Source: Haliclona indistincta
Taxonomy: Eukaryota; Porifera; Demospongiae; Haplosclerida; Chalinidae
Direction of reading: 5' to 3'
DNA: 64,000 bases
Assembly (NCBI GenBank): GCA_964017065.1
Contig: OZ024791.1
Coordinates: 8,145,471-8,209,470 of the forward strand
This document shows positions 1-64,000 of this stretch, piece after piece. How positions within the stretch are numbered: the stretch's first letter is position 1; the number at the start of each line of letters is the position of its first letter. The position numbers were made by a program, and so were the translations under genes. The notes beneath the pieces are model-generated. The model was not told the origin of the DNA, made no database searches, and saw nothing but the letters and a program-made list of their open reading frames with translations.

Positions 1-17
1 GTTGCCTTGGTTACTAG

Positions 18-641
18 TTACGAGCAGCTAAGGAGGAGTTTGAGAGAGATCGGCAACAAGCTATACAGGAATTTGAGGTGACTATGCATGCTTTATCATC
101 TTTCTCTTCATTTCCTCTCTTCATTGATAGAGCAAGAAGCTTGAGCTAAAAGATGGTCTACTCATGGACTTGCAAGAGAAGAGAAAGACGTACGAGAATC
201 TTCGCTCGTCTATGGAGATAACCACTGGAGCTTGTAAGTACAGTAGTTAAAAATAGGCTCATAGTGTCTGTTCAGAACCTTGCTTCTCATTATGGGCTCC
301 TCATCTGTTAGATAAAATTTATTGTGCAATTTTTTGTGATGGTTCTGTTTTTTTTTAGTTTTTTTTGGCTAAGAAGTAAGAACTGGCAGGATTTATTTTA
401 CTCTCCTCTTTCAGATCTGTTTGAGCCTAAAATGACTCGTAAGCTACGAAGGCGTCATCTTGATCCACTCCCAAATCAGGACAAGAGGAGAAAGTCTTCT
501 CCACATATCTTCACCACGCATGTGTGCACATTCTGTAGCTAGTTGTTGTTTGGTTGCCTTGACTACTGAGCACTATCACAGCTGGTGTATGAACTGGATG
601 ACAGTGAAGTGGAGGAGGATCTCAAACTAATTTGTAGCAAG
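18..641 (+). CDS. SUDS3: SUDS3-like gene copy A, middle exons (5' partial)
   Basis: Four exons can be placed with AG/GT borders: 18-77, 131-233, 415-521 and 582-641. Phases run 0, 0, 1, 0 and the frame stays open. They encode a charged helical stretch (KEEFERDRQQAIQEFE, then SKKLELKDGLLMDLQEKRK), the motif MTRKLRRRHLDPLP with DKRRKSSP, and LVYELDDSEVEEDLKLICSK. This order matches SDS3/SUDS3, a nuclear subunit of the Sin3-histone deacetylase corepressor whose coiled coil binds Sin3; human SUDS3 has MTRKLRRRPNDPVP and DKRRK at the same place. The donor after 641 ends in phase 0, as the acceptor at 8771 requires, so the gene may continue across collagen genes 1-3. The 5' exons lie outside the window. 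Family match is from recognised motifs; expression is unknown. Confidence 0.75.
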
Positions 642-933
642 GTAATCATTACTGGCTGCTATACAGAAATACAAAAGCTCAAATGTTATTCTCTTGAAAA
701 ATCACATAATGCACACTATTATAATTATTAATCACGATAATGGAGAGACACTACAATAATTATGATTAAAAATTATAAATACAAACATACTGCTTGTGAC
801 AATTTTTCTACACATCACATGAAGCTAGATAGTTTAAATCTATGCTGTCACCTATGTTGCACAACGGGCGATTTATCATTCATAAGTATCACGATTATCA
901 AGTGTTTGCGATTATCATACAGGCTTGCTCTTA
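642..933. other. SUDS3 copy A intron start
   Basis: Sequence following the donor at 642. It is closely similar to 10820-11119 and 55131-55433 downstream of the other two SUDS3 middle-exon blocks, so it belongs to the duplicated unit. No gene seen. Confidence 0.6.
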
Positions 934-1408
934 GGTCCGTTTACACGGTTGCGTTTTCATCTGAAAACGCAAAGAAATCTTTGCAGATGTACCTCGCGTT
1001 TACACGAAAACGATGAAAACGATAACTTGAAAATGACAACTTGAAAACGCTTCTCAAAGTGGAAACTTTTAAAAACGGCAACTTTCTACGTGTAAACGCC
1101 AAAAACGATAACATACTTTTGTTATGAGCGTACCTCAGCCTTCATACTCGCAGAGAATACTAGCAATAGTCCTTAGACAACGAGTAATGTGCGTTTTCTT
1201 CGTTGCTTCAACAGCTTCGTGCAAACAAGGCAGTACAGTTTGCTTCGCCATCGTGGTCACACCCACATTCCAACCGCTTAATTAACTTCCGGTTAATTTC
1301 ACTGGCAGAAACGCTGAAAGCGTAGTCGTGTAAACACAGTAAAAACGCTGTGGTGTATCCGCATACTTTCCCCCGTTTTGGTCAAAGCGTTACCGTGTAA
1401 ACGGGGCC
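934..1408. mobile_element. MITE with TTA target duplication, copy 1
   Basis: A 475-bp non-autonomous element. The ends are inverted repeats starting GGTCCGTTTACACGG on the left and finishing ACCGTGTAAACGGGGCC on the right, flanked by TTA at 931-933 and 1409-1411. The paralogous place at 11117-11119 has a single TTA and no element. A second copy is at 55434-55896. A 3-bp TTA duplication with long inverted ends fits PIF/Harbinger-type MITEs, but the superfamily is inferred. No transposase. Confidence 0.85.
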
Positions 1409-1598
1409 TTAGCCTCATTATTAGCCTCATTATGAAATACTGCGAGGCTAGGTAGGTAGATAATAACAACTATTTATTTGAGCAGTGTTTCTCAACTGAG
1501 TTGTCACATCAGCAAAATCATTTGCATAAACCGTGACAAGATTATAGATACATAGCAATGAGCCTATACAATATAACTAGTACATTTATAAAATACTG

Positions 1599-2165
1599 GG
1601 GGCGAGCCTGAGCTGATTTATGTTCTGCACAATTCAAGAACAATCCATTTTTCTACATATGCACAACAGTAAGCCCTCTGCTCTTGTATTCCAGTTGTCG
1701 CTCCAGTCGTAGAGCTCTGTGATCAGGTGACTCTGCTGCTCGTTGTCGCTTCCTGGCAGTACTCTTACCTTGTAGAAGTCGATCCAGGCGTCTCCAATGC
1801 GCAGTCTTGTTTTGTATCGCACCACGTGAGGATTACATCATGGGGCGTGACTGCTCGTTGTCGTTTCCTGGCAGTACTCTTGCCTTGTAGAAGTCGATCC
1901 AGGTGTTCCCCAGGCGTCTCCAATGCTAGTTGTCGTGCTGTCTTGTTTTGAATAGCAGTGGCTTGTTTGTCAGACATAATCATTGCTTTTTTTAAATGAC
2001 GCGCCACGTGAGGATTACATCATGGGGCGCGGTCAATGCGTACGCGTGACTTCTTGGAAACATTGAGGCGACAAACGCACCCCGTGATAGATAGATAGAT
2101 ATATAGGTCCCCGGGGGGCTCGGAGCATTGTCACCATCAATGTGGGGCTCGCTCAGGCTCGCCCC
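1599..2165. mobile_element. Terminal-inverted-repeat element with internal duplications
   Basis: A 567-bp insertion relative to other class A upstream regions. It ends in perfect 15-bp inverted repeats GGGGCGAGCCTGAGC (1599-1613) and its complement (2151-2165). Inside are direct duplications: about 53 bp at 1736-1788 repeated at 1851-1903, and 26 bp at 1822-1847 repeated at 2004-2029. Short open frames on both strands show no recognised domain. Target duplication not clear. Confidence 0.6.
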
Positions 2166-2521
2166 AATAACTGTGTCTTCATTCTCATTATCATTGGTTT
2201 GTTGTTGGTTCATTGTAAGATGGTGTAACGATTAAATCTTTGGGAGCAACTGAACAGTTCAGGAGAGCTCAGTGGTAAACATGTTTACGATAGTAACTCA
2301 TGACAAACCAAACACTCGAGTAGTTCGTATCTTCCCACGTACTCTATTACCGTGCCAGCGTTAGATGAGTGTTCACAAAGAACATTCTCCGTCACTATAG
2401 TTCAAACAGTGTATGTGTCCATCAGTCTTGTGGCGACACTATGCAATCAGTCTTGTGGCGTCACTATATAAAGCAGTGAGTCTTTGACATTATTTGTCAG
2501 CAAAGTTACTGAATAGCAAGC
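2166..2521 (+). promoter_or_regulatory. Class A collagen-array promoter (gene 1)
   Basis: Prototype of the upstream region shared by genes 1, 3, 4, 6, 7, 9, 12, 14, 16, 18, 20 and 21. TATATAAA lies at 2465-2472, 57 bp before the ATG. Just upstream are two copies of a 22-bp box (2421-2442 and 2446-2467) containing TGTGGCG(T/A)CACTAT, which resembles a CRE/ATF half-site. A 14-bp palindrome GTAAACATGTTTAC at 2275-2288 is two inverted forkhead-like cores. GTATCTTCCCAC lies near 2328. Factor assignments are inference from motif shape. Confidence 0.65.
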
Positions 2522-3361
2522 ATGAAGCAAGGACAGTTGATCATTGGTGTGTTCCTGGTCTGTGCTGTCACTCCTTTCTCTACCTGTGATAGACACACTC
2601 GTTCTGTCAATATTACGAGTACCTGTCTTCAAGACAACCATCCTGTTCATCAGCTGATCAAAGGTCGTGATGGTCGCGATGGCTTGAATGGAAGAGATGG
2701 TCTACCAGGACCTTCAGGAGCCCCTGGGAGAAATGGACGTGATGGAACTAGGGGACAGAAAGGAGACAAGGGAGAGAGAGGAGAGGCAGGGATAGTAGGA
2801 ACACCAGGTCCTGTTAGTGGAGGAGCTACCTACACACGATGGGGGAGGACATTGTGTCCTAACATAACAGGAACAAGCCTCGTCTACAGTGGTAGAGCTG
2901 GTAAATCATGGTATGACCAACGAGGAGGAGGAAGCAACTATCAATGTCTACCAAACAACCCAGAGTATGGACAATATGCTCCTGGAGTTCAAGGCAATTC
3001 TCTCATTTTTGGAGTTGAGTATCAAACACAAAATGGCGGTCCTCTTTATCGTCTATCTCAACATAATGTTCCATGTACTGTCTGTCATGTCTCCACTAGA
3101 GCAGCTGTACTGATGATTCCAGCATGGCTTCACTGTCCTAGCCAGTGGACACTGGAGTATACTGGATACCTAATGACTGGACATAGGACTCACAACACAG
3201 GAACATTCGAGTGTGTTGATAAAGATGCAGAGTCAGTTCCTGGTAGCCATGTTGACACTAATGGAGGGTTGTTCTATCATGTTGAAGCAAGCTGTAATGG
3301 TCTAGCATGTTCTCCTTACGTTGCTGAGAAGGAGCTCACCTGTGCTGTGTGCACTAAGTGA
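2522..3361 (+). CDS. Collagen-array gene 1, secreted short-chain collagen C4-like protein
   Basis: Intact 279-residue single-exon gene. Residues 1-21 are a signal peptide; 22-47 a linker with Cys22, Cys35 and an NIT glycosylation sequon at 30; 48-98 are 17 Gly-X-Y triplets; 99-279 form a C-terminal domain with ten cysteines (112, 142, 185, 188, 205, 231, 258, 263, 274, 277). This is the layout of sponge short-chain collagens (SSCC-related family), extracellular proteins whose C-terminal domain has been related to type IV collagen NC1. Variable windows: NIT at 114, YD at 131, Ser138, QTQNGGPLYRLSQ at 168-180 (long form), TGHRTHNTGTF at 219-229, HVDTNGGL at 243. Copy-specific changes are AVTPF in the signal, TLCP and LACSPY. 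The start follows a class A TATA box and is shared by all copies. Confidence 0.92.
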   Translation: MKQGQLIIGVFLVCAVTPFSTCDRHTRSVNITSTCLQDNHPVHQLIKGRDGRDGLNGRDGLPGPSGAPGRNGRDGTRGQKGDKGERGEAGIVGTPGPVSGGATYTRWGRTLCPNITGTSLVYSGRAGKSWYDQRGGGSNYQCLPNNPEYGQYAPGVQGNSLIFGVEYQTQNGGPLYRLSQHNVPCTVCHVSTRAAVLMIPAWLHCPSQWTLEYTGYLMTGHRTHNTGTFECVDKDAESVPGSHVDTNGGLFYHVEASCNGLACSPYVAEKELTCAVCTK

Positions 3362-4060
3362 ACTCATTGCTACTAACTAGCTAGTTATAGAGGTGTGTTT
3401 GATGTTAGTGAATCGATTGAGATGTGGTATTAGTGTTAGTTTGAGTGAGCCCTATAGTGTTTCCTCACAATCAATTAGTTATCTTGTGCATATGCATCAT
3501 TCTATAAATGCCCTTATGTCCTAAATGTGTGATTTCGATTTGAAAACTTTGATATCATGTCAAGATCGTTTGCTGAGCTAGCTTTGATGAGTGGTGCACG
3601 AGAGTGATAGCAGTACGATGGAGACAAGGCAAAAATGAGTGAACAAAGGTGCCATTGAAGCAAGACACGACATGGCTGCTCATGCAAGTGCTAAGCAGTG
3701 AGAGTATGAGCTACATGGTCATGTGACAGACCAGAGTGATAGATGTATTGTGAAGGAAGCGCAAGGTGGTATTTACCAATAAGAGATCTTAGTTACCTCA
3801 GTTTGTCTTGTGTCATTCTGCTTGCTGGTTAATTGATGCTTACTGCGCTAGCTTTCATACATCTCCTACTCTCATGCTTGGATGCACCTGTACTGTAATA
3901 TCTATGATCACACAGTAGCAGAAGGATTTCAGCAACTAATAAAAGAAGCTGAAATTTGAGACAGTTAAAATACAGATTGTGATAGTTTGCTAGCGGCACT
4001 CAGTTTACTTTGTTACAAGTTGTCCAGTAGACCAACCATACCGCTCTTGTTTGATCACTT
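3362..4060. other. Gene 1 3'UTR and standard downstream spacer
   Basis: The first ~180 bp after the stop are almost identical in most copies (GAACTCATTGCTACTAACTA onward, to a TATAAATG motif near 3505 that may act in 3'-end formation). The next ~350 bp are the downstream block also found after genes 2, 4-6, 8-10, 13 and 16-19. From about 3890 the sequence switches to the class B upstream region with a CTGTAATATCTATG motif. No gene seen. Confidence 0.55.
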
Positions 4061-4290
4061 GCAAATGTATAGTGGTTCGATTATGCTAGTCAAATACTCC
4101 GCCATTTGGGCGCCATAGGCATTACTCAGACATTCGTGTATAGTGATGGATTTTATATTGTATTTATAGCTGCTGTTCCAAGAATAAGCGTATCTTCCCA
4201 CACACTCTTCTCATCTCACAAAGAGTAGCCGCGGCTAGTTTATAAGAGCATTCATTCGTTAAGTCTTCATTTACTATTACGACAGCAAGC
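4061..4290 (+). promoter_or_regulatory. Class B collagen-array promoter (gene 2)
   Basis: Upstream type shared by genes 2, 17 and 19. TTTATAAG at 4239-4246 lies 52 bp before the ATG. GTATCTTCCCACACAC precedes it, and TTGGGCGCCATAG lies near 4107. The duplicated 22-bp box and the forkhead-like palindrome of class A are absent. The GTATCTTCCCAC core is common to classes A, B and C. Confidence 0.6.
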
Positions 4291-5121
4291 ATGAAGCAAG
4301 GACAGTTGATCATTGGTGTGTTCCTGGTCTGTGCAATCATTCCTTTCTCTACCTGTGATAGACACACTCGTTCCGTCAATATTACGAGTACCTGTCTTCA
4401 AGACAACCATCCTGTTCATCAGCTGATCAAAGGTCGTGATGGTCGCGATGGCTTGAATGGAAGGGATGGTCTACCAGGACCTTCAGGAGCCCCTGGGAGA
4501 AATGGACAAGATGGAACTAGAGGACAGAAAGGAGACAAGGGAGAGAGAGGAGAGGCAGGGATAGTAGGAGCACCAGGTCCTGTTAGTGGAGGAGCTACCT
4601 ACACACGATGGGGGAGGACATCGTGTCCTAACATAGCAGGAACAAGCCTCGTCTACAGTGGTAGAGCTGGTAAATCATGGTTTGACCAACGAGGAGGAGG
4701 AGGCAACTATCAATGTCTACCAAACAACCCAGAGTATGGACAATACATTGCTGGAGTTCAAGGTTACTCTACTATATTTGGAGTAGAGTATCAAATACCA
4801 GTTCAATCTGGTCGTCACGATCACAATGTTCCATGTGCTGTCTGTCATGTCTCCACTAGAGCAGCTGTACTGATGATTCCAGTATGGCTTCACTGTCCTA
4901 GCCAGTGGACACTGGAGTATACTGGATACCTAATGACTGAATATAAGACTCACAACACAGCAACATACGAGTGTGTTGATAAAGATGCAGAGGCAGTTCC
5001 TGGTAGCAGTGCTAACACTGATGGAGGGTTGTTCTACCATGTTGAAGCAAGCTGTAATGGTCTACCATGTCCTCCTTACGTTGCTGAGAAGGAGCTCACC
5101 TGTGCTGTGTGCACTAAGTGA
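4291..5121 (+). CDS. Collagen-array gene 2, short-chain collagen C4-like protein
   Basis: Intact, 276 residues, short form of the main variable window. Domain order and ten C-terminal cysteines as in gene 1. Windows: NIA at 114 (no sequon), FD at 131, Gly138, IA/Y/T in 153-161, QIPVQSGRHD at 168-177, TEYKTHNTATY at 216-226, SANTDGGL. It carries EAVPG where most copies have ESVPG, and PVWLH where most have PAW. A class B promoter precedes it, so its regulation may differ from gene 1. Its 168-177 window and THNTATY window are nearly those of gene 14, which otherwise matches gene 13. Confidence 0.92.
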   Translation: MKQGQLIIGVFLVCAIIPFSTCDRHTRSVNITSTCLQDNHPVHQLIKGRDGRDGLNGRDGLPGPSGAPGRNGQDGTRGQKGDKGERGEAGIVGAPGPVSGGATYTRWGRTSCPNIAGTSLVYSGRAGKSWFDQRGGGGNYQCLPNNPEYGQYIAGVQGYSTIFGVEYQIPVQSGRHDHNVPCAVCHVSTRAAVLMIPVWLHCPSQWTLEYTGYLMTEYKTHNTATYECVDKDAEAVPGSSANTDGGLFYHVEASCNGLPCPPYVAEKELTCAVCTK

Positions 5122-5276
5122 ACTCATTGCTACTAACTAGCTAGTTATAGAGGTGTGTTTGATGTTAGTGAATCGATTGAGATGTGGTATTAGTGTTAGT
5201 TTGAGTGAGCCCTATAGTGTTTCCTCACAATCAATTAGTTATCTTGTGCATATGCATCATTCTATAAATGCCCTTA
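5122..5276. other. Gene 2 3'UTR
   Basis: Standard conserved array 3'UTR, interrupted after ATAAATGCCCTTA by the insertion that follows. The UTR resumes at 5575 with TTATGTCCTAAATG. Confidence 0.6.
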
Positions 5277-5574
5277 AACCATAGTATGAATAATTTTCTT
5301 TGATGTAACGAGCGTTAATGAGGGCTATAAATCGCGTACAGCCCGCACGCGTTTCAAGATGGCCGCCGCGTTCGAGAATCCACAAAGAAACGGCGCTCGG
5401 GCTGCTCTGCAGTCTTTCTGCGATGCAAGGTAGCCAGCTAGACGTCAGGCAAGCAGCGCACTATGGTTTAAAGTACTTATATACCGATCAGTCGGTGTTT
5501 AAGCATTTAAAGCACTATGCCCACGGGCATTAAATGCTTAAACATCTCCTGATCGGAATAATTATAACTACTAT
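5277..5574. mobile_element. Short insertion element in gene 2 downstream spacer
   Basis: About 298 bp that interrupt the conserved downstream sequence. TTA is present on both sides (5274-5276, 5575-5577) while uninterrupted copies have one. The ends are weakly inverted (ATAGTATGAATAATT against AATTATAACTACTAT). An internal palindrome around 5487-5551 (AAGCATTTAAAGCA / TGCCCACGGGCATTAAATGCTT) gives strong foldback. No coding capacity recognised. Confidence 0.6.
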
Positions 5575-7399
5575 TTATGTCCTAAATGTGTGATTTTGAT
5601 TCGAGAACTTTGATATCATGTCAAGATCGTTTGCTGAGCTAGCTTTGATGAGTGCTGCATGAGAGTGATAGCAGTATGATGGAGACAATGAGTGAACAAA
5701 GGTGCCATTGAAGCAAGACACGACATGGCTGCTCATGCAAGTGCTAAGCAGTGAGAGTATGAGCTACATGGTTATGTGACAGACCAGAGTGATAGATGTA
5801 TTGTGAAGGAAGCGCAAGGTGATATTTACCAATAAGAGATCTTAGTTACCTCAAAGTGTCTGCCGCGCGCTTTCTGGTAATTGATGCTTACTGTGCAAGC
5901 TTTCATACATCTCCTACTCTCATGTTTGGATGCACCTTCACCAGGAGCGCATAATGATAGTGAGCGTGGTAAAAAGACAGGAGCGTGACACTTCCGCTAG
6001 GTTCTAATGAAGAAATCTAGTCATAAATTCAGTGGGATTGCGTATCTATGTAGTGCCAAGTCCTTCCTTTTTGCAGGAAAAATAGAAATGACTGGGCGGA
6101 GCTAGCCAATCTTAAGTAAATTACTTTTTTCAAACTGCACTCAGTGCCAAAGCCTGTTTTTGTTGGTGAAGATGCACTTTATCATGCTGTCATGATTTCC
6201 AAGCCCTTTGATGTCACAGCGATCTTTATGTGTTGTTTCGAGACCATACATTAAAAATGAGCGGCTCCTGTGACGTCGAGAAAATTGACTTTGTGCACCA
6301 GCGCCTTTGTATATTGTGCTGTAACAACCCTATTGCAGATTTAACTAAGTGAGGTATCAATGTATCTGCTCATAAAGTTCATACGCTTCTTTCTATCTGG
6401 CTCAGTAAAAAAAAAACAGAAATATTTGAGCTAGATGGAATGAAGTATATAAACTTGGAATTCAACCAGCGTGACAGCCCACAACCACAGATTCTACTCA
6501 TTTCTCACTTTAGTCGAGTTAGCAGATTGTCTTGGGATAGCAGAAAGCTGCTGGTTACTTCTAGATGTCAAAATCCAGCCAATACTAAACTGACGTACAC
6601 GTACCGTCAGCCATCACTAGTCTATCTCTAGAAACATGTCCATCATGTGTGGAGTTGTAATATTTAATCAAAGGGAGCGTCCCACTCTTTCCTTTTTATT
6701 GTGCTCACTCTCAGTATTCTCTCCTGCCTTCACACATGTTAATTGGTTCTTCATTATGTCATAAGATGGACAGTAGTATGTGATCCTCTTCATTTCAAGT
6801 AGACAAATCTTCTACTGTGTGTATATCTTGTCCAGAGATAAATAGCAGACAAAGTAGTGTTTTCCAAATACTGCAGAATTCAACCAGTACACACACACAC
6901 ACACACTCATCTCTGATCTGTTTTTAAATCAGAAACGTTATAAATGTGTCTTCTTGTCATGGTTTATAAGCTTCATCATAGCAAAAACGTTACATAAACC
7001 GTGACAATATTATAAATGCATAGGAACGAGCCTATACAATATAATAACTGTGTCTTCATTCTAACTATCATTGGTTTGTTGATGGTTTCATTGTAAGGTG
7101 GTGTAACGATTAAATCTTTGGAAGCAACTGAACAGTTCAGGAGAGCTCAGTGGTAAACATGTTTACGATAGTAACTCATGACAAACCAAACACTCGAGTA
7201 GTTCGTATCTTCCCACGTACTCTATTTCCGTGCCAGCGTTAAATGAGTGTTCACAAAGAACATTCTCCGTCACTATAGTTCAAACAGTGTACGTGTCCAT
7301 CAGTCTTGTGGCGTCACTATGCAATCAGTCTTGTGGCGTCACTATATAAAGCAGTGAGTCTTTGACATTATTTGTCAGCAAAGTTGCTGAATAGCAAGC
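5575..7399. other. Spacer before gene 3: downstream block, inverted-repeat module, class A promoter
   Basis: The standard downstream block runs to about 5940. A module bounded by degenerate ~60-bp inverted repeats (about 5943-6005 and 6670-6728) follows, with a TATATAAA-containing relic exon near 6445. Then come a short (CA)n tract at 6889-6906 and a class A promoter with forkhead-like palindrome near 7156 and TATA at 7343. The short open frame at 6440-6631 is a decayed version of the 18037 signal-like frame. Confidence 0.5.
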
Positions 7400-8230
7400 A
7401 TGAAGCAAGGACAGTTGATCATTGCTGTGTTCCTGGTCTGTGCTATCATTCCTTTCTCTACCTGTGATAGACACACTCATTCTGTCAATATTACGAGTAC
7501 CTGTCTTCAAGACAACCATCCTGTTCATCAGCTGATCAAAGGTCGTGATGGTCGTGATGGCTCGAATGGAAGGGATGGTCTACCAGGACCTTCAGGAGCC
7601 CCTGGGAGAAATGGACGTGATGGAACTAGAGGACAGAAAGGAGACAAGGGAGAGAGAGGAGAGGCAGGGATAGTAGGGGCACCAGGTCCTGTTAGTGGAG
7701 GAGCTACCTACACATGATGGGGGAGGACATCGTGTCCTAACATAGCAGGAACAAGCCTCGTCTACAGTGGTAGAGCTGGTAAATCATGGTATGACCAACG
7801 AGGAGGAGGAACCAACTATCAATGTCTACCAAACAACCCAGAGTATGGACAGTACATTGCTGGAGTTCAAGGTTACTCTACTATATTTGGAATAGAATAT
7901 GAAGGACCAGTTCAATCTGCTCTTCAAAATCACAATGTTCCATGTGCTGTCTGTCATGTCTCCACTAGAGCAGCTGTACTGATGATTCCAGCATGGCGTC
8001 ACTGTCCTAGCCAGTGGACACTGGAGTATACTGGATACCTAATGACTGAACGTAAGACTCACAACACAGCAACATACGAGTGTGTTGATAAAGATGCAGA
8101 GTCAGTTCCTGGTAGCAGTGCTAACACTAATGGAGGGACTTTCCATCACGTTGAAGCAAGCTGTAATGGTCTACCATGTCCTCCTTACGTTGCTGAGAAG
8201 GAGCTCACCTGTGCTGTGTGCACTAAGTGA
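7400..8230 (+). pseudogene. Collagen-array gene 3, nonsense-broken copy
   Basis: An 831-bp copy in frame with the 276-residue form, interrupted at codon 106 by TGA (7715-7717). The Arg106 CGA of every other copy has become TGA, a CpG transition. It would yield only signal peptide, linker and collagen stretch (105 residues) without the cysteine-rich domain. Downstream the frame is intact to the normal stop, with NIA, YD/Thr138, EGPVQSALQN, TERKTHNTATY and SANTNGGT, so the break is recent. The promoter is class A. The truncated product could still be made and secreted. Confidence 0.88.
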
Positions 8231-8770
8231 ACTCATTGCTACTAACTAGCTAGTTATAGAGGTGTGTTTGATGTTAGTGAATCGATTGAGATGTGGTATT
8301 AGTGTTAGTATGAGCTACATGGTTATGTGACAGACCAGAGTGATAGAAGGAAGCACAAGGTGATATTTACCAATAAGAGATCTCAGTTTGTCTGGTGTCA
8401 TTCTGCTTGCTGGTTAGTTTATGCTTAATGCGCAAGCTTTCATACATCTCCTACTCTCATGCTTGGATGCACCTTCACCAGGAGCACATAATGGTAGTGA
8501 GTGTGGTAAAGAGACAGGAGTGTGACACTTCCACTAGGGTTCCAATGAAAAATCTACGGTCATTAATTCAGCAGGATTGTGTATCTGTGTGTAGAGTGGT
8601 TAAAGGTGGTGGGTTGGCCACTTTTAATGAGATTCATTACTTGAAAGGCCCTGACATACAAATCGACGCCATATATTTCATCAAGATTCGCGTGTTTTAT
8701 TTAGCGAAAATTACCCACTATGCAGTAATAACTTAGTCAATGACTTGTTCACCCATTTTCATTGTCTTAG
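8231..8770. other. Gene 3 3'UTR and end of SUDS3 copy A intron
   Basis: Shortened array 3'UTR and downstream block, then from about 8570 sequence nearly identical to 52990-53178, leading into the SUDS3 C-terminal exon acceptor at 8769-8770. The open frame at 8395-8736 has no recognised content. Confidence 0.5.
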
Positions 8771-9385
8771 GGCTCAAGTCGCACACCAGGAAAGCACTCT
8801 TCACTAACAGGTGTGTTTTAGTGGGTGTGTCCATTACTAAGCTAGGTAGTGATAGTGTGTTTGTTGTTACAGGTCAGAATGAAACCAGTAGTCCAGGAGG
8901 AGGAGCGGTGTATGAGGCTAGAGTAGAAGACGGCAGACTACACTACGAGGGCAAATGGTAAGTTACACAACTGTGACTACACCAATAAACCGTAGCTTTG
9001 TTTCTTTTCAGTATTTTCAGCAGCTTAGAATTGTGAAAATTTAATCAAAATTGCAGCTGCATGTGATAATTGTATGCATATTATTTTTCTACAGCTTTGC
9101 TAAAAACCAGCACGTGATTGTGGAATGTAAAGACACTTCCATGGTCGAGATGTGAGTCACTTAGAGCTCCACCTATATCGTATCATTCATTTCTTTTCCT
9201 CTCTAGTGCAATAATATCTTCGATCTCTCAGAGCGAGGTAAGCTCATGTGATGCAGCTTATAGTCTTAGCACCATCTCTTCTTCCTCAGGTGTGGCTGAA
9301 GACTCTTCCGGAACACACCAGAATGAAAGTGTACCTGTCACAGCTCACACGAGGAAAATACATCCTCAAACGAAAGAGCAACTAA
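8771..9385 (+). CDS. SUDS3: SUDS3-like gene copy A, C-terminal exons
   Basis: Five coding exons with consistent borders and phases: 8771-8810, 8873-8957, 9095-9151, 9207-9237 and 9290-9385 (TAA). They read GSSRTPGKHSSLT, then VYEARVEDGRLHYEGK, FAKNQHVIVECKDTSMVEI, AIISSISQSE and VWLKTLPEHTRMKVYLSQL followed by TRGKYILKRKSN. Human SUDS3 ends with the equivalent FEARIEDGKLYY, IYLESKDNQKL, CVISSVGANEIW, TKMRIYLGQL and RGLFVIRRRS, so this is the capping C-terminal domain of SDS3. The first acceptor is phase 0 and compatible with the donor at 642, implying an 8.1-kb intron holding collagen genes 1-3. The joining is inferred. Confidence 0.8.
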
Positions 9386-9477
9386 CACTACTAGCCTTCC
9401 CTTCCCCTCTCTCGATAGTTCGTGTTAATAATACTTTATCAGATTGATCATACATGATATTAACAATGAAGAGTTTT

Positions 9478-9562
9478 TTACTTAGCACCAATGATCGTAT
9501 CAAAGGTCGTTCCATCGTAACCAACTTCAAATGCAGGTTTATTGGTAAAGTAGATGTAGGCT
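9478..9562 (-). CDS. MIF-like gene tail, copy 1, last exon
   Basis: Minus-strand coding exon reading AYIYFTNKPAFEVGYDGTTF then DTIIGAK and a stop at 9478-9480. The acceptor AG lies just above 9562. It resembles the C-terminus of macrophage migration inhibitory factor-like tautomerases (human MIF: VYINYYDM...VGWNNSTF). It is convergent with SUDS3 copy A, whose stop is 92 bp away. Upstream exon 9628-9816 is interrupted. Confidence 0.6.
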
Positions 9563-9627
9563 CTAGAAAGAGATAAAATCAATGAAGAAGGACTATCCGC
9601 TTAGTAATAATTATAATAGTAAAGTAC

Positions 9628-9816
9628 TTTTTGGGCTCAATTCCTAGCTCTTTTTGGATAAATTCACAGACTGATTTAGAGATTCGTTGGTTGGCGGTAC
9701 CGTTGGACCGAGGTTATATACCGATGGACATCACCTCTATGTGTGCAGCTGGGTCGGTGGTGTTGCCGTGTGATATCCGAGGTGAGCAGACGGGCTACGT
9801 CAGGGAATATCATCAC
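9628..9816 (-). pseudogene. MIF-like gene, copy 1, penultimate exon with insertion
   Basis: Minus-strand match to the MIF-like exon at 54026-54126 (QRISKSVCEFIQKELGIEPK preceded by LG). Here it carries about 88 extra bases between the conserved GGTCCAACGG part and the GTGATGATATTC start, which breaks the reading of VMIFIGNLGP. The inserted segment (about 9711-9802) is not recognised. No earlier MIF exons are visible before SUDS3 copy B begins, so this is a truncated duplicate. Confidence 0.5.
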
Positions 9817-10099
9817 CTGATAGTAGATAGTACTGGGTTGTGAAATGGGCGGGTCAGCACGTGTTCTCGATTGCTGCATAGCTAGACTTTCTATGATCTA
9901 TTTCTATGATTGTCTATGATTGCTGCAGCTACTTCTTCTCGCTTGCTGCAGCGCTACTTCAGATCTCATGACGAGAAACTGCATGAAGGCACGCTCAGCT
10001 CAAACAGATTGATGAGGGTGAGAGTGATTATGAGTTAACTACTTAGCATCTATAGTTGTGCTGAAGTACATGTAATGTTGCTATTCTCATGCTGTCTAG

Positions 10100-10819
10100 G
10101 ACCCCTCTTTCAGCAGAAAGTGAGAGAACTGGAAGAGCTGAGGGACAGACGGATCTTCATGGCTACGGCGTTTCGAGAGTTTGAGGTGTGCATGCATACG
10201 ATGGGTTTAGAGGATGGTTTATCACTGTTGCCTTGGTTACTAGATACGAGCAGCTAAGGAGGAGTTTGAGAGAGAACGTCAACAAGCTATACAGGAATTT
10301 GAGGTGACTAGGCATGCTTTATCATATTTCTATTCATTCCTCTCTTCATTGGTAGAGCAAGAAGCTTGAGCTAAAAGATGGTCTACTCATGGACTTACAA
10401 GAGAAGAGAAAGACGTACGAGAATCTTCGCTCGTCTATGGAGATAACCACTGGAGCTTGTAAGCACAGCAATTAAAATAGGCCCATTGTGTCTGTTCAGA
10501 CCTTGCTTCTTGATATGGGCTTAGATAAAAGTTATTATGCAATTTTTTGTGGTGGTTCTGGCTTAATTTCTCCTCTTTTAGATCTGTTTGAGCCTAAAAT
10601 GACTCGTAAGCTACGAAGACGTCATCTTGATCCACTCCCAAATCAGGACAAGAGGAGAAAGTCCTCTCCACATATCCTCATCACGCATGTGTGCACATTC
10701 TGTAGCTAGCTAGTTGTTGTTTATTGTTTGGTTGCCTTGACTACTGAGCACTATCACAGCTGGTGTATGAACTGGATGACAGTGAAGTGGAGGAGGATCT
10801 CAAACTAATATGTAACAAG
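10100..10819 (+). CDS. SUDS3: SUDS3-like gene copy B, middle exons
   Basis: Five exons: 10100-10185, 10244-10303, 10356-10458, 10582-10688 and 10760-10819, all with AG/GT borders and compatible phases. The first reads QKVRELEELRDRRIFMATAF then REFE, a coiled-coil segment just off-window in copy A. The remainder matches copy A with few changes (ERERQQAIQEFE; LKLICNK). No stop is present in the chosen frame. The donor at 10820 and the next compatible SUDS3 acceptor at 53178 are 42.4 kb apart, with collagen genes 4-19 in between. Compared with copy C the first exon lacks two codons after the acceptor (PLFQ against SIPDFQ). N-terminal exons are not found upstream, where the MIF-like tail lies. 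Confidence 0.75.
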
Positions 10820-11727
10820 GTAATCATTACAGGCTATACAGAAATACAAAAGGTCAAATGTTATTATCTTGAAAATCACATAATGCACACTATTATTATA
10901 ATTATTAATCACGATAATGGAGACACTACAATAATTATGGTTAAAATTATAAATACAAACATATACTACATGTGACAATTTTACTACACGTCACATGAAG
11001 CTAGATAGTTTTAATCTATGCTGTCACTTATATTGTACTCTTGTGCACAACGGGCGATTTATCATTTATAATTATCACGTTTATCAAGTATTTACGATTG
11101 TCATACAGGCTTGCTCTTAGCCTCATTATGAAATACTGCGAGGCTAGGTAGGTAGATAATAAAAACTCTTTATTTGAGCAGCGTTTCTCAACTGAGTAGT
11201 CACATCTGGAGCTAGGTAATACACATGTTTACAGCAGCAGATTGTTGATGACAATGATCTGTTTTTAAATCAGAAACGGTATAACTGTGTCTTGTCATGG
11301 TTTATAAGCTTCATCATAGCAAAAACGTTACATAAACCGTGACAAGATTATAAATACATAGGAACGAGCCTATACAATATAATAACTGTGTCTTCATTCT
11401 AACTATCATTGGTTTGTTGATGGTTTCATTGTAAGGTGGTGTAACGATTAAATCTTTGGAAGCAACTGAACAGTTCAGGAGAGCTCAGTGGTAAACATGT
11501 TTACGATAGTAACTCATGACAAACCAAACACTCGAGTAGTTCTCATACTCTATTTCCGTGCCAGCGTTAGATGAGTGTTCACAAAGAACATTCTCCGTCA
11601 CTATAGTTCAAACAGTGTACGTGTCCATCAGTCTTGTGGCGTCACTATGCAATCAGTCTTGTGGCGTCACTATATAAAGCAGTGAGTCTTTGACATTATT
11701 TGTCAGCAAAGTTACTGAATAGCAATC
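10820..11727. other. SUDS3 copy B intron start and class A promoter of gene 4
   Basis: To about 11215 the sequence is colinear with the start of copies A and C but lacks the MITE; the empty site is TTA 11117-11119. A class A upstream region follows, with palindrome near 11499 and TATA at 11671. About 9 bp of the GTATCTTCCCAC region are missing near 11540. No other gene seen. Confidence 0.55.
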
Positions 11728-12558
11728 ATGAAGCAAGGACAGTTGATCATTGCTGTGTTCCTGGTCTGTGCTATCATTCCTTTCTCTACCTGTGATAGAC
11801 ACACTCGTTCTGTCAATATTACGAGCAGCTGTCTTCAAGACAACCATCCTGTTCATCAGCTGATCAGGGGCCGTGATGGTCGCGATGGCTTGAATGGAAG
11901 AGATGGTCTACCAGGAGCTTCAGGAGCCACTGGGAGAAATGGACGTGATGGAGCTAGAGGACAGAAAGGAGACAAGGGAGAGAGAGGAGAGGCAGGGATA
12001 GTAGGAGCACCAGGTCCTGTTAGTGGAGGAGCTACCTACACACGATGGGGGAGGACATCGTGTCCTAACATATCAGGAACAAGCCTCGTCTACAATGGTA
12101 GAGCTGGTAAATCATGGTGGAACCGACGAGGAGGAGGAACCAACTATCAATGTCTACCAAACAACCCAGAGTATGGACAATACATTGCTGGAGTTCAAGG
12201 CAATTCTCCCATTTTTGGAGTAGAGTATACATTATCAGTTCAATCTGCTGTTAACAATCACAACGCTCCATGTGCTGTCTGTCATGTCTCCACTAGAGCA
12301 GCTGTACTGATGATTCCAGCATGGCTTCACTGTCCTAGCCAGTGGACACTGGAGTATACTGGATACCTAATGACTGAACATAATGCTCACAACGCAGCAA
12401 CATTCGAGTGTGTTGATAAAGATGCAGAGGCAGTTCCTGGAAGCCATGTTAACACTAATGGAGGGGAGTTCTACCATGTTGAAGGAAGCTGTAATGGTCT
12501 ACCATGTCCTCCTTACGTTGCTGAGAAGGAGCTCACCTGTGCTGTGTGCACTAAGTGA
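11728..12558 (+). CDS. Collagen-array gene 4, short-chain collagen C4-like protein
   Basis: Intact, 276 residues, class A promoter. It is among the more divergent copies. The linker has SSCLQ and HQLIRGRDG, the collagen stretch has GLPGASGATGRNG, and windows are NIS at 114 (sequon), WN plus Arg instead of Gln at 131-133, Thr138, TLSVQSAVNN at 168-177, HNAPC, TEHNAHNAATF and HVNTNGGE, with VEGSC for VEASC. All ten C-terminal cysteines and all 17 Gly-X-Y triplets are kept, so the protein should fold like its neighbours. Confidence 0.92.
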   Translation: MKQGQLIIAVFLVCAIIPFSTCDRHTRSVNITSSCLQDNHPVHQLIRGRDGRDGLNGRDGLPGASGATGRNGRDGARGQKGDKGERGEAGIVGAPGPVSGGATYTRWGRTSCPNISGTSLVYNGRAGKSWWNRRGGGTNYQCLPNNPEYGQYIAGVQGNSPIFGVEYTLSVQSAVNNHNAPCAVCHVSTRAAVLMIPAWLHCPSQWTLEYTGYLMTEHNAHNAATFECVDKDAEAVPGSHVNTNGGEFYHVEGSCNGLPCPPYVAEKELTCAVCTK

Positions 12559-13433
12559 ACTCATTGCTACTAACTAGCTAGTTATAGAGGTGTGTTTGAT
12601 GTTAGTGAATCGATTGAGATGTGGTATTAGTGTTAGTTTGAGTGAGCCCTATAGTGTTTCCTCACAATCAATTAGTTATCTTGTGCATATGCATCATTCT
12701 ATAAATGCCCTTTTGTCCTAAATGTGTGATTTCGATTCGAGAACTTTGATATCATGTCAAGATCGTTTGCTGAGCTAGCTTTGATGAGTGGTGCACGAGA
12801 GTGATAGCAGTACGATGGAGACAAGGTAAAAATGAGTGAACAAAGGTGCCATTGAAGCAAGACATGACGTGGCTGCTCATGCAAGTGCTAAGCAGTGAGA
12901 GTATGAGCTACATGGTCATGTGACAGGGCACAAGGCCAGAGTGATAGATGTATTGTGAAGGAAGCGCAAGGTGATATTTACCAATAAGAGATCTTAGTTA
13001 CCTCAGTTTGTCTGGTTTCATTCTGCTGCTGGTTAATTGATGCTTACTGCGCAAGCTTTCATACATCTCCTACTCTCATGCTTGGATGCACCTTCACCAG
13101 GAGCGCATAATGGTAGTGAGCGTGGTAAAGAGACAGGAGCGTGACACTTCCACTGGGGTTCCAATGAAAAATCTACAGTCATAAATTCAGCAGGATTGTG
13201 TATCTGTGCGTAGAGTGGTTTAAGGTGGCAGGTTAATTGGTTAATTTATGCTTACTGTGCAGGCTTTCATTTCTTATCCATTGCAAGACAGTGTTCTTGT
13301 TGAGTTCTGTAATAAACTTGTTCTCAGCAGCAAGTGATTACTCAAGTCCTCTCACTTATTATGTTTTCAGCATTAGTTCATTAGGAACATTATAGTGAAC
13401 ATGCTCATTAGCCCTTGAATGATGGTTTGACCA
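12559..13433. other. Gene 4 3'UTR, downstream block and start of A'-type spacer
   Basis: Standard 3'UTR and downstream block to about 13200, then about 230 bp also found at 26950-27166 and 29440-29660 ahead of genes 10 and 11. It ends at the 11-bp target duplication of the foldback element. No gene seen. Confidence 0.5.
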
Positions 13434-15774
13434 TAGATATTACAGTACGGGATGGGAAACTAAGATTTCCTCTAAATCAAAATGTATTACGTGACGTCAC
13501 GTCGAGGTGGTCGATGCATATTACCGCGCGTAGCAGTGATTACTAATTGTGACCTGCTATGGGAAAAGGGACCATATCCCGCATTTTATCGAAATTGAGA
13601 TAACACCATTGCTAAATTGCGCATTCAATGCTGATTACAACGGTACTTTCGGTTTAGCTATGCGTTGTTCCGTTGCCAAGATATAAAGCGCAACGGAGAC
13701 GCTATTATCAAAGCGTTGTTCAGAGAAAATTGCGTTTCAATGCAGCATACAATGCTGAACGTGCAATTCCGTATACTACACGCAACTCCGTGTATGCAAC
13801 ACGCCCACACACGAGCAGTGAGCGCTCGTTTTCACACTACTCGCTCGTTTTCACTGCTGTTTTCGCTCTCGGTGTTTAGACTAAGCTTAGTCCAGCTCCT
13901 ATGGAAAGTTATTCGACTCAGCTATGCGTTATAGTGGCGTACAGCTAGCTCGCCGTTCGTCGTCGCCATAGCAACGCATAGCGTCATCATTGCCACGCCT
14001 CCGTTTATTCGGTACGATGGCGGCTCTAGTGGCTGAAAGTACGTAAACGCTCGCCCTGGAGAAACGAAGGCGCGTACGAGCCTCGCTGTTGCGCCAAACG
14101 ATGGGCAAAGGATCCAAGTTTATGAAACTAAACAAATCTAAACTTTACTGAGGTACAGGTTAGCAGCACATTTTCGCTCGTTTCTCAAAACAATAAATAG
14201 ACCTTTTTACCCTGAGAGCTGGAATGTTGCGGTAATCAATAATTATACGTGACGTCACGGCTGGAGTACATTCTTCCGCCATTTTGTTACGTTAATACAT
14301 TGTGGCAATGGGAAAAACAGCGTTTTGCGTAGCTGTGTAACTCTGCAACGCGGCCGAATATTCTAATTCTACTGATATCCATGGAAAGTTGAAAACTTGC
14401 TCTACACAACCCAGAAGAAAACGAGCAGCAAACTCATCCAGACGCCGAGTTACAATGCTGGCAAACAAGTAGGTGGCGGTCGTAATAATGGCTGTTTGCT
14501 AGCACGCACAGCTGATATCACAGTCATTGCCGTTTGTTAACCAGTGTGCTGTCATGGGTGGATAGTATTTCAATAGAATGGACGACGACTGAAACACGGC
14601 AGTGCTTGTAATCGGCAAAGGTGTGGTTAACCTATCTGAAGAGGACATGTTATCGAACTTTTAGTCCTCATCGTCGTCCATTCTAATCGAATACTATCCA
14701 ACCATGACAACACACTAGTTAACAAACGGCAATGACTGTGATATCAGCTGTGCGTGCTAGCAAACAGCCATTATTACGACCGCCACCTACTTGTTTGCCA
14801 GCATTGCAACTCGGCGTCAGGATGAGTTTGCTGCTCGTTTTCTTCTGGGTTGTGTAGAGCAAGTTTTCAACTTTCCATGGATATCAGTAGAATTAGAATA
14901 TTCGGCCGCGTTGCAGAGTTACACAGTTACGCAAAACGCTGTTTTTCCCATTGCCACAATGTATTAACGTAACAAAATGGCGGAAGAATGTACTCCAGTC
15001 GTGACGTCACGTCAATTACCTGATTATTGCATTCTTTAGCTCTCTGGGTAAAAAGGTCTATTGCGGGATATGGTCCCTTTTCGCATAGCCGGTCACAATT
15101 AGCAGCAGACGAGCGCGGTAGTTTTTTTGCCTGTACAGCTTTCTTTAGCTGTCTCTGGGATATTCTAGTGCATTTATTGTGTTGTTGAAGATTGCGTGTT
15201 TCATACTACCGGCCTTTGATGGATACCAGTACTGGCACCTCACGGCGAACAGAAGATTTGTGAGTATAACGGCGGATTACAGATCTGTCTACACAAATTC
15301 TCGAAGAGGCAAAGGTTCTATGACTTGATTTTGGTACTAATACAAAGCCATTAGTCGTCTGGGTGTACTGAACCAGTTAGTACATTGCCAAGAAGTATAC
15401 TTTTTCCGCTATAGACCCGAACAGACACCAACTCGTCTCCGTTGGTCAGGATTTTTTAGCCACAAATTCACCATACTGGCTGGATCAATGGCGCTTTGTA
15501 AGCTCTAAACCAGCGGTACATACCCTACGATGTGTACTGGGCTGGATATCCAGACAACTAGCCGTTCTTTGACCGTGTAAAAAGGCGAAGTTCTTGGTAG
15601 ATTCTTGGCTGTGATTCTCCGTTTATTTAAAACACGGAGAGCACAATACACGGACGCGGAATATACACGGAAAATGTCGTCGTCGTGTGACGTCAAAGGT
15701 AATGCGCATCGACCACCCAATTAAGTACGGTTTGGGATCCCAGTACGGTTTCCTATCCCGTACTGTAATATCTA
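13434..15774. mobile_element. Large foldback element with nested inner foldback
   Basis: A 2341-bp insertion starting TAGATATTACAG and ending CTGTAATATCTA, flanked by TGGTTTGACCA on both sides (13423-13433, 15775-15785). The same spacer before genes 10 and 11 has one uninterrupted TGGTTTGACCA. Inverted copies of GGGACCATATCCCGCA occur near 13567 and 15063. Between them is a second, nearly perfect inverted repeat of ~400-bp arms (about 14197-14620 and 14690-15062) with ends AATAGACCTTTTTACCC. Short frames (13665-14135, 15505-16003) show no transposase motif. Class uncertain; possibly Mutator-like from target length. Confidence 0.75.
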
Positions 15775-16286
15775 TGGTTTGACCATACACAAGGAGAATG
15801 AAATTATCAATGTCCACCAAAATGTAGTTATAGTCTTGTTTGATTATGTACTCCTGAACCAACACAGAGTATGTTGTGTTCAAGGTAATCGGAAAATTAA
15901 TCATGATGGCACTGGTCCTTTCTATTTCTATCTCAGTTTTGAGGGGAAATATCTTTTTTTTATCTAATAACAAATTTACATCTATCGAAATACACTTCAT
16001 CAAACTTACTAATGACTTTAGTAGCAGCTAGATAGATATTTTGATTAAAATCTTCTGAAGCTTCGCTGTAAACATGTTTACATGAAGAAGTTTGATGATC
16101 CACATACTCTATTACCGTGCCAGCGTTAGATGAGTGTTCACAAAGAACATTCTCCGTCACTATAGTTCAAACAGTGTATGTGTCCATCAGTCTTGTGGCG
16201 TCACTATGCAATCAGTCTTGTGGCGTCACTATATAAAGCAGTGAGTCTTTGACATTATTTGTCAGCTAAGTTACTGAATAGCAAGC
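15775..16286 (+). promoter_or_regulatory. A' promoter region of gene 5
   Basis: The proximal part equals class A: duplicated 22-bp box, TATATAAA at 16230. The distal part differs and is shared only with genes 10 and 11. It includes GTAAACATGTTTACATG near 16070 and a ~180-bp segment (15782-15965) that weakly resembles the collagen C-terminal coding sequence. GTATCTTCCCAC is replaced by GATCCACATACTC. Genes with this promoter carry the alternative basic N-terminal linker. Confidence 0.55.
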
Positions 16287-17129
16287 ATGAAGCAAGGACA
16301 GTTGATCATTGCTGTGTTCCTGGTCTGTGCTATCATTCCTTTCTCTACCTGTGATAGACACACTCGTTCTGTCAATGTTACGAGTACCTGTCATCGACAC
16401 AAGCATCCAAGGAGATCAAAGGTTAATCAATGGATCAAAGGTTGCATTGGCCGTGATGGTCGCGATGGCTTGAATGGAAGGGATGGTCTACCAGGACCTT
16501 CAGGAGCCCCTGGGAAAAATGGACAAGATGGAGCTAGAGGACAGAAGGGAGAGAGAGGAGAGGCAGGGATAGTAGGAGCACCAGGTCCTGTTAGTGGAGG
16601 AGCTACCTACACACGATGGGGGAGGACATCGTGTCCTAGCATAACAGGAACAAGCCTCGTCTACAGTGGTAGAGCTGGTAAATCGTGGTATGACCAACGA
16701 GGAGGAGGAGGCAACTATCAATGTCTACCAAACAACCCAGAGTATGGACAATACGTTGCTGGAGTTCAAGGCAAATCTCTTATATTTGGAGTAGAGTATG
16801 AAGGACCAGTTCAATCTGCTCTTCACAATCACAATGTTCCATGTGCTGTCTGTCATGTCTCCACTAGAGCAGCTGTACTGATGATTCTAGCATGGCGTCA
16901 CTGTCCTAGCCAGTGGACACTGGAGTATACTGGATACCTAATGGCTGGATTTAAGGATTATGGCATGAGTACATACGAGTGTGTTGATAAAGATGCAGAG
17001 TCAGTTCCTGGTAGCAGTGCTAACACTGATGGAGGGTCGTTCTTTCATGTTGAAGCAAGCTGTAATGGTCTAGCATGTCCTCCTTACGTTGCTGAGAAGG
17101 AGCTCACCTGTGCTGTGTGCACTAAGTGA
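16287..17129 (+). CDS. Collagen-array gene 5, basic-linker variant
   Basis: Intact, 280 residues. The linker after STC is replaced by a His/Arg/Lys-rich stretch ([17 protein letters not shown]) and an extra cysteine in GCI, giving one additional collagen triplet at the start. The GDK triplet present in all other copies is missing, so the triplet number remains 17. NVT replaces NIT at residue 30. Windows: SIT (no sequon), YD, Gly, VA/K/L, EGPVQSALHN, AGFKDYGMSTY (the most divergent version of that window) and SANTDGGS. RR-SK could be a furin-like site (inference). The basic linker is shared with genes 10 and 11, which also share the A' upstream region. Confidence 0.92.
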   Translation: MKQGQLIIAVFLVCAIIPFSTCDRHTRSVNVTSTCHRHKHPRRSKVNQWIKGCIGRDGRDGLNGRDGLPGPSGAPGKNGQDGARGQKGERGEAGIVGAPGPVSGGATYTRWGRTSCPSITGTSLVYSGRAGKSWYDQRGGGGNYQCLPNNPEYGQYVAGVQGKSLIFGVEYEGPVQSALHNHNVPCAVCHVSTRAAVLMILAWRHCPSQWTLEYTGYLMAGFKDYGMSTYECVDKDAESVPGSSANTDGGSFFHVEASCNGLACPPYVAEKELTCAVCTK

Positions 17130-19056
17130 ACTCATTGCTACTAACTAGCTAGTTATAGAGGTGTGTTTGATGTTAGTGAATCGATTGAGATGTGGTATTA
17201 GTGTTAGTTTGAGTGAGCCCTATAGTGTTTCCTCACAATCAATTAGTTATCTTGTGCATATGCATCATTCTATAAATGCCCTTATGTCCTAAATGTTTGA
17301 TTTCGATTTGAGAACTTTGATATCACCTCAAGATCGTTTGCTGAGCTAGCTTTGATGAGTGGTGCACGAGAGTGATAGCAGTACGATGGAGACAAGGCAA
17401 AAATGAGTGAACAAAGGTGCCATTGAAGCAAGACACGACATGGCTGCTCATGCAAGTGCTGAGCAGTGAGAGTATGAGCTACATGGTTATGTGACAGGCC
17501 AGAGTGATAGATGTATTGTGAAGGAAGCGCAAGGTGATATTCACCAATAAGAGATCTTAGTTACCTCAGTTTGTCTGGTGACATTCTTCTTGTTGGTTAA
17601 TGATGCTTACTGTGCAAGCTTTCATACATCTCCTACTCTCATGCTTGGATGCACCTTCACCAGGAGCGCATAATGGTAGTGAGCGTGTTAAAGAGACAGG
17701 AGCGTGACACTTCTACTAGGGTTACAATAAAAGAATCTACAGTCATGAATTCAACGTCGCAGCAACCTTTATGTGTTTTTTCTAGACCATACGTTGAAAA
17801 TGAGCAGGCTCCCAAGATGCCGAGAAAATAGACTTTGTGCACCAGCGCCTTTGTATATTGTGCTGTAACAACCCTATTGCAGATTTAACTAAGTGAGGTA
17901 TCAATGTATCTGCACATGAAGTTCATACGCTTCTTTCTATCTGGCTCAGTAACAAAATTAAAAACCACCGTAAAAAAAACATAAATATTTGAGCCAGATA
18001 GAATGAAGTATATAAACTTAGAATTCAACCAGCGTGATGGCCCACGACCACAGATTCTACTCATTTCTCACTTTAGTCGTATTAGCAGATTGTCTTGTGA
18101 TAGCAGAAGCTACTGGTTACTTGTATATGTCAAGATCCAGCCAATACGAAACTGACGTACACGTACCGTCAGCCAATGAAAAAACTACAGTCATAAATTT
18201 AGCGGGATTGTGTATCTGTGTGTAGTGCCAAGTCCTTCTTTTTGCATGAAAAATAAAAAACTGGGTGGAGCTAGTCAGTCTTAATATAAGTAAATTACTT
18301 TTTGTTCAAGTATCAAAGCTTGTTTTGTTGGTGAAGATGCACTTTATCATGCTGTCAAGATTTCCGAGCCCTTCGATGTCACAGCAACCTTTATGTGTTG
18401 GTTCCAGACCATACGTTGAAAATGAGCAGGCTCCCAAGATGCCGAGAAAATAGACTTTGTGCACCAGCGCCTTTGTATATTGTGCTGTAACAACCCTATT
18501 GCAGATTTAACTAAGTGAGGTATCAATGTATCTGCACATAAAGTTCATACGCTTCTTTCTATCTGGCTCAGTAAAAAATTAAAAAACCATAAATATTTGA
18601 GCCAGATGGAATGAAGTATATAAACTTAGAATTCAACCAGCGTGACGGCCCATGACCACAGATTCTACTCATTTCTCACTTTAGTCGAGTTGATGTCTTG
18701 GGATAGCAGAAGCTACTGGTTACTTGTAGATGTCAAGATCCAGCCAATACGAAACTGACGTACACGTACCGTCAGCCATCACTAGGCTATCTTTAGAAAC
18801 ATGTCCGGTCCATTATGTGTGGAGTTGTAATTTTTAATCAAATGCGTGGGAGTGTCCCACTCCTGCCTCTTTACTGCGCTCACTCTCAGTATTCTCTCCT
18901 TCACACTCGTTAATTGGTTCTTCATTATGTCATCAGATGGACAGTAGTATGTGATCCTCTTCATTTCAAGTTGACAAATGTTCTACTGTGTGTATATCTT
19001 GTCCAGAGAGAAATAGCAGACAAAGTAGTGTTTTCCAAATGCTGCACAATTCAACC

Positions 19057-19059
<3 letters not shown>
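17130..19059. other. Gene 5 3'UTR, downstream block and duplicated inverted-repeat module
   Basis: Standard 3'UTR and block to about 17655. Then comes the inverted-repeat module (left arm about 17662-17722, right arm about 18843-18900). Here its interior is tandemly duplicated: about 17755-18170 is repeated at about 18370-18785. The first interior copy holds the only ATG-initiated version of a signal-like frame, annotated separately. No other gene seen. Confidence 0.5.
18037..18225 (+). other. Possible relic exon with signal-peptide-like frame
   Basis: ATG at 18037 opens a 62-residue frame beginning MAHDHRFYSFLTLVVLADCL, a plausible signal sequence, then VIAEATGYLYMSRSSQYETD. GTATATAAAC lies about 30 bp upstream. 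Related sequence occurs near 6450, 18640, 21500, 32240, 38040 and 44000, but there the ATG is ACG and some have an extra base. It may be a decayed first exon spread with the spacer module. Not recognised; translation is doubtful. Confidence 0.25.

Positions 19060-19132
<73 letters not shown>
19060..19132. repeat. (CA)n microsatellite
   Basis: About 36 CA units in the spacer before gene 6. The same position relative to the next gene carries CA tracts before genes 3, 7, 12, 14 and 16 with different lengths. Confidence 0.95.
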
Positions 19133-19133
<1 letters not shown>

Positions 19134-19622
19134 CTCTGATCTGTTTTTAAATCAGAAACGTTATAACTGTGTCTTCTTGTCATGGTTTATAAGCTTCATC
19201 ATAGCAAAAACGTTACATAAACCGTGACAATATTATAAATGCATAGGAACGAGCCTATACAATATAATAACTGTGTCTTCATTCTAACTATCATTGGTTT
19301 GTTGATGGTTTCATTGTAAGGTGGTGTAACGATTAAATCTTTGGTAACAACTGAACGGTTCAGGAGAGCTCAGTGGTAAACATGTTTACGATAGTAACTC
19401 ATGACAAACCAAACACTCGAGTAGTTCGTATCTTCCCACGTACTCTGTTTCCGTGCCAGCGTTAGATGAGTGTTCACAAAGAACATTCTCCGTCACTATA
19501 GTTCAAACAGTGTACGTGTCCATCAGTCTTGTGGCGGCACTATGCAATCAGTCTTGTGGCGTCACTATATAAAGCAGTGAGTCTTTGACATTTTTTGTCA
19601 GCAAAGTTACTGAATAGCAATC
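19133..19622 (+). promoter_or_regulatory. Class A promoter of gene 6
   Basis: Class A region with forkhead-like palindrome near 19377, GTATCTTCCCAC near 19428, duplicated 22-bp box and TATATAAA at 19566, 57 bp before the ATG. Confidence 0.6.
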
Positions 19623-20453
19623 ATGAAGCAAGGGCAGTTGATCATTTCTGTGTTCCTGGTCTGTGCTATCATTCCTTTCTCTACCTGTGATAGACACACT
19701 CGTTCTGTCAATATTACGAGTACCTGTCTTCAAGACAACCATCCTGTTCATCAGCTGATCAAAGGTCGTGATGGTCGTGATGGCTTGAATGGAAGAGATG
19801 GTCTACCAGGACCTTCAGGAGCTCCTGGGAGAAATGGACAAGATGGAACTAGAGGACAGAAAGGAGACAAGGGAGAGAGAGGAGAGGCAGGGATAGTAGG
19901 AGCACCAGGTCCTGTTAGTGGAGGAGCTACCTACACACGATGGGGGAGGACATCGTGTCCTAACATAACAGGAACAAGCCTCGTCTACAGTGGTAGAGCT
20001 GGTAAATCATTGTATAATCAAAAAGGAGGAGGAGGCAACTATCAATGTCTACCAAACAACCCAGAGTATGGACAGTACGTTGCTGGAGTTCAAGGTTTTT
20101 CTCCTATATTTGGAGTAGAGTATGAATTTCCAGTTCAATCTGCTCTATTTCAACATAATGTTCTATGTGTTGTCTGTCATGTCTCCACTAGAGCAGCTGT
20201 ACTGATGATTCCAGCATGGCGTCACTGTCCTAGCCAGTGGACACTGGAGTATACTGGATACTTAATGACTGAACGCAGTATTCACAACTCAGCAACATAC
20301 GAGTGTGTTGATAAAGATGCAGAGTCAGTTCCTGGTAGCAGTGCTAACACTGATGGAGGGTTGTTCTACAATGTTGAAGCAAGCTGTTATGTTCTACCAT
20401 GTCCTCCTTACGTTGCTGAGAAGGAGCTCACCTGTGCTGTGTGCACTAAGTGA
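19623..20453 (+). CDS. Collagen-array gene 6, short-chain collagen C4-like protein
   Basis: Intact, 276 residues, class A promoter. Its C-terminal domain departs from otherwise invariant positions. Trp130 is Leu (KSLYNQKGGG, also Arg134 to Lys), the HNVPCAVC core reads HNVLCVVC, and SCNGLPC reads SCYVLPC. All ten cysteines remain. Windows: NIT (sequon), YN, Gly138, [25 protein letters not shown] (shared with gene 10) and SANTDGGL. Changes at invariant sites could mean weaker constraint or a shifted partner preference. Confidence 0.9.
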   Translation: MKQGQLIISVFLVCAIIPFSTCDRHTRSVNITSTCLQDNHPVHQLIKGRDGRDGLNGRDGLPGPSGAPGRNGQDGTRGQKGDKGERGEAGIVGAPGPVSGGATYTRWGRTSCPNITGTSLVYSGRAGKSLYNQKGGGGNYQCLPNNPEYGQYVAGVQGFSPIFGVEYEFPVQSALFQHNVLCVVCHVSTRAAVLMIPAWRHCPSQWTLEYTGYLMTERSIHNSATYECVDKDAESVPGSSANTDGGLFYNVEASCYVLPCPPYVAEKELTCAVCTK

Positions 20454-21921
20454 ACTCATTGCTACTAACTAGCTAGTTATAGAGGTGTGTTTGATGTTAG
20501 TGAATCGATTGAGATGTGGTATTAGTGTTAGTATGAGTGAGCCCTATAGTGTTTCCTCACAATCAATTAGTTATCTTGTGCATATGCATCATTCTATAAA
20601 TGCCCTTATGTCCTAAATGTGTGATTTCGATTCGAGAACTTTGATATCATGTCAAGATCGTTTGCTGAGCTAGCTTTGATGAGTGGTGCACGAGAGTGAT
20701 AGCAGTACGATGGAGACATGGCAAAAATGAGTGAGCAAAGGTGCCATTGAAGCAAGACATGACATGGCTGCTCATGCAAGTGCTAAGCAGTGAGAGTATG
20801 AGCTACATGGTTATGTGACAGACCAGAGTGATAGATGTATTGTGAAGGAAGCGCAAGGTGGTATTTACCAATAAGAGATCTTAGTTACCTCAGTTTGTCT
20901 GGTGTCATTCTGCTTGCTGGTTAATTGATGCTTACTGCGCAAGCCTTCATACATCTCCTACTCTCATGTTTGGATGCACCTTCACCAGGAGCTCATAATG
21001 GTAGTGAGCTTGGTTAACAGACAGGAGTGTGACACTTCCACTAGGGTTCCAATGAAAAATCCACAGTCATAAATTCAGCGTGATTGTGTATCTGTGTGTA
21101 GTACCAAGTCCTTCTTTTTGCAGAAAAAATAGAAAAACTGGGCAGAGCTAGCCAATCATAAGTAAATTACTTTTTTTCAAACTGCACTCAGTATCAAAGC
21201 TTGTTTTTGTTGGTGAGAATGCACTTTATCATGCTGTCAAGATTTCCGATCCCTTCGATGTCACAGCGATCTTTATGTGTTGTTTCCAGACCATACATTG
21301 AAAATGAGCAGGCTCCTGAGATGCCGAGAAAATAGACTTTGTGCACCAGCGCCTTTGTATATTGAGCTGTAACAACCCTATTGCAGATTTAGCTAAGTGA
21401 GGTATCAATGTATCTGCACATAAAGTTCATACGCTTCTTTCTATCTGGCTCAGTAAAAAAAACATAAATATTTGAGCCAGATGGAATGAAGTGCAACCAG
21501 TGTGACGGCCCACAAACACAGATTCTACTCATTTCTCACTTTAGTCGAGTTAGCAGATTGTCTTGGGATAGCAGAAGCTACTGGTTACTTGTATATGTCA
21601 AGATCCAGCCAATACGAAACTGACATACACGTACTGTCAGCCATCACTAGTCTATCTTTAGAAACATGTCCATCATGTGTGGAGTTGTAATTTTTAATCA
21701 AATGCGTGGGAGTGTCACGCTCCTGCCTCTTTACTGCGCTCACTCTCAGTATTCTCTCCTGCCTTCACACACGTTAATAGGTTCTTCATTATGTCATAAG
21801 ATGGACAGTAGTATGTGATCCTCTTCATTTCAAGTAGACAAATATTCTACTGTGTGTATATCTTGTCCAGAGAGAAATAGCAGACAAAGTAGTGTTTTCC
21901 AAATACTGCAGAATTCAACCA

Positions 21922-21985
<64 letters not shown>

Positions 21986-22472
21986 CTCTGATATGTTTCT
22001 AAATCAGAAACAGTATAACTGTCTTCTTGTCATGGTTTATAAGCTTCATCATAGCAAAAACGTTACATAAACCGTCACAAGATTATAAATACATAGCAAT
22101 GAGCCTATACAATATAATAACTGTGTCTTCATTCTAACTATCATTGGTTTATTGATGGTTTCATTGTAAGGTGGTGTAACGATTAAATCTTTGGAAGCAA
22201 CTGAACAGTTCAGGAGAGCTCAGTGGTAAACATGTTTACGATAGTAACTCATGACAAACCAAACACTCGAGTAGTTCGTATCTTCCCACGTACTCTATTT
22301 CCGTGCCAGCGTTAGATGAGTGTTCACAAAGAACATTCTCCGTCACTATAGTTCAAACAGTGTACGTGTCCATCAGTCTTGTGGCGGCACTATGCAATCA
22401 GTCTTGTGGCGTCACTATATAAAGCAGTGAGTCTTTGACATTATTTGTCAGCAAAGTTACTGAATAGCAAGC
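20454..22472. other. Gene 6 3'UTR, downstream block, inverted-repeat module, class A promoter of gene 7
   Basis: Standard 3'UTR and block to about 20985. Inverted-repeat module with left arm about 20986-21045 and right arm about 21704-21760. (CA)n at 21925-21984. Class A promoter with palindrome near 22227 and TATA at 22416. The frame at 21502-21690 is an ACG-start version of the 18037 signal-like frame. Confidence 0.55.
21925..21984. repeat. (CA)n microsatellite
   Basis: About 29 CA units in the spacer before gene 7, at the position homologous to the tract at 19060. Confidence 0.95.
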
Positions 22473-23312
22473 ATGAAGCAAGGACAGTTGATCATTGCTG
22501 TGTTCCTGGTCTGTGCTATCATTCCTTTCTCTACCTGTGATAGACACACTCGTTCTGTCAATATTACGAGTACCTGTCTTCAAGACAACCATCCTGTTCA
22601 TCAGCTGATCAAAGGTCGTGATGGTCGTGATGGCTTGAATGGAAGGGATGGCCTACCAGGACCTTCAGGAGCCCCTGGGAGAAATGGACAAGATGGAACT
22701 AGAGGACAGAAAGGAGACAAGGGAGAGAGAGGAGAGGCAGGGATAGTAGGAGCACCAGGCCCTGTTAGTGGAGGAGCTACCTACACACGATGGGGGAGGA
22801 CATCGTGTCCTAACATAACAGGAACAAGCCTCGTATACAGTGGTAGAGCTGGTAAATCATGGTATAACCAACGAGGAGGAGGAGGCAACTATCAATGTCT
22901 ACCAAACAACCCAGACTATGGACAATACATTGCTGCAGTTCAAAACTATTCTCCTATTTTTGGAGTTGAGTATCAATCACAAGATGGTGGTCCTCTTTCT
23001 CGTCTATTTAACCACAATGTTCCATGTGCTGTCTGTCATGTCTCCACTAGAGCAGCTGTACTGATGATTCCAGCATGGCTTCACTGTCCTAGCCAGTGGA
23101 CACTGGAGTATACTGGATACCTAATGAGTGAATATAAGACTCACAACTCAGCAACATTCGAGTGTGTTGATAAAGATGCAGAGTCAGTTCCTGGTAGTGG
23201 GGCTAACACTGATGGCGGGGTGTTCCATCATGTTGAAGCAAGCTGTAATGGTCTACCATGTCCTCCTTACGTTGCTGAGAAGGAGCTCACCTGTGCTGTG
23301 TGCACTAAGTGA
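22473..23312 (+). CDS. Collagen-array gene 7, short-chain collagen C4-like protein
   Basis: Intact, 279 residues (long form), class A promoter. Windows: NIT (sequon), YN, Gly138, PDYGQYIAAVQNYS (Glu148 to Asp, Gly155 to Ala and Gly158 to Asn in a normally fixed frame), QSQDGGPLSRLFN at 168-180, SEYKTHNSATF and GANTDGGVFHH. The SQD-GGPLSRL core is shared with genes 16 and 20. Only 389 bp separate its stop from gene 8, the tightest spacing in the array; the usual downstream block is missing and a class C promoter begins almost at once. Confidence 0.92.
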   Translation: MKQGQLIIAVFLVCAIIPFSTCDRHTRSVNITSTCLQDNHPVHQLIKGRDGRDGLNGRDGLPGPSGAPGRNGQDGTRGQKGDKGERGEAGIVGAPGPVSGGATYTRWGRTSCPNITGTSLVYSGRAGKSWYNQRGGGGNYQCLPNNPDYGQYIAAVQNYSPIFGVEYQSQDGGPLSRLFNHNVPCAVCHVSTRAAVLMIPAWLHCPSQWTLEYTGYLMSEYKTHNSATFECVDKDAESVPGSGANTDGGVFHHVEASCNGLPCPPYVAEKELTCAVCTK

Positions 23313-23701
23313 ACTCATTGCTACTAACTAGCTAGCTGTGTTGTACAGTAGGGTGTGTATAGTCACTGTAGTTTATATTCAAATATACCTTACACCAAAG
23401 GTATCTTAGTTTACAATGTTACAAATTACTAGCAAGTGAGCCCATACCGTTTTTGTTTGATCGCTTGTAATTATATGGTTTACAACTGCGGCTCAGCTTT
23501 GTTTGGGAAATATTCAGTCATTGTGGCGCCATATTTTGTGTTATATTTGTGAAGTCGCAGAAGAATGTTTGAGTAAGCGTATCTTCCCACACACAAATCT
23601 CATCATCTTTAAGATTTCACTAAGAGTGCCGGCTGGTTATATAAGAGAGTTCGGTCAATACTGTTCATACTATTGTTAAGCTGCCATCAGCTGCAACAAG
23701 C
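23313..23701 (+). promoter_or_regulatory. Class C promoter of gene 8
   Basis: Upstream type shared by genes 8, 15, 22 and, inverted, the relic at 31330-31503. TATATAAG at 23638-23645 lies 64 bp before the ATG. GTATCTTCCCACACAC lies near 23579 and TGTGGCGCCATA near 23524. In each + strand instance it follows a collagen 3' end (gene 7 here, relics at 42211 and 62352), so 3' end plus class C promoter travel as one duplicated unit. Confidence 0.65.
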
Positions 23702-24544
23702 ATGAAGCAAGGACAGTTGATCATTGCTGTGTTCCTGGTCTGTGCTATCATTCCTTTCTCTACCTGTGATAGACACACTCGTTCTGTCAATATTACGAGT
23801 ACCTGTCTTCAAGACAACCATCCTGTTCATCAGCTGATCAAAGGTCGTGATGGTCGCGATGGCTTGAATGGAAGGGATGGTCTACCAGGACCTTCAGGAG
23901 CCCCTGGGAGAAATGGACGTGATGGAACTAGAGGACAAAAAGGAGACAAGGGAGAGAGAGGAGAGGCAGGGATAGTAGGAGCACCAGGTCCTGTTAGTGG
24001 AGGAACTACCTACACACGATGGGGGAGGACATCGTGTCCTAACATAACAGGAACAAGCCTCGTCTACAGTGGTAGAGCTGGTAAATCATGGTATAACCAA
24101 CGAGGAGGAGGAAGCAACTATCAATGTCTACCAAACAATCCAGAGTATGGACAATATGCTCCTGGAGTTCAAGGCAATTCTCCTATTTTTGGAGTAGAGT
24201 ATGAAGCAAGCAGTGGAGTTGGTCCTCTTTCTCGTCTATACCATCACAATGTTCCATGTGCTGTCTGTCATGTCTCCACTAGAGCAGCTGTACTGATGAT
24301 TCCAGCATGGCGTCACTGTCCTAGCCAATGGACACTGGAGTATACTGGATACCTAATGACTCAACGTAGGGATTTGAACGCAGCTACATTCGAGTGTGTT
24401 GATAAAGATGCAGAGTCAGTTTCTGGTAGCAGTGCTGATACTAATGGAGGGTTGTTCTACCATGTTGAAGCAAGCTGTAATGGTCTACCATGTCCTCCGT
24501 ACGTTGCTGAGAAGGAGCTCACCTGTGCTGTGTGCACTAAGTGA
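23702..24544 (+). CDS. Collagen-array gene 8, longest variable window
   Basis: Intact, 280 residues. It has the longest main window, EASSGVGPLSRLYH (14 residues at 168-181, one more than the long form), and a unique TQRRDLNAATF window. Other windows: NIT (sequon), YN, Ser138, AP/N/P, SADTNGGL. GGTTYT replaces GGATYT, and SVSGS replaces SVPGS. The promoter is class C. Collagen triplets and cysteines complete. Confidence 0.92.
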   Translation: MKQGQLIIAVFLVCAIIPFSTCDRHTRSVNITSTCLQDNHPVHQLIKGRDGRDGLNGRDGLPGPSGAPGRNGRDGTRGQKGDKGERGEAGIVGAPGPVSGGTTYTRWGRTSCPNITGTSLVYSGRAGKSWYNQRGGGSNYQCLPNNPEYGQYAPGVQGNSPIFGVEYEASSGVGPLSRLYHHNVPCAVCHVSTRAAVLMIPAWRHCPSQWTLEYTGYLMTQRRDLNAATFECVDKDAESVSGSSADTNGGLFYHVEASCNGLPCPPYVAEKELTCAVCTK

Positions 24545-25483
24545 ACTCATTGCTACTAACTAGCTAGTTATAGAGGTGTGTTTGATGTTAGTGAATCGAT
24601 TGAGATGTGGTATTAGTGTTAGTTTGAGTGAGCCCTATAGTGTTTCCTCACAATCAATTAGTTATCTTGTGCATATGCATCATTCTATAAATGCCCTTAT
24701 GTCCTAAATGTGTGATTTCGATTTGAGAACTTTGATATCACGTCAAGATCATTTGCTGAGCTAGCTTTGATGAGTGGTGCACGAGAGTGATAGCAGTACA
24801 ATGGAGACAAGGCAATAATGACTGAACAAAGGTGCCATTGAAGCAAGACACGACATGGCTGCTCATGCAAATGCTAAGCAGTGAGAGTATGAGCTACATG
24901 GTTATGTGACAGACAAGAGTGATAGATGTATTGTGAAGGAAGCACAAGGTGATATTTACCAATAAGAGATCTTAGTTACCTCAGTTTGTCTTTCTGCTTG
25001 CTCATTAATTTATGCTTACTGCACAAGCTTTCATACATCTCCTACTCTCATGCTAGGATGCACCTTCACCAGGAGCGCATAATGGTAGTGAGCGTGGTAA
25101 AGAGACAGGAGCGTGTCACTTCCACTAGAGATCCAATGAAAAATTCTAAAGTCGCTGGTTTATTGATGGTTTCATTGTAAGGTGGTGTAACGATTAAATC
25201 TTTGGGAGCAACTGAACAGTTCAGGAGAGCTCAGTGGTAAACATGTTTACGATAGTAACTCATGACAAACCAAACACACGAGTAGTTCGTATCTTCCCAC
25301 GTACTCTATTTCCGTGCCAGCGTTAGATGAGTGTTCACAAAGAACATTCTCCGTCACTATAGTTCAAACAGTGTATGTGTCCATCAGTCTTGCGGTGTCA
25401 CTATGCAATCAGTCTTGTGGCGTCACTATATAAAGCAGTGAGTCTTTGACATTATTTGTCAGCAAAGTTACTGAATAGCAAGC
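24545..25483. other. Gene 8 3'UTR, downstream block and class A promoter of gene 9
   Basis: Standard 3'UTR and block to about 25085, then only the left arm of the inverted-repeat module (about 25073-25135) joined directly to a class A promoter at about 25155. The rest of the module is absent, as also before gene 18. Palindrome near 25238, TATA at 25427. Confidence 0.55.
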
Positions 25484-26323
25484 ATGAAGCAAGGACAGTT
25501 GATCATTGCTGTGTTCCTGGTCTGTGCTATCATTCCTTTCTCTACCTGTGATAGACACACTCGTTCTGTCAATATTACGAGTACCTGTCTTCAAGACAAC
25601 CATCCTGTTCATCAGCTGATCAAAGGTCGTGATGGTCGCGATGGCTTGAATGGAAGGGATGGTCTACCAGGACCTTCAGGAGCCCCTGGGAGAAATGTAC
25701 GTGATGGAACTAGAGGACAGAAAGGAGACAAGGGAGAGAGAGGAGAGGCAGGGATAGTAGGAGCACCAGGTCCTGTTAGTGGAGGAGCTACCTACACACG
25801 ATGGGGGAGGACATCGTGTCCTAGCATAACAGGAACAAGCCTCGTCTGCAGTGGTAGAGCTGGTAAATCATGGTATGACCAACGAGGAGGAGGAAGCAAC
25901 TATCAATGTCTACCAAACAACCCAGAGTATGGACAATATAGACCTGGAGTTCAGGGCCGTTCTCTTATTTTTGGAGTTGAGTATCAAACATACACTGGTG
26001 GTCCTCTTTCCCGTCTATATGATCACAATGTTCCATGTGCTGTCTGTCATGTCTCCACTAGAGCAGCTGTACTGATGATTCCAGCATGGCTTCACTGTCC
26101 TAGCCAGTGGACACTGGAGTATACTGGATACCTAATGACTGAACATCATACTCACAACACAGCAACATACGAGTGTGTTGATAAAGATGCAGAGTCAGTT
26201 CCTGGTAGCAGTGCTGATGCTCATGGAGGGACGTTCTATCATGTTGAAGCAAGCTGTAATGGTCTACCATGTCCTCCTTATGTTGCTGAGAAGGAGCTCA
26301 CCTGTGCTGTGTGCACTAAGTGA
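25484..26323 (+). CDS. Collagen-array gene 9, with a glycine interruption
   Basis: Intact, 279 residues, class A promoter. Gly72 of the triplet run is Val (GRN-VRD-GTR), which would kink the triple helix. In the C-terminal domain Tyr122 is Cys (SLVCSG), giving eleven cysteines. Windows: SIT (no sequon), YD, Ser138, RP/R/L, QTYTGGPLSRLYD, TEHHTHNTATY and SADAHGGT. RPG at 153 is shared with gene 15, and the TYTGGPLSR core with gene 17. The two damaging-looking changes may mark early decay despite the open frame. Confidence 0.9.
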   Translation: MKQGQLIIAVFLVCAIIPFSTCDRHTRSVNITSTCLQDNHPVHQLIKGRDGRDGLNGRDGLPGPSGAPGRNVRDGTRGQKGDKGERGEAGIVGAPGPVSGGATYTRWGRTSCPSITGTSLVCSGRAGKSWYDQRGGGSNYQCLPNNPEYGQYRPGVQGRSLIFGVEYQTYTGGPLSRLYDHNVPCAVCHVSTRAAVLMIPAWLHCPSQWTLEYTGYLMTEHHTHNTATYECVDKDAESVPGSSADAHGGTFYHVEASCNGLPCPPYVAEKELTCAVCTK

Positions 26324-27419
26324 ACTCATTGCTACTAACTAGCTAGTTATAGAGATGTGTTTGATGTTAGTGAATCGATTGAGATGTGGTATTAGTGTTA
26401 GTTTGAGTGAGCCCTATAGTGTTTCCTCACAATCAATTAGTTATCTTGTGCATATGCATCTTTCTATAAATGTCCTTATGTCCTAAATGTGTGATTTCGA
26501 TTAGAGAACTTTGATATCATGTCAAGATCGTTTGCTGAGCTAGCTTTGATGAGTGGTGCACGAGAGTGATAGCAGTACGATGGAGACAAGGCAAAAATGA
26601 GTGAACAAAGGTGCCATTGAAGCAAGACACGACATAGCTGCTCATGCAAGTGCTCAGCAGTGAGAGTATGAGCTACATGGTTATGTGACAGGCCAGAGTG
26701 ATAGATGTATTGTGAAGGAAGAGCAAGGTGATATTTACCAATAAGAGATCTTAGTTACCTCAGTTTGTCTTGTGTCATTCTGCTTGCTGGTTAATTTATG
26801 CTTACTGTGCAAGCTTTCATACATCTCCTACTCTCATGCTAGGATGCACCTTCACCAGGAGCGCATAATGGTAGTGAGCGTGGTAAAGAGACATGAGCGT
26901 GACACTTCCACTAGCGTTCCAATGAAAAATCTACAGTCATAATTCAGTGTATGTGTGTAGAGTGGTTAAGGTGGTAGGTTCATTGGTTAATTTATGCAAG
27001 CTTTCATTTCTTATCCATTGCAAGACAGTGTTCTTGTTGAGTTCTGTATTAAACTTGTTTTCAGCAGCAAATGATAACTTGAGTCCTCTCACTTATTATG
27101 TTTTCAGCATTAGTTCATTAGGAACATTATTGTGTACATGCTCATTAGCCCTTGAATGATGGTTTGACCATACACAAGGAGAATGAAACTATCAATGTCC
27201 TCCAAAATATAGTTATACTCTTGTTTGATTATGTACTCCTGGACCAACACAGAGTATGTTGTGTTCAAGGTAATTGGAAAATGAATCATGATGGCGCTGG
27301 TCCTTTCTACTATTCACAATCTCAGTTTTGAGGGGAAATATCTTTTTTTTATCTAATAAAAAATTGCATCTATCGAAATACACTTCATTCAAACTTCCTA
27401 ATGGCTTTAGTAGCAGCTA
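26324..27419. other. Gene 9 3'UTR, downstream block and A' spacer
   Basis: Standard 3'UTR and block to about 26945. Then comes the A'-type spacer, including the uninterrupted TGGTTTGACCA (27159-27169) that is the empty site for the 13434 foldback element, and the segment 27167-27333 resembling decayed collagen coding sequence. No gene seen. Confidence 0.5.
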
Positions 27420-27690
27420 CAGGCCCGGCGCACCCAACAGGGCAGACCCGGCACGTGCCGGAACAATAATTTTGGGCCACGATTATACAAAAGCACTTTC
27501 CTTACGTTGCCACAAGCTAAACTGTGGCCATAGTCGCTCTACGAGTCAGTATAAGCTTGTTTCGTAGTCTGAGACTCTCGTCACACGTGACCAAAACATT
27601 GAACAAATTGCAAAGGGGCGGAGTCATACGCAATATATATGAATATTAATGAGCTGCCAGTCCAATGAAAATTTGCTTCCGCCGGGCCTG
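27420..27690. mobile_element. Short terminal-inverted-repeat element
   Basis: A 271-bp insertion with perfect 11-bp ends CAGGCCCGGCG / CGCCGGGCCTG, flanked by AGCTA on both sides (27415-27419 and 27691-27695). The paralogous spacer of gene 5 near 16024 reads AGCAGCTAGATAG without it. No coding capacity. The 5-bp duplication does not assign a superfamily. Confidence 0.8.
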
Positions 27691-27951
27691 AGCTAGATAG
27701 ATATTTTGATTAAAATCTTCTGAAGCTTCGCAGTAAACATGTTTACATGCAGAAGTTCGATGATCCGCGTGCTCTATTTCCGTATCAGCGTTAGATGAGT
27801 GTTCACAAAGAACATTCTCCGTCACTATAGTTCAAACAGTGTACATGTCCATCAGTCTTGTGGCGTCACTATGCAATCAGTCTTGTGGCGTCACTATATA
27901 AAGCAGTGAGTCTTTGACATTATTTGTCAGCAAAGTTACTGAATAGCAAGC
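27691..27951 (+). promoter_or_regulatory. A' promoter of gene 10
   Basis: Class A proximal elements (duplicated 22-bp box, TATATAAA at 27895) with the A' distal part (GTAAACATGTTTACATGC near 27734). Confidence 0.55.
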
Positions 27952-28803
27952 ATGAAGCAAGGACAGTTGATCATTGCTGTGTTCCTGGTCTGTGCTATCA
28001 TTCCTTTCTCTACCTGTGATAGACACACTCGTTCTGTCAATATTACGAGTACCTGTCATCGACACAAGCATCCAAGGAGATCAAAGGTTAATCAATGGAT
28101 CAAAGGTTGCAATGGTCGTGATGGTCGCGATGGCTTGAATGGAAGGGATGGTCTACCAGGACCTTCAGGAGCCCCTGGGAAAAATGGACAAGATGGAACT
28201 AGAGGACAGAAAGGAGACAAGGGAGAGAAAGGAGAGGCAGGGATAGTAGGAGCACCAGGTCCTGTTAGTGGAGGAGCTACCTACACACGATGGGGGAGGA
28301 CATCGTGTCCTAACATATCAGGAACAAGCCTCGTCTACAGTGGTAGAGCTGGTAAATCATGGTTTGATCAACGAGGAGGAGGATGCAACTATCAATGTCT
28401 ACCAGACAACCCAGAGTATGGACAATACGTTGCTGGAGTTCAAGGTTATTCTACTATATTTGGAGTAGAGTATCAAAGTCCAGTTCAATCTGCTCTTCAC
28501 GATCACAATGTTCCATGTGCTGTCTGTCATGTCTCCACTAGAGCAGCTGTACTGATGATTCCAGCATGGCTTCACTGTCCTAGCCAGTGGACACTAGAGT
28601 ATACTGGATACCTAATGACTGAACGTAGTATTCACAATTCAGCAACATTCGAGTGTGTTGATAAAGATGCAGAGTCAGTTCCTGGTAGCAGTGCTGATAC
28701 TAATGGTGGGACGTTCTTCAATGTTGAAGCAAGCTGTAATGGTCTACCATGTCCTCCTTACGTTGCTGAGAAGGAGCTCACCTGTGCTGTGTGCACTAAG
28801 TGA
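27952..28803 (+). CDS. Collagen-array gene 10, basic-linker variant
   Basis: Intact, 283 residues. It has the [17 protein letters not shown] linker with the extra GCN triplet and cysteine, and keeps GDK, so it has 18 triplets. GEK replaces GER in the collagen stretch. Windows: NIS (sequon), FD, position 138 equivalent is Cys (GGGCNYQC, an eleventh C-terminal cysteine next to the conserved one), LPDNPEY for [32 protein letters not shown] and [11 protein letters not shown]. The promoter is A'. Confidence 0.92.
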
Positions 28804-30161
28804 ACTCACTGTTGCTACTAACTAGCTAGTTATAGAGGTGTGTTTGATGTTAGTGAATCGATTGAGATGTGGTATTAGTGTTAGTTTGAGTGAGCCCTAT
28901 AGTGTTTCCTCACAATCAATTAGTTATCTTGTGCATCATTCTATAAATGTCCTTATGTCCTAAATGTGTGATTTCGATTAGAAAATTTTGATATCATGTC
29001 AAGATCGTTTGCTGAGCTAGCTTTGATGAGTGGTGCACGAGAGTGATAGCAGTATGATGGAGACAAGTCAAAAATGAGTGAACAAAGGTGCCATTGAAAC
29101 AAGACACGACATGGCTGCTCATGCAAGTGCTAAGCAGTGAGAGTATGAGCTACATGGTTATATGACAGACCAGAGTGATAGATGTATTGTGAAGGAAGCG
29201 CAAGGTGATATTTACCAATAAGAGATCTTACTCAGTTTGTCTGCTGTCATTCTGCTTGCTGGTTAATTGATGCTTACTGTGCAATCTTTCATACATCTCC
29301 TACTCTCATGCTTGTATTCACCTTCACCAGGAGCGCATAATGGTAGTGAGCGTGGTAAAGAGACAGGAGCGTGACACTTCCACTAGGGTTCCAATGAAAA
29401 AATCTATAGTCATAAATTCAGCGGGATTGTGTATCTGTGCGTAGAGTGGTTTAAGGTGGCAGGTTAATTGGTTAATTTATGCTTACTGTGCAAGCTTTCA
29501 TTTCTTATCCATTACAAGACAGTGTTCTTGTTGAGTTCTGTATTAAACTTGTTTTCAGCAGCAAATGATAACTTGAGTCCTCTCACTTATTATGTTTTCA
29601 GCATTAGTTCATTAGGAACATTATTGTGTACATGCTCATTAGCCCTTGAATGATGGTTTGACCATACACAAAGAGAATGAAACTATCAATGTCCTCCAAA
29701 ATATAGTTATACTCTTGTTTGATTATGTACTCCTGAACCAACACAGAGTATGTTGTGTTCAAGGTAATCGGAAAATGAATCATGATGGCGCTGGTCCTTT
29801 CTACTATTCACAATCTCAGTTTTGAGGGGAAATATCTTTTTTTTTATCTAATAACAAATTTACATCTATCGAAATACACTTCATTCAAACTTCCTAATGG
29901 CTTTAGTAGCAGATAGATAGTTATTTTGATTAAAATATTCTGAAGCTTCGCTGTAAACATGTTTACATGCAGAAGTTCAATGATCCATGTACTCTATTTC
30001 CGTGCCAGCGTTAGATGAGTGTTCACAGAGAACATTCTCCGTCACTATAGTTCAAACAGTGTATGTGTCCATCAGTCTTGTGGCGTCACTATGCAATCAG
30101 TCTTGTGGCGTCACTATATAAAGCAATGAGTATTTGTCAGCAAAGTTACTGAATAGCAAGC
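28804..30161. other. Gene 10 3'UTR, downstream block and A' promoter of gene 11
   Basis: Standard 3'UTR and block to about 29440, then the A' spacer: empty foldback site TGGTTTGACCA at 29653-29663 and collagen-like relic about 29661-29829. Palindrome GTAAACATGTTTACATGC lies near 29955. TATATAAA at 30115 is 47 bp before the ATG, because a 10-bp piece of the 5'UTR is missing. Confidence 0.55.
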
Positions 30162-31013
30162 ATGAAGCAAGGACAGTTGATCATTGGTGTGTTCCTGGTC
30201 TGTGCTATCATTCCTTTCTCTACCTGTGATAGACACACTCGTTCTGTCAATATTACGAGTACCTGTCATCGACACAAGCATCCAAGGAGATCAAAGGTTA
30301 ATCAATGGATCAAAGGTTGCAATGGCCGTGATGGTCGCGATGGCTTGAATGGAAGGGATGGTCTACCAGGACCTTCAGGAGCCCCTGGGAAAAATGGACA
30401 AGATGGAGCTAGAGGACAGAAAGGAGACAAGGGAGAGAGAGGAGAGGCAGGGATAGTAGGAGCACCAGGTCCTGTTAGTGGAGGAGCTACCTACACACGA
30501 TGGGGGAGGACATCGTGTCCTAACATAGCAGGAACAAGCCTCGTCTACAGTGGTAGAGCTGGTAAATCATGGCAAAACCAACGAGGAGGAGGAGGCAACT
30601 ATCAATGTCTACCAAACAACCCAGAGTATGGACAATACATTGCTGGAGTTCAAGGTTATTCTCTTATTTTTGGAGTAGAATATGAAAGACCAGTTCAATC
30701 TGCTCTTTACGAACACAATGTTCCATGTGCTGTCTGTCATGTCTCCACTAGAGCAGCTGTACTGATGATTCCAGCATGGCGTCACTGTCCTAGCCAGTGG
30801 ACACTGGAGTATACTGGATACCTAATGAGTGAAGCTCATGTTCACAACACAGCAACATACGAGTGTGTTGATAAAGATGCAGAATCAGTTCCTGGTAGTG
30901 GTGCTAACACTAATGGAGGGTTGTTCTACCATGTTGAAGCAAGTTGTAATGGTCTACCATGTCCTCCTTACGTTGCTGAGAAGGAGCTCACCTGTGTTGT
31001 GTGCACTAAGTGA
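30162..31013 (+). CDS. Collagen-array gene 11, basic-linker variant
   Basis: Intact, 283 residues, the third member of the [10 protein letters not shown] linker subgroup (GCN, 18 triplets). The A' promoter has a shortened TATA-to-ATG distance. Windows: NIA (no sequon), QN after Trp130 (only copy with Gln), Gly, IA/Y/L, ERPVQSALYE (near gene 19), SEAHVHNTATY and GANTNGGL; LTCVVC replaces LTCAVC at the C-terminus. After the stop the conserved 3'UTR ends within about 20 bp at unrelated sequence, so its 3'-end signals probably differ. Confidence 0.92.
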   Translation: MKQGQLIIGVFLVCAIIPFSTCDRHTRSVNITSTCHRHKHPRRSKVNQWIKGCNGRDGRDGLNGRDGLPGPSGAPGKNGQDGARGQKGDKGERGEAGIVGAPGPVSGGATYTRWGRTSCPNIAGTSLVYSGRAGKSWQNQRGGGGNYQCLPNNPEYGQYIAGVQGYSLIFGVEYERPVQSALYEHNVPCAVCHVSTRAAVLMIPAWRHCPSQWTLEYTGYLMSEAHVHNTATYECVDKDAESVPGSGANTNGGLFYHVEASCNGLPCPPYVAEKELTCVVCTK

Positions 31014-31329
31014 ACTCATTGCTACTAACTAGCTATCCAGTGTGTATGTGCGTGCGTCTGTGTGTTTTTCACTTGTAGTCATTGTTTGAACTTTTATTCG
31101 AAGTGATCAGCTTTTATTTAAGTGCTACGACATTGTCATTTTACGCCTAATTTTGGTCTTCATTTAGCCCTGGTGACAGATAAAAAAACCTGGTGGTGTC
31201 AATGTGAGCAAACAGCACAGTTTAGACCATATTCTATGCATTTCCGGGCATTCTGAAGCCCTAAAAATGCCAAAAGCGGCTAGGGGCTCCGCCCCTTCGA
31301 ACCCGGGGTTAAAGAGGGGACACCCCCCT
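31014..31329. other. Unclassified insert after gene 11
   Basis: Sequence not found elsewhere in the window. It contains a GGCTAGGGGCTCCGCCCC-type GC-rich stretch near 31278 common in dispersed repeats, and TTTATTCGAA near 31094 reminiscent of the start of the class C region. No gene seen. Confidence 0.35.
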
Positions 31330-31503
31330 TTAAAAATTTCTTGTTCTATATATTATAAGACCTTTGATCAGCTGGTGAACAGGATGGTTGTCTTGAAGAC
31401 AGGTACTCGTAATATTGACAGAACAAGTGTGTCTATCACAGGTAGAGAAAGGAATGATAGCACAGACCAGGAACACAGCAATGATCAACTGCCCTTGCTT
31501 CAT
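31330..31503 (-). pseudogene. Inverted collagen-array relic (5' end only)
   Basis: Minus-strand fragment of an array gene. ATG at 31501-31503, signal peptide and linker through HQLIKG, then non-homologous residues and a stop at 31330-31332, giving a 57-codon frame. Arg27 is Cys by a CpG transition. Its class C promoter is intact in inverted orientation to about 31790, including TATATAAG near 31560. It is the only minus-strand member of the array. It could be transcribed towards gene 11. Confidence 0.8.
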
Positions 31504-32570
31504 GTTTGCTGCAGCTGATGACAGCTTAAAAATAGTATGAACAGTATTGACCGAACTCTCTTATATAACCGGTCGGCACTCTTAGTGAAATCTTACAGAT
31601 GATGAGATTTGTGTGTGGGAAGATACGCTTACTCGAACATTCTTCTGCGACTTCGTAAATATGATACAAAATATGGCACCACAATGACTGAATATTTCCC
31701 AAACAAAGCTGAGCCGCAGTTGTAAACCATATAATTACAAGCGATCAAACAAAAACGGTATGGGCTCACTTGCTAGTAATTTGTAAACTAACTTCAAAGT
31801 AAAGAGACATGAGCGTGACACTTCCACTAGGGCTCCAATGAAAAAATTTACAGTCATAAATTCAGTGGGATTGCGTATCTGTGTGTAGTGCCAAGTCCTT
31901 CTTTTTTGCAGGAAAAATAGAAAAAACTGAGCGGCAGCTAGCCAATTTTAAGTAAATTACTTTTTGTTGAAACTGCACTCAGTATCAAAGCTTCTTTTTG
32001 TTGGTGAAGATGCACTTTATCATGCAGTCAAGATTTCCAATCCATATGATGTCACAGCGACCTTTGTCCAGGCCATACATTGGAAATGAGCAGTCTCCTG
32101 AGACGCTGAGAAAATAGACTTTGTGCACCAGCGCCTTTGTAAAGTTCATACGCTTCTTTCTATCTGGCTGCATGGGTAAAGAAATTTAAATACCAGAAAT
32201 ATTTGAGCCAGATGGAAGGAAGTGTATAAGCTTCAACCAGCGTGACGGCCCACGACCACAGATTCTACTAATTTCTCACTTTAGTCGAGTTAGCAGATTG
32301 TCTTGGTATAGCAGAAAGCTACTGGTTACTTGTAGATGTCAAGATCCAGCCAATACGAAACTGACGTACACGTACCGTCAGCCATCACTAGTCTATCTAT
32401 AGAAACATGCCCATCATGTGTGGAGTTGTAATATTTAATCAAATGCGTGGGAGTGTCCCACTCCTGTCTCTTTACTGCGCTCACTCTCAGTATTCTCTCC
32501 TGCACACACGTTGATTGAGAAATAGCAGACAAAGTAGTGTTTCCAAATACTGCAGAATTCAACCAACACA

Positions 32571-32625
<55 letters not shown>

Positions 32626-33106
32626 CTCTGATCTGTTTTTAAATCAGAAACGTTATAACTGTGCCTTCTTGTCATGGTTTGTAAGCTTCATCATAGCAAA
32701 AAAGTTACATAAACCGTGACAATACATAGCAAATGAGCCTATACAATATAATAACTGTGTCTTCATTCTAACTATCACTGGTTTGTTGATGGTTTCATTG
32801 TAAGATGGTGTAACGATTAAATCTTTGAGAGCAACTGAACAGTTCAGGCTAGCTCAGTGGTAAACATGTTTACGATAGTAACTCATGACAAACCAAACAC
32901 TCGAGTAGTTCGTATCTTCCCACGTACTCTATTTCCGTGCCAGCGTTAGATGAGTGTTCACAAAGAACATTCTCCGTCACTATAGTTCAAACAGTGTACG
33001 TGTCCATCAGTCTTGTGGCGACACTATGCAATCAGTCTTGTGGCGTCACTATATAAAGCAGAGAGTCTTTGACATTATTTGTCAGCAAAGTTACTGAATA
33101 GCAAGC
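31504..33106. other. Inverted class C promoter, truncated module, class A promoter of gene 12
   Basis: 31504-31790 is the class C upstream region in reverse. It abuts a truncated left arm (about 31797-31840) of the inverted-repeat module whose right arm is about 32444-32502. Then (CA)n and a class A promoter with palindrome near 32862 and TATA at 33050. Confidence 0.55.
32566..32623. repeat. (CA)n microsatellite
   Basis: About 28 CA units with one CATA interruption, before gene 12. Confidence 0.95.
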
Positions 33107-33939
33107 ATGAAGCAAGGACAGTTGATCATTGGTGTGTTCCTGGTCTGTGCTATCATTCCTTTCTCTACCTGTGATAGACACACTCGTTCTGTCAATATTA
33201 CGAGTACCTGTCTTCAAGACAACCATCCTGTTCATCAGCTGATCAAAGGTCGTGATGGTCGTGATGGCTTGAATGGAAGGGATGGTCTACCAGGACCTTC
33301 AGGAGCCCCTGGGAGAAATGGACGTGATGGAGCTAGAGGACAGAAAGGAGACAAGGGAGAGAGAGGAGAGGCAGGGATAGTAGGAGCACCAGATCCTGTT
33401 AGTGGAGGAGCTACCTACACACGATGGGGGAGGACATCGTGTCCTAACATAGCAGGAACAAGCCTCGTCTACAGTGGTAGAGCTGGTAAATCATGGTATA
33501 ACCAACGAGGAGGAGGAAGCAACTATCAATGTCTACCAAACAACCCAGAGTATGGACAATACATTGCTGGAGTTCAAGGTTACTCTCCTATATTTGGAGT
33601 AGAGTATGAAACATACAGTGGAAGTCCACTTTCTCGTCTACTTAACCACAATGTTCCATGTGCTGTCTGTCATGTCTCCACTAGAGCAGCTGTATTCCAG
33701 GATGGCGTCACTGTCCTAGCCAGTGGACACTGGAGTATACTGGATACCTAATGACTGGACATAAGACTCACAACACAGCAACATACGAGTGTGTTGATAA
33801 AGATGCAGAGTCAGTTCCTGGTAGCAGTGTTGATACTAATGGAGGGATGTTCTATCAAGTTGAAGCAAGCTGTAATGGTCTACCATGTCCTCCTTACGTT
33901 GCTGAGAAGGAGCTCACCTGTGCTGTGTGCACTAAGTGA
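33107..33939 (+). pseudogene. Collagen-array gene 12, frameshifted copy
   Basis: A long-form copy (840 bp expected) with 833 bp. Seven bases are missing after the codon for Val196 (junction 33694/33695, in the VLMIPAW region), which shifts frame and stops after 214 residues. The rest of the reading frame resumes and ends normally at 33939. Gly96 of the last collagen triplet is Asp (APDPVSGG). Windows: NIA, YN, Ser138, IA/Y/P, ETYSGSPLSRLLN, TGHKTHNTATY and SVDTNGGMFYQ. A class A promoter with TATA at 33050 is intact, so a truncated protein lacking five C-terminal-domain cysteines may still be made. Confidence 0.88.
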
Positions 33940-34017
33940 AGTCATTGCTACTAACTAGCAAGCCGGAGAGGCGTGTCTAATTGATGTGTATTAGTTGTGG
34001 ATAATGTGTTAGTAGTA
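33940..34017. other. Gene 12 divergent 3' flank
   Basis: Only about 20 bp of the usual 3'UTR remain (GAAGTCATTGCTACTAACTA). Sequence then diverges towards a TA-flanked insertion. Confidence 0.4.
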
Positions 34018-34203
34018 CCGTATAGCCAGTTTTTTTCGCTGGCCAAATATTTTGTTAGCCAAATTTTGGCTGGGTCTAATTTTCGTCACAGAGCCACGTC
34101 ACAAAACATTTTAAATAGGCAAAAAGAATTTTTCGAAATCCAATTTTCGACCCGCACCAGCCATTCGAAAATTAAATCTACATGAAAATAACCGGCTATA
34201 CGG
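34018..34203. mobile_element. Short MITE with TA flanks
   Basis: 186 bp with inverted ends CCGTATAGCCAG and CCGGCTATACGG (one extra C), flanked by TA (34016-34017, 34204-34205). This fits Tc1/mariner-type MITEs; the empty site is not available here, so the target duplication is inferred. Confidence 0.6.
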
Positions 34204-34898
34204 TAGTCGTTGTTTTATCGAAGTAGTTTGTTGAGCTAAAGATTCTCTTTGCAGTAATATAAACATGTTCGTGATCATTCATTAATTACATACATATAAT
34301 TAAGATAAGATAGTTAGAGTGCTTTATCTTCAATACAGCACGATCAACCATGCTTTAACTGATTTAGAGCATACCTCTGTCAAATGAAAGTTATGCCAAG
34401 CACGTTGGCGGCCATCTTAGTGCAATAAGTGCCTAAGTGTGCAATATGGGATTTATAGCATCTTTGATCTTTAAAGTAGGTATAATCTACTGTATGTATA
34501 TCTTGTCAGAGAGAACTACCTGGTACAGGGGAATAGGCCCAGCAGAACCAGAATTTGCTGGGTCAAAAATTCGGCAGTATAAATCAATTTTACTCGCTAC
34601 CCACATAAACTATCTATGGAAGTATGCATGCATAGTGTGTGTGTTTAGTAAAGCAGGAATCGTGTGTTATGCTGACTAAAGAGTGGCGTGTGTACAGCTG
34701 AACTGGAGCTGTTTTAGTGATTGTTAGAGTGGGTGTGGTTATGATTATTGGTTAGTATTGCTTTCATTGTTTAAATGCTGCACATATTTTTCCTTTTTTT
34801 CAAAGCAGACGAGTTATTTAATGGTTTGCATTGTACGTGAATAGTTTGTTGCAATGATTATTATTTAGTCAACTGAGCAGTTCAGGAACTCATCGATA
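34204..34898. other. Unique spacer before gene 13
   Basis: AT-rich sequence not repeated elsewhere in the window. A short stretch near 34870 (AACTGAGCAGTTCAGGAACTC) resembles the distal class A region. The frame at 34437-34679 has no recognised domain. Confidence 0.35.
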
Positions 34899-34945
34899 AC
34901 CTGTGCTGTGTGCACTAAGTGAACTCATTGCTACTAACTAGCTAT
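34899..34945 (+). pseudogene. Collagen-array 3' relic
   Basis: The last seven codons of an array gene (TCAVCTK) with stop at 34920-34922, plus the first ~20 bp of the standard 3'UTR. The rest of the gene is missing, fused to a scrap of upstream sequence at 34870. Mark of a deletion or unequal exchange. Confidence 0.75.
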
Positions 34946-35387
34946 AGTGTGTCTAACTGATGTGTCTTTAGTTAAGAGATTGGTATTGAGATAGATTGAT
35001 TGGCTTTGCTCTTGGTATTTGGACACAAAGGGCGAAGTTTCAGGTGTTAAATTTCTCATGTACTCATCTACCTCGGTTTGATTTTGACTTACCTGGATGC
35101 AAAATAGCACTATTGTACCAGCAAGCTACACCTTGATAGCGCTATAAATGTGGCTCTTATTGAACCAGTTCTGTAGTGTGGATGAGCGTGCATAGTGTGC
35201 AGTCCGTTTTTTTACGTCCACCCACACACAGGTAAGTTGAATATCAAAGAGAATTATCATATCCTGTTTAAATAGGGTTAACCAATTGCTAATGAATATT
35301 ACTATTTGGTGCATTTTTAAATCTCACTATGTAATCAGTGTTGTTGAGGGGTGGTGAAACGGCCTGTAAAGTTTGTTAGCAACAACC
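34946..35387 (+). promoter_or_regulatory. Divergent upstream region of gene 13
   Basis: The proximal 65 bp are a decayed class A core: CTCACTATGTAATCAGTGTTG aligns with the conserved CACTATGCAATCAGTCTTG. The TATATAAA box, second 22-bp box and palindrome are missing. The remainder is unique. Expression probably differs from the rest (inference). Confidence 0.45.
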
Positions 35388-36155
35388 ATGGAGCAAGGAC
35401 TGTTGATTATTGCTGTGCTCCTGGTTTGTGACATTATTCTATTCTCTGCCTATAATGGAAATAAAGGTCATGATGGTCGTGATGGCTTGAATGGAAGGGA
35501 TGGTCTACCAGGACCTTCAGGAGCCCCTGGGAGAAATGGACAAGATGGAACTAGAGGACAGAAAGGAGACAAGGGAGAGAGAGGAGAGGCAGGGATAGTA
35601 GGAGCACCAGGTCCTGTTAGTGGAGGAGCTACCTACACACGATGGGGGAGGACATCGTGTCCTAGCATAACAGGAACAAGCCTCGTCTACAGTGGTAGAG
35701 CTGGTAAATCATGGTATGACCAACGAGGAGGAGGAGCCAACTATCAATGTCTACCAAACAACCCAGAGTATGGACAATACGTTGCTGGAGTTCAAGGTTA
35801 CTCTACTATATTTGGAGTAGAATATGAAGGACCAGTTCAATCTGCTCTTCACAATCACAATGTTCCATGTGCTGTCTGTCATGTCTCCACTAGAGCAGCT
35901 GTACTGATGATTCCAGCATGGCTTCACTGTCCTAGCCAGTGGACACTGGAGTATACTGGATACCTAATGAGTCAATACAAGATTTACAACATAGGAACAT
36001 ACGAGTGTGTTGATAAAGATGTAGAGGCAGTTCCTGGTAGCAGTGCTGACACTAATGGAGGGTTGTTCCATCACGTTGAAGCAAGCTGTAATGGTCTACC
36101 ATGTCCTCCTTACGTTGCTGAGAAGGAGCTCACCTGTGCTGTGTGCACTAAGTGA
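35388..36155 (+). CDS. Collagen-array gene 13, divergent N-terminus without linker
   Basis: Intact, 255 residues from the ATG at 35388, which aligns with the array start (a TTG at 35373 is not needed). The signal region (MEQGLLIIAVLLVCDIILFS) is diverged, and the whole linker with Cys22, Cys35 and the NIT sequon is absent; collagen begins at residue 27 (GHD-GRD-GLN). From there on it is a standard array gene with 17 triplets and ten cysteines. Windows: SIT, YD, Ala, VA/Y/T, EGPVQSALHN, SQYKIYNIGTY, DVEAVPG and SADTNGGLFHH. Without linker cysteines, inter-chain disulphides at the N-terminus are unlikely. It looks like an old 5' part carrying a converted body. Confidence 0.88.
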   Translation: MEQGLLIIAVLLVCDIILFSAYNGNKGHDGRDGLNGRDGLPGPSGAPGRNGQDGTRGQKGDKGERGEAGIVGAPGPVSGGATYTRWGRTSCPSITGTSLVYSGRAGKSWYDQRGGGANYQCLPNNPEYGQYVAGVQGYSTIFGVEYEGPVQSALHNHNVPCAVCHVSTRAAVLMIPAWLHCPSQWTLEYTGYLMSQYKIYNIGTYECVDKDVEAVPGSSADTNGGLFHHVEASCNGLPCPPYVAEKELTCAVCTK

Positions 36156-36658
36156 ACTCATTGCTACTAACTAGCTAGTTATAGAGGTGTGTTTGATGTT
36201 AGTGAATCGATTGAGATGTGGTATTAGTGTTAGTTTGAGTGAGCCCTATAGTGTTTCCTCACAATCAATTAGTTATCTTGTTCATATGCATCATTCTATA
36301 AATGCCTTTATGTCCTAAATGTGTGATTTCGATTCGAGAACTTTGATATCATGTCAAGATCGTTTGCTGAGCTAGCTTTGATGAGTGGTGCACGAGAGTG
36401 ATAGCAGTACGATGGAGACAAGGCAAAAATGAGTGAACAAAGGTGCCATTGAAGCAAGACACGACATGGCTGCTCATGCAAGTGCTAAGCAGTGAGAGTA
36501 TGAGCTACATGGTTATGTGACAGACCAGAGTGATAGATGTATTGTGAAGGAAGCGCAAGGTGATATTTACCAATAAGAGATCTTAGTTACCTCAGTTTGT
36601 CTGGTGTCATTCTTCTTGCTGGTTAATTGATGCTTACTGTGCAAGCTTTCATACATCT
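36156..36658. other. Gene 13 3'UTR and downstream block
   Basis: Standard 3'UTR and downstream block, interrupted at ATACATCT by the foldback element that follows. Confidence 0.55.
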
Positions 36659-37469
36659 ACGGTGACCCTGGAGGTCGCTATTCATGTAACTGCTGTGACT
36701 CCAGTTGCAGTCGCGTATCACGTATCACTCCAGCCCCGTACAACTAGGCGGGTAACCAATCAATGATATTCATGACTTTTATTGCTGTGTTTTTGTAGCC
36801 ACGAGTGTTCATGCAGGCACAATTGCTGCGTGCAGTTTGCTTGCCTATTGATAGGCATCAAATATAGCAAATTTCAGCAACGCAGTGTTAGACATCACGG
36901 AGCGACAAGCTCGCTCTGTGAAAACTATGACGATCTCCATTGTAAACAATTATTCTTTAGGTGTACGAAAGGTGCGAAGCTAAAACTGCTCAGTTTGCCG
37001 AGCGCTGTGCTTGTTCGTGATATTACAGCTCCGCAGGTTGTGCTGTCTGGCACAACACAGCTGTAATATCATGTACGGCGAGCAGCACTAGGCAAAAAGC
37101 TCGCACGAATGCCTGCACAGATGGCAACTGAGCTTGCTTGGCAGTTTTAGCTTCGTAGCTTTTCGCGGCACAACTAAAGAAAATTCACGGTAAGTTACAA
37201 TCGATCGTCATAGTTGTGACAGGGCGAGCTCGTCACTCCCGCGCAATGTCTAACACTGCGTTGCTGAAATTGTTACATTTGATGCCTATCGATAGGCATC
37301 AAACTGCATGCAGCCAATCTGCACTCTTGGCTAGAAAAATACAGCTAAAAAGTCATGAATATAATTGATTGGTTACCCGCCTAGTTTTGCGGGACTGGAG
37401 TGATACGTGATAAGCGACTGCAACTGGAGTCACAGCAGTTACATGAATAGCGACCTCCAGGGTCGCCGT
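36659..37469. mobile_element. Foldback element with 8-bp target duplication
   Basis: An 811-bp insertion starting ACGGTGACCCTGGAGGTCGC and ending in its near-complement, flanked by ATACATCT (36651-36658, 37470-37477). Uninterrupted spacers, for example near 46270, have a single ATACATCT. The inverted arms extend across most of the element (for example GGCGGGTAACCAATCA near 36748 and TGATTGGTTACCCGCC near 37367). Internal frames (36782-37066) are arms, not genes. An 8-bp duplication suggests hAT or Mutator-like mobilisation. Confidence 0.85.
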
Positions 37470-38465
37470 ATACATCTCCTACTTCATGCTTGGATGCACC
37501 TTCACCAGGAGCGCATAATGGTAGTGAGCGTGGTAAAAGGACATGAGCGTGACACTTCCACTAGGGTTCCAATGAAAAATCTACAGTCATAAATTCAACG
37601 GGATTGCGTGTCTGTGTGTAGTGCCAAGTCCTTCCTTTTGCAGGAAAAATAGAAACAACTGGGCGGAGCTAGCCAATCTTAAGTATATCACTTTTTGTTC
37701 AAACTGCACTCTGTGGCAAAGCTTGTTTTTGTTGGTGAGATCGCACTTTATCATGCTGTCAAGATTTCCAATCCCTTCGATGTCACAGCGACTTTTATGT
37801 GTTGTTTCCAGGTCATGCATTGAAAATGACCAGGCTCCAAAGATGCCAAGAAAATAGACTTTGCGCTCCAGCGCCTTTGTATATTGTGCTGTAACAACGC
37901 TATTGTAGATTTAACTAAGTGAGGTATCAATGTATCTGCACATGAAGTTCATACGCTTCTTTCTATCTGCCTCAGTAAAAAATAAAAAACCCCATAAATA
38001 TATGAGCCAGATGGAATGAAGTATATAAACTTAGAATTCAACCAGCGTGACGGCCCACGACCACAGATTCTACTCATTTCTCACTTTAGTTGAGTTAGCA
38101 GATTATCTTGGTATAGCAGAAAGCTACTGGTTACTTGTAGATGTCAAGATCCAGCCAATACGAAACTGACGTACACGTACCATCAGCCATCACTAGTCTA
38201 TCTTTAGAAACATGCCCATCATGTGTGGAGTTGTAATTTTTAATCATATGCGTGGGAGTGTCCCTCTCCTGTCTCTTTACTGCGCTCACTCTCAGTATTC
38301 TCTCCTGCCTTCACACACGTTAATTGGTTCTTCATTATGTCATAAGATGGTCAGTAGTATGTGATCCTCATCATTTCAACTAGACAAATCTTCTACTGTG
38401 TATATATCTTGTCCAGAGAGAAATAGCAGACAAAGTAGTGTTTTCCAAATACTGCAGAATTCAAC

Positions 38466-38528
<63 letters not shown>

Positions 38529-39028
38529 CACACACACATCTCTGATCTGTTTTTAAATCAGAAACAGTATAACTGTGTCTTCTTGTCATGGTTTATAAAC
38601 TTCATCATAGCAAAAACGTTACATAAACCGTTACAAGATTATAAATACATAGCAATGAGCCTATACAATATAATAACTGTGTCTTCATTCTAACTATCAT
38701 TGGTTTGTTGATGATTTCATTGTAAGGTGGTGTAGTGATTAAATCTTTGGGAGCAACTGAACAGTTCAGGAGAGCTCAGTGGTAAACATGTTTACGATAG
38801 TAACTCATGACAAACCAAACACTCGAGTAGTTCGTATCTTCCCACGTACTCTATTTCCGTGCCAGCGTTAGATGAGTGTTCACAAAGAACATTCTCCGTC
38901 ACTATAGTTCAAACAGTGTATGTGTCCATCAGTCTTGTGGCGTCACTATGCAATCAGTCTTGTGGCGTCACTATATAAAGCAGTGAGTCTTTGACATTAT
39001 TTGTCAGCAAAGTTACTGAATAGCAAGC
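37470..39028. other. Inverted-repeat module and class A promoter of gene 14
   Basis: Module with left arm about 37505-37566 and right arm about 38251-38308, including decayed signal-like exon near 38040. (CA)n at 38468-38538. Class A promoter with palindrome near 38783 and TATA at 38972. Confidence 0.55.
38468..38538. repeat. (CA)n microsatellite
   Basis: About 35 CA units with one CGCA interruption, before gene 14. Confidence 0.95.
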
Positions 39029-39859
39029 ATGAAGCAAGGACAGTTGATCATTGGTGTGTTCCTGGTCTGTGCTATCATTCCTTTCTCTACCTGTGATAGA
39101 CACACTCGTTCTGTCAATATTACGAGTACCTGTCTTCAAGACAACCATCCTGTTCATCAGCTGATCAAAGGTCGTGATGGTCGTGATGGCTTGAATGGAA
39201 GGGATGGTCTACCAGGACCTTCAGGAGTCCCTGGGAGAAATGGACAAGATGGAACTAGAGGACAGAAAGGAGACAAGGGAGAGAGAGGAGAGGCAGGGAT
39301 AGTAGGAGCACCAGGTCCTGTTAGTGGAGGAGCTACCTACACACGATGGGGGAGGACATCGTGTCCTAGCATAACAGGAACAAGCCTCGTCTACAGTGGT
39401 AGAGCTGGTAAATCATGGTATGACCAGCGAGGAGGAGGAGCCAACTATCAATGTCTACCAAACAACCCAGAGTATGGACAATACGTTGCTGGAGTTCAAG
39501 GTTACTCTACTATATTTGGAGTAGAGTATGAACGATCAGTTCAATCTGGTCGTCACGATCACAATGTTCCATGTGCTGTCTGTCATGTCTCCACTAGAGC
39601 AGCTGTACTGATGATTCCAGCATGGCGTCACTGTCCTAGCCAGTGGACACTGGAGTATACTGGATACCTAATGACTGAATATAAGACTCACAACACAGCA
39701 ACATACGAGTGTGTTGATAAAGATGCAGAGTCAGTTCCTGGTAGCAGTGCTAACACTGGTGGAGGGTTGTTCTACCATGTTGAAGCAAGCTGTAATGGTC
39801 TACCATGTCCTCCTTACGTTTCTCAGAATGAGCTCACCTGTGCTGTGTGCACTAAGTGA
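39029..39859 (+). CDS. Collagen-array gene 14, apparent mosaic
   Basis: Intact, 276 residues, class A promoter. The first windows equal gene 13 (SIT, YD, Ala138, VA/Y/T), while the later ones equal gene 2 (SVQSGRHD and TEYKTHNTATY), so the copy reads as a recombinant of two lineages. GVPG replaces GAPG in the collagen stretch. VSQNELTC replaces the otherwise constant VAEKELTC near the C-terminus. SANTGGGL window. No sequon at 114. The downstream flank is a different type, shared only with gene 21. Confidence 0.92.
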   Translation: MKQGQLIIGVFLVCAIIPFSTCDRHTRSVNITSTCLQDNHPVHQLIKGRDGRDGLNGRDGLPGPSGVPGRNGQDGTRGQKGDKGERGEAGIVGAPGPVSGGATYTRWGRTSCPSITGTSLVYSGRAGKSWYDQRGGGANYQCLPNNPEYGQYVAGVQGYSTIFGVEYERSVQSGRHDHNVPCAVCHVSTRAAVLMIPAWRHCPSQWTLEYTGYLMTEYKTHNTATYECVDKDAESVPGSSANTGGGLFYHVEASCNGLPCPPYVSQNELTCAVCTK

Positions 39860-40282
39860 ACTCATTGCTACTAACTAGCTAGTTATAGAGGTGTGTCTTA
39901 ATTCATCGAGTGATTCTAAGTGTGATAGTAGCAAGAGTGTTTTTTAAGAATAATTATGTTTCATTGTTGTGATACCATATGGGTGTGTTACCTCGCTAGT
40001 ATTGGAACATACTCACTTGTTTGACACACGTTTTGCTGCAGCGCTCAACATAGTTGCATTGAAAAGTGCGTTCTTTATTAGGCACATCTCATGTATAAGC
40101 TCATATTTCTTGCTGTGGAATATAACCGCATGCGTCTAATAACGGTATTGTATACATGTAAGTCATAAAACTTAGTTACCGGAAACAGTTTTTAATAACA
40201 AAGTTGCCGTGACTTTAAAATGATAAATACTGAAAGTGGTACCGTCATTACATAAGTCACAATGCTCCGAACACATCAAAAA
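39860..40282. other. Gene 14 alternative 3' flank
   Basis: After about 45 bp of the standard 3'UTR the sequence switches to a flank (TCTTAATTCATCGAGTGATT onward) found otherwise only after gene 21 (60410-60709). It leads into the 42-bp repeat array. No gene seen. Confidence 0.5.
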
Positions 40283-41406
40283 CACTACTGTAACAACCTA
40301 TAGTGTTATCTCATTCTACTGTAGCACTACTGTAGCAGCCTATAGTGTTATCTCATTCTACTGTAGCACTACTGTAGCAACCTATAGTGTTATCTCATTC
40401 TACTGTAGCACTACTGTAGCAACCTATAGTGTTATCTCATTCTACTGTAGCACTACTGTAGCAACCTATAATGTTATCTCATTCTACTGTAGCACTACTG
40501 TAGCAACCTATAGTGTTATCTCATTCTACTGTAGCACTACTGTAGCAACCTATAATGTTATCTCATTCTACTGTAGCACTACTGTAGCAACCTATAGTGT
40601 TATCTCATTCTACTGTAGCACTACTGTAGCAACCTATAGTGTTATCTCATTCTACTGTAGCACTACTGTAGCAACCTATAGTGTTATCTCATTCTACTGT
40701 AGCACTACTGTAGCAACCTATAGTGTTATCTCATTCTACTGTAGCACTACTGTAGCAACCTATAGTGTTATCTCATTCTACTGTAGCACTACTGTAGCAA
40801 CCTATAGTGTTATCTCATTCTACTGTAGCACTACTGTAGCAACCTATAGTGTTATCTCATTCTACTGTAGCACTACTGTAGCAACCTATAGTGTTATCTC
40901 ATTCTACTGTAGCACTACTGTAGCAACCTATAGTGTTATCTCATTCTACTGTAGCACTACTGTAGCAACCTATAGTGTTATCTCATTCTACTGTAGCACT
41001 ACTGTAGCAACCTATAGTGTTATCTCATTCTACTGTAGCACTACTGTAGCAACCTATAGTGTTATCTCATTCTACTGTAGCACTACTGTAGCAACCTATA
41101 GTGTTATCTCATTCTACTGTAGCACTACTGTAGCAACCTATAGTGTTATCTCATTCTACTGTAGCACTAATGTAGCAACCTATAGTGTTATCTCATTCTA
41201 CTGTAGCACTACTGTAGCAACCTATAGTGTTATCTCATTCTACTGTAGCACTACTGTAGCAACCTATAGTGTTATCTCATTCTACTGTAGCACTACTGTA
41301 GCAACCTATAGTGTTATCTCATTCTACTGTAGCACTAATGTAGCAACCTATAGTGTTATCTCATTCTACTGTAGCACTACTGTAGCAACCTATAGTGTTA
41401 TCTCAT
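40283..41406. repeat. 42-bp minisatellite, 26 full units plus a partial
   Basis: Tandem 42-bp units (CACTACTGTAGCAACCTATA then GTGTTATCTCATTCTACTGTAG) with very few substitutions. Because 42 is a multiple of three and the unit lacks stops in one frame, a long frame (40236-41573) reads through with a 14-residue repeat (TTVATYSVISFYCS), but it has no ATG in that frame. The paralogous spacer after gene 21 has only one partial unit (60710-60740). Confidence 0.95.
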
Positions 41407-41640
41407 CCTTGCAAGATAGTACTTTCGCAAAAAACTTGTTTACAACAGCAAATGAACAATCAAGTAGTTTGTGTCCTCTCTCTTGTATTCTGTTCCCTTT
41501 GATTTCTTCCTGCCTTTGCTTCGCACGCTTGTCATACATCGTAGGGTCCAGGTCAGAGCGCTTGTTGCAATAGTGAAACACCGCTTTTGATAGCTTGTAA
41601 GTCGACTAAGATGCTAGGGGTCGATTCAAAGACAAGTCAG
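41407..41640. other. Spacer between two minisatellites
   Basis: Single-copy sequence colinear with 60741-60959 after gene 21. No gene seen. Confidence 0.45.
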
Positions 41641-42033
41641 TATAGGATACTTAGGATGCTTGGTTACCTAGTATAGGATACTTAGGATACTTGGTTACCT
41701 AGTATAGGATACTTAGGATACTTGGTTACCTAGTATAGGATACTTAGGATACTTGGTTACCTAGTATAGGATACTTAGGATACTTGGTTACCTAGTATAG
41801 GATACTTAGGATACTTGGATACCTAGTATAGGATACTTAGGATACTTGGTTACCTAGTATAAGATACTTAGGATACTTGGTTACCTAGTATAGGATACTT
41901 AGGATACTTGGTTACCTAGTATAGGATACTTCGGATACTTGGTTACCTAGTATAGGATACTTAGGATACTTGGTTACCTAGTATAGGATACTTAGGATAC
42001 TTGGTTACCTAGTATAGGATACTTAGGATACTT
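41641..42033. repeat. 31-bp minisatellite, about 12-13 units
   Basis: Tandem 31-bp units (TATAGGATACTTAGGATACT then TGGTTACCTAG). A homologous array of about 25 units lies at 60960-61747. The TTA at 42023-42025 is the intact counterpart of the MITE insertion point at 61745. Confidence 0.95.
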
Positions 42034-42210
42034 GTGGGTGTCCTGGTAACTGGCAGAGTCTTGGACTTATAATCCAGAATCCCAGTGCAGAAGGGTTTTC
42101 TCTCATCTGTAAAAATGAGTACCAGGCCTTGTGCTGACTAAGATCATTATCTGTGAGAGCGGCTGTGGCCTTGTGGAGGGAGTCCATGGTTGATCACAGT
42201 TGTATCTCAC
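42034..42210 (+). mobile_element. tRNA-like SINE, copy 1
   Basis: Starts GTGGGTGTCCTGGTAACTGG followed by AGTCTTGGACTTATAATCCAG, which looks like a tRNA anticodon arm (TAT loop) and A-box region, then AAAAATGAGTACCAGG, a body motif common in animal tRNA-derived SINEs. It ends at a collagen 3' relic. The B box is degenerate. A homologous copy is at 62168-62351. Confidence 0.5.
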
Positions 42211-42333
42211 CCTGGTAGCAGTGCTGACACTAATGGAGGGTTGTTCTACCATGTTGAAGCAAGCTGTAATGGTCTACCATCTCCTCCTTACGTTGCTGAG
42301 AAGGAGCTCACCTGTGCTGTGTGCACTAAGTGA
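42211..42333 (+). pseudogene. Collagen-array 3' relic before gene 15
   Basis: The last ~40 codons of an array gene (from [10 protein letters not shown] to the stop 42331-42333). The conserved LPCPP cysteine is Ser. Joined at its 5' side to the SINE. It is followed by a class C promoter (TTTATAAG at 42650), as is the paralogous relic at 62352. Confidence 0.85.
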
Positions 42334-42713
42334 ACTCATTGCTACTAACTAGTTGTACAGTAGGGTGCGTATAGTCACTGTAGTTTATATTCGAATATAC
42401 CTTACACCAAAGGTATCTTAGTTTACAATGTTACAAATTACTAGCAAGTGAGCCCATACCATTTTTGTTTGATCGCTTGTAATTATATGGTTTACAACTG
42501 CGGCTCAGCTTTGGTTGGGAAATATTCAGTCATTGTGGCGCCATATTTTTTATTATATTTATGAAGTCGCAGAAGAATGTTCGAGTAAGCGTATCTTCCC
42601 ACACACAAATCTCATCATCTGTAAGATTTCACTAAGAGTGCCGACTGGTTTTATAAGAGAGTTCGGTCAATACTGTTCATACTATTGTTAAGCTGTCATC
42701 AGCTTCAGCAAGC
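42334..42713 (+). promoter_or_regulatory. Class C promoter of gene 15
   Basis: Class C region with TTTATAAG at 42650-42657, 64 bp before the ATG, GTATCTTCCCACACAC near 42591 and GTGGCGCCATA near 42535. Confidence 0.6.
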
Positions 42714-43544
42714 ATGAAGCAAGGACAGTTGATCATTGCTGTGTTCCTGGTCTGTGCTATCATTCCTTTCTCTACCTGTGATAGACACACTCGTTCTGTC
42801 AATATTACGAGTACCTGTCTTCAAGACAACCATCCTGTTCATCAGCTGATCAAAGGTCGTGATGGTCGCGATGGCTTGAATGGAAGGGATGGTCTACCAG
42901 GACCTTCAGGAGCCCCTGGGAGAAATGGACGTGATGGAACTAGAGGACAGAAAGGAGACAAGGGAGAGAGAGGAGAGGCAGGGATAGTAGGAGCACCAGG
43001 TCCTGTTAGTGGAGGAGCTACCTACACACGATGGGGGAGGACATCGTGTCCTAGCATAACAGGAACAAGCCTCGTCTACAGTGGTAGAGCTGGTAAATCA
43101 TGGTGGAACCAACGAGGAGGAGGAGCCAACTATCAATGTCTACCAAACAACCCAGAGTATGGACAATATAGACCTGGAGTTCAAGGTCACTCTACTATAT
43201 TTGGATTAGAATATGAAGGACCGGTTCCATTTCCTCTTCATGATCACAATGTTCCATGTGCTGTCTGTCATGTCTCCACTAGAGCGGCTGTACTGATGAT
43301 TCCAGCATGGCGTCACTGTCTTAGCCAGTGGACACTGGAGTATACTGGATACCTAATGAGTGAAAAACATACTTCCAATTCAGCAACATTCGAGTGTGTT
43401 GATAAAGATGCAGAGTCAGTTCCTGGTAGTGGTGCTAACACTGATGGAGGGACGTTCCATCACGTTGAAGCAAGCTGTAATGGTCTACCATGTTCTCCTT
43501 ACGTTGCTGAGAAGGAGCTCACCTGTGCTGTGTGCACTAAGTGA
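42714..43544 (+). CDS. Collagen-array gene 15, short-chain collagen C4-like protein
   Basis: Intact, 276 residues, class C promoter. Windows: SIT (no sequon), WN, Ala138, RP/H/T, EGPVPFPLHD (the only short-form copy where VQSA is VPFP), SEKHTSNSATF and GANTDGGTFHH. The FGVEY core reads FGLEY, HCPSQ reads HCLSQ, and LPCPPY reads LPCSPY. All triplets and cysteines present. RPG at 153 is shared with gene 9. Confidence 0.92.
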   Translation: MKQGQLIIAVFLVCAIIPFSTCDRHTRSVNITSTCLQDNHPVHQLIKGRDGRDGLNGRDGLPGPSGAPGRNGRDGTRGQKGDKGERGEAGIVGAPGPVSGGATYTRWGRTSCPSITGTSLVYSGRAGKSWWNQRGGGANYQCLPNNPEYGQYRPGVQGHSTIFGLEYEGPVPFPLHDHNVPCAVCHVSTRAAVLMIPAWRHCLSQWTLEYTGYLMSEKHTSNSATFECVDKDAESVPGSGANTDGGTFHHVEASCNGLPCSPYVAEKELTCAVCTK

Positions 43545-44942
43545 ACTCATTGCTACTAACTAGCTAGTTATAGAGGTGTGTTTGATGTTAGTGAATCGAT
43601 TGAGATGTGGTATTAGTGTTAGTTTGAGTGAGCCCTATAGTGTTTCCTCACAATCAATTAGTTATCTTGTGCATATGCATCATTCTATAAATGCCCTTAT
43701 GTTCTAAATGTGTGATTTCGATTCGAGAACTTTGATATCATGTCAAGATTGTTTGCTGAGTCAAGCAAGTTCATCTGCCATCCTTGGGAAAAGCTGCGTA
43801 TGGATATCAGCGAGCGCTGCTCGTGCCATACTACAGCTTCGTATACTATATACCGCCTTGGTACATGTAACCATAGGTTAAACAACCCTATTGCAGATTT
43901 TACTAAGTGAGGTATCACTGTATTTTCACATGATCTGGCTCAGTAAAAAAAAAAAACTGAATTATTTGATCCAGATGGAAAGAGAGTGTATAAACTTCAA
44001 TCAGCGTGACGGCCCACGACCACAGATTCTACTAATTTCTCACTTTAGTTGAGTTAGCAGATTGTCTTGGTATAGCAGAAGCTACTGGGTACTTGTAGAT
44101 GTCAAGATCCAGCCAATACGAAACTGACATACCCGTACCGTCAGCCATCACTAGTCTATCTATAGAAACATGTCAATCATGTGTTGAGTTGTAATATTTA
44201 ATCAGATGCGTGGGAGTGTCCCGCTCCTCTTTACTGCGCTCACTCTCAGTATTCTCCCCTGCCTTCACACATTTTAATAGGTTCTTCATTATGTCATGAG
44301 ATGGTCAGTAGTATGTGATCCTCTTCATTTCAATATTCTACTGTGTGTATATCTTGTCCAGAGAGAAATAGCAGACAAAGTAGTGTTTCCAAATACTGCA
44401 GAATTCAACCACCACACACACACACACGCACGCACACACACACACACACACATCTCTGATCTGTTTTTAAATCAGAAACGGTATAACTGTGTCTTCTTGT
44501 CATGGTTTATAAGCTTCATCATAGCAAAAACGTTACATAAACCGTGACAAGATTATAAATACATAGGAACGAGCCTATACAATATAATAACTGTGTCTTC
44601 ATTCTAACTATCATTGGTTTGTTGATGGTTTCATTGTAAGGTGGTGTAACGATTAAATCTTTGGAAGCAACTGAACAGTTCAGGAGAGCTCAGTGGTAAA
44701 CATGTTTACGATAGTAACTCATGACAAACCAAACACTCGAGTAGTTCGTATCTTCCTACGTACTCTATTTCCGTGCCAGCGTTAGATGAGTGTTCACAAA
44801 GAACATTCTCCGTCACTATAGTTCAAACAGTGTACATGTCCATCAGTCTTGTGGCGTCACTATGCAATCAGTCTTGTGGCGTCACTATATAAAGCAGTGA
44901 GTCTTTGACATTATTTGTCAGCAAAGTTACTGAATAGCAAGC
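43545..44942. other. Gene 15 3'UTR, partial module and class A promoter of gene 16
   Basis: Standard 3'UTR to about 43755, then about 120 bp of unique sequence (43757-43877) replace the downstream block and the left arm of the inverted-repeat module. The interior and right arm (about 44209-44265) remain. (CA)n with CG interruptions at 44412-44452. Class A promoter with TATA at 44886. Confidence 0.5.
44412..44452. repeat. (CA)n microsatellite
   Basis: About 20 units with GCAC interruptions, before gene 16. Confidence 0.9.
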
Positions 44943-45782
44943 ATGAAGCAAGGACAGTTGATCATTGCTGTGTTCCTGGTCTGTGCAATCATTCCTTTCT
45001 CTACCTGTGATAGACACACTCGTTCTGTCAATATTACGAGTACCTGTCTTCAAGACAACCATCCTGTTCATCAGCTGATCAAAGGTCGTGATGGTCGCGA
45101 TGGCTTGAATGGAAGGGATGGTCTACCAGGACCTTCAGGAGCCCCTGGGAGAAATGGACGTGATGGAACTAGAGGACAGAAAGGAGACAAGGGAGAGAGA
45201 GGAGAGGCAGGGATAGTAGGAGCACCAGGTCCTGTTAGTGGAGGAGCTACCTACACACGATGGGGGAGGACATCGTGTCCTAACATAGCAGGGACAAGCC
45301 TCGTGTACAGTGGTAAAGCTGGTAAATCATGGTTCTACCAACGAGGAGGAGGAGGCAACTATCAATGTCTACCAAACAACCCAGAGTATGGACAATATAT
45401 TGCTGGAGTTCAAGGTCACTCTCCTATATTTGGAGTTGAGTATCAATCACAAGATCGCGGTCCTCTTTCCCGTCTATATGATCACAATGTTCCATGTGCT
45501 GTCTGTCATGTCTCCAACAGAGCAGCTGTACTGATGATTCCAGCATGGCGTCACTGTCCTAGCCAGTGGACACTGGAGTATACTGGATACCTAATGAGTG
45601 AACGTAGTACTCACAACACAGCAACATACGAGTGTGTTGATAAAGATGCAGAGTCAGTTCCTGGTAGCAGTGTTAGCACTGATGGAGGGTTGTTCTACCA
45701 TGTTGAAGCAAGCTGTAATGGTCTACCATGTCCTCCTTACGTTGCTGAGAAGGAGCTCACCTGTGCTGTGTGCACTAAGTGA
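44943..45782 (+). CDS. Collagen-array gene 16, short-chain collagen C4-like protein
   Basis: Intact, 279 residues (long form), class A promoter. Windows: NIA (no sequon), FY after Trp130 (unique), Gly138, IA/H/P, QSQDRGPLSRLYD, SERSTHNTATY and SVSTDGGL. The conserved SGRAGKS reads SGKAGKS, and HVSTRAA reads HVSNRAA. The QSQD window links it to genes 7 and 20. A standard downstream block follows for about 560 bp. Confidence 0.92.
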   Translation: MKQGQLIIAVFLVCAIIPFSTCDRHTRSVNITSTCLQDNHPVHQLIKGRDGRDGLNGRDGLPGPSGAPGRNGRDGTRGQKGDKGERGEAGIVGAPGPVSGGATYTRWGRTSCPNIAGTSLVYSGKAGKSWFYQRGGGGNYQCLPNNPEYGQYIAGVQGHSPIFGVEYQSQDRGPLSRLYDHNVPCAVCHVSNRAAVLMIPAWRHCPSQWTLEYTGYLMSERSTHNTATYECVDKDAESVPGSSVSTDGGLFYHVEASCNGLPCPPYVAEKELTCAVCTK

Positions 45783-46780
45783 ACTCATTGCTACTAACTA
45801 GCTAGTTATAGATGTGTGTTTGATGTTAGTGAATCGATTGAGATGTGGTATTAGTGTTAGTTTGAGTGAGCCCTATAGTGTTTCCTCACAATCAATTAGT
45901 TATCTTGTGCATATGCATCATTCTATAAATGTCCTTATGTCCTAAATGTGTGATTTCGATTCGATATCATGTCAAGATCATTTGCTGAGCTAGGTTCGAT
46001 GAGTGCTGCACGAGAGTGATAGCAGTACGATGGAGATAAGGCAAAAATGAGTGAACAAAGGTGCCATTGAAGCAAGACACGACATGGCTGCTCATGCAAG
46101 TGCTAAGCAGTGAGAGTATGAGCTACATGGTTATGTGACAGGCCAGAGTGATAGATGTATTGTGAAGGAAGCGCAAGGTGATATTTACCAATAAGAGATC
46201 TTAGTTACCTCAGTTTGTCTGGTGTCATTCTGCTTGCTGGTTAATTGATGCTTACTGTGCAAGCTTTCATACATCTCCTACTCTCATGCTTGGATGCACC
46301 TTCACCAGGAGCGCATAATGGTAGTGAGCGTGGTAAAAAGACAGGAGTGTGACACTTCCAATAGGGTTACAATGCTTGGATGCACCTGTACTGTAATAGC
46401 TATGATCACACAGTAGCAGAAGGATTTCAGCAACTAATAAAAGAAGCTGAAATTTAAGACAGCTAAAATACAGATTGCGATAGTTTGCTAGCGGCACTCA
46501 GTTTACTTTGTTACAAGTTGTCTAGTAGACCAACCATACCGCTCTTGTTTGATCACTTGCAATGTATAGTGGTTCGATTATGCTAGTCAAATACTCCGCC
46601 ATTTGGGCGCCATAGGCATTACTCAGACATTCGTGTATAGTGATATATATATATTAACAGCTGCTGTTCCAAGAATAAGCGTATCTTCCCACACACTCTT
46701 CTCATCTCACAAAGAGTAGCCGCGGCTAGTTTATAAGAGCATTCTTTCGTTAAGTTTTATTAACTATTACGGCAGTAAGC
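45783..46780. other. Gene 16 3'UTR, downstream block and class B promoter of gene 17
   Basis: Standard 3'UTR and downstream block to about 46380, then class B region with CTGTAATAGCTATG near 46389, TTGGGCGCCATAG near 46605 and TTTATAAG at 46730-46737, 51 bp before the ATG. Confidence 0.55.
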
Positions 46781-47620
46781 ATGAAGCAAGGACAGTTGAT
46801 CATTGGTGTGTTCCTGGTCTGTGCTATCATTCCTTTCTCTACCTGTGATAGACACACTCGTTCTGTCAATATTACGAGTACCTGTCTTCAAGACAACCAT
46901 CCTGTTCATCAGCTGATCAAAGGTCGTGATGGTCGTGATGGCTTGAATGGAAGGGATGGTCTACCAGGACCTTCAGGAGCCCCTGGGAGAAATGGACAAG
47001 ATGGAACTAGAGGACAGAAAGGAGACAAGGGAGAGAGAGGAGAGGCAGGGATAGTAGGAGCACCAGGTCCTGTTAGTGGAGGAGCTACCTACACACGATG
47101 GGGGAGGACATCGTGTCCTAACAGAACAGGAACAAGCCTCGTCTACAGTGGTAGAGCTGGTAAATCATGGTTTGATCAACGAGGAGGAGGAGGCAACTAT
47201 CAATGTCTACCAAACAACCCAGAGTATGGACACTACATTGCTGGAGTTCAGGATTACTCTCCTATATTTGGAGTAGAGTATGAAACATACACTGGTGGTC
47301 CTCTTTCCCGTCGACATGATCACAATGTTCCATGTGCTGTCTGTCATGTCTCCACTAGAGCAGCTGTACTGATGATTCCAGCATGGCGTCACTGTCCTAG
47401 CCAGTGGACACTGGAGTATACTGGATACCTAATGACTGAATATAAGAATCACAACACAGCAACATACGAGTGTGTTGATAAAGATGCAGAGTCAGTTCCT
47501 GGTAGTGGTGCTAACACTAATGGAGGGTTATTCTATCGTGTTGAAGCTAGCTGTAATGGTCTACCATGTCCTCCTTACGTTGCTGAGAAGGAGCTCACCT
47601 GTGCTGTGTGCACTAAGTGA
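46781..47620 (+). CDS. Collagen-array gene 17, short-chain collagen C4-like protein
   Basis: Intact, 279 residues, class B promoter. Windows: NRT (sequon), FD, Gly138, GHYIAGVQDYS (Gln151 to His, Gly158 to Asp), ETYTGGPLSRRHD, TEYKNHNTATY and GANTNGGLFYR. RRHD at the end of the long window resembles the RHD of genes 2 and 14 joined to a long-form start, suggesting recombination inside the window. Standard 3'UTR follows. Confidence 0.92.
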   Translation: MKQGQLIIGVFLVCAIIPFSTCDRHTRSVNITSTCLQDNHPVHQLIKGRDGRDGLNGRDGLPGPSGAPGRNGQDGTRGQKGDKGERGEAGIVGAPGPVSGGATYTRWGRTSCPNRTGTSLVYSGRAGKSWFDQRGGGGNYQCLPNNPEYGHYIAGVQDYSPIFGVEYETYTGGPLSRRHDHNVPCAVCHVSTRAAVLMIPAWRHCPSQWTLEYTGYLMTEYKNHNTATYECVDKDAESVPGSGANTNGGLFYRVEASCNGLPCPPYVAEKELTCAVCTK

Positions 47621-48558
47621 ACTCATTGCTACTAACTAGCTAGTTATAGAGGTGTGTTTGATGTTAGTGAATCGATTGAGATGTGGTATTAGTGTTAGTT
47701 TGAGTGAGCCCTATAGTGTTTCCTCACAATCAATTAGTTATCTTGTGCATCATTCTATAAATGCCCTTATGTCCTAAATGTGTGATTTCGATTTGAGAAC
47801 TTTGATATCATGTCAAGATCTTTGCTGAGCTAGCTTTGATGAGGGGTGCACGAGAGTGATAGCAGTACGATGGAGACAAGGCAAAAATGAGTAAACAAAG
47901 GTGCCATTGAAGCAAGACACAACATGGCTGCTCATGCAAGTGCTAAGCAGTGAGAGTATGAGCTACATGGTCATGTGACAGACCAGAGTGATAGATGTAT
48001 TGTGAAGGAAGCGCAAGGTGATATTTACCAATAAGAGATCTTAGTTACCTCAGTTTGTCTGGTGTCATTCTGCTGCTGGTTAATTGATGCTTACTGCACA
48101 TGCTTTCATACATCTCCTACTCTCATGCTTGGATGCACCTTCACCAGGAGCGCATAATGGTAGTGAGCGTGGTAAAAGGACAGGAGCGTGACACTTCCAC
48201 TAGGGTTCCAATGAAAATTTTTAAAGTCGCTGGTTTATTGATGGTTTCATTGTAAGGTGGTGTAACGATTAAATCTTTGGGAGCAACTGAACAGTTCAGG
48301 AGAGCTCAGTGGTAAACATGTTTACGATAGTAACTCATGACAAACCAAACACTCGAGTAGTTCGTATCTTCCCACGTACTCTATTTCCGTGCCAGCGTTA
48401 GATGAGTGTTCACAAAGAACATTCTCCGTCACTATAGTTCAAACAGTGTATGTGTCCATCAGTCTTGTGGCGTCACTATGCAATCAGTCTTGTGGCGTCA
48501 CTATATAAAGCAGTGAGTCTTTGACATTATTTGTCAGCAAAGTTACTGAATAGCAAGC
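47621..48558. other. Gene 17 3'UTR, downstream block and class A promoter of gene 18
   Basis: Standard 3'UTR and block, left arm only of the inverted-repeat module (about 48142-48205), then class A promoter from about 48228, as in the spacer before gene 9. Palindrome near 48313, TATA at 48502. Confidence 0.55.
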
Positions 48559-49398
48559 ATGAAGCAAGGACAGTTGATCATTGCTGTGTTCCTGGTCTGT
48601 GCTATCATTCCTTTCTCTACCTGTGATAGACACACTCGTTCTGTCAATATTACGAGTACCTGTCTTCAAGACAACCATCCTGTTCATCAGCTGATCAAAG
48701 GTCGTGATGGTCGCGATGGCTTGAATGGAAGGGATGGTCTACCAGGACCTTCAGGAGCCCCTGGGAGAAATGGACGTGATGGAACTAGAGGACAGAAAGG
48801 AGACAAGGGAGAGAGAGGAGAGGCAGGGATAGTAGGAGCACCAGGTCCTGTTAGTGGAGGAGCTACCTACACACGATGGGGGAGGACATCGTGTCCTAAC
48901 AGAACAGGAACAAGCCTCGTCTACAGTGGTAGAGCTGGTAAATCATGGTATGACCAACGAGGAGGAGGAGGCAACTATCAATGTCTACCAAACAACCCAG
49001 AGTATGGACAATATGCTCCTGGAGTTCAAGGCAATTGTCTCATTTTTGGAGTTGAGTATCAAACACAAAGTGGCGGTCCTCTTTATCGTCTATCTCAACA
49101 TAATGTTCCATGTGCTGTCTGTCATGTCTCCACTAGAGCAGCTGTACTGATGATTCCAGCATGGCGTCACTGTCCTAGCCAGTGGACATTGGAGTATACT
49201 GGATACCTAATGTCTGAACATCATACTTACAACACAGCAACATTCGAGTGTGTTGATAAAGATGCAGAGTCAGTTCCTGGTAGCCATGTTGACACTAATG
49301 GAGGGTTGTTCTATCATGTTGAAGCAAGCTGTAATGGTCTAGCATGTTCTCCTTACGTTGCTGAGAAGGAGCTCACCTGTGCTGTGTGCACTAAGTGA
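48559..49398 (+). CDS. Collagen-array gene 18, short-chain collagen C4-like protein
   Basis: Intact, 279 residues, class A promoter. Windows: NRT (sequon), YD, Gly138, AP, then NCL in place of NSL (an eleventh C-terminal cysteine), QTQSGGPLYRLSQ, SEHHTYNTATF and HVDTNGGL with LACSPY. The 168-180 window and the whole 3' end are nearly those of gene 1, 46 kb away, but the 219-229 window is not, which is evidence of segmental exchange. Confidence 0.92.
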   Translation: MKQGQLIIAVFLVCAIIPFSTCDRHTRSVNITSTCLQDNHPVHQLIKGRDGRDGLNGRDGLPGPSGAPGRNGRDGTRGQKGDKGERGEAGIVGAPGPVSGGATYTRWGRTSCPNRTGTSLVYSGRAGKSWYDQRGGGGNYQCLPNNPEYGQYAPGVQGNCLIFGVEYQTQSGGPLYRLSQHNVPCAVCHVSTRAAVLMIPAWRHCPSQWTLEYTGYLMSEHHTYNTATFECVDKDAESVPGSHVDTNGGLFYHVEASCNGLACSPYVAEKELTCAVCTK

Positions 49399-51120
49399 AC
49401 TCATTGCTACTAACTAGCTAGTTATAGAGGTGTGTTTGATGTTAGTGAATCGATTGAGATGTGGTATTAGTGTTAGTTTGAGTGAGCCCTATAGTGTTTC
49501 CTCACAATCAATTAGTTATCTTGTGCATATCCATCATTCTATAAATGCCCTTATGTCCTAAATGTGTGATTTCGATTCGAGAACTTTGATATCATGTCAA
49601 GATTGTTTGCTGAGCTAGCTTTGATGAGTAGTGCACGAGAGTGATAGCATTACGATGGAGACAATGAGTGAACAAAGGTGCCATTGAAGCAAGACACGAC
49701 ATGGCTGCTCATGCAAGTGCTAAGCAGTGAGAGTATGAGCTACATGGTTATGTGACAGACCAGAGTGATAGATGTATTGTGAAGGAAGCGCAAGGTGATA
49801 TTTACCAATAAGAGATCTTAGTTACCTCAGTTTGTCTGGTGTAAGCTTGCTGGTTAATGATGCTTACTGCGCAAGCTTTCATACATCTCCTACTCTCATG
49901 CTTGGATGCACCTTCACTAGGAGCGCATAATGGTAGTGAGTGTTGTAAAAAGACACTCTTCCACTAGGTTCCCTAATCTATGGTCATAAATTCAGCAGGA
50001 TTGTGTATCTGTGTGTAGAATGGTGGCAGGTTGGTCACTTTTAATGATATTCATTACTTTAAAAGTAGCTATACTTCCAGATAGGCTCAGTTAGCCCACG
50101 TATTGCATTCCACACATATTTTTCTCTTACTGGGGATGGACTATCGATGCTTAGTTATGTCATCAGTTCCATTGGTACTGTTCGGTAATAACGATCTTTT
50201 ACATTACTGCACAGTTGGGTACATTATGAGAAGATGTATACATTTACCCATGCACAGTATGCGGGAGGGTTATGCAGTCATGTCCGTCTGTACGTATGTA
50301 TATGTGTGTAAAGAACACGCCTGTTTGTTTCCAACATTCTCTGCTTCTTGTTCATTGATTTTGTAGTCTTATAAAGACGTTTTCAGTGCTGTTAAGTCTC
50401 GCTCGAGTGGCTATGTGAACTCATTGCTACTAACTAGCCAGTGTTACTGAATTTATAAACTTTTGTTGGTGTGTATGAATAAGATAGATCAAACTTTCTT
50501 ATGATACTTAGCTAAAACATTTTAACAAAATTTGATAAACAATGACATATGGATGAAGTCAAGGAACTAGATGGGATCAGCCATGTCACTGATGTGCTAT
50601 ATAATTATGCAGCTGCTTGGTGTTCTTAATTTGAGGTGCTGCCATTTTGTTAATGTGTCTTTTTCTAACTATGCATACGTCTGTGTGGACTGTATAGCCT
50701 GCCCTCTAGTTACTAGGTGTGTGCTTCCCATAGCACACACTTCCCGATGCTTCCCATAGCTTGTCCAGCTGTGATTTAACCTCCATTATTCTTGGGGCTT
50801 TACATCATACATCACTCTGAGCAGAGTCCTAGATTCATACTGGCTCATTGCCGATGTAATGATACTTGGCACATACAGGACTGGGGAGGAGGCTAGTGAC
50901 ATGCCTGATACCATCTTGTTTTCTTAGTTTAGAAGCGTCATTCAATCTTGTTTCTTTACTGGCAAAATCACTTTGTCAACATCCTTCATAATATTTATGA
51001 TTGTATAAAAATACAAGACTGAAACTGTCGTTAAATTTAGTTGTTTATTTTACTCGTTCTTGATACTTTTACCATTAGTAGTAGTTGCTATCATACAACC
51101 ACTTGCAACTGAGTCACACC
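49399..51120. other. Gene 18 3'UTR, downstream block and unique spacer
   Basis: Standard 3'UTR and block to about 49985. 49990-50065 is a partial copy of the sequence that precedes the SUDS3 C-terminal exons (8575-8650, 52990-53065), then unique sequence begins. A 24-bp scrap of array stop plus 3'UTR is at 50415-50438. The rest to 51120 is unique and AT-rich; frames at 50103-50366 and 50571-50759 are unrecognised. Confidence 0.45.
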
Positions 51121-51530
51121 ATAGATATTACAGTGCTAGACTGTAATACACACAGTAGCAGAAGGATTTCAGCAACTAATAAAAGAAGCTGAAATTTAAC
51201 ACAGCTAAAATACAGATTGTGATAGTTTGCTAGCGGCACTCAGTTTACTTTGTTACAAGTTGTCTAGTAGACCAACCATACCGCTCTTGTTTGATCACTT
51301 GCAAATGTATAGTGGTTCGACTTTGCTAATCAAATATTCCGCCATTTGGGCGCCATAGGCATTACTCAGACATTCATGTATAGTGATATATTTTATATTA
51401 TATTAACAGCTGCTGTTCCAAGAATAAGCGTATCTTCCCACACACTCTTCTCATCTCACAAAGAGTAGCCGCGGCTAGTTTATAAGAGCATTCATTAGTT
51501 AAGTCTTCATTTACTATTACGACAGCAAGC
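51121..51530 (+). promoter_or_regulatory. Class B promoter of gene 19
   Basis: Class B region: TTGGGCGCCATAG near 51347, GTATCTTCCCACACAC near 51429 and TTTATAAG at 51479-51486. At its outer edge ATAGATATTACAG and a nearby CTGTAATAC (51122-51153) form a small inverted pair like the ends of the 13434 foldback element. Confidence 0.6.
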
Positions 51531-52361
51531 ATGAAGCAAGGGCAGTTGATCATTGCTGTGTTCCTGGTCTGTGCTATCATTCCTTTCTCTACCTGTGATA
51601 GACACACTCGTTCTGTCAATATTACGAGTACCTGTCTTCAAGACAACCATCCTGTTCATCAGCTGATCAAAGGTCGTGATGGTCGCGATGGCTTAAATGG
51701 AAGGGATGGTCTACCAGGACCTTCAGGAGCCCCTGGGAGAAATGGACAAGATGGAACTAGAGGACAGAAAGGAGACAAGGGAGAGAGAGGAGAGGCAGGG
51801 ATAGTAGGAGCACCAGGTCCTGTTAGTGGAGGAGCTACCTACACACGATGGGGGAGGACATCGTGTCCTAGCATAGCAGGAACAAGCCTCGTCTACAGTG
51901 GTAGAGCTGGTAATTCATGGTTCAACCAACGAGGAGGAGGAAGCAACTATCAATGTCTACCAAACAACCCAGAGTATGGACAGTACATTGCTGGAGTTCA
52001 AGGTTATTCTCTTATATTTGGAGTAGAGTATGAAAGACCAGTTCAATCTGCTCTTTACAATCACAATGTTCCATGTGCTGTCTGTCATGTCTCCACAAGA
52101 GCAGCTGTACTGATGATTCCAGCATGGCTTCACTGTCCTAGCCAGTGGACACTGGAGTATACTGGATACCTAATGAGTGAATATAAGAATCACAACTCAG
52201 CAACATTCGAGTGTGTTGATAAAGATCCAGAGTCAGTTCCTGGTAGTGGTGCTAGCACTAATGGAGGGTTGTTCCATCATGTTGAAGCAAGCTGTAATGG
52301 TCTACCATGTCCTCCTTACGTTGCTGAGAAGGAGCTCACCTGTGCTGTGTGCACTAAGTGA
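51531..52361 (+). CDS. Collagen-array gene 19, short-chain collagen C4-like protein
   Basis: Intact, 276 residues, class B promoter. Windows: SIA at 114 (both sequon positions changed), SGRAGNSW for [10 protein letters not shown], Ser138, IA/Y/L, ERPVQSALYN (close to gene 11), SEYKNHNSATF, DPESVPG and GASTNGGLFHH. It is the last array gene before the C-terminal exons of SUDS3 copy B, 818 bp downstream. Confidence 0.92.
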   Translation: MKQGQLIIAVFLVCAIIPFSTCDRHTRSVNITSTCLQDNHPVHQLIKGRDGRDGLNGRDGLPGPSGAPGRNGQDGTRGQKGDKGERGEAGIVGAPGPVSGGATYTRWGRTSCPSIAGTSLVYSGRAGNSWFNQRGGGSNYQCLPNNPEYGQYIAGVQGYSLIFGVEYERPVQSALYNHNVPCAVCHVSTRAAVLMIPAWLHCPSQWTLEYTGYLMSEYKNHNSATFECVDKDPESVPGSGASTNGGLFHHVEASCNGLPCPPYVAEKELTCAVCTK

Positions 52362-53178
52362 ACTCATTGCTACTAACTAGCTAGTTATAGAGGTGTGTTT
52401 GATGTTAGTGAATCGATTGAGATGTGGTATTAGTGTTAGTTTGAGTGACCCCTATAGTGTTTCCTCACAATCAATTAGTTATCTTGTGCATATGCATCAT
52501 TCTATAAATGCCCTTATGTCCTAAATGTGTGATTTCGATTCGAGAACTTTGATATCATGTCAAGATCGTTTGCTGAGCTAGCTTTGATGAGTGGTGCACG
52601 AGAGTGATAGCAGTACGATGGAGACAAGGCAAAAATGAGTAAACAAAGGTGCCATTGAAGCAAGACACGACATGGCTGCTCATGCAAGTGCTAAGCAGTG
52701 AGAGTATGAGCTACATGGTTATGTGACAGACCAGAGTGATAGATGTATTGTGAAGGAAGCGCAAGGTGATATTTACCAATAAGAGATCTTATTTACCTCA
52801 GCTTGTCTGGTGTCATTCTGCTTGCTGGTTAATTGATCCTTACTGCGCAAGCTTTCATACATCTCCTACTCTCATGCTTGGATGCACCTTCACCAGGAGC
52901 GCATAATGGTAGTGAGCGTGGTAAAAGGACAGGAGCGTGACAGTTCCTCTAGGGTTACAATGAAATATATCTACAGTCATAAATTCAGCGGGATTGTGTA
53001 TCTGTGTGTAGAGTGGTTAAAGGAGGTGGGTTGGTCACTTTTAATGAGATTCATTACTTTAAAAGACATACAAATCGATGCCATAAATTTAATCAAAATT
53101 CGCGTGTTTTTAGTCACAGTTTAAGCATAATTTATCCACTATACACTAGTCAATACTCACTCGTTTTCATTGTCTTAG
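52362..53178. other. Gene 19 3'UTR and end of SUDS3 copy B intron
   Basis: Standard 3'UTR and downstream block to about 52985, then sequence colinear with 8575-8770 up to the SUDS3 acceptor at 53177-53178. No gene seen. Confidence 0.55.
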
Positions 53179-53800
53179 GGCTCAAGTCGCACACCAGGAA
53201 AGCACTCTTCTCTAACAGGTGTGGTTTAGTAGGTGTGCCCATTACTAAGCTAGGTAGTGATAGTGTGTTTGTTGTTACAGGTCAGAATGAAACCAGTAGT
53301 CCAGGAGGAGGAGCTGTGTATGAGGCTAGAGTAGAAGACGGCAGACTACACTACGAGGGCAAATGGTAAGTTACACAACTGTGAGAGTACAGCAATAAAC
53401 CGTAGCTTTGTTTGATTTGAGTATTTTCAGCAGCTTAGAATTGTGAAAATTTGATCAAAATTGCAACAATATGTGATAATTGTATGCATAATTTTTATTA
53501 TTTTTCCGCAGCTTTGCTAAAAACCAGCACGTGATTGTGGAATGTAAAGACACTTCCATGGTCGAGATGTGAGTCACTTAGAGCTCCACCTATATCGTAT
53601 CATTCATTTCTTTTCCTCTCTAGTGCAATCATATCTTCGATCTCTCAGAGCGAGGTAAGCTCATGTGATGCAGCCTAGTCTTAGCACCATCTCGTCTACC
53701 ATAGGTGTGGTTGAAGACTCTTCCGGAACACACCAGAATGAAAGTGTACCTGTCACAGCTCACACGAGGAAAATACATCCTCAAACGAAAGAGCAACTAA
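53179..53800 (+). CDS. SUDS3: SUDS3-like gene copy B, C-terminal exons
   Basis: Five exons of exactly the lengths found in copy A: 53179-53218, 53281-53365, 53512-53568, 53624-53654 and 53705-53800 (TAA). All AG/GT borders are kept, with the same protein ending VYLSQL-TRGKYILKRKSN. The near identity of exons and introns to 8771-9385 shows a recent duplication. In phase, it can be spliced to the donor at 10820 over 42.4 kb, or it could be an orphan 3' end. No mutation breaking the reading frame was seen. Confidence 0.8.
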
Positions 53801-53890
53801 CACTACTAGCCTTCCCTTCCCTCTCTTGATAGTTGTGTTAATAATACTTTATCAGATTGATCATACATGATATTAACAATGAAGAGTTTT

Positions 53891-53975
53891 TTACTTAGCA
53901 CCAATGATCGTATCAAAGGTCGTTCCATCGTAACCAACTTCAAATGCAGGTTTATTGGTAAAGCTGACGTAGGCT
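53891..53975 (-). CDS. MIF-like gene tail, copy 2, last exon
   Basis: Minus-strand exon of 85 bp, same length as 9478-9562, reading AYVSFTNKPAFEVGYDGTTF then DTIIGAK and stop. It is joined in phase 2 to 54026-54126. Convergent with SUDS3 copy B, 90 bp from its stop. Confidence 0.6.
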
Positions 53976-54025
53976 CTAGAAAGAGATAAATTCAATGAAG
54001 AAGGACTAACAGTTTATTAAAGTAC

Positions 54026-54126
54026 TTTTTGGGCTCAATTCCTAGCTCTTTTTGGATGAATTCACAGACGGATTTAGAGATTCGTTGGTTAGCGGTTGGA
54101 CCGAGGTTACCGATGAATATCATCAC
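54026..54126 (-). CDS. MIF-like gene tail, copy 2, penultimate exon
   Basis: Minus-strand exon reading VMIFIGNLGPTANQRISKSV then CEFIQKELGIEPK, with donor GTACTT and acceptor CGTCAG. It matches the MIF-fold segment that in human MIF is [20 protein letters not shown] then LAERLRISPD. This copy lacks the insertion of copy 1. The MIF N-terminus with catalytic Pro1 is not found before SUDS3 copy C starts at 54401, so the gene is either truncated or has its first exons inside or beyond SUDS3. Confidence 0.6.
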
Positions 54127-54400
54127 CTGACGTAGGCTTAGTTGTGAAATGGGCGGGTCAGCACGTGTTCTCTCTTGCATGCTGCAGCTAGCGCCGAGCT
54201 CGGCTATCTCTGGCTAGCGCTACTTCAGATCTCATAATGCCGAGAAACTGAAGGCACTGACAGCAGCTCAAACAGATGGATCATGCATGAAGAGGGTGAG
54301 AGCACGTGATTATGAGTTAACTGCTTAGCATCTGTACGTAGTTGTCAGTAACTAGATCTAGCTGAAGTAAATGTAGTGTTGCTATTCTCATGCTGTCTAG

Positions 54401-55130
54401 GATCCATTCCTGACTTTCAGCAGAAAGTGAGAAAACTGGAAGACTTGAGGGACAGACGGATCTTCATGGCTACGGCGTTTCAAGAGTTTGAGGTGTGCAC
54501 GCATACGATGAGTAATGGGTGCATGCAGTTGATCACTGTTGCCTTGGTTACTAGTTATGAGCAGCTAAGGAGGAGTTTGAGAGAGAACGTCAACAAGCTA
54601 TACAGGAATTTGAGGTGACTATGCATGCTTTATCATCTTTCTCTTCATTTCCTCTCTTCATTGATAGAGCAAGAAGCTTGAGCTAAAAGATGGTCTACTC
54701 ATGGACTTACAAGAGAAGAGAAAGACTTATGAGAATCTTCGCTCGTCTATGGAGATAACCACTGGAGCTTGTAAGCACAGCAATTAAAATAGGCTCATTG
54801 TGTCTGTTCAGAACCTTGCTTATTGATATGGGCTTAGATAAAAGTTATTGTGCGATTTTTTTGTTGTGGTTCTGACTTTATTTTCTCCTCTTTTAGATCT
54901 GTTTGAGCCTAAAATGACTCGTAAGCTACGAAGACGTCATCTTGATCCACTCCCAAACCAGGACAAGAGGAGAAAGTCCTCTCCACATATCCTCATCACA
55001 CATGTGTGCACATTCTGTAGCTAGTTGTTGTTTATTGTTTGGTTGCCTTGACTACTGAGCACTATCACAGCTGGTGTATGAACTGGATGACAGTGAAGTG
55101 GAGGAGGATCTCAAACTAATTTGTAACAAG
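54401..55130 (+). CDS. SUDS3: SUDS3-like gene copy C, middle exons, with in-frame TGA
   Basis: Five exons: 54401-54492, 54555-54614, 54668-54770, 54897-55003 and 55071-55130. They match copies A and B. In the 60-bp second exon the codon read as CGA in copies A and B is TGA (54558-54560), a CpG transition that would end translation. Because that exon is 60 bp and phase 0, skipping it would restore the frame. The C-terminal exons of this copy would lie beyond the window, downstream of genes 20-22. Confidence 0.65.
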
Positions 55131-55433
55131 GTAATCATTGTAGGCTGTACAGAAATACAAAAGGTCAAATGTTATTATCTTGAAAAATCACATAATGCAT
55201 ACTTTATTATTATTATTATTAATCACTATAATGGGAGACACTACAGTAATTATGATTAAAAATTATAAATGCAAACATACTGCATGTGACAATTTTACTA
55301 CACGTCACATGAAGCTAGATAGTTTAAATCTATGCTGTCACTTATGTTGTACTCTTGTGCACAACGGGCGATTTATCATTCATGAGTATCACGATTATCA
55401 AGTGTTTGCGATTATCATACAGGCTTGCTCTTA
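55131..55433. other. SUDS3 copy C intron start
   Basis: Colinear with 642-933 and 10820-11119. Ends at the TTA target of the MITE that follows. Confidence 0.55.
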
Positions 55434-55896
55434 GGCCCCGTTTACACGGTTGCGTTTCATCTGAAAACGCAAATAAATCTTTGCGTTTACACGAAAACGA
55501 TGAAAAACGATAACTTGAAAAGGACAACTTGAAAACGCTTCTCAAAGTGGAAACTTTTGAAAATGGCAACTTTCTACGTGTAAACGCCAAAAACGATAAC
55601 GCGCTTTTGTTATGAGCGTACCTCAGCCTTCATACTCGCAGAGAATACTAGCAATAGTCCTTAGACAACGAGTAATGTGCGTTTTCTTCGTTGCTTCAAC
55701 AACTCCGTGCGAACAAGGCAGTACAGTTTGCTTCACCATCGTGGTCACACCCACATTCCAACCGCTTAATTAACTTCCAGTTAATTTCACTGGCAGAAAC
55801 GCTGAAAGCGTAGTCGTGTAAACACAGTAAAAACCCTGTAGTGAATCCTCATACTTTCCCCCGTTTTGGTCAAAGCGTCACCGTGTAAACGGGGCC
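55434..55896. mobile_element. MITE with TTA target duplication, copy 2
   Basis: 463 bp, begins GGCCCCGTTTACACGG and ends CCGTGTAAACGGGGCC, flanked by TTA (55431-55433, 55897-55899). It is closely similar to 934-1408 and at the paralogous position. The sister site at 11117 is empty, so insertion predates one duplication step or was lost by precise excision. Confidence 0.85.
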
Positions 55897-56331
55897 TTAG
55901 CCTAGGTAGGTAGATAATAACAACTATTTATTTGAGCAGTGTTTCTCAACTGAGTTGTCACATCAGCAAAAACGTTACATAAACCGTGACAAGATTATAA
56001 ATACATAGCAACGAGTGTTGATGGTTTCATTGTAAGGTGGTGTAATGATTTAGGAGCGACTGAACAGTTCAGGAGAGCTCAGTGGTAAACATGTTTACGA
56101 TAGTAACTCATGACAAACCAAACACTCGAGTAGTTCGTATCTTCCCACGTACTCTATTTCCGTACCAGCGTTAGATGAGTGTTCACAAAGAACATTCTCC
56201 GTCACTATAGTTCAAACAGTGTACATGTCCATCAGTCTTGTGGCGTCACTATGCAATCAGTCTTGTGGCGTCACTATATAAAGCAGTGAGTCTTTGACAT
56301 TATTTGTCAGCAAAGTTACTGAATAGCAAGC
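55897..56331 (+). promoter_or_regulatory. Class A promoter of gene 20
   Basis: Class A region shortened at its distal end. Palindrome near 56089, GTATCTTCCCAC near 56137, duplicated 22-bp box and TATA at 56275. Confidence 0.6.
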
Positions 56332-57171
56332 ATGAAGCAAGGACAGTTGATTATTGCTGTGTTCCTGGTCTGTGCTATCATTCCTTTCTCTACCTGTGAT
56401 AGACACACTCGTTCTGTCAATATTACGAGTACCTGTCTTCAAGACAACCATCCTGTTCATCAGCTGATCAAAGGTCGTGATGGTCGCGATGGCTTGAATG
56501 GAAGGGATGGTCTACCAGGACCTTCAGGAGCCCCTGGGAGAAATGGACAAGATGGAACTAGAGGACAGAAAGGAGACAAGGGAGAGAGAGGAGAGGCAGG
56601 GATAGTAGAAGCACCAGGTCCTGTTAGTGGAGGAGCTACCTACACACGATGGGGGAGGACATCGTGTCCTAACATGACAGGAACAAGCCTCGTCTACAGT
56701 GGTAGAGCTGGTAAATCATGGTATAACCAACGAGGAGGAGGAAGCAACTATCAATGTCTACCAAACAACCCAGAGTATGGACAATACATTACTGGAGTTC
56801 AAGGCCATTCTCCTATATTTGGAGTTGAGTATCAATCACAAGATGGTGGTCCTCTTTCCCGTCTATATGATCACAATGTTCCATGTGCTGTCTGTCATGT
56901 CTCCACTAGAGCAGCTGTACTGATGATTCCAGCATGGCTTCATTGTCCTAGCCAGTGGACACTGGAGTATACTGGATACCTAATGACTGGAGCTAAGATT
57001 TCCAATACAGCAACATACGAGTGTGTTGATAAAGATGCAGAGTCAGTTCCTGGTAGCAGTCCTAATACTAATGGAGGGTTGTTCTATCATGTTGAAGCAA
57101 GCTGTACTGGTCTAGCATGTACTCCTTACGTTGCTGAGAAGGAGCTCACCTGTGCTGTGTGCACTAAGTGA
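56332..57171 (+). CDS. Collagen-array gene 20, with a glycine interruption
   Basis: Intact, 279 residues, class A promoter. Gly93 of the collagen run is Glu (GIV-EAP-GPV), close to the C-terminal end of the helix. Windows: NMT (sequon), YN, Ser138, ITGVQGHSP, QSQDGGPLSRLYD (group of genes 7 and 16), TGAKISNTATY and [17 protein letters not shown] reads SCTGLACTP. First array gene after SUDS3 copy C exons. Confidence 0.91.
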   Translation: MKQGQLIIAVFLVCAIIPFSTCDRHTRSVNITSTCLQDNHPVHQLIKGRDGRDGLNGRDGLPGPSGAPGRNGQDGTRGQKGDKGERGEAGIVEAPGPVSGGATYTRWGRTSCPNMTGTSLVYSGRAGKSWYNQRGGGSNYQCLPNNPEYGQYITGVQGHSPIFGVEYQSQDGGPLSRLYDHNVPCAVCHVSTRAAVLMIPAWLHCPSQWTLEYTGYLMTGAKISNTATYECVDKDAESVPGSSPNTNGGLFYHVEASCTGLACTPYVAEKELTCAVCTK

Positions 57172-57834
57172 ACTCATTGCTACTAACTAGCTAGTTATAG
57201 AGTTGTGTTTGATGTTAGTGAATCGATTGAGATGTGGTATTAGTGTTAGTTTGAGTGAGCCCTATAGTGTTTCCTCACTATCAATTAGTTATCTTGTGCA
57301 TATGCATCATTCTATAAATGCCCTTATGTCCTAAATGTGTGATTTCGATTCGAGAACTTTGATATCATGTCAAGATCGTTTGCTGAGCTAGCTTTGATGA
57401 GTGGTGCACGAGAGTGATAGCAGTACGATGGAGACAAGGCAAAAATGAGTGAATGAAGCACCAAAGGTGCAGATGCCTCGGTGGAATGCAACCATTTCAC
57501 ATACACAGCAACAAACTGCAGCTGTTATACCTTGCTGTACAGCAATCACAATGCAGTATAATAGTTATGCAATGCAATTCCTGTATGATGAAATTAAAGC
57601 TGAAGAGCGCTGCAACAAGCTGCAATACAGCACTGTTAGCAGAATAAGCTAGTGGGTTGCAACTATGCAATCAGAAGCCTAGCAGTGCTAACCACATGGA
57701 ATTCAGTTGGGCGTGCCTATAATCAACACAGCACGTGAGCGCTGGTTGCTAGCTTGCTGGAGCTGGCGCGATAGCACGATTGATTTCTCAGCACTCACTG
57801 TACTACCTTGAGTAAAGAATTGTCTTACAAGCTG
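57172..57834. other. Gene 20 3'UTR and unique spacer
   Basis: Standard 3'UTR and the first part of the downstream block to about 57450, then unique sequence. The frames at 57449-57652 show no recognised domain. Ends at the T-rich tail of the LINE. Confidence 0.45.
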
Positions 57835-59098
57835 TTTTTTTTATTTTTTTTTATTTTATTTTTTATATAATACACACACATGATAGCTAATAGCTAATAT
57901 AAGATGTGCGGAGAGGAAAGAAAAAAAATTTAAAGTTACAGAAATAAAGGAAATAAGATTTTTAAATTTTCTAAAGTTAGTACAAGATTTCATGTCTACA
58001 GGTAAGTTATTCCAAAGTTTTGTAGTACGTAAAATGAAAGAGTTAGAATATCTAGTGGTACGGGAAAAGGAAACAGAATAGTTATAAGGATTAGATGAGC
58101 GTAAAACAGATAAAGGGGTGTGAGGTGGGATAAGAGCAGGAGGAAAGTAATTAATTTTATTTACAATTTTTAAAAACGTACAAAGAGACAAAAATAATCG
58201 GCGATTTTCCAGGGTTGGAATTTTGAAGTGATTAAGCAGGTCAGGGTAACTCATCTGCCATTGTTTAGAGCAAATACGGAGAGCGAACTTCTGCACATTT
58301 TCAAGTGCCTGAATATCTTTAATTAGATGCGGGTGCCACACTTCAGCACCATATTCTAAAACTGGCCTAACAAGTGTTAGATAAAGCCTAATCATTGCAG
58401 GCTCGCTAGTATGATTTGAAAATTGTCTGTAGAGCATACCCAACATTTTCTTAGCCTTGCTGCAAATATAATTAATGTGAGAACTCCAGCTAAGGTCAGA
58501 GGTTATCACAAAGCCCAAATATTTGTAGGAATTAACAACTTCCAAAGGTTCACCATTTAACAACATTGGTGTAGGAGTAGTTGGATTACGCTTTCGAGAC
58601 AATAACATCTGTTTACATTTGGAAACATTAAAAGTCATAGCATTGCTGGAGGACCAGAAATCAATACAATTGACATCTTCTTGTAGGCAAGAAAAATCAC
58701 AGGCCTCAGAAATTGTTTTATAAAGAAGAATATCATCAGCATACAGCACAAGCTTGCTGTTGATTGATATATGGATTTGGGAAATGCTGTCGATGTATAT
58801 CAAGAACAAAAGCGGCCCCAAAATAGAACCTTGTGGTACTCCAGACACCACAGTAATACACTCAGATGCAACACCATCCACCACAACTCTCTGCTGGCGT
58901 TTAGTTAGATAACTGTCTAGCCATGAAAGAATGAACTGTGGAAGATGCAAAAGATCTAATTTACCCATAAGCAAAGCGTGGGGTATGCTGTCAAAGGCCT
59001 TTTTAAAATCAAAGAAAATGCAGGAAATTTCTTGGTTATCGTCAAGTTTCATCAACCACTCATGGGTTAAAGATAGTACAGCTGTAACAGTAGACATG
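57835..59098 (-). mobile_element. 5'-truncated LINE (non-LTR retrotransposon)
   Basis: Minus-strand element with a T-rich stretch at 57835-57867 on the + strand (its poly(A) tail) and an abrupt 5' end near 59098, where class A upstream sequence resumes. Contains the reverse transcriptase frame described separately. Confidence 0.85.
57856..59097 (-). CDS. LINE reverse transcriptase fragment (Jockey/CR1-like)
   Basis: A 413-residue open frame without stops, read on the minus strand. RT motifs: DFKKAFD at about 30-36, GVPQGSILGPLLF at 86-98 and the catalytic YADD at 119-122, followed by KYLGFVI and the thumb and C-terminal region to the end. Upstream palm motifs and the endonuclease domain are missing, so the frame is the 3' part of ORF2 and the ATG is incidental. 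The open frame suggests a fairly young insertion. It cannot retrotranspose by itself. Clade assignment is from motif style only. Confidence 0.88.
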   Translation of the reverse strand: MSTVTAVLSLTHEWLMKLDDNQEISCIFFDFKKAFDSIPHALLMGKLDLLHLPQFILSWLDSYLTKRQQRVVVDGVASECITVVSGVPQGSILGPLLFLIYIDSISQIHISINSKLVLYADDILLYKTISEACDFSCLQEDVNCIDFWSSSNAMTFNVSKCKQMLLSRKRNPTTPTPMLLNGEPLEVVNSYKYLGFVITSDLSWSSHINYICSKAKKMLGMLYRQFSNHTSEPAMIRLYLTLVRPVLEYGAEVWHPHLIKDIQALENVQKFALRICSKQWQMSYPDLLNHFKIPTLENRRLFLSLCTFLKIVNKINYFPPALIPPHTPLSVLRSSNPYNYSVSFSRTTRYSNSFILRTTKLWNNLPVDMKSCTNFRKFKNLISFISVTLNFFSFLSAHLILAISYHVCVLYKK

Positions 59099-59540
59099 TC
59101 TTCTTGTCAAGGTTTATAATACTTCATCATAGCCATAAACCGTCACAAGATTATAAATACATAGGAACGAGCCTATACAATATAATAACTGTGTCTTCAT
59201 TCTAACTATCATTGGTTTGTTGATGGTTTCATTGTAAGTTGGTGTAACGATTAAATCTTTGGGAGCAACTGAACAGTTCAGGAGAGCTCAGTGGTAAACA
59301 TGTTTACGATAGTAACTCATGACAAACCAAACACTCGAGTAGTTCGTATCTTCCCACGTACTCTATTTCCGTGCCAGCGTTAGATGAGTGTTCACAAAGA
59401 ACATTCTCCGTCACTATAGTTCAAACAGTGTACGTGTCCATCAGTCTTGTGGCGGCACTATGCAATCAGTCTTGTGGCGTCACTATATAAAGCAGTGAGT
59501 CTTTGACATTATTTGTCAGCAAAGTTACTGAATAGCAAGC
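59099..59540 (+). promoter_or_regulatory. Class A promoter of gene 21
   Basis: Complete class A region: palindrome near 59296, GTATCTTCCCAC near 59346, duplicated 22-bp box and TATA at 59484. Confidence 0.6.
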
Positions 59541-60371
59541 ATGAAGCAAGGACAGTTGATCATTGCTGTGTTCCTGGTCTGTGCTATCATTCCTTTCTCT
59601 ACCTGTGATGGACACACTCGTTCTGTCAATATTACGAGTACCTGTCTTCAAGACAACCATCCTGTTCATCAGCTGATCAAAGGTCGTGATGGTCGCGATG
59701 GCTTGAATGGAAGAGATGGTCTACCAGGACCTTCAGGAGCCCCTGGGAGAAATGGACGTGATGGAACTAGAGGACAGAAAGGAGACAAGGGAGAGAGAGG
59801 AGAGGCAGGGATAGTAGGAGCACCAGGTCCTGTTAGTGGAGGAGCTACCTACACACGATGGGGGAGGACATCGTGTCCTAACATGACAGGAACAAGCCTC
59901 GTCTACAGTGGTAGAGCTGGTAAATCATGGCATAACCAACGAGGAGGAGGAGGCAACTATCAATGTCTACCAAACAACCCAGAGTATGGACAATACATTG
60001 CTGGAGTTCAGGGTTACTCTCTTATATTTGGAGTAGAGTATAAAGTACCAGTTCAATCTGGTCTTTACCATCACAACGCTCCATGTGCTGTCTGTCATGT
60101 CTCCACTAGAGCAGCTGTACTGATGATTCCATCATGGCTTCACTGTCCTAGCCAGTGGACACTGGAGTATACTGGATACCTAATGAGTCAATATAAGGAT
60201 TACAACACAGCAACATTCGAGTGTGTTGATAAAGATGCAGAGTCAGTTCCTGGTAGTGGTGCTAACACTGGTGGAGGGACGTTCTATCATGTTGAAGCAA
60301 GCTGTAATGGTCTACCATGTCCTCCTTACGTTGCTGAGAAGGAGCTCACCTGTGCTGTGTGCACTAAGTGA
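59541..60371 (+). CDS. Collagen-array gene 21, short-chain collagen C4-like protein
   Basis: Intact, 276 residues, class A promoter. CDGHTRS replaces CDRHTRS in the linker. Windows: NMT (sequon), HN after Trp130 (only copy with His), Gly138, IA/Y/L, KVPVQSGLYH, HNAPC (as in gene 4), PSWLH for PAW, SQYKDYNTATF and GANTGGGT. Its downstream flank is the paralogue of that of gene 14, including both minisatellites, the SINE and a collagen 3' relic leading to a class C gene. Confidence 0.92.
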   Translation: MKQGQLIIAVFLVCAIIPFSTCDGHTRSVNITSTCLQDNHPVHQLIKGRDGRDGLNGRDGLPGPSGAPGRNGRDGTRGQKGDKGERGEAGIVGAPGPVSGGATYTRWGRTSCPNMTGTSLVYSGRAGKSWHNQRGGGGNYQCLPNNPEYGQYIAGVQGYSLIFGVEYKVPVQSGLYHHNAPCAVCHVSTRAAVLMIPSWLHCPSQWTLEYTGYLMSQYKDYNTATFECVDKDAESVPGSGANTGGGTFYHVEASCNGLPCPPYVAEKELTCAVCTK

Positions 60372-60959
60372 ACTCATTGCTACTAACTAGCTAGTTATAG
60401 AGGTGTGTCTTAATTCATCAAGTGATTCTTGATGTGATGGTAGTAAGAGTGTTTTTTAAGAATATGTTTCATTGTTGTGATACCATACGGTAGCTCACTT
60501 TTTTAGCACACATTTTGCTGCAGCACTCAACATAGTTGCATTGAAAAGAGCTTTCTTTATTAGGCACATCTCTTGTATAAGCACATATTTCTTTGCTGTG
60601 GAATATAACCACATGCGCCTAATAATGGTATTGTACATGTAAGTCATGAAACTTTGTTGTCTGAAACAGTTTTCATTACATAAGTCACAATGCTGCGAAC
60701 ACATCAAAACACTACTGTAGCAACCTATAGTGTTATCTCATCCTTGCAAGATAGTCTTTTCTCAAAAAGTTGTTTACAGCAGCAAATGAACACTCAAGTA
60801 GTTTGTGTCCTCTCTCTTGTATTTTGTTGATTTCTTCCTGCCTTTGGTTTGCACGCTTGTCATACATTGTAGGGTCCGGGTCAGAGCGCTTGTTACAATA
60901 GCGAAACACCGCTGTTGATAGCTTGTAAGTCGACTAAGATACTAGAGGTCGATTCGCAG
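60372..60959. other. Gene 21 alternative 3' flank
   Basis: Colinear with the gene 14 flank. The single partial 42-bp unit at 60710-60740 is the unexpanded counterpart of the 40283-41406 array. No gene seen. Confidence 0.5.
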
Positions 60960-61747
60960 TATAGGATACTTAGGATACTTGGTTACCTAATATAAGATAC
61001 TTAGGATACTTGGTTACCTAGTATAGGATACTTAGGATACTTGGTTACCTAGTATAGGATACTTAGGATACTTGGTTACCTAATATAAGATACTTAGGAT
61101 ACTTGGTTACCTAGTATAGGATACTTAGGATACTTGGTTACCTAGTATAGGATACTTAGGATACTTGGTTACCTAGTATAGGATACTTAGGATACTTGGT
61201 TACCTAGTATAGGATACTTAGGATACTTGGTTACCTAGTATAGGATACTTAGGATACTTGGTTACCTAGTATAGGATACTTAGGATACTTGGTTACCTAA
61301 TATAAGATACTTAGGATACTTGGTTACCTAATATAAGATACTTAGGATACTTGGTTACCTAATATAAGATACTTAGGATACTTGGTTACCTAGTATAGGA
61401 TACTTAGGATACTTGGATACCTAGTATAGGATACTTAGGATACTTGGATACCTAGTATAGGATACTTAGGATACTTGGTTACCTAGTATAGGATACTTAG
61501 GATACTTGGTTACCTAGTATAGGATACTTAGGATACTTGGTTACCTAGTATAGGATACTTAGGATACTTGGATACCTAGTATAGGATACTTAGGATACTT
61601 GGATACCTAGTATAGGATACTTAGGATACTTGGTTACCTAGTATAGGATACTTAGGATACTTGGTTACCTAGTATAGGATACTTAGGATACTTGGATACC
61701 TAGTATAGGATACTTAGGATACTTGGTTACCTAGTATAGGATACTTA
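60960..61747. repeat. 31-bp minisatellite, about 25 units
   Basis: Same 31-bp unit as 41641-42033 but about twice as many copies. TATAGGATAC and TATAAGATAC variants, and TTGGTTACC and TTGGATACC variants, alternate in blocks, showing block-wise amplification. Interrupted at TTA 61745-61747 by a MITE. Confidence 0.95.
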
Positions 61748-62156
61748 AGCCGTGTTCGCACTGACAACCCGGGTCGAATCCGGGTTGAAATCAAACCCGA
61801 CTTACCCGGGTTGAACTCGGTTAGCGCGCGTCCGCACTCGACCTGGATCGATGCGAGTCAGGTCCATGCAGCTGTCCAAGGTAGCATTTATAGCACTAGC
61901 ACAAGAGCTTCTTGATAAAGTAAGTCTTTCTCTAGCGCTTGAGGGCTCAGGGAACACCTCTAGTGTGCGTACACGTGGCGGTGCCAAGGCGAACCCGGTT
62001 TCAACCCAGTTCACCCCACATACGTATGTGGGTTGACTTAACCCGGGTTCAATCCGGACTCGCCAAAACCGGATCTCTGTAGATCGAGTGCGGACGCGAT
62101 CTATCCGAGTTCAACCTGGGTTGAACCCGGGTTCGCACATCAGTGCGGACAGGCCT
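61748..62156. mobile_element. MITE inside the 31-bp minisatellite
   Basis: 409 bp, left end AGCCGTGTTCGCACT, right end AGTGCGGACAGGCCT (imperfect inverted repeats), flanked by TTA (61745-61747, 62157-62159). The empty site is TTA 42023-42025. It is full of ACCCGGGTT-type short palindromic words in both orientations. GC-rich relative to its surroundings. Confidence 0.8.
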
Positions 62157-62167
62157 TTAGGATACTT

Positions 62168-62351
62168 GTGGGTGTCCTGGTAACTGGTAGAGTCTTGGAC
62201 TTATGATCCAGATTCCCAGTGCAGGAGGGTTTTTCTCTCATCTGTAAAAATGAGTACCGGGGCTTGTGCTGGGGTGGACTAAGATCGCTGTCTGTGAGAG
62301 TGGCTGTGGCCTTGTGGAGGGAGTCCATGGTTGATCACAGTTGTATCTCAC
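62168..62351 (+). mobile_element. tRNA-like SINE, copy 2
   Basis: Homologue of 42034-42210 with AGTCTTGGACTTATGATCCAG in the anticodon-like arm and AAAAATGAGTACCGGG in the body. Ends at the collagen relic. Confidence 0.5.
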
Positions 62352-62474
62352 CCTGATAGCAGTGCTAACACTAATGGAGGGTTGTTCTATCATGTCGAAG
62401 CAAGCTGTAATGGTCTAGCATGTCCTCCTTACGTTGCTGAGAAGGAGCTCACCTGTGCTGTGTGCACTAAGTGA
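62352..62474 (+). pseudogene. Collagen-array 3' relic before gene 22
   Basis: The last ~40 codons of an array gene with the normal stop at 62472-62474, fused to the SINE at the same breakpoint as the relic at 42211. The cysteine lost in that relic is intact here. Confidence 0.85.
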
Positions 62475-62855
62475 ACTCATTGCTACTAACTAGCTAGCTG
62501 TGTTGTACAGTAGGGTGTGTATAGTCACTGTTAGAACTTTTATTCGAATATACCTTACACCAAAGGTATCTTAGTTTACAATGTTACAAGTGAGCCCATA
62601 ATGGTTTTGTTTGATCGCTTGTAATTATATGGTTTACAACTGCAGCTCAGCTTTGTTTGGGAAATATTCAGTCATTGTGGTGCCATAGTTTGTATTATAT
62701 TTGTGAAGTCGCAGAAGAATGTTCGAGTAAGCGTATCTTCCCACACACAAATCTCATCATCTGTAAGATTTCACTAAGAGTGCCGACTGGTTTTATAAGA
62801 GAGTTCGGTCAATACTGTTCATACTATTGTTAAGCTGTCATCAGCTACAGCAAGC
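62475..62855 (+). promoter_or_regulatory. Class C promoter of gene 22
   Basis: Class C region with GTATCTTCCCACACAC near 62733 and TTTATAAG at 62792-62799, 64 bp before the ATG. Confidence 0.6.
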
Positions 62856-63686
62856 ATGAAGCAAGGACAGTTGATCATTGCTGTGTTCCTGGTCTGTGCT
62901 ATCATTCCTTTCTCTACCTGTGATAGACACACTCGTTCTGTCAATATTACGAGTACCTGTCTTCAAGACAACCATCCTGTTCATCAGCTGATCAAAGGTC
63001 GTGATGGTCGTGATGGCTTGAATGGAAGGGATGGTCTACCGGGACCTTCAGGAGCCCCTGGGAGAAATGGACGTGATGGAACTAGAGGACAGAAAGGAGA
63101 CAAGGGAGAGAGAGGAGAGGCAGGGATAGTAGGAGCACCAGGTCCTGTTAGTGGAGGAGCTACCTACACACGATGGGGGAGGACATCGTGTCCTAACAGA
63201 ACAGGAACAAGCCTCGTCTACAGTGGTAGAGCTGGTAAATCATGGTGGGACCAGCGAGGAGGAGGAAGCAACTATCAATGTATGCTAAATAACCCAGAGT
63301 ATGATCGATTTGTTCCTGGGGTTCAGGGATACTCTCCTATATTTGGAGTAGAATATGGAGGACCAGTTCAATCTGCTCTTCACGATCACAATGTTCCATG
63401 TGCTGTCTGTCATGTCTCCACTAGAGCAGCTGTACTGATGATTCCAGCATGGCGTCACTGTCCTAGCCAGTGGACACTGGAGTATACTGGATACCTAATG
63501 ACTGGACATAAGACTCACAACACAGGAACTTTCGAGTGTGTTGATAAAGATGCAGAGTCAGTTCCTGGTAGCAGTGCTGACACTAATGGAGGGGTGTTCC
63601 ATCCTGTTGAAGCAAGCTGTAATGGTCTACCATGTCCTCCTTACGTTGCTGAGAAGGAGCTCACCTGTGCTGTGTGCACTAAGTGA
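62856..63686 (+). CDS. Collagen-array gene 22, short-chain collagen C4-like protein
   Basis: Intact, 276 residues, class C promoter. Diverged around the first windows: NRT (sequon), WD, Ser138, then YQCMLNNPEYDRFVPG in place of YQCLPNNPEYGQYIAG, the strongest departure in this stretch. Others: [21 protein letters not shown] (as gene 1) and SADTNGGVFHP. The standard 3'UTR follows to the window end, so the array may continue. Confidence 0.92.
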   Translation: MKQGQLIIAVFLVCAIIPFSTCDRHTRSVNITSTCLQDNHPVHQLIKGRDGRDGLNGRDGLPGPSGAPGRNGRDGTRGQKGDKGERGEAGIVGAPGPVSGGATYTRWGRTSCPNRTGTSLVYSGRAGKSWWDQRGGGSNYQCMLNNPEYDRFVPGVQGYSPIFGVEYGGPVQSALHDHNVPCAVCHVSTRAAVLMIPAWRHCPSQWTLEYTGYLMTGHKTHNTGTFECVDKDAESVPGSSADTNGGVFHPVEASCNGLPCPPYVAEKELTCAVCTK

Positions 63687-64000
63687 ACTCATTGCTACTA
63701 ACTAGCTAGTTATAGAGGTGTGTTTGATGTTAGTGAATCGATTGAGATGTGGTATTAGTGTTAGTTTGAGTGAGCCCTATAGTGTTTCCTCTCAATCAAT
63801 TAGTTATCTTGTGCATCATTCTATAAATGCCCTTATGTCCTAAATGTGTGATTTCGATTCAAGAACTTACATATCATGTTAAGATCATTTGCTGAACTAG
63901 CTTTGATGAGTGGTGCATGAGAGTGATAGCAGTACGATGGTGACAATGAGTGAACAAAGGTGCCATTGAAGCAAGACATGACATGGCTGCTCATGCAAGT
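63687..64000. other. Gene 22 3'UTR and downstream block, cut by the window
   Basis: Standard 3'UTR and first part of the downstream block. No feature besides. Confidence 0.6.

Follow-up and report, generated by a model that had tools for sequence, protein, structure and literature searches.

How can the copies of a tandem gene array be nearly uniform over most of their length and yet diverse in a few short segments? A sponge locus of mini-collagen genes raises this question, and we have addressed it by asking what the genes encode, where and how their copies vary, and which process best accounts for the pattern.

A tandem array of mini-collagen genes

The window analysed, a stretch of 64 kb, contains 22 direct-repeat mini-collagen copies arranged head-to-tail within 2522..63686, as the first-pass annotation had claimed, with start-to-start spacings of 1,229 to 4,801 nt (Table 1). 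Twenty of the 22 are intact, with open single-exon frames of 255-283 codons, and two (c03 and c12) are broken. This array (C9) extends beyond the window by 3 copies, one of them broken, and related arrays are present on contig C3. Adjacent C9 copies are no closer in sequence than far-apart ones. A phage search with the left flank gave no match.

The annotation had also described the signal peptide, the 17-triplet collagen stretch and the UTRs as nearly identical, a description that needs correcting for the flanks, which are not of one type, and for the N-terminus. The N-terminus reads as hydrophobic and secretion-like, and the products are thus putatively secreted; one N-terminal type is common, and two further types occur (c05/c10/c11; c13). 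Of the 20 intact copies, 15 have a longest Gly-X-Y run of 17 triplets, 3 have one of 18 and 1 has one of 15; in c09, where one Gly of the triple helix is replaced, it is down to 8. The 5' flanks sort by eye into four classes, A with 15 copies, B and C with 3 each and D with 1, and within a class the last 100 nt 5' of the ATG differ little (mean 0.017 in A, 0.040 in B and 0.043 in C). For the first 100 nt 3' of the stop, the median difference over 190 pairs is 0.010; the mean is far higher, at 0.057, because a few copies carry another 3' flank.

Table 1. Positions of the gene copies, of the variable windows in the first copy and of two relics, in coordinates of the 64-kb window.
Feature	Position	Strand	Remark
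c01, intact, 279 aa	2522..3361	+	
c01 variable window 1, residues 114-116	2861..2869	+	N-glycosylation sequon site
c01 variable window 2, residues 131-138	2912..2935	+	hhalign: collagen IV 44-51
c01 variable window 3, residues 153-161	2978..3004	+	hhalign: collagen IV 67-75
c01 variable window 4, residues 168-180	3023..3061	+	hhalign: collagen IV 82-103
c01 variable window 5, residues 219-229	3176..3208	+	hhalign: its start at collagen IV 146-152
c01 variable window 6, residues 242-253	3245..3280	+	Counterpart of window 3 by pseudo-symmetry (by eye)
c02, intact	4291..5121	+	5' flank class B
c03, broken	7400..8227	+	In-frame stop within head
c04, intact	11728..12558	+	
c05, intact	16287..17129	+	Second N-terminal type
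c06, intact	19623..20453	+	
c07, intact	22473..23312	+	
c08, intact	23702..24544	+	5' flank class C
c09, frame intact	25484..26323	+	Head modelled; one triple-helix Gly replaced
c10, intact	27952..28803	+	Second N-terminal type
c11, intact	30162..31013	+	Second N-terminal type
c12, broken	33107..33936	+	Frame lost within head
c13, intact	35388..36155	+	Third N-terminal type; 5' flank class D
c14, intact	39029..39859	+	
3' relic of a copy, 41 codons	42208..42330	+	5' of c15
c15, intact	42714..43544	+	5' flank class C
c16, intact	44943..45782	+	
c17, intact	46781..47620	+	5' flank class B
c18, intact	48559..49398	+	
c19, intact	51531..52361	+	5' flank class B
c20, intact	56332..57171	+	
c21, intact	59541..60371	+	
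3' relic of a copy, 39 codons	62355..62471	+	5' of c22
c22, intact	62856..63686	+	5' flank class C

The head resembles the NC1 domain of collagen IV

To identify the C-terminal head, we compared a model of the c09 head with known structures using Foldseek, and collagen IV NC1 occupied ranks 1-27 of the best 50 rows. Searches by sequence gave less: two chance matches in the PDB for the head alone, a weak profile match to collagen IV (26 over 35 columns; with hhalign, a usable alignment came from local mode and none from global mode), and, in a Pfam scan of two copies at E up to 1, the Collagen family alone, with C4 (PF01413) absent. A search of the genome for C4 was also empty, but in that search no positive control rang, and it carries no weight as to absence. 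The spongin short-chain collagens (SSCCs) are described as carrying ten cysteines in NC1, of which seven occur in collagen IV too and three are their own, and as lacking the HSQ motif (PMC5395295, accessible text). In our copies, a C-terminal NC1-like domain comes after a short Gly-X-Y stretch; each of ten cysteine columns in the head is occupied in 22/22 C9 heads and in 162-165 of 165 family rows, a test of the ten taken together; and HSQ occurs in 0/165 family rows. As modelled, the head is collagen IV NC1-like and belongs to the SSCC ('short-chain collagen C4') family.

We reject collagen IV proper. The one modelled head has its NC1 fold, but the triple helix of collagen IV is long, interrupted and about 1400 residues (PMC5395295, accessible text), whereas runs here are at most 18 triplets in proteins of 255-283 aa. 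The collagen IV NC1 is also larger, at about 225 residues against 181 modelled here, the Pfam C4 match by which it is recognised is missing here (two copies), as is HSQ (165 rows), and some of the loops that it uses for trimer closure and docking may correspond to hypervariable loops in our array. The annotation had likened the proteins to the defence collagens. The likeness holds for the layout, a collagen tail with a cysteine-rich globular head, and fails for the head itself: the model matches NC1, and among the Pfam matches of two copies at E up to 1 there is no C1q, lectin or fibrinogen domain, so homology of the head with its counterparts in C1q, collectins and ficolins is rejected.

Variation is confined to short windows of the head

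Replacements cluster, as had been proposed, in six windows of the head (residues 114-116, 131-138, 153-161, 168-180, 219-229 and 242-253). Across 19 copies (c03, c12 and c13 excluded), dN is 0.293 and dS 0.235 in the windows, against 0.019 and 0.055 in the NC1 outside them; c03 and c12 were excluded from all codon work. All 22 intact C9 heads examined, 20 in the 64-kb window and 2 beyond, are distinct proteins, in line with the annotation's statement that no two intact copies share a full set of windows and, with the clustering, with its wider claim of diversity limited to head loops and kept among copies. Predicted strands exclude 49 of the 56 window positions, and also 35 of the 42 at which at least three different residues occur.

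Synonymous divergence equally high in the windows, which the annotation had said would speak against its reading, is partly what we found. Overall window dN/dS is 1.04 (codon bootstrap 0.64-1.74), with dS 0.26 in the windows against 0.056 outside, and four-fold-site silent divergence is 0.133 against 0.022. Two of the six windows lie below 1 (0.65 and 0.57), as do the windows of the C3 array (0.65, 19 copies). This joint rise of dS and dN is what would be expected of a structural spongin with unconstrained loops, in which mismatches locally block conversion and the loops drift while the remainder is homogenised. In keeping with this explanation, silent variation has dropped to background by about 4 codons out from a window, and the same positions vary in 84 distant homologues (rho 0.56 over 176 positions; the structure alignment took 93 of the at least 120 homologues listed, plus c09). 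However, window 114-116, of 3 codons, combines dN 0.22 and dS 0.007 with common replacement variants, toggling an N-glycosylation sequon that is present in 11/22 intact C9 heads; window 219-229 has a dN/dS of 2.42 (bootstrap 1.05-7.10); and Gly codons 135-137, in window 2, show zero silent variation in 22 copies. We consider unconstrained loops unlikely.

Germ-line hypermutation targeted to the windows would likewise raise silent and replacement changes together, and at some invariant codons within the windows a fraction of the same-residue pairs does differ silently (Q157 0.42, S242 0.42, G248 0.26). Other invariant codons inside the windows, G135-G137, G249 and F251, are without silent change, and window variants are widespread among the copies and often occur in C3 as well, rather than being private. 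Such targeting seems very improbable.

Window variants are common among copies

How widely a variant is spread among the copies was scored by its presence in at least 3 of them. In C9, 57/112 window replacement variants are this common, and window silent variants are equally so (17/36), a similarity of spectra that again accords with unconstrained loops. Silent variants of the NC1 framework are common in 5/33 cases overall and in 0/16 cases where the distance to a window exceeds 3 codons; the corresponding counts are 3/17 for silent variants from signal to collagen (16 copies; c05, c10, c11 and c13 excluded) and 0/11 for 3'UTR variants (16 copies, out of 22, that have the common 3' flank). Indels of window 168-180 leave some alignment columns with fewer than 18 C9 codons, and these columns are omitted from these spectra and from the checks described next. 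It is a new observation that replacement variants in the windows are commonly spread over several copies, unlike distal framework silent and 3'UTR variants.

The windows were originally picked because they were variable, and the C9 window tests are partly circular. Two checks are independent of this choice. In C3, with windows fixed on C9, common variants make up 38/65 of window replacements against 8/37 of framework silent changes. When positions were ranked by the 84 distant homologues only, common replacements were 40/81 in the top quarter against 3/32 in the bottom half, and common silent variants were 9/28 in the conserved half against 11/27 in the variable quarter. The C3 set comprises 19 copies with an open head frame, with L043, two broken heads (972073, 1394679) and several further C3 matches outside it; three near-identical copies were left out (16/19 kept) of the linkage, PHI-like, sharing, four-fold-site, single-codon silent-variation, C3-spectrum and homologue-ranked tests, and the divergence table used 19.

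Windows are near linkage equilibrium in C9, and arrays share variants

In C9, 4/718 between-window residue pairs reach p = 1/301, with 2.4 expected, whereas in C3 23/386 pairs do so, with 1.3 expected, and the windows are not independent. That windows are near linkage equilibrium in C9 and not in C3 is likewise new. A PHI-like test was positive in C3 (0/1000 permutations at or below the observed value) and uninformative in C9 (794/1000), as expected if linkage had already been lost. We set aside site models of selection that rely on a tree, since recombination among the copies is so strong that a single tree cannot describe them.

The two arrays also have polymorphisms in common, which is again a new observation: C9 and C3 carry the same two bases at 44/156 window sites, and fixed differences between them number 1 in 156 window sites and 5 in 372 sites outside. 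We found no account of loop-confined hypervariability, of array-shared variants or of a uniform background in the accessible portions of the SSCC literature (open-access, with few subscription journals).

Possible positions of the windows on collagen IV NC1

Collagen IV NC1 has been described as a recognition module in chain selection (PMC5395295, PMC6211539, accessible text). Given the NC1 fold of the modelled head, the loops could act as a matrix-assembly code, deciding which NC1 heads partner inside one trimer or dock between trimers and yielding matrix tags that match or fail to match, perhaps as the mark of an individual. In the hhalign alignment, window 153-161 falls inside the loop 62-77 that bears the chloride (ClA) motif, window 168-180 lies around Met93 (SM3), the start of window 219-229 falls inside SM1' (144-154), and window 131-138 overlaps the end of SM1 (37-45), on which it also falls by eye. 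These elements serve trimer closure and head-to-head docking (PMC6211539, accessible text), and three windows may therefore, at low confidence, correspond to such loops, a further new observation. However, the alignment has a probability of 30 (low posterior), and window 242-253 reaches the ClB loop by internal pseudo-symmetry, judged by eye, and not in the hhalign alignment. SSCCs have, moreover, been modelled without the domain-swapping region (PMC5395295, accessible text), and may therefore not have retained docking.

In favour of such a code, there is weak covariation in both arrays between windows 153-161 and 242-253 (Mantel, nucleotides: 6/5000 in C9 and 6/5000 in C3; residues: 46/5000 and 8/5000). 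Fifteen window pairs were tested, though, and the C9 residue value fails correction; in C9, covariation is stronger between the neighbouring windows 153-161 and 168-180, and other pairs, such as 153-161 with 219-229, covary equally strongly in C3. A matrix-assembly code is, in our view, unlikely. Its bolder form, in which an early animal lineage made the NC1 docking face combinatorial, hypervariable and conversion-shuffled, such that trimers pair or refuse by sequence and mark individual or tissue, we regard as quite improbable.

Discussion

We favour, with a probability of roughly 55%, the explanation that conversion homogenises the copies while selection keeps recognition loops diverse, maintaining a repertoire of secreted SSCC trimers. 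Each trimer would consist of a short triple helix topped by a head of the collagen IV NC1 kind. Exchange between copies, by gene conversion and unequal crossing and probably also from contig to contig, would unify the signal peptide, tail, framework and near flanks, and the same fine-scale exchange would shuffle the six head loops, which selection for differing loops would protect against homogenisation. The loops may give each copy its own binding surface, and the set of trimers could then recognise many partners, with microbes or symbionts, or other NC1 heads, as candidate ligand classes.

In favour of this repertoire we count the common window replacements set against rare distal silent and 3'UTR variants, together with the C3 and homologue-ranked checks; the bases shared by C9 and C3, the near-independence of windows in C9, the lack of greater likeness between adjacent copies and the agreement with homologues; and the toggling sequon, the elevated dN/dS of window 219-229 and the placement of most window positions off strands. 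Against it we count the overall dN/dS near 1, the two windows below 1, the low window dN/dS and window dependence of C3, the equally common silent variants under homologue ranking, and the published view of SSCCs as proteins of the matrix or the shell (PMC5395295, PMC12040131, accessible text). Since silent divergence in the windows is high and silent variants there are as common as replacements, relaxed constraint with local failure of conversion is a less likely but serious alternative.

Other families offer parallels. Clustered protocadherins are tandem paralogues in which each gene has homogenised and diverse parts, with recognition in the diverse part; our genes resemble them in having both kinds of stretch within one tandem-copied gene, but protocadherins are membrane cadherins, and for our genes a recognition role is putative. 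The Sp185/333 (SpTransformer) genes of sea urchins (PMC1988830, PMC3091723, PMC8634487) likewise differ greatly from member to member, a diversity linked to copy exchange and immune challenge, but the proteins are unrelated, and the diversity described here lies in short loop windows.

SSCCs are generally seen as skeletal or matrix proteins. If the heads are indeed hypervariable under selection, sponges and other invertebrates would have a large family of secreted recognition proteins based on a scaffold which elsewhere builds basement membranes, and the array would be a concrete candidate for how sponges distinguish microbes, symbionts and conspecifics. If instead the matrix self-code were true, a recognition system would have arisen from extracellular matrix, not from receptors. 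The array looks like a repertoire-like set, with a putative role in recognition, on an ancient relative of basement-membrane collagen.

The array and its products

Contig C9, from which the window is taken, belongs to a 144 Mb genome of 46 contigs. One gene is repeated head-to-tail in the window, in 22 copies (c01-c22) spaced 1,229-4,801 nt apart, the number given by the first-pass annotation; 20 are single exons open from ATG to stop, and c03 and c12 are broken. The array extends past the window with three more copies, one of them broken. The whole genome holds 115 matches to the head, the C-terminal collagen IV NC1-like domain, many of them fragments. Outside C9, most of them are on contig C3 (near 0.66, 0.79-0.80, 0.97-1.04 and 1.36-1.41 Mb); copies occur singly or in pairs elsewhere. 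Two C3 copies, L055 and L052, lie 0.7 Mb apart in opposite orientation with 99.93% identity over 1,468 nt, and reflect either a segmental duplication in inverted orientation or a duplicate produced by the assembly. Between c20 and c21, an open frame of 413 codons reads, by eye, like a candidate retrotransposon reverse transcriptase.

From its hydrophobic N-terminus, each C9 product continues through a short linker and a collagen stretch into a head of ~180 residues, in which six variable windows (residues 114-116, 131-138, 153-161, 168-180, 219-229 and 242-253) are set in a framework. The reported collagen stretch of 17 Gly-X-Y triplets is found in 15 of the 20 intact copies, but three have 18, one has 15 and c09 is cut to 8. 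All 22 C9 heads have every one of the ten head cysteines, and among 165 aligned family sequences each is found in 162-165.

Positions of individual features (window coordinates unless a contig is named)
Feature	Position	Strand	Location
110 nt 5′ of ATG, examples of flank classes	2412-2521, 4181-4290, 23592-23701, 35278-35387
Head residues 114-116	2861-2869		c01
3′ relic of gene	42208-42330		upstream of c15
3′ relic of gene	62355-62471		upstream of c22
3′ relic of gene	C9:8215126-8215251
Open frame	57856-59097	minus	between c20 and c21
L055	C3:662801-664300
L052	C3:1363201-1364700

Exchange between copies

One head type sits behind three N-terminal types and four classes of 5′ flank, sorted by eye (A with 15 copies, B and C with 3 each, and D with 1), and the four classes stand before one homogenised coding sequence. 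The final 100 nt before the ATG differ on average by 0.017 within class A, 0.040 within B and 0.043 within C, and farther upstream class A differs by 0.052. For the 100 nt directly 3′ of the stop, the mean difference (0.057) exceeds the median (0.010) because some copies carry another 3′ flank. The flanks, whose UTRs had been described as nearly identical, are not all of one type. TATA-like boxes occur in all classes but D, and different expression of the copies is possible. Class C copies are preceded, at a distance of 400-500 nt, by relics of the gene's 3′ end. The 500-nt block that holds those before c15 and c22 matches the c07-c08 junction at 95% identity (two of the three relics were checked). 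The flank classes, the N-terminal types and the relics in a near-duplicate block are signs of unequal exchange.

Linkage between C9 biallelic sites more than 3 bases apart was near the sampling floor (mean r2 0.04-0.07), and neighbouring C9 copies were no more alike than distant ones. Four of 718 between-window residue pairs reached p = 1/301 (2.4 expected), and covariation was limited to the neighbours 153-161/168-180 and, weakly, to 153-161/242-253. Linkage was higher in C3 (23 of 386 pairs; 1.3 expected). The arrays of C9 and C3, two separate contigs, have both bases in common at 44 of 156 window sites; their frameworks show 5 fixed differences in 372 sites, and exact common tracts reach 122 nt. 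We infer that gene conversion is the agent of exchange.

Diversity in the head windows

Diversity had been described as confined to the six windows. This holds for replacement change (dN 0.293, against 0.019 in the rest of NC1; 19 copies), and silent change is raised there as well (dS 0.235 against 0.055). In the same 19 copies, dN and dS were 0.019 and 0.052 in the collagen part and 0.014 and 0.034 in the signal peptide; compared with these parts and the flanks, the windows thus stand above the local background for both replacement and silent change. Four-fold sites with the first two bases equal differed by 0.133 in windows versus 0.022 outside, and silent variation returned to background ~4 codons from a window. 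Such a joint rise of dN and dS is accounted for if the loops are unconstrained and mismatch blocks conversion there, a simple alternative that we consider rather unlikely. Over all windows, dN/dS was 1.04 in 22 copies (codon bootstrap 0.64-1.74), and being close to 1 is by itself no proof of positive selection across the windows as a whole. Only 219-229 (2.42; 1.05-7.10) and the three-codon 114-116 exceeded 1 in nearly all resamples; 153-161 and 242-253 fell below 1, and the C3 windows gave 0.65. Outside the windows, residue 203, right before a CPSQW motif, is Leu or Arg in an 11:11 split among the 22 intact C9 heads.

Under frequent homogenisation, neutral differences between copies are expected to be recent and rare. 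Counting as common any variant present in at least three copies, we found 57 of 112 replacement variants and 17 of 36 silent variants in the C9 windows to be common. The expectation of rarity is borne out by framework silent variants more than 3 codons from a window (0 of 16 common) and by the 3′UTR (0 of 11), and largely by all framework silent variants (5 of 33), framework replacement variants (4 of 45) and signal-to-collagen silent variants (3 of 17). The common silent variants of the windows would fit linked passengers and also drifting loops. In the C3 array, with windows set beforehand, 38 of 65 replacement variants were common versus 8 of 37 framework silent variants. When positions were ranked solely on how variable they are among 84 distant homologues, common replacement variants numbered 40 of 81 for the top quarter and 3 of 32 for the bottom half, and silent variants were alike (11 of 27 and 9 of 28). 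The spectrum is more telling about selection than dN/dS. We favour, at a probability of about 0.55, selection for diverse loops on a conversion background, in which conversion would homogenise the copies while selection would keep the loops diverse, because replacement variants are common within short stretches that have homogenised silent sites (114-116) and because the spectrum recurs in the second array. Microbes or symbionts, suggested as targets by the first-pass annotation, would be conjectural ligands of such loops.

The windows on the NC1 fold

Predicted strands exclude 49 of the 56 window positions. By eye, the head has two pseudo-symmetric halves, with 131-138 equivalent to 219-229 and 153-161 to 242-253. 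A local hhalign comparison (probability 30, E 5.5e-4) of the head with NC1 from seven collagen IV sequences placed, with low residue-level certainty, 131-138 on collagen IV 44-51, at the end of SM1 (37-45); 153-161 on 67-75, within the loop that carries the chloride motif (62-77); 168-180 on 82-103, around Met93 (SM3); and 219-229 from 146, in SM1′ (144-154). It did not place 242-253 on the ClB loop. SM1, SM1′, SM3 and these collagen IV loops serve trimer closure and head-to-head docking (PMC6211539). This known biology of the fold would suit a code in which the variable loops govern pairing of heads, as would the weak covariation of 153-161 with 242-253 in both arrays (Mantel, 6/5000 in each on nucleotides; 46/5000 in C9 and 8/5000 in C3 on residues). 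However, 15 window pairs were tested, other C3 pairs covary as strongly, and spongin short-chain collagens (SSCCs) are modelled, in the passages cited, without the domain-swapping region (PMC5395295); we judge a pairing code improbable.

Window 114-116 toggles an N-glycosylation sequon, which 11 of the 22 intact C9 heads have and 11 lack, and which occurs in 66 of 165 family sequences. Per-position variability agrees between C9 heads and the distant family (rho 0.56, 176 positions), indicating that loop variability is an old habit.

Relatives

Protein search returned 1,694 relatives. Among the 120 listed, P0003, encoded on a 1.33 Mb contig, has a similar N-terminus with different windows and represents 41 sequences, and P0043 represents 83 sequences at 63% identity. 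The titles, abstract openings and cited passages of the literature searched contained no description of hypervariable SSCC heads. Such passages describe short-chain collagens as up in the adult stage of Amphimedon, alongside scavenger receptor and cadherin families (PMC3447736); in a study of grafting in Amphimedon, collagen comes up a single time, as a barrier when grafts are rejected (PMC5450542). Two spongin-like proteins are likewise described as up in the pedal disc of Exaiptasia (PMC6626399), and one in oyster is treated as a shell-formation component (PMC12040131). Of four spongin-like proteins in Nematostella, all but one are placed mostly in neuroglandular cells (PMC12549020), an expression which may fit a secreted rather than a skeletal role.
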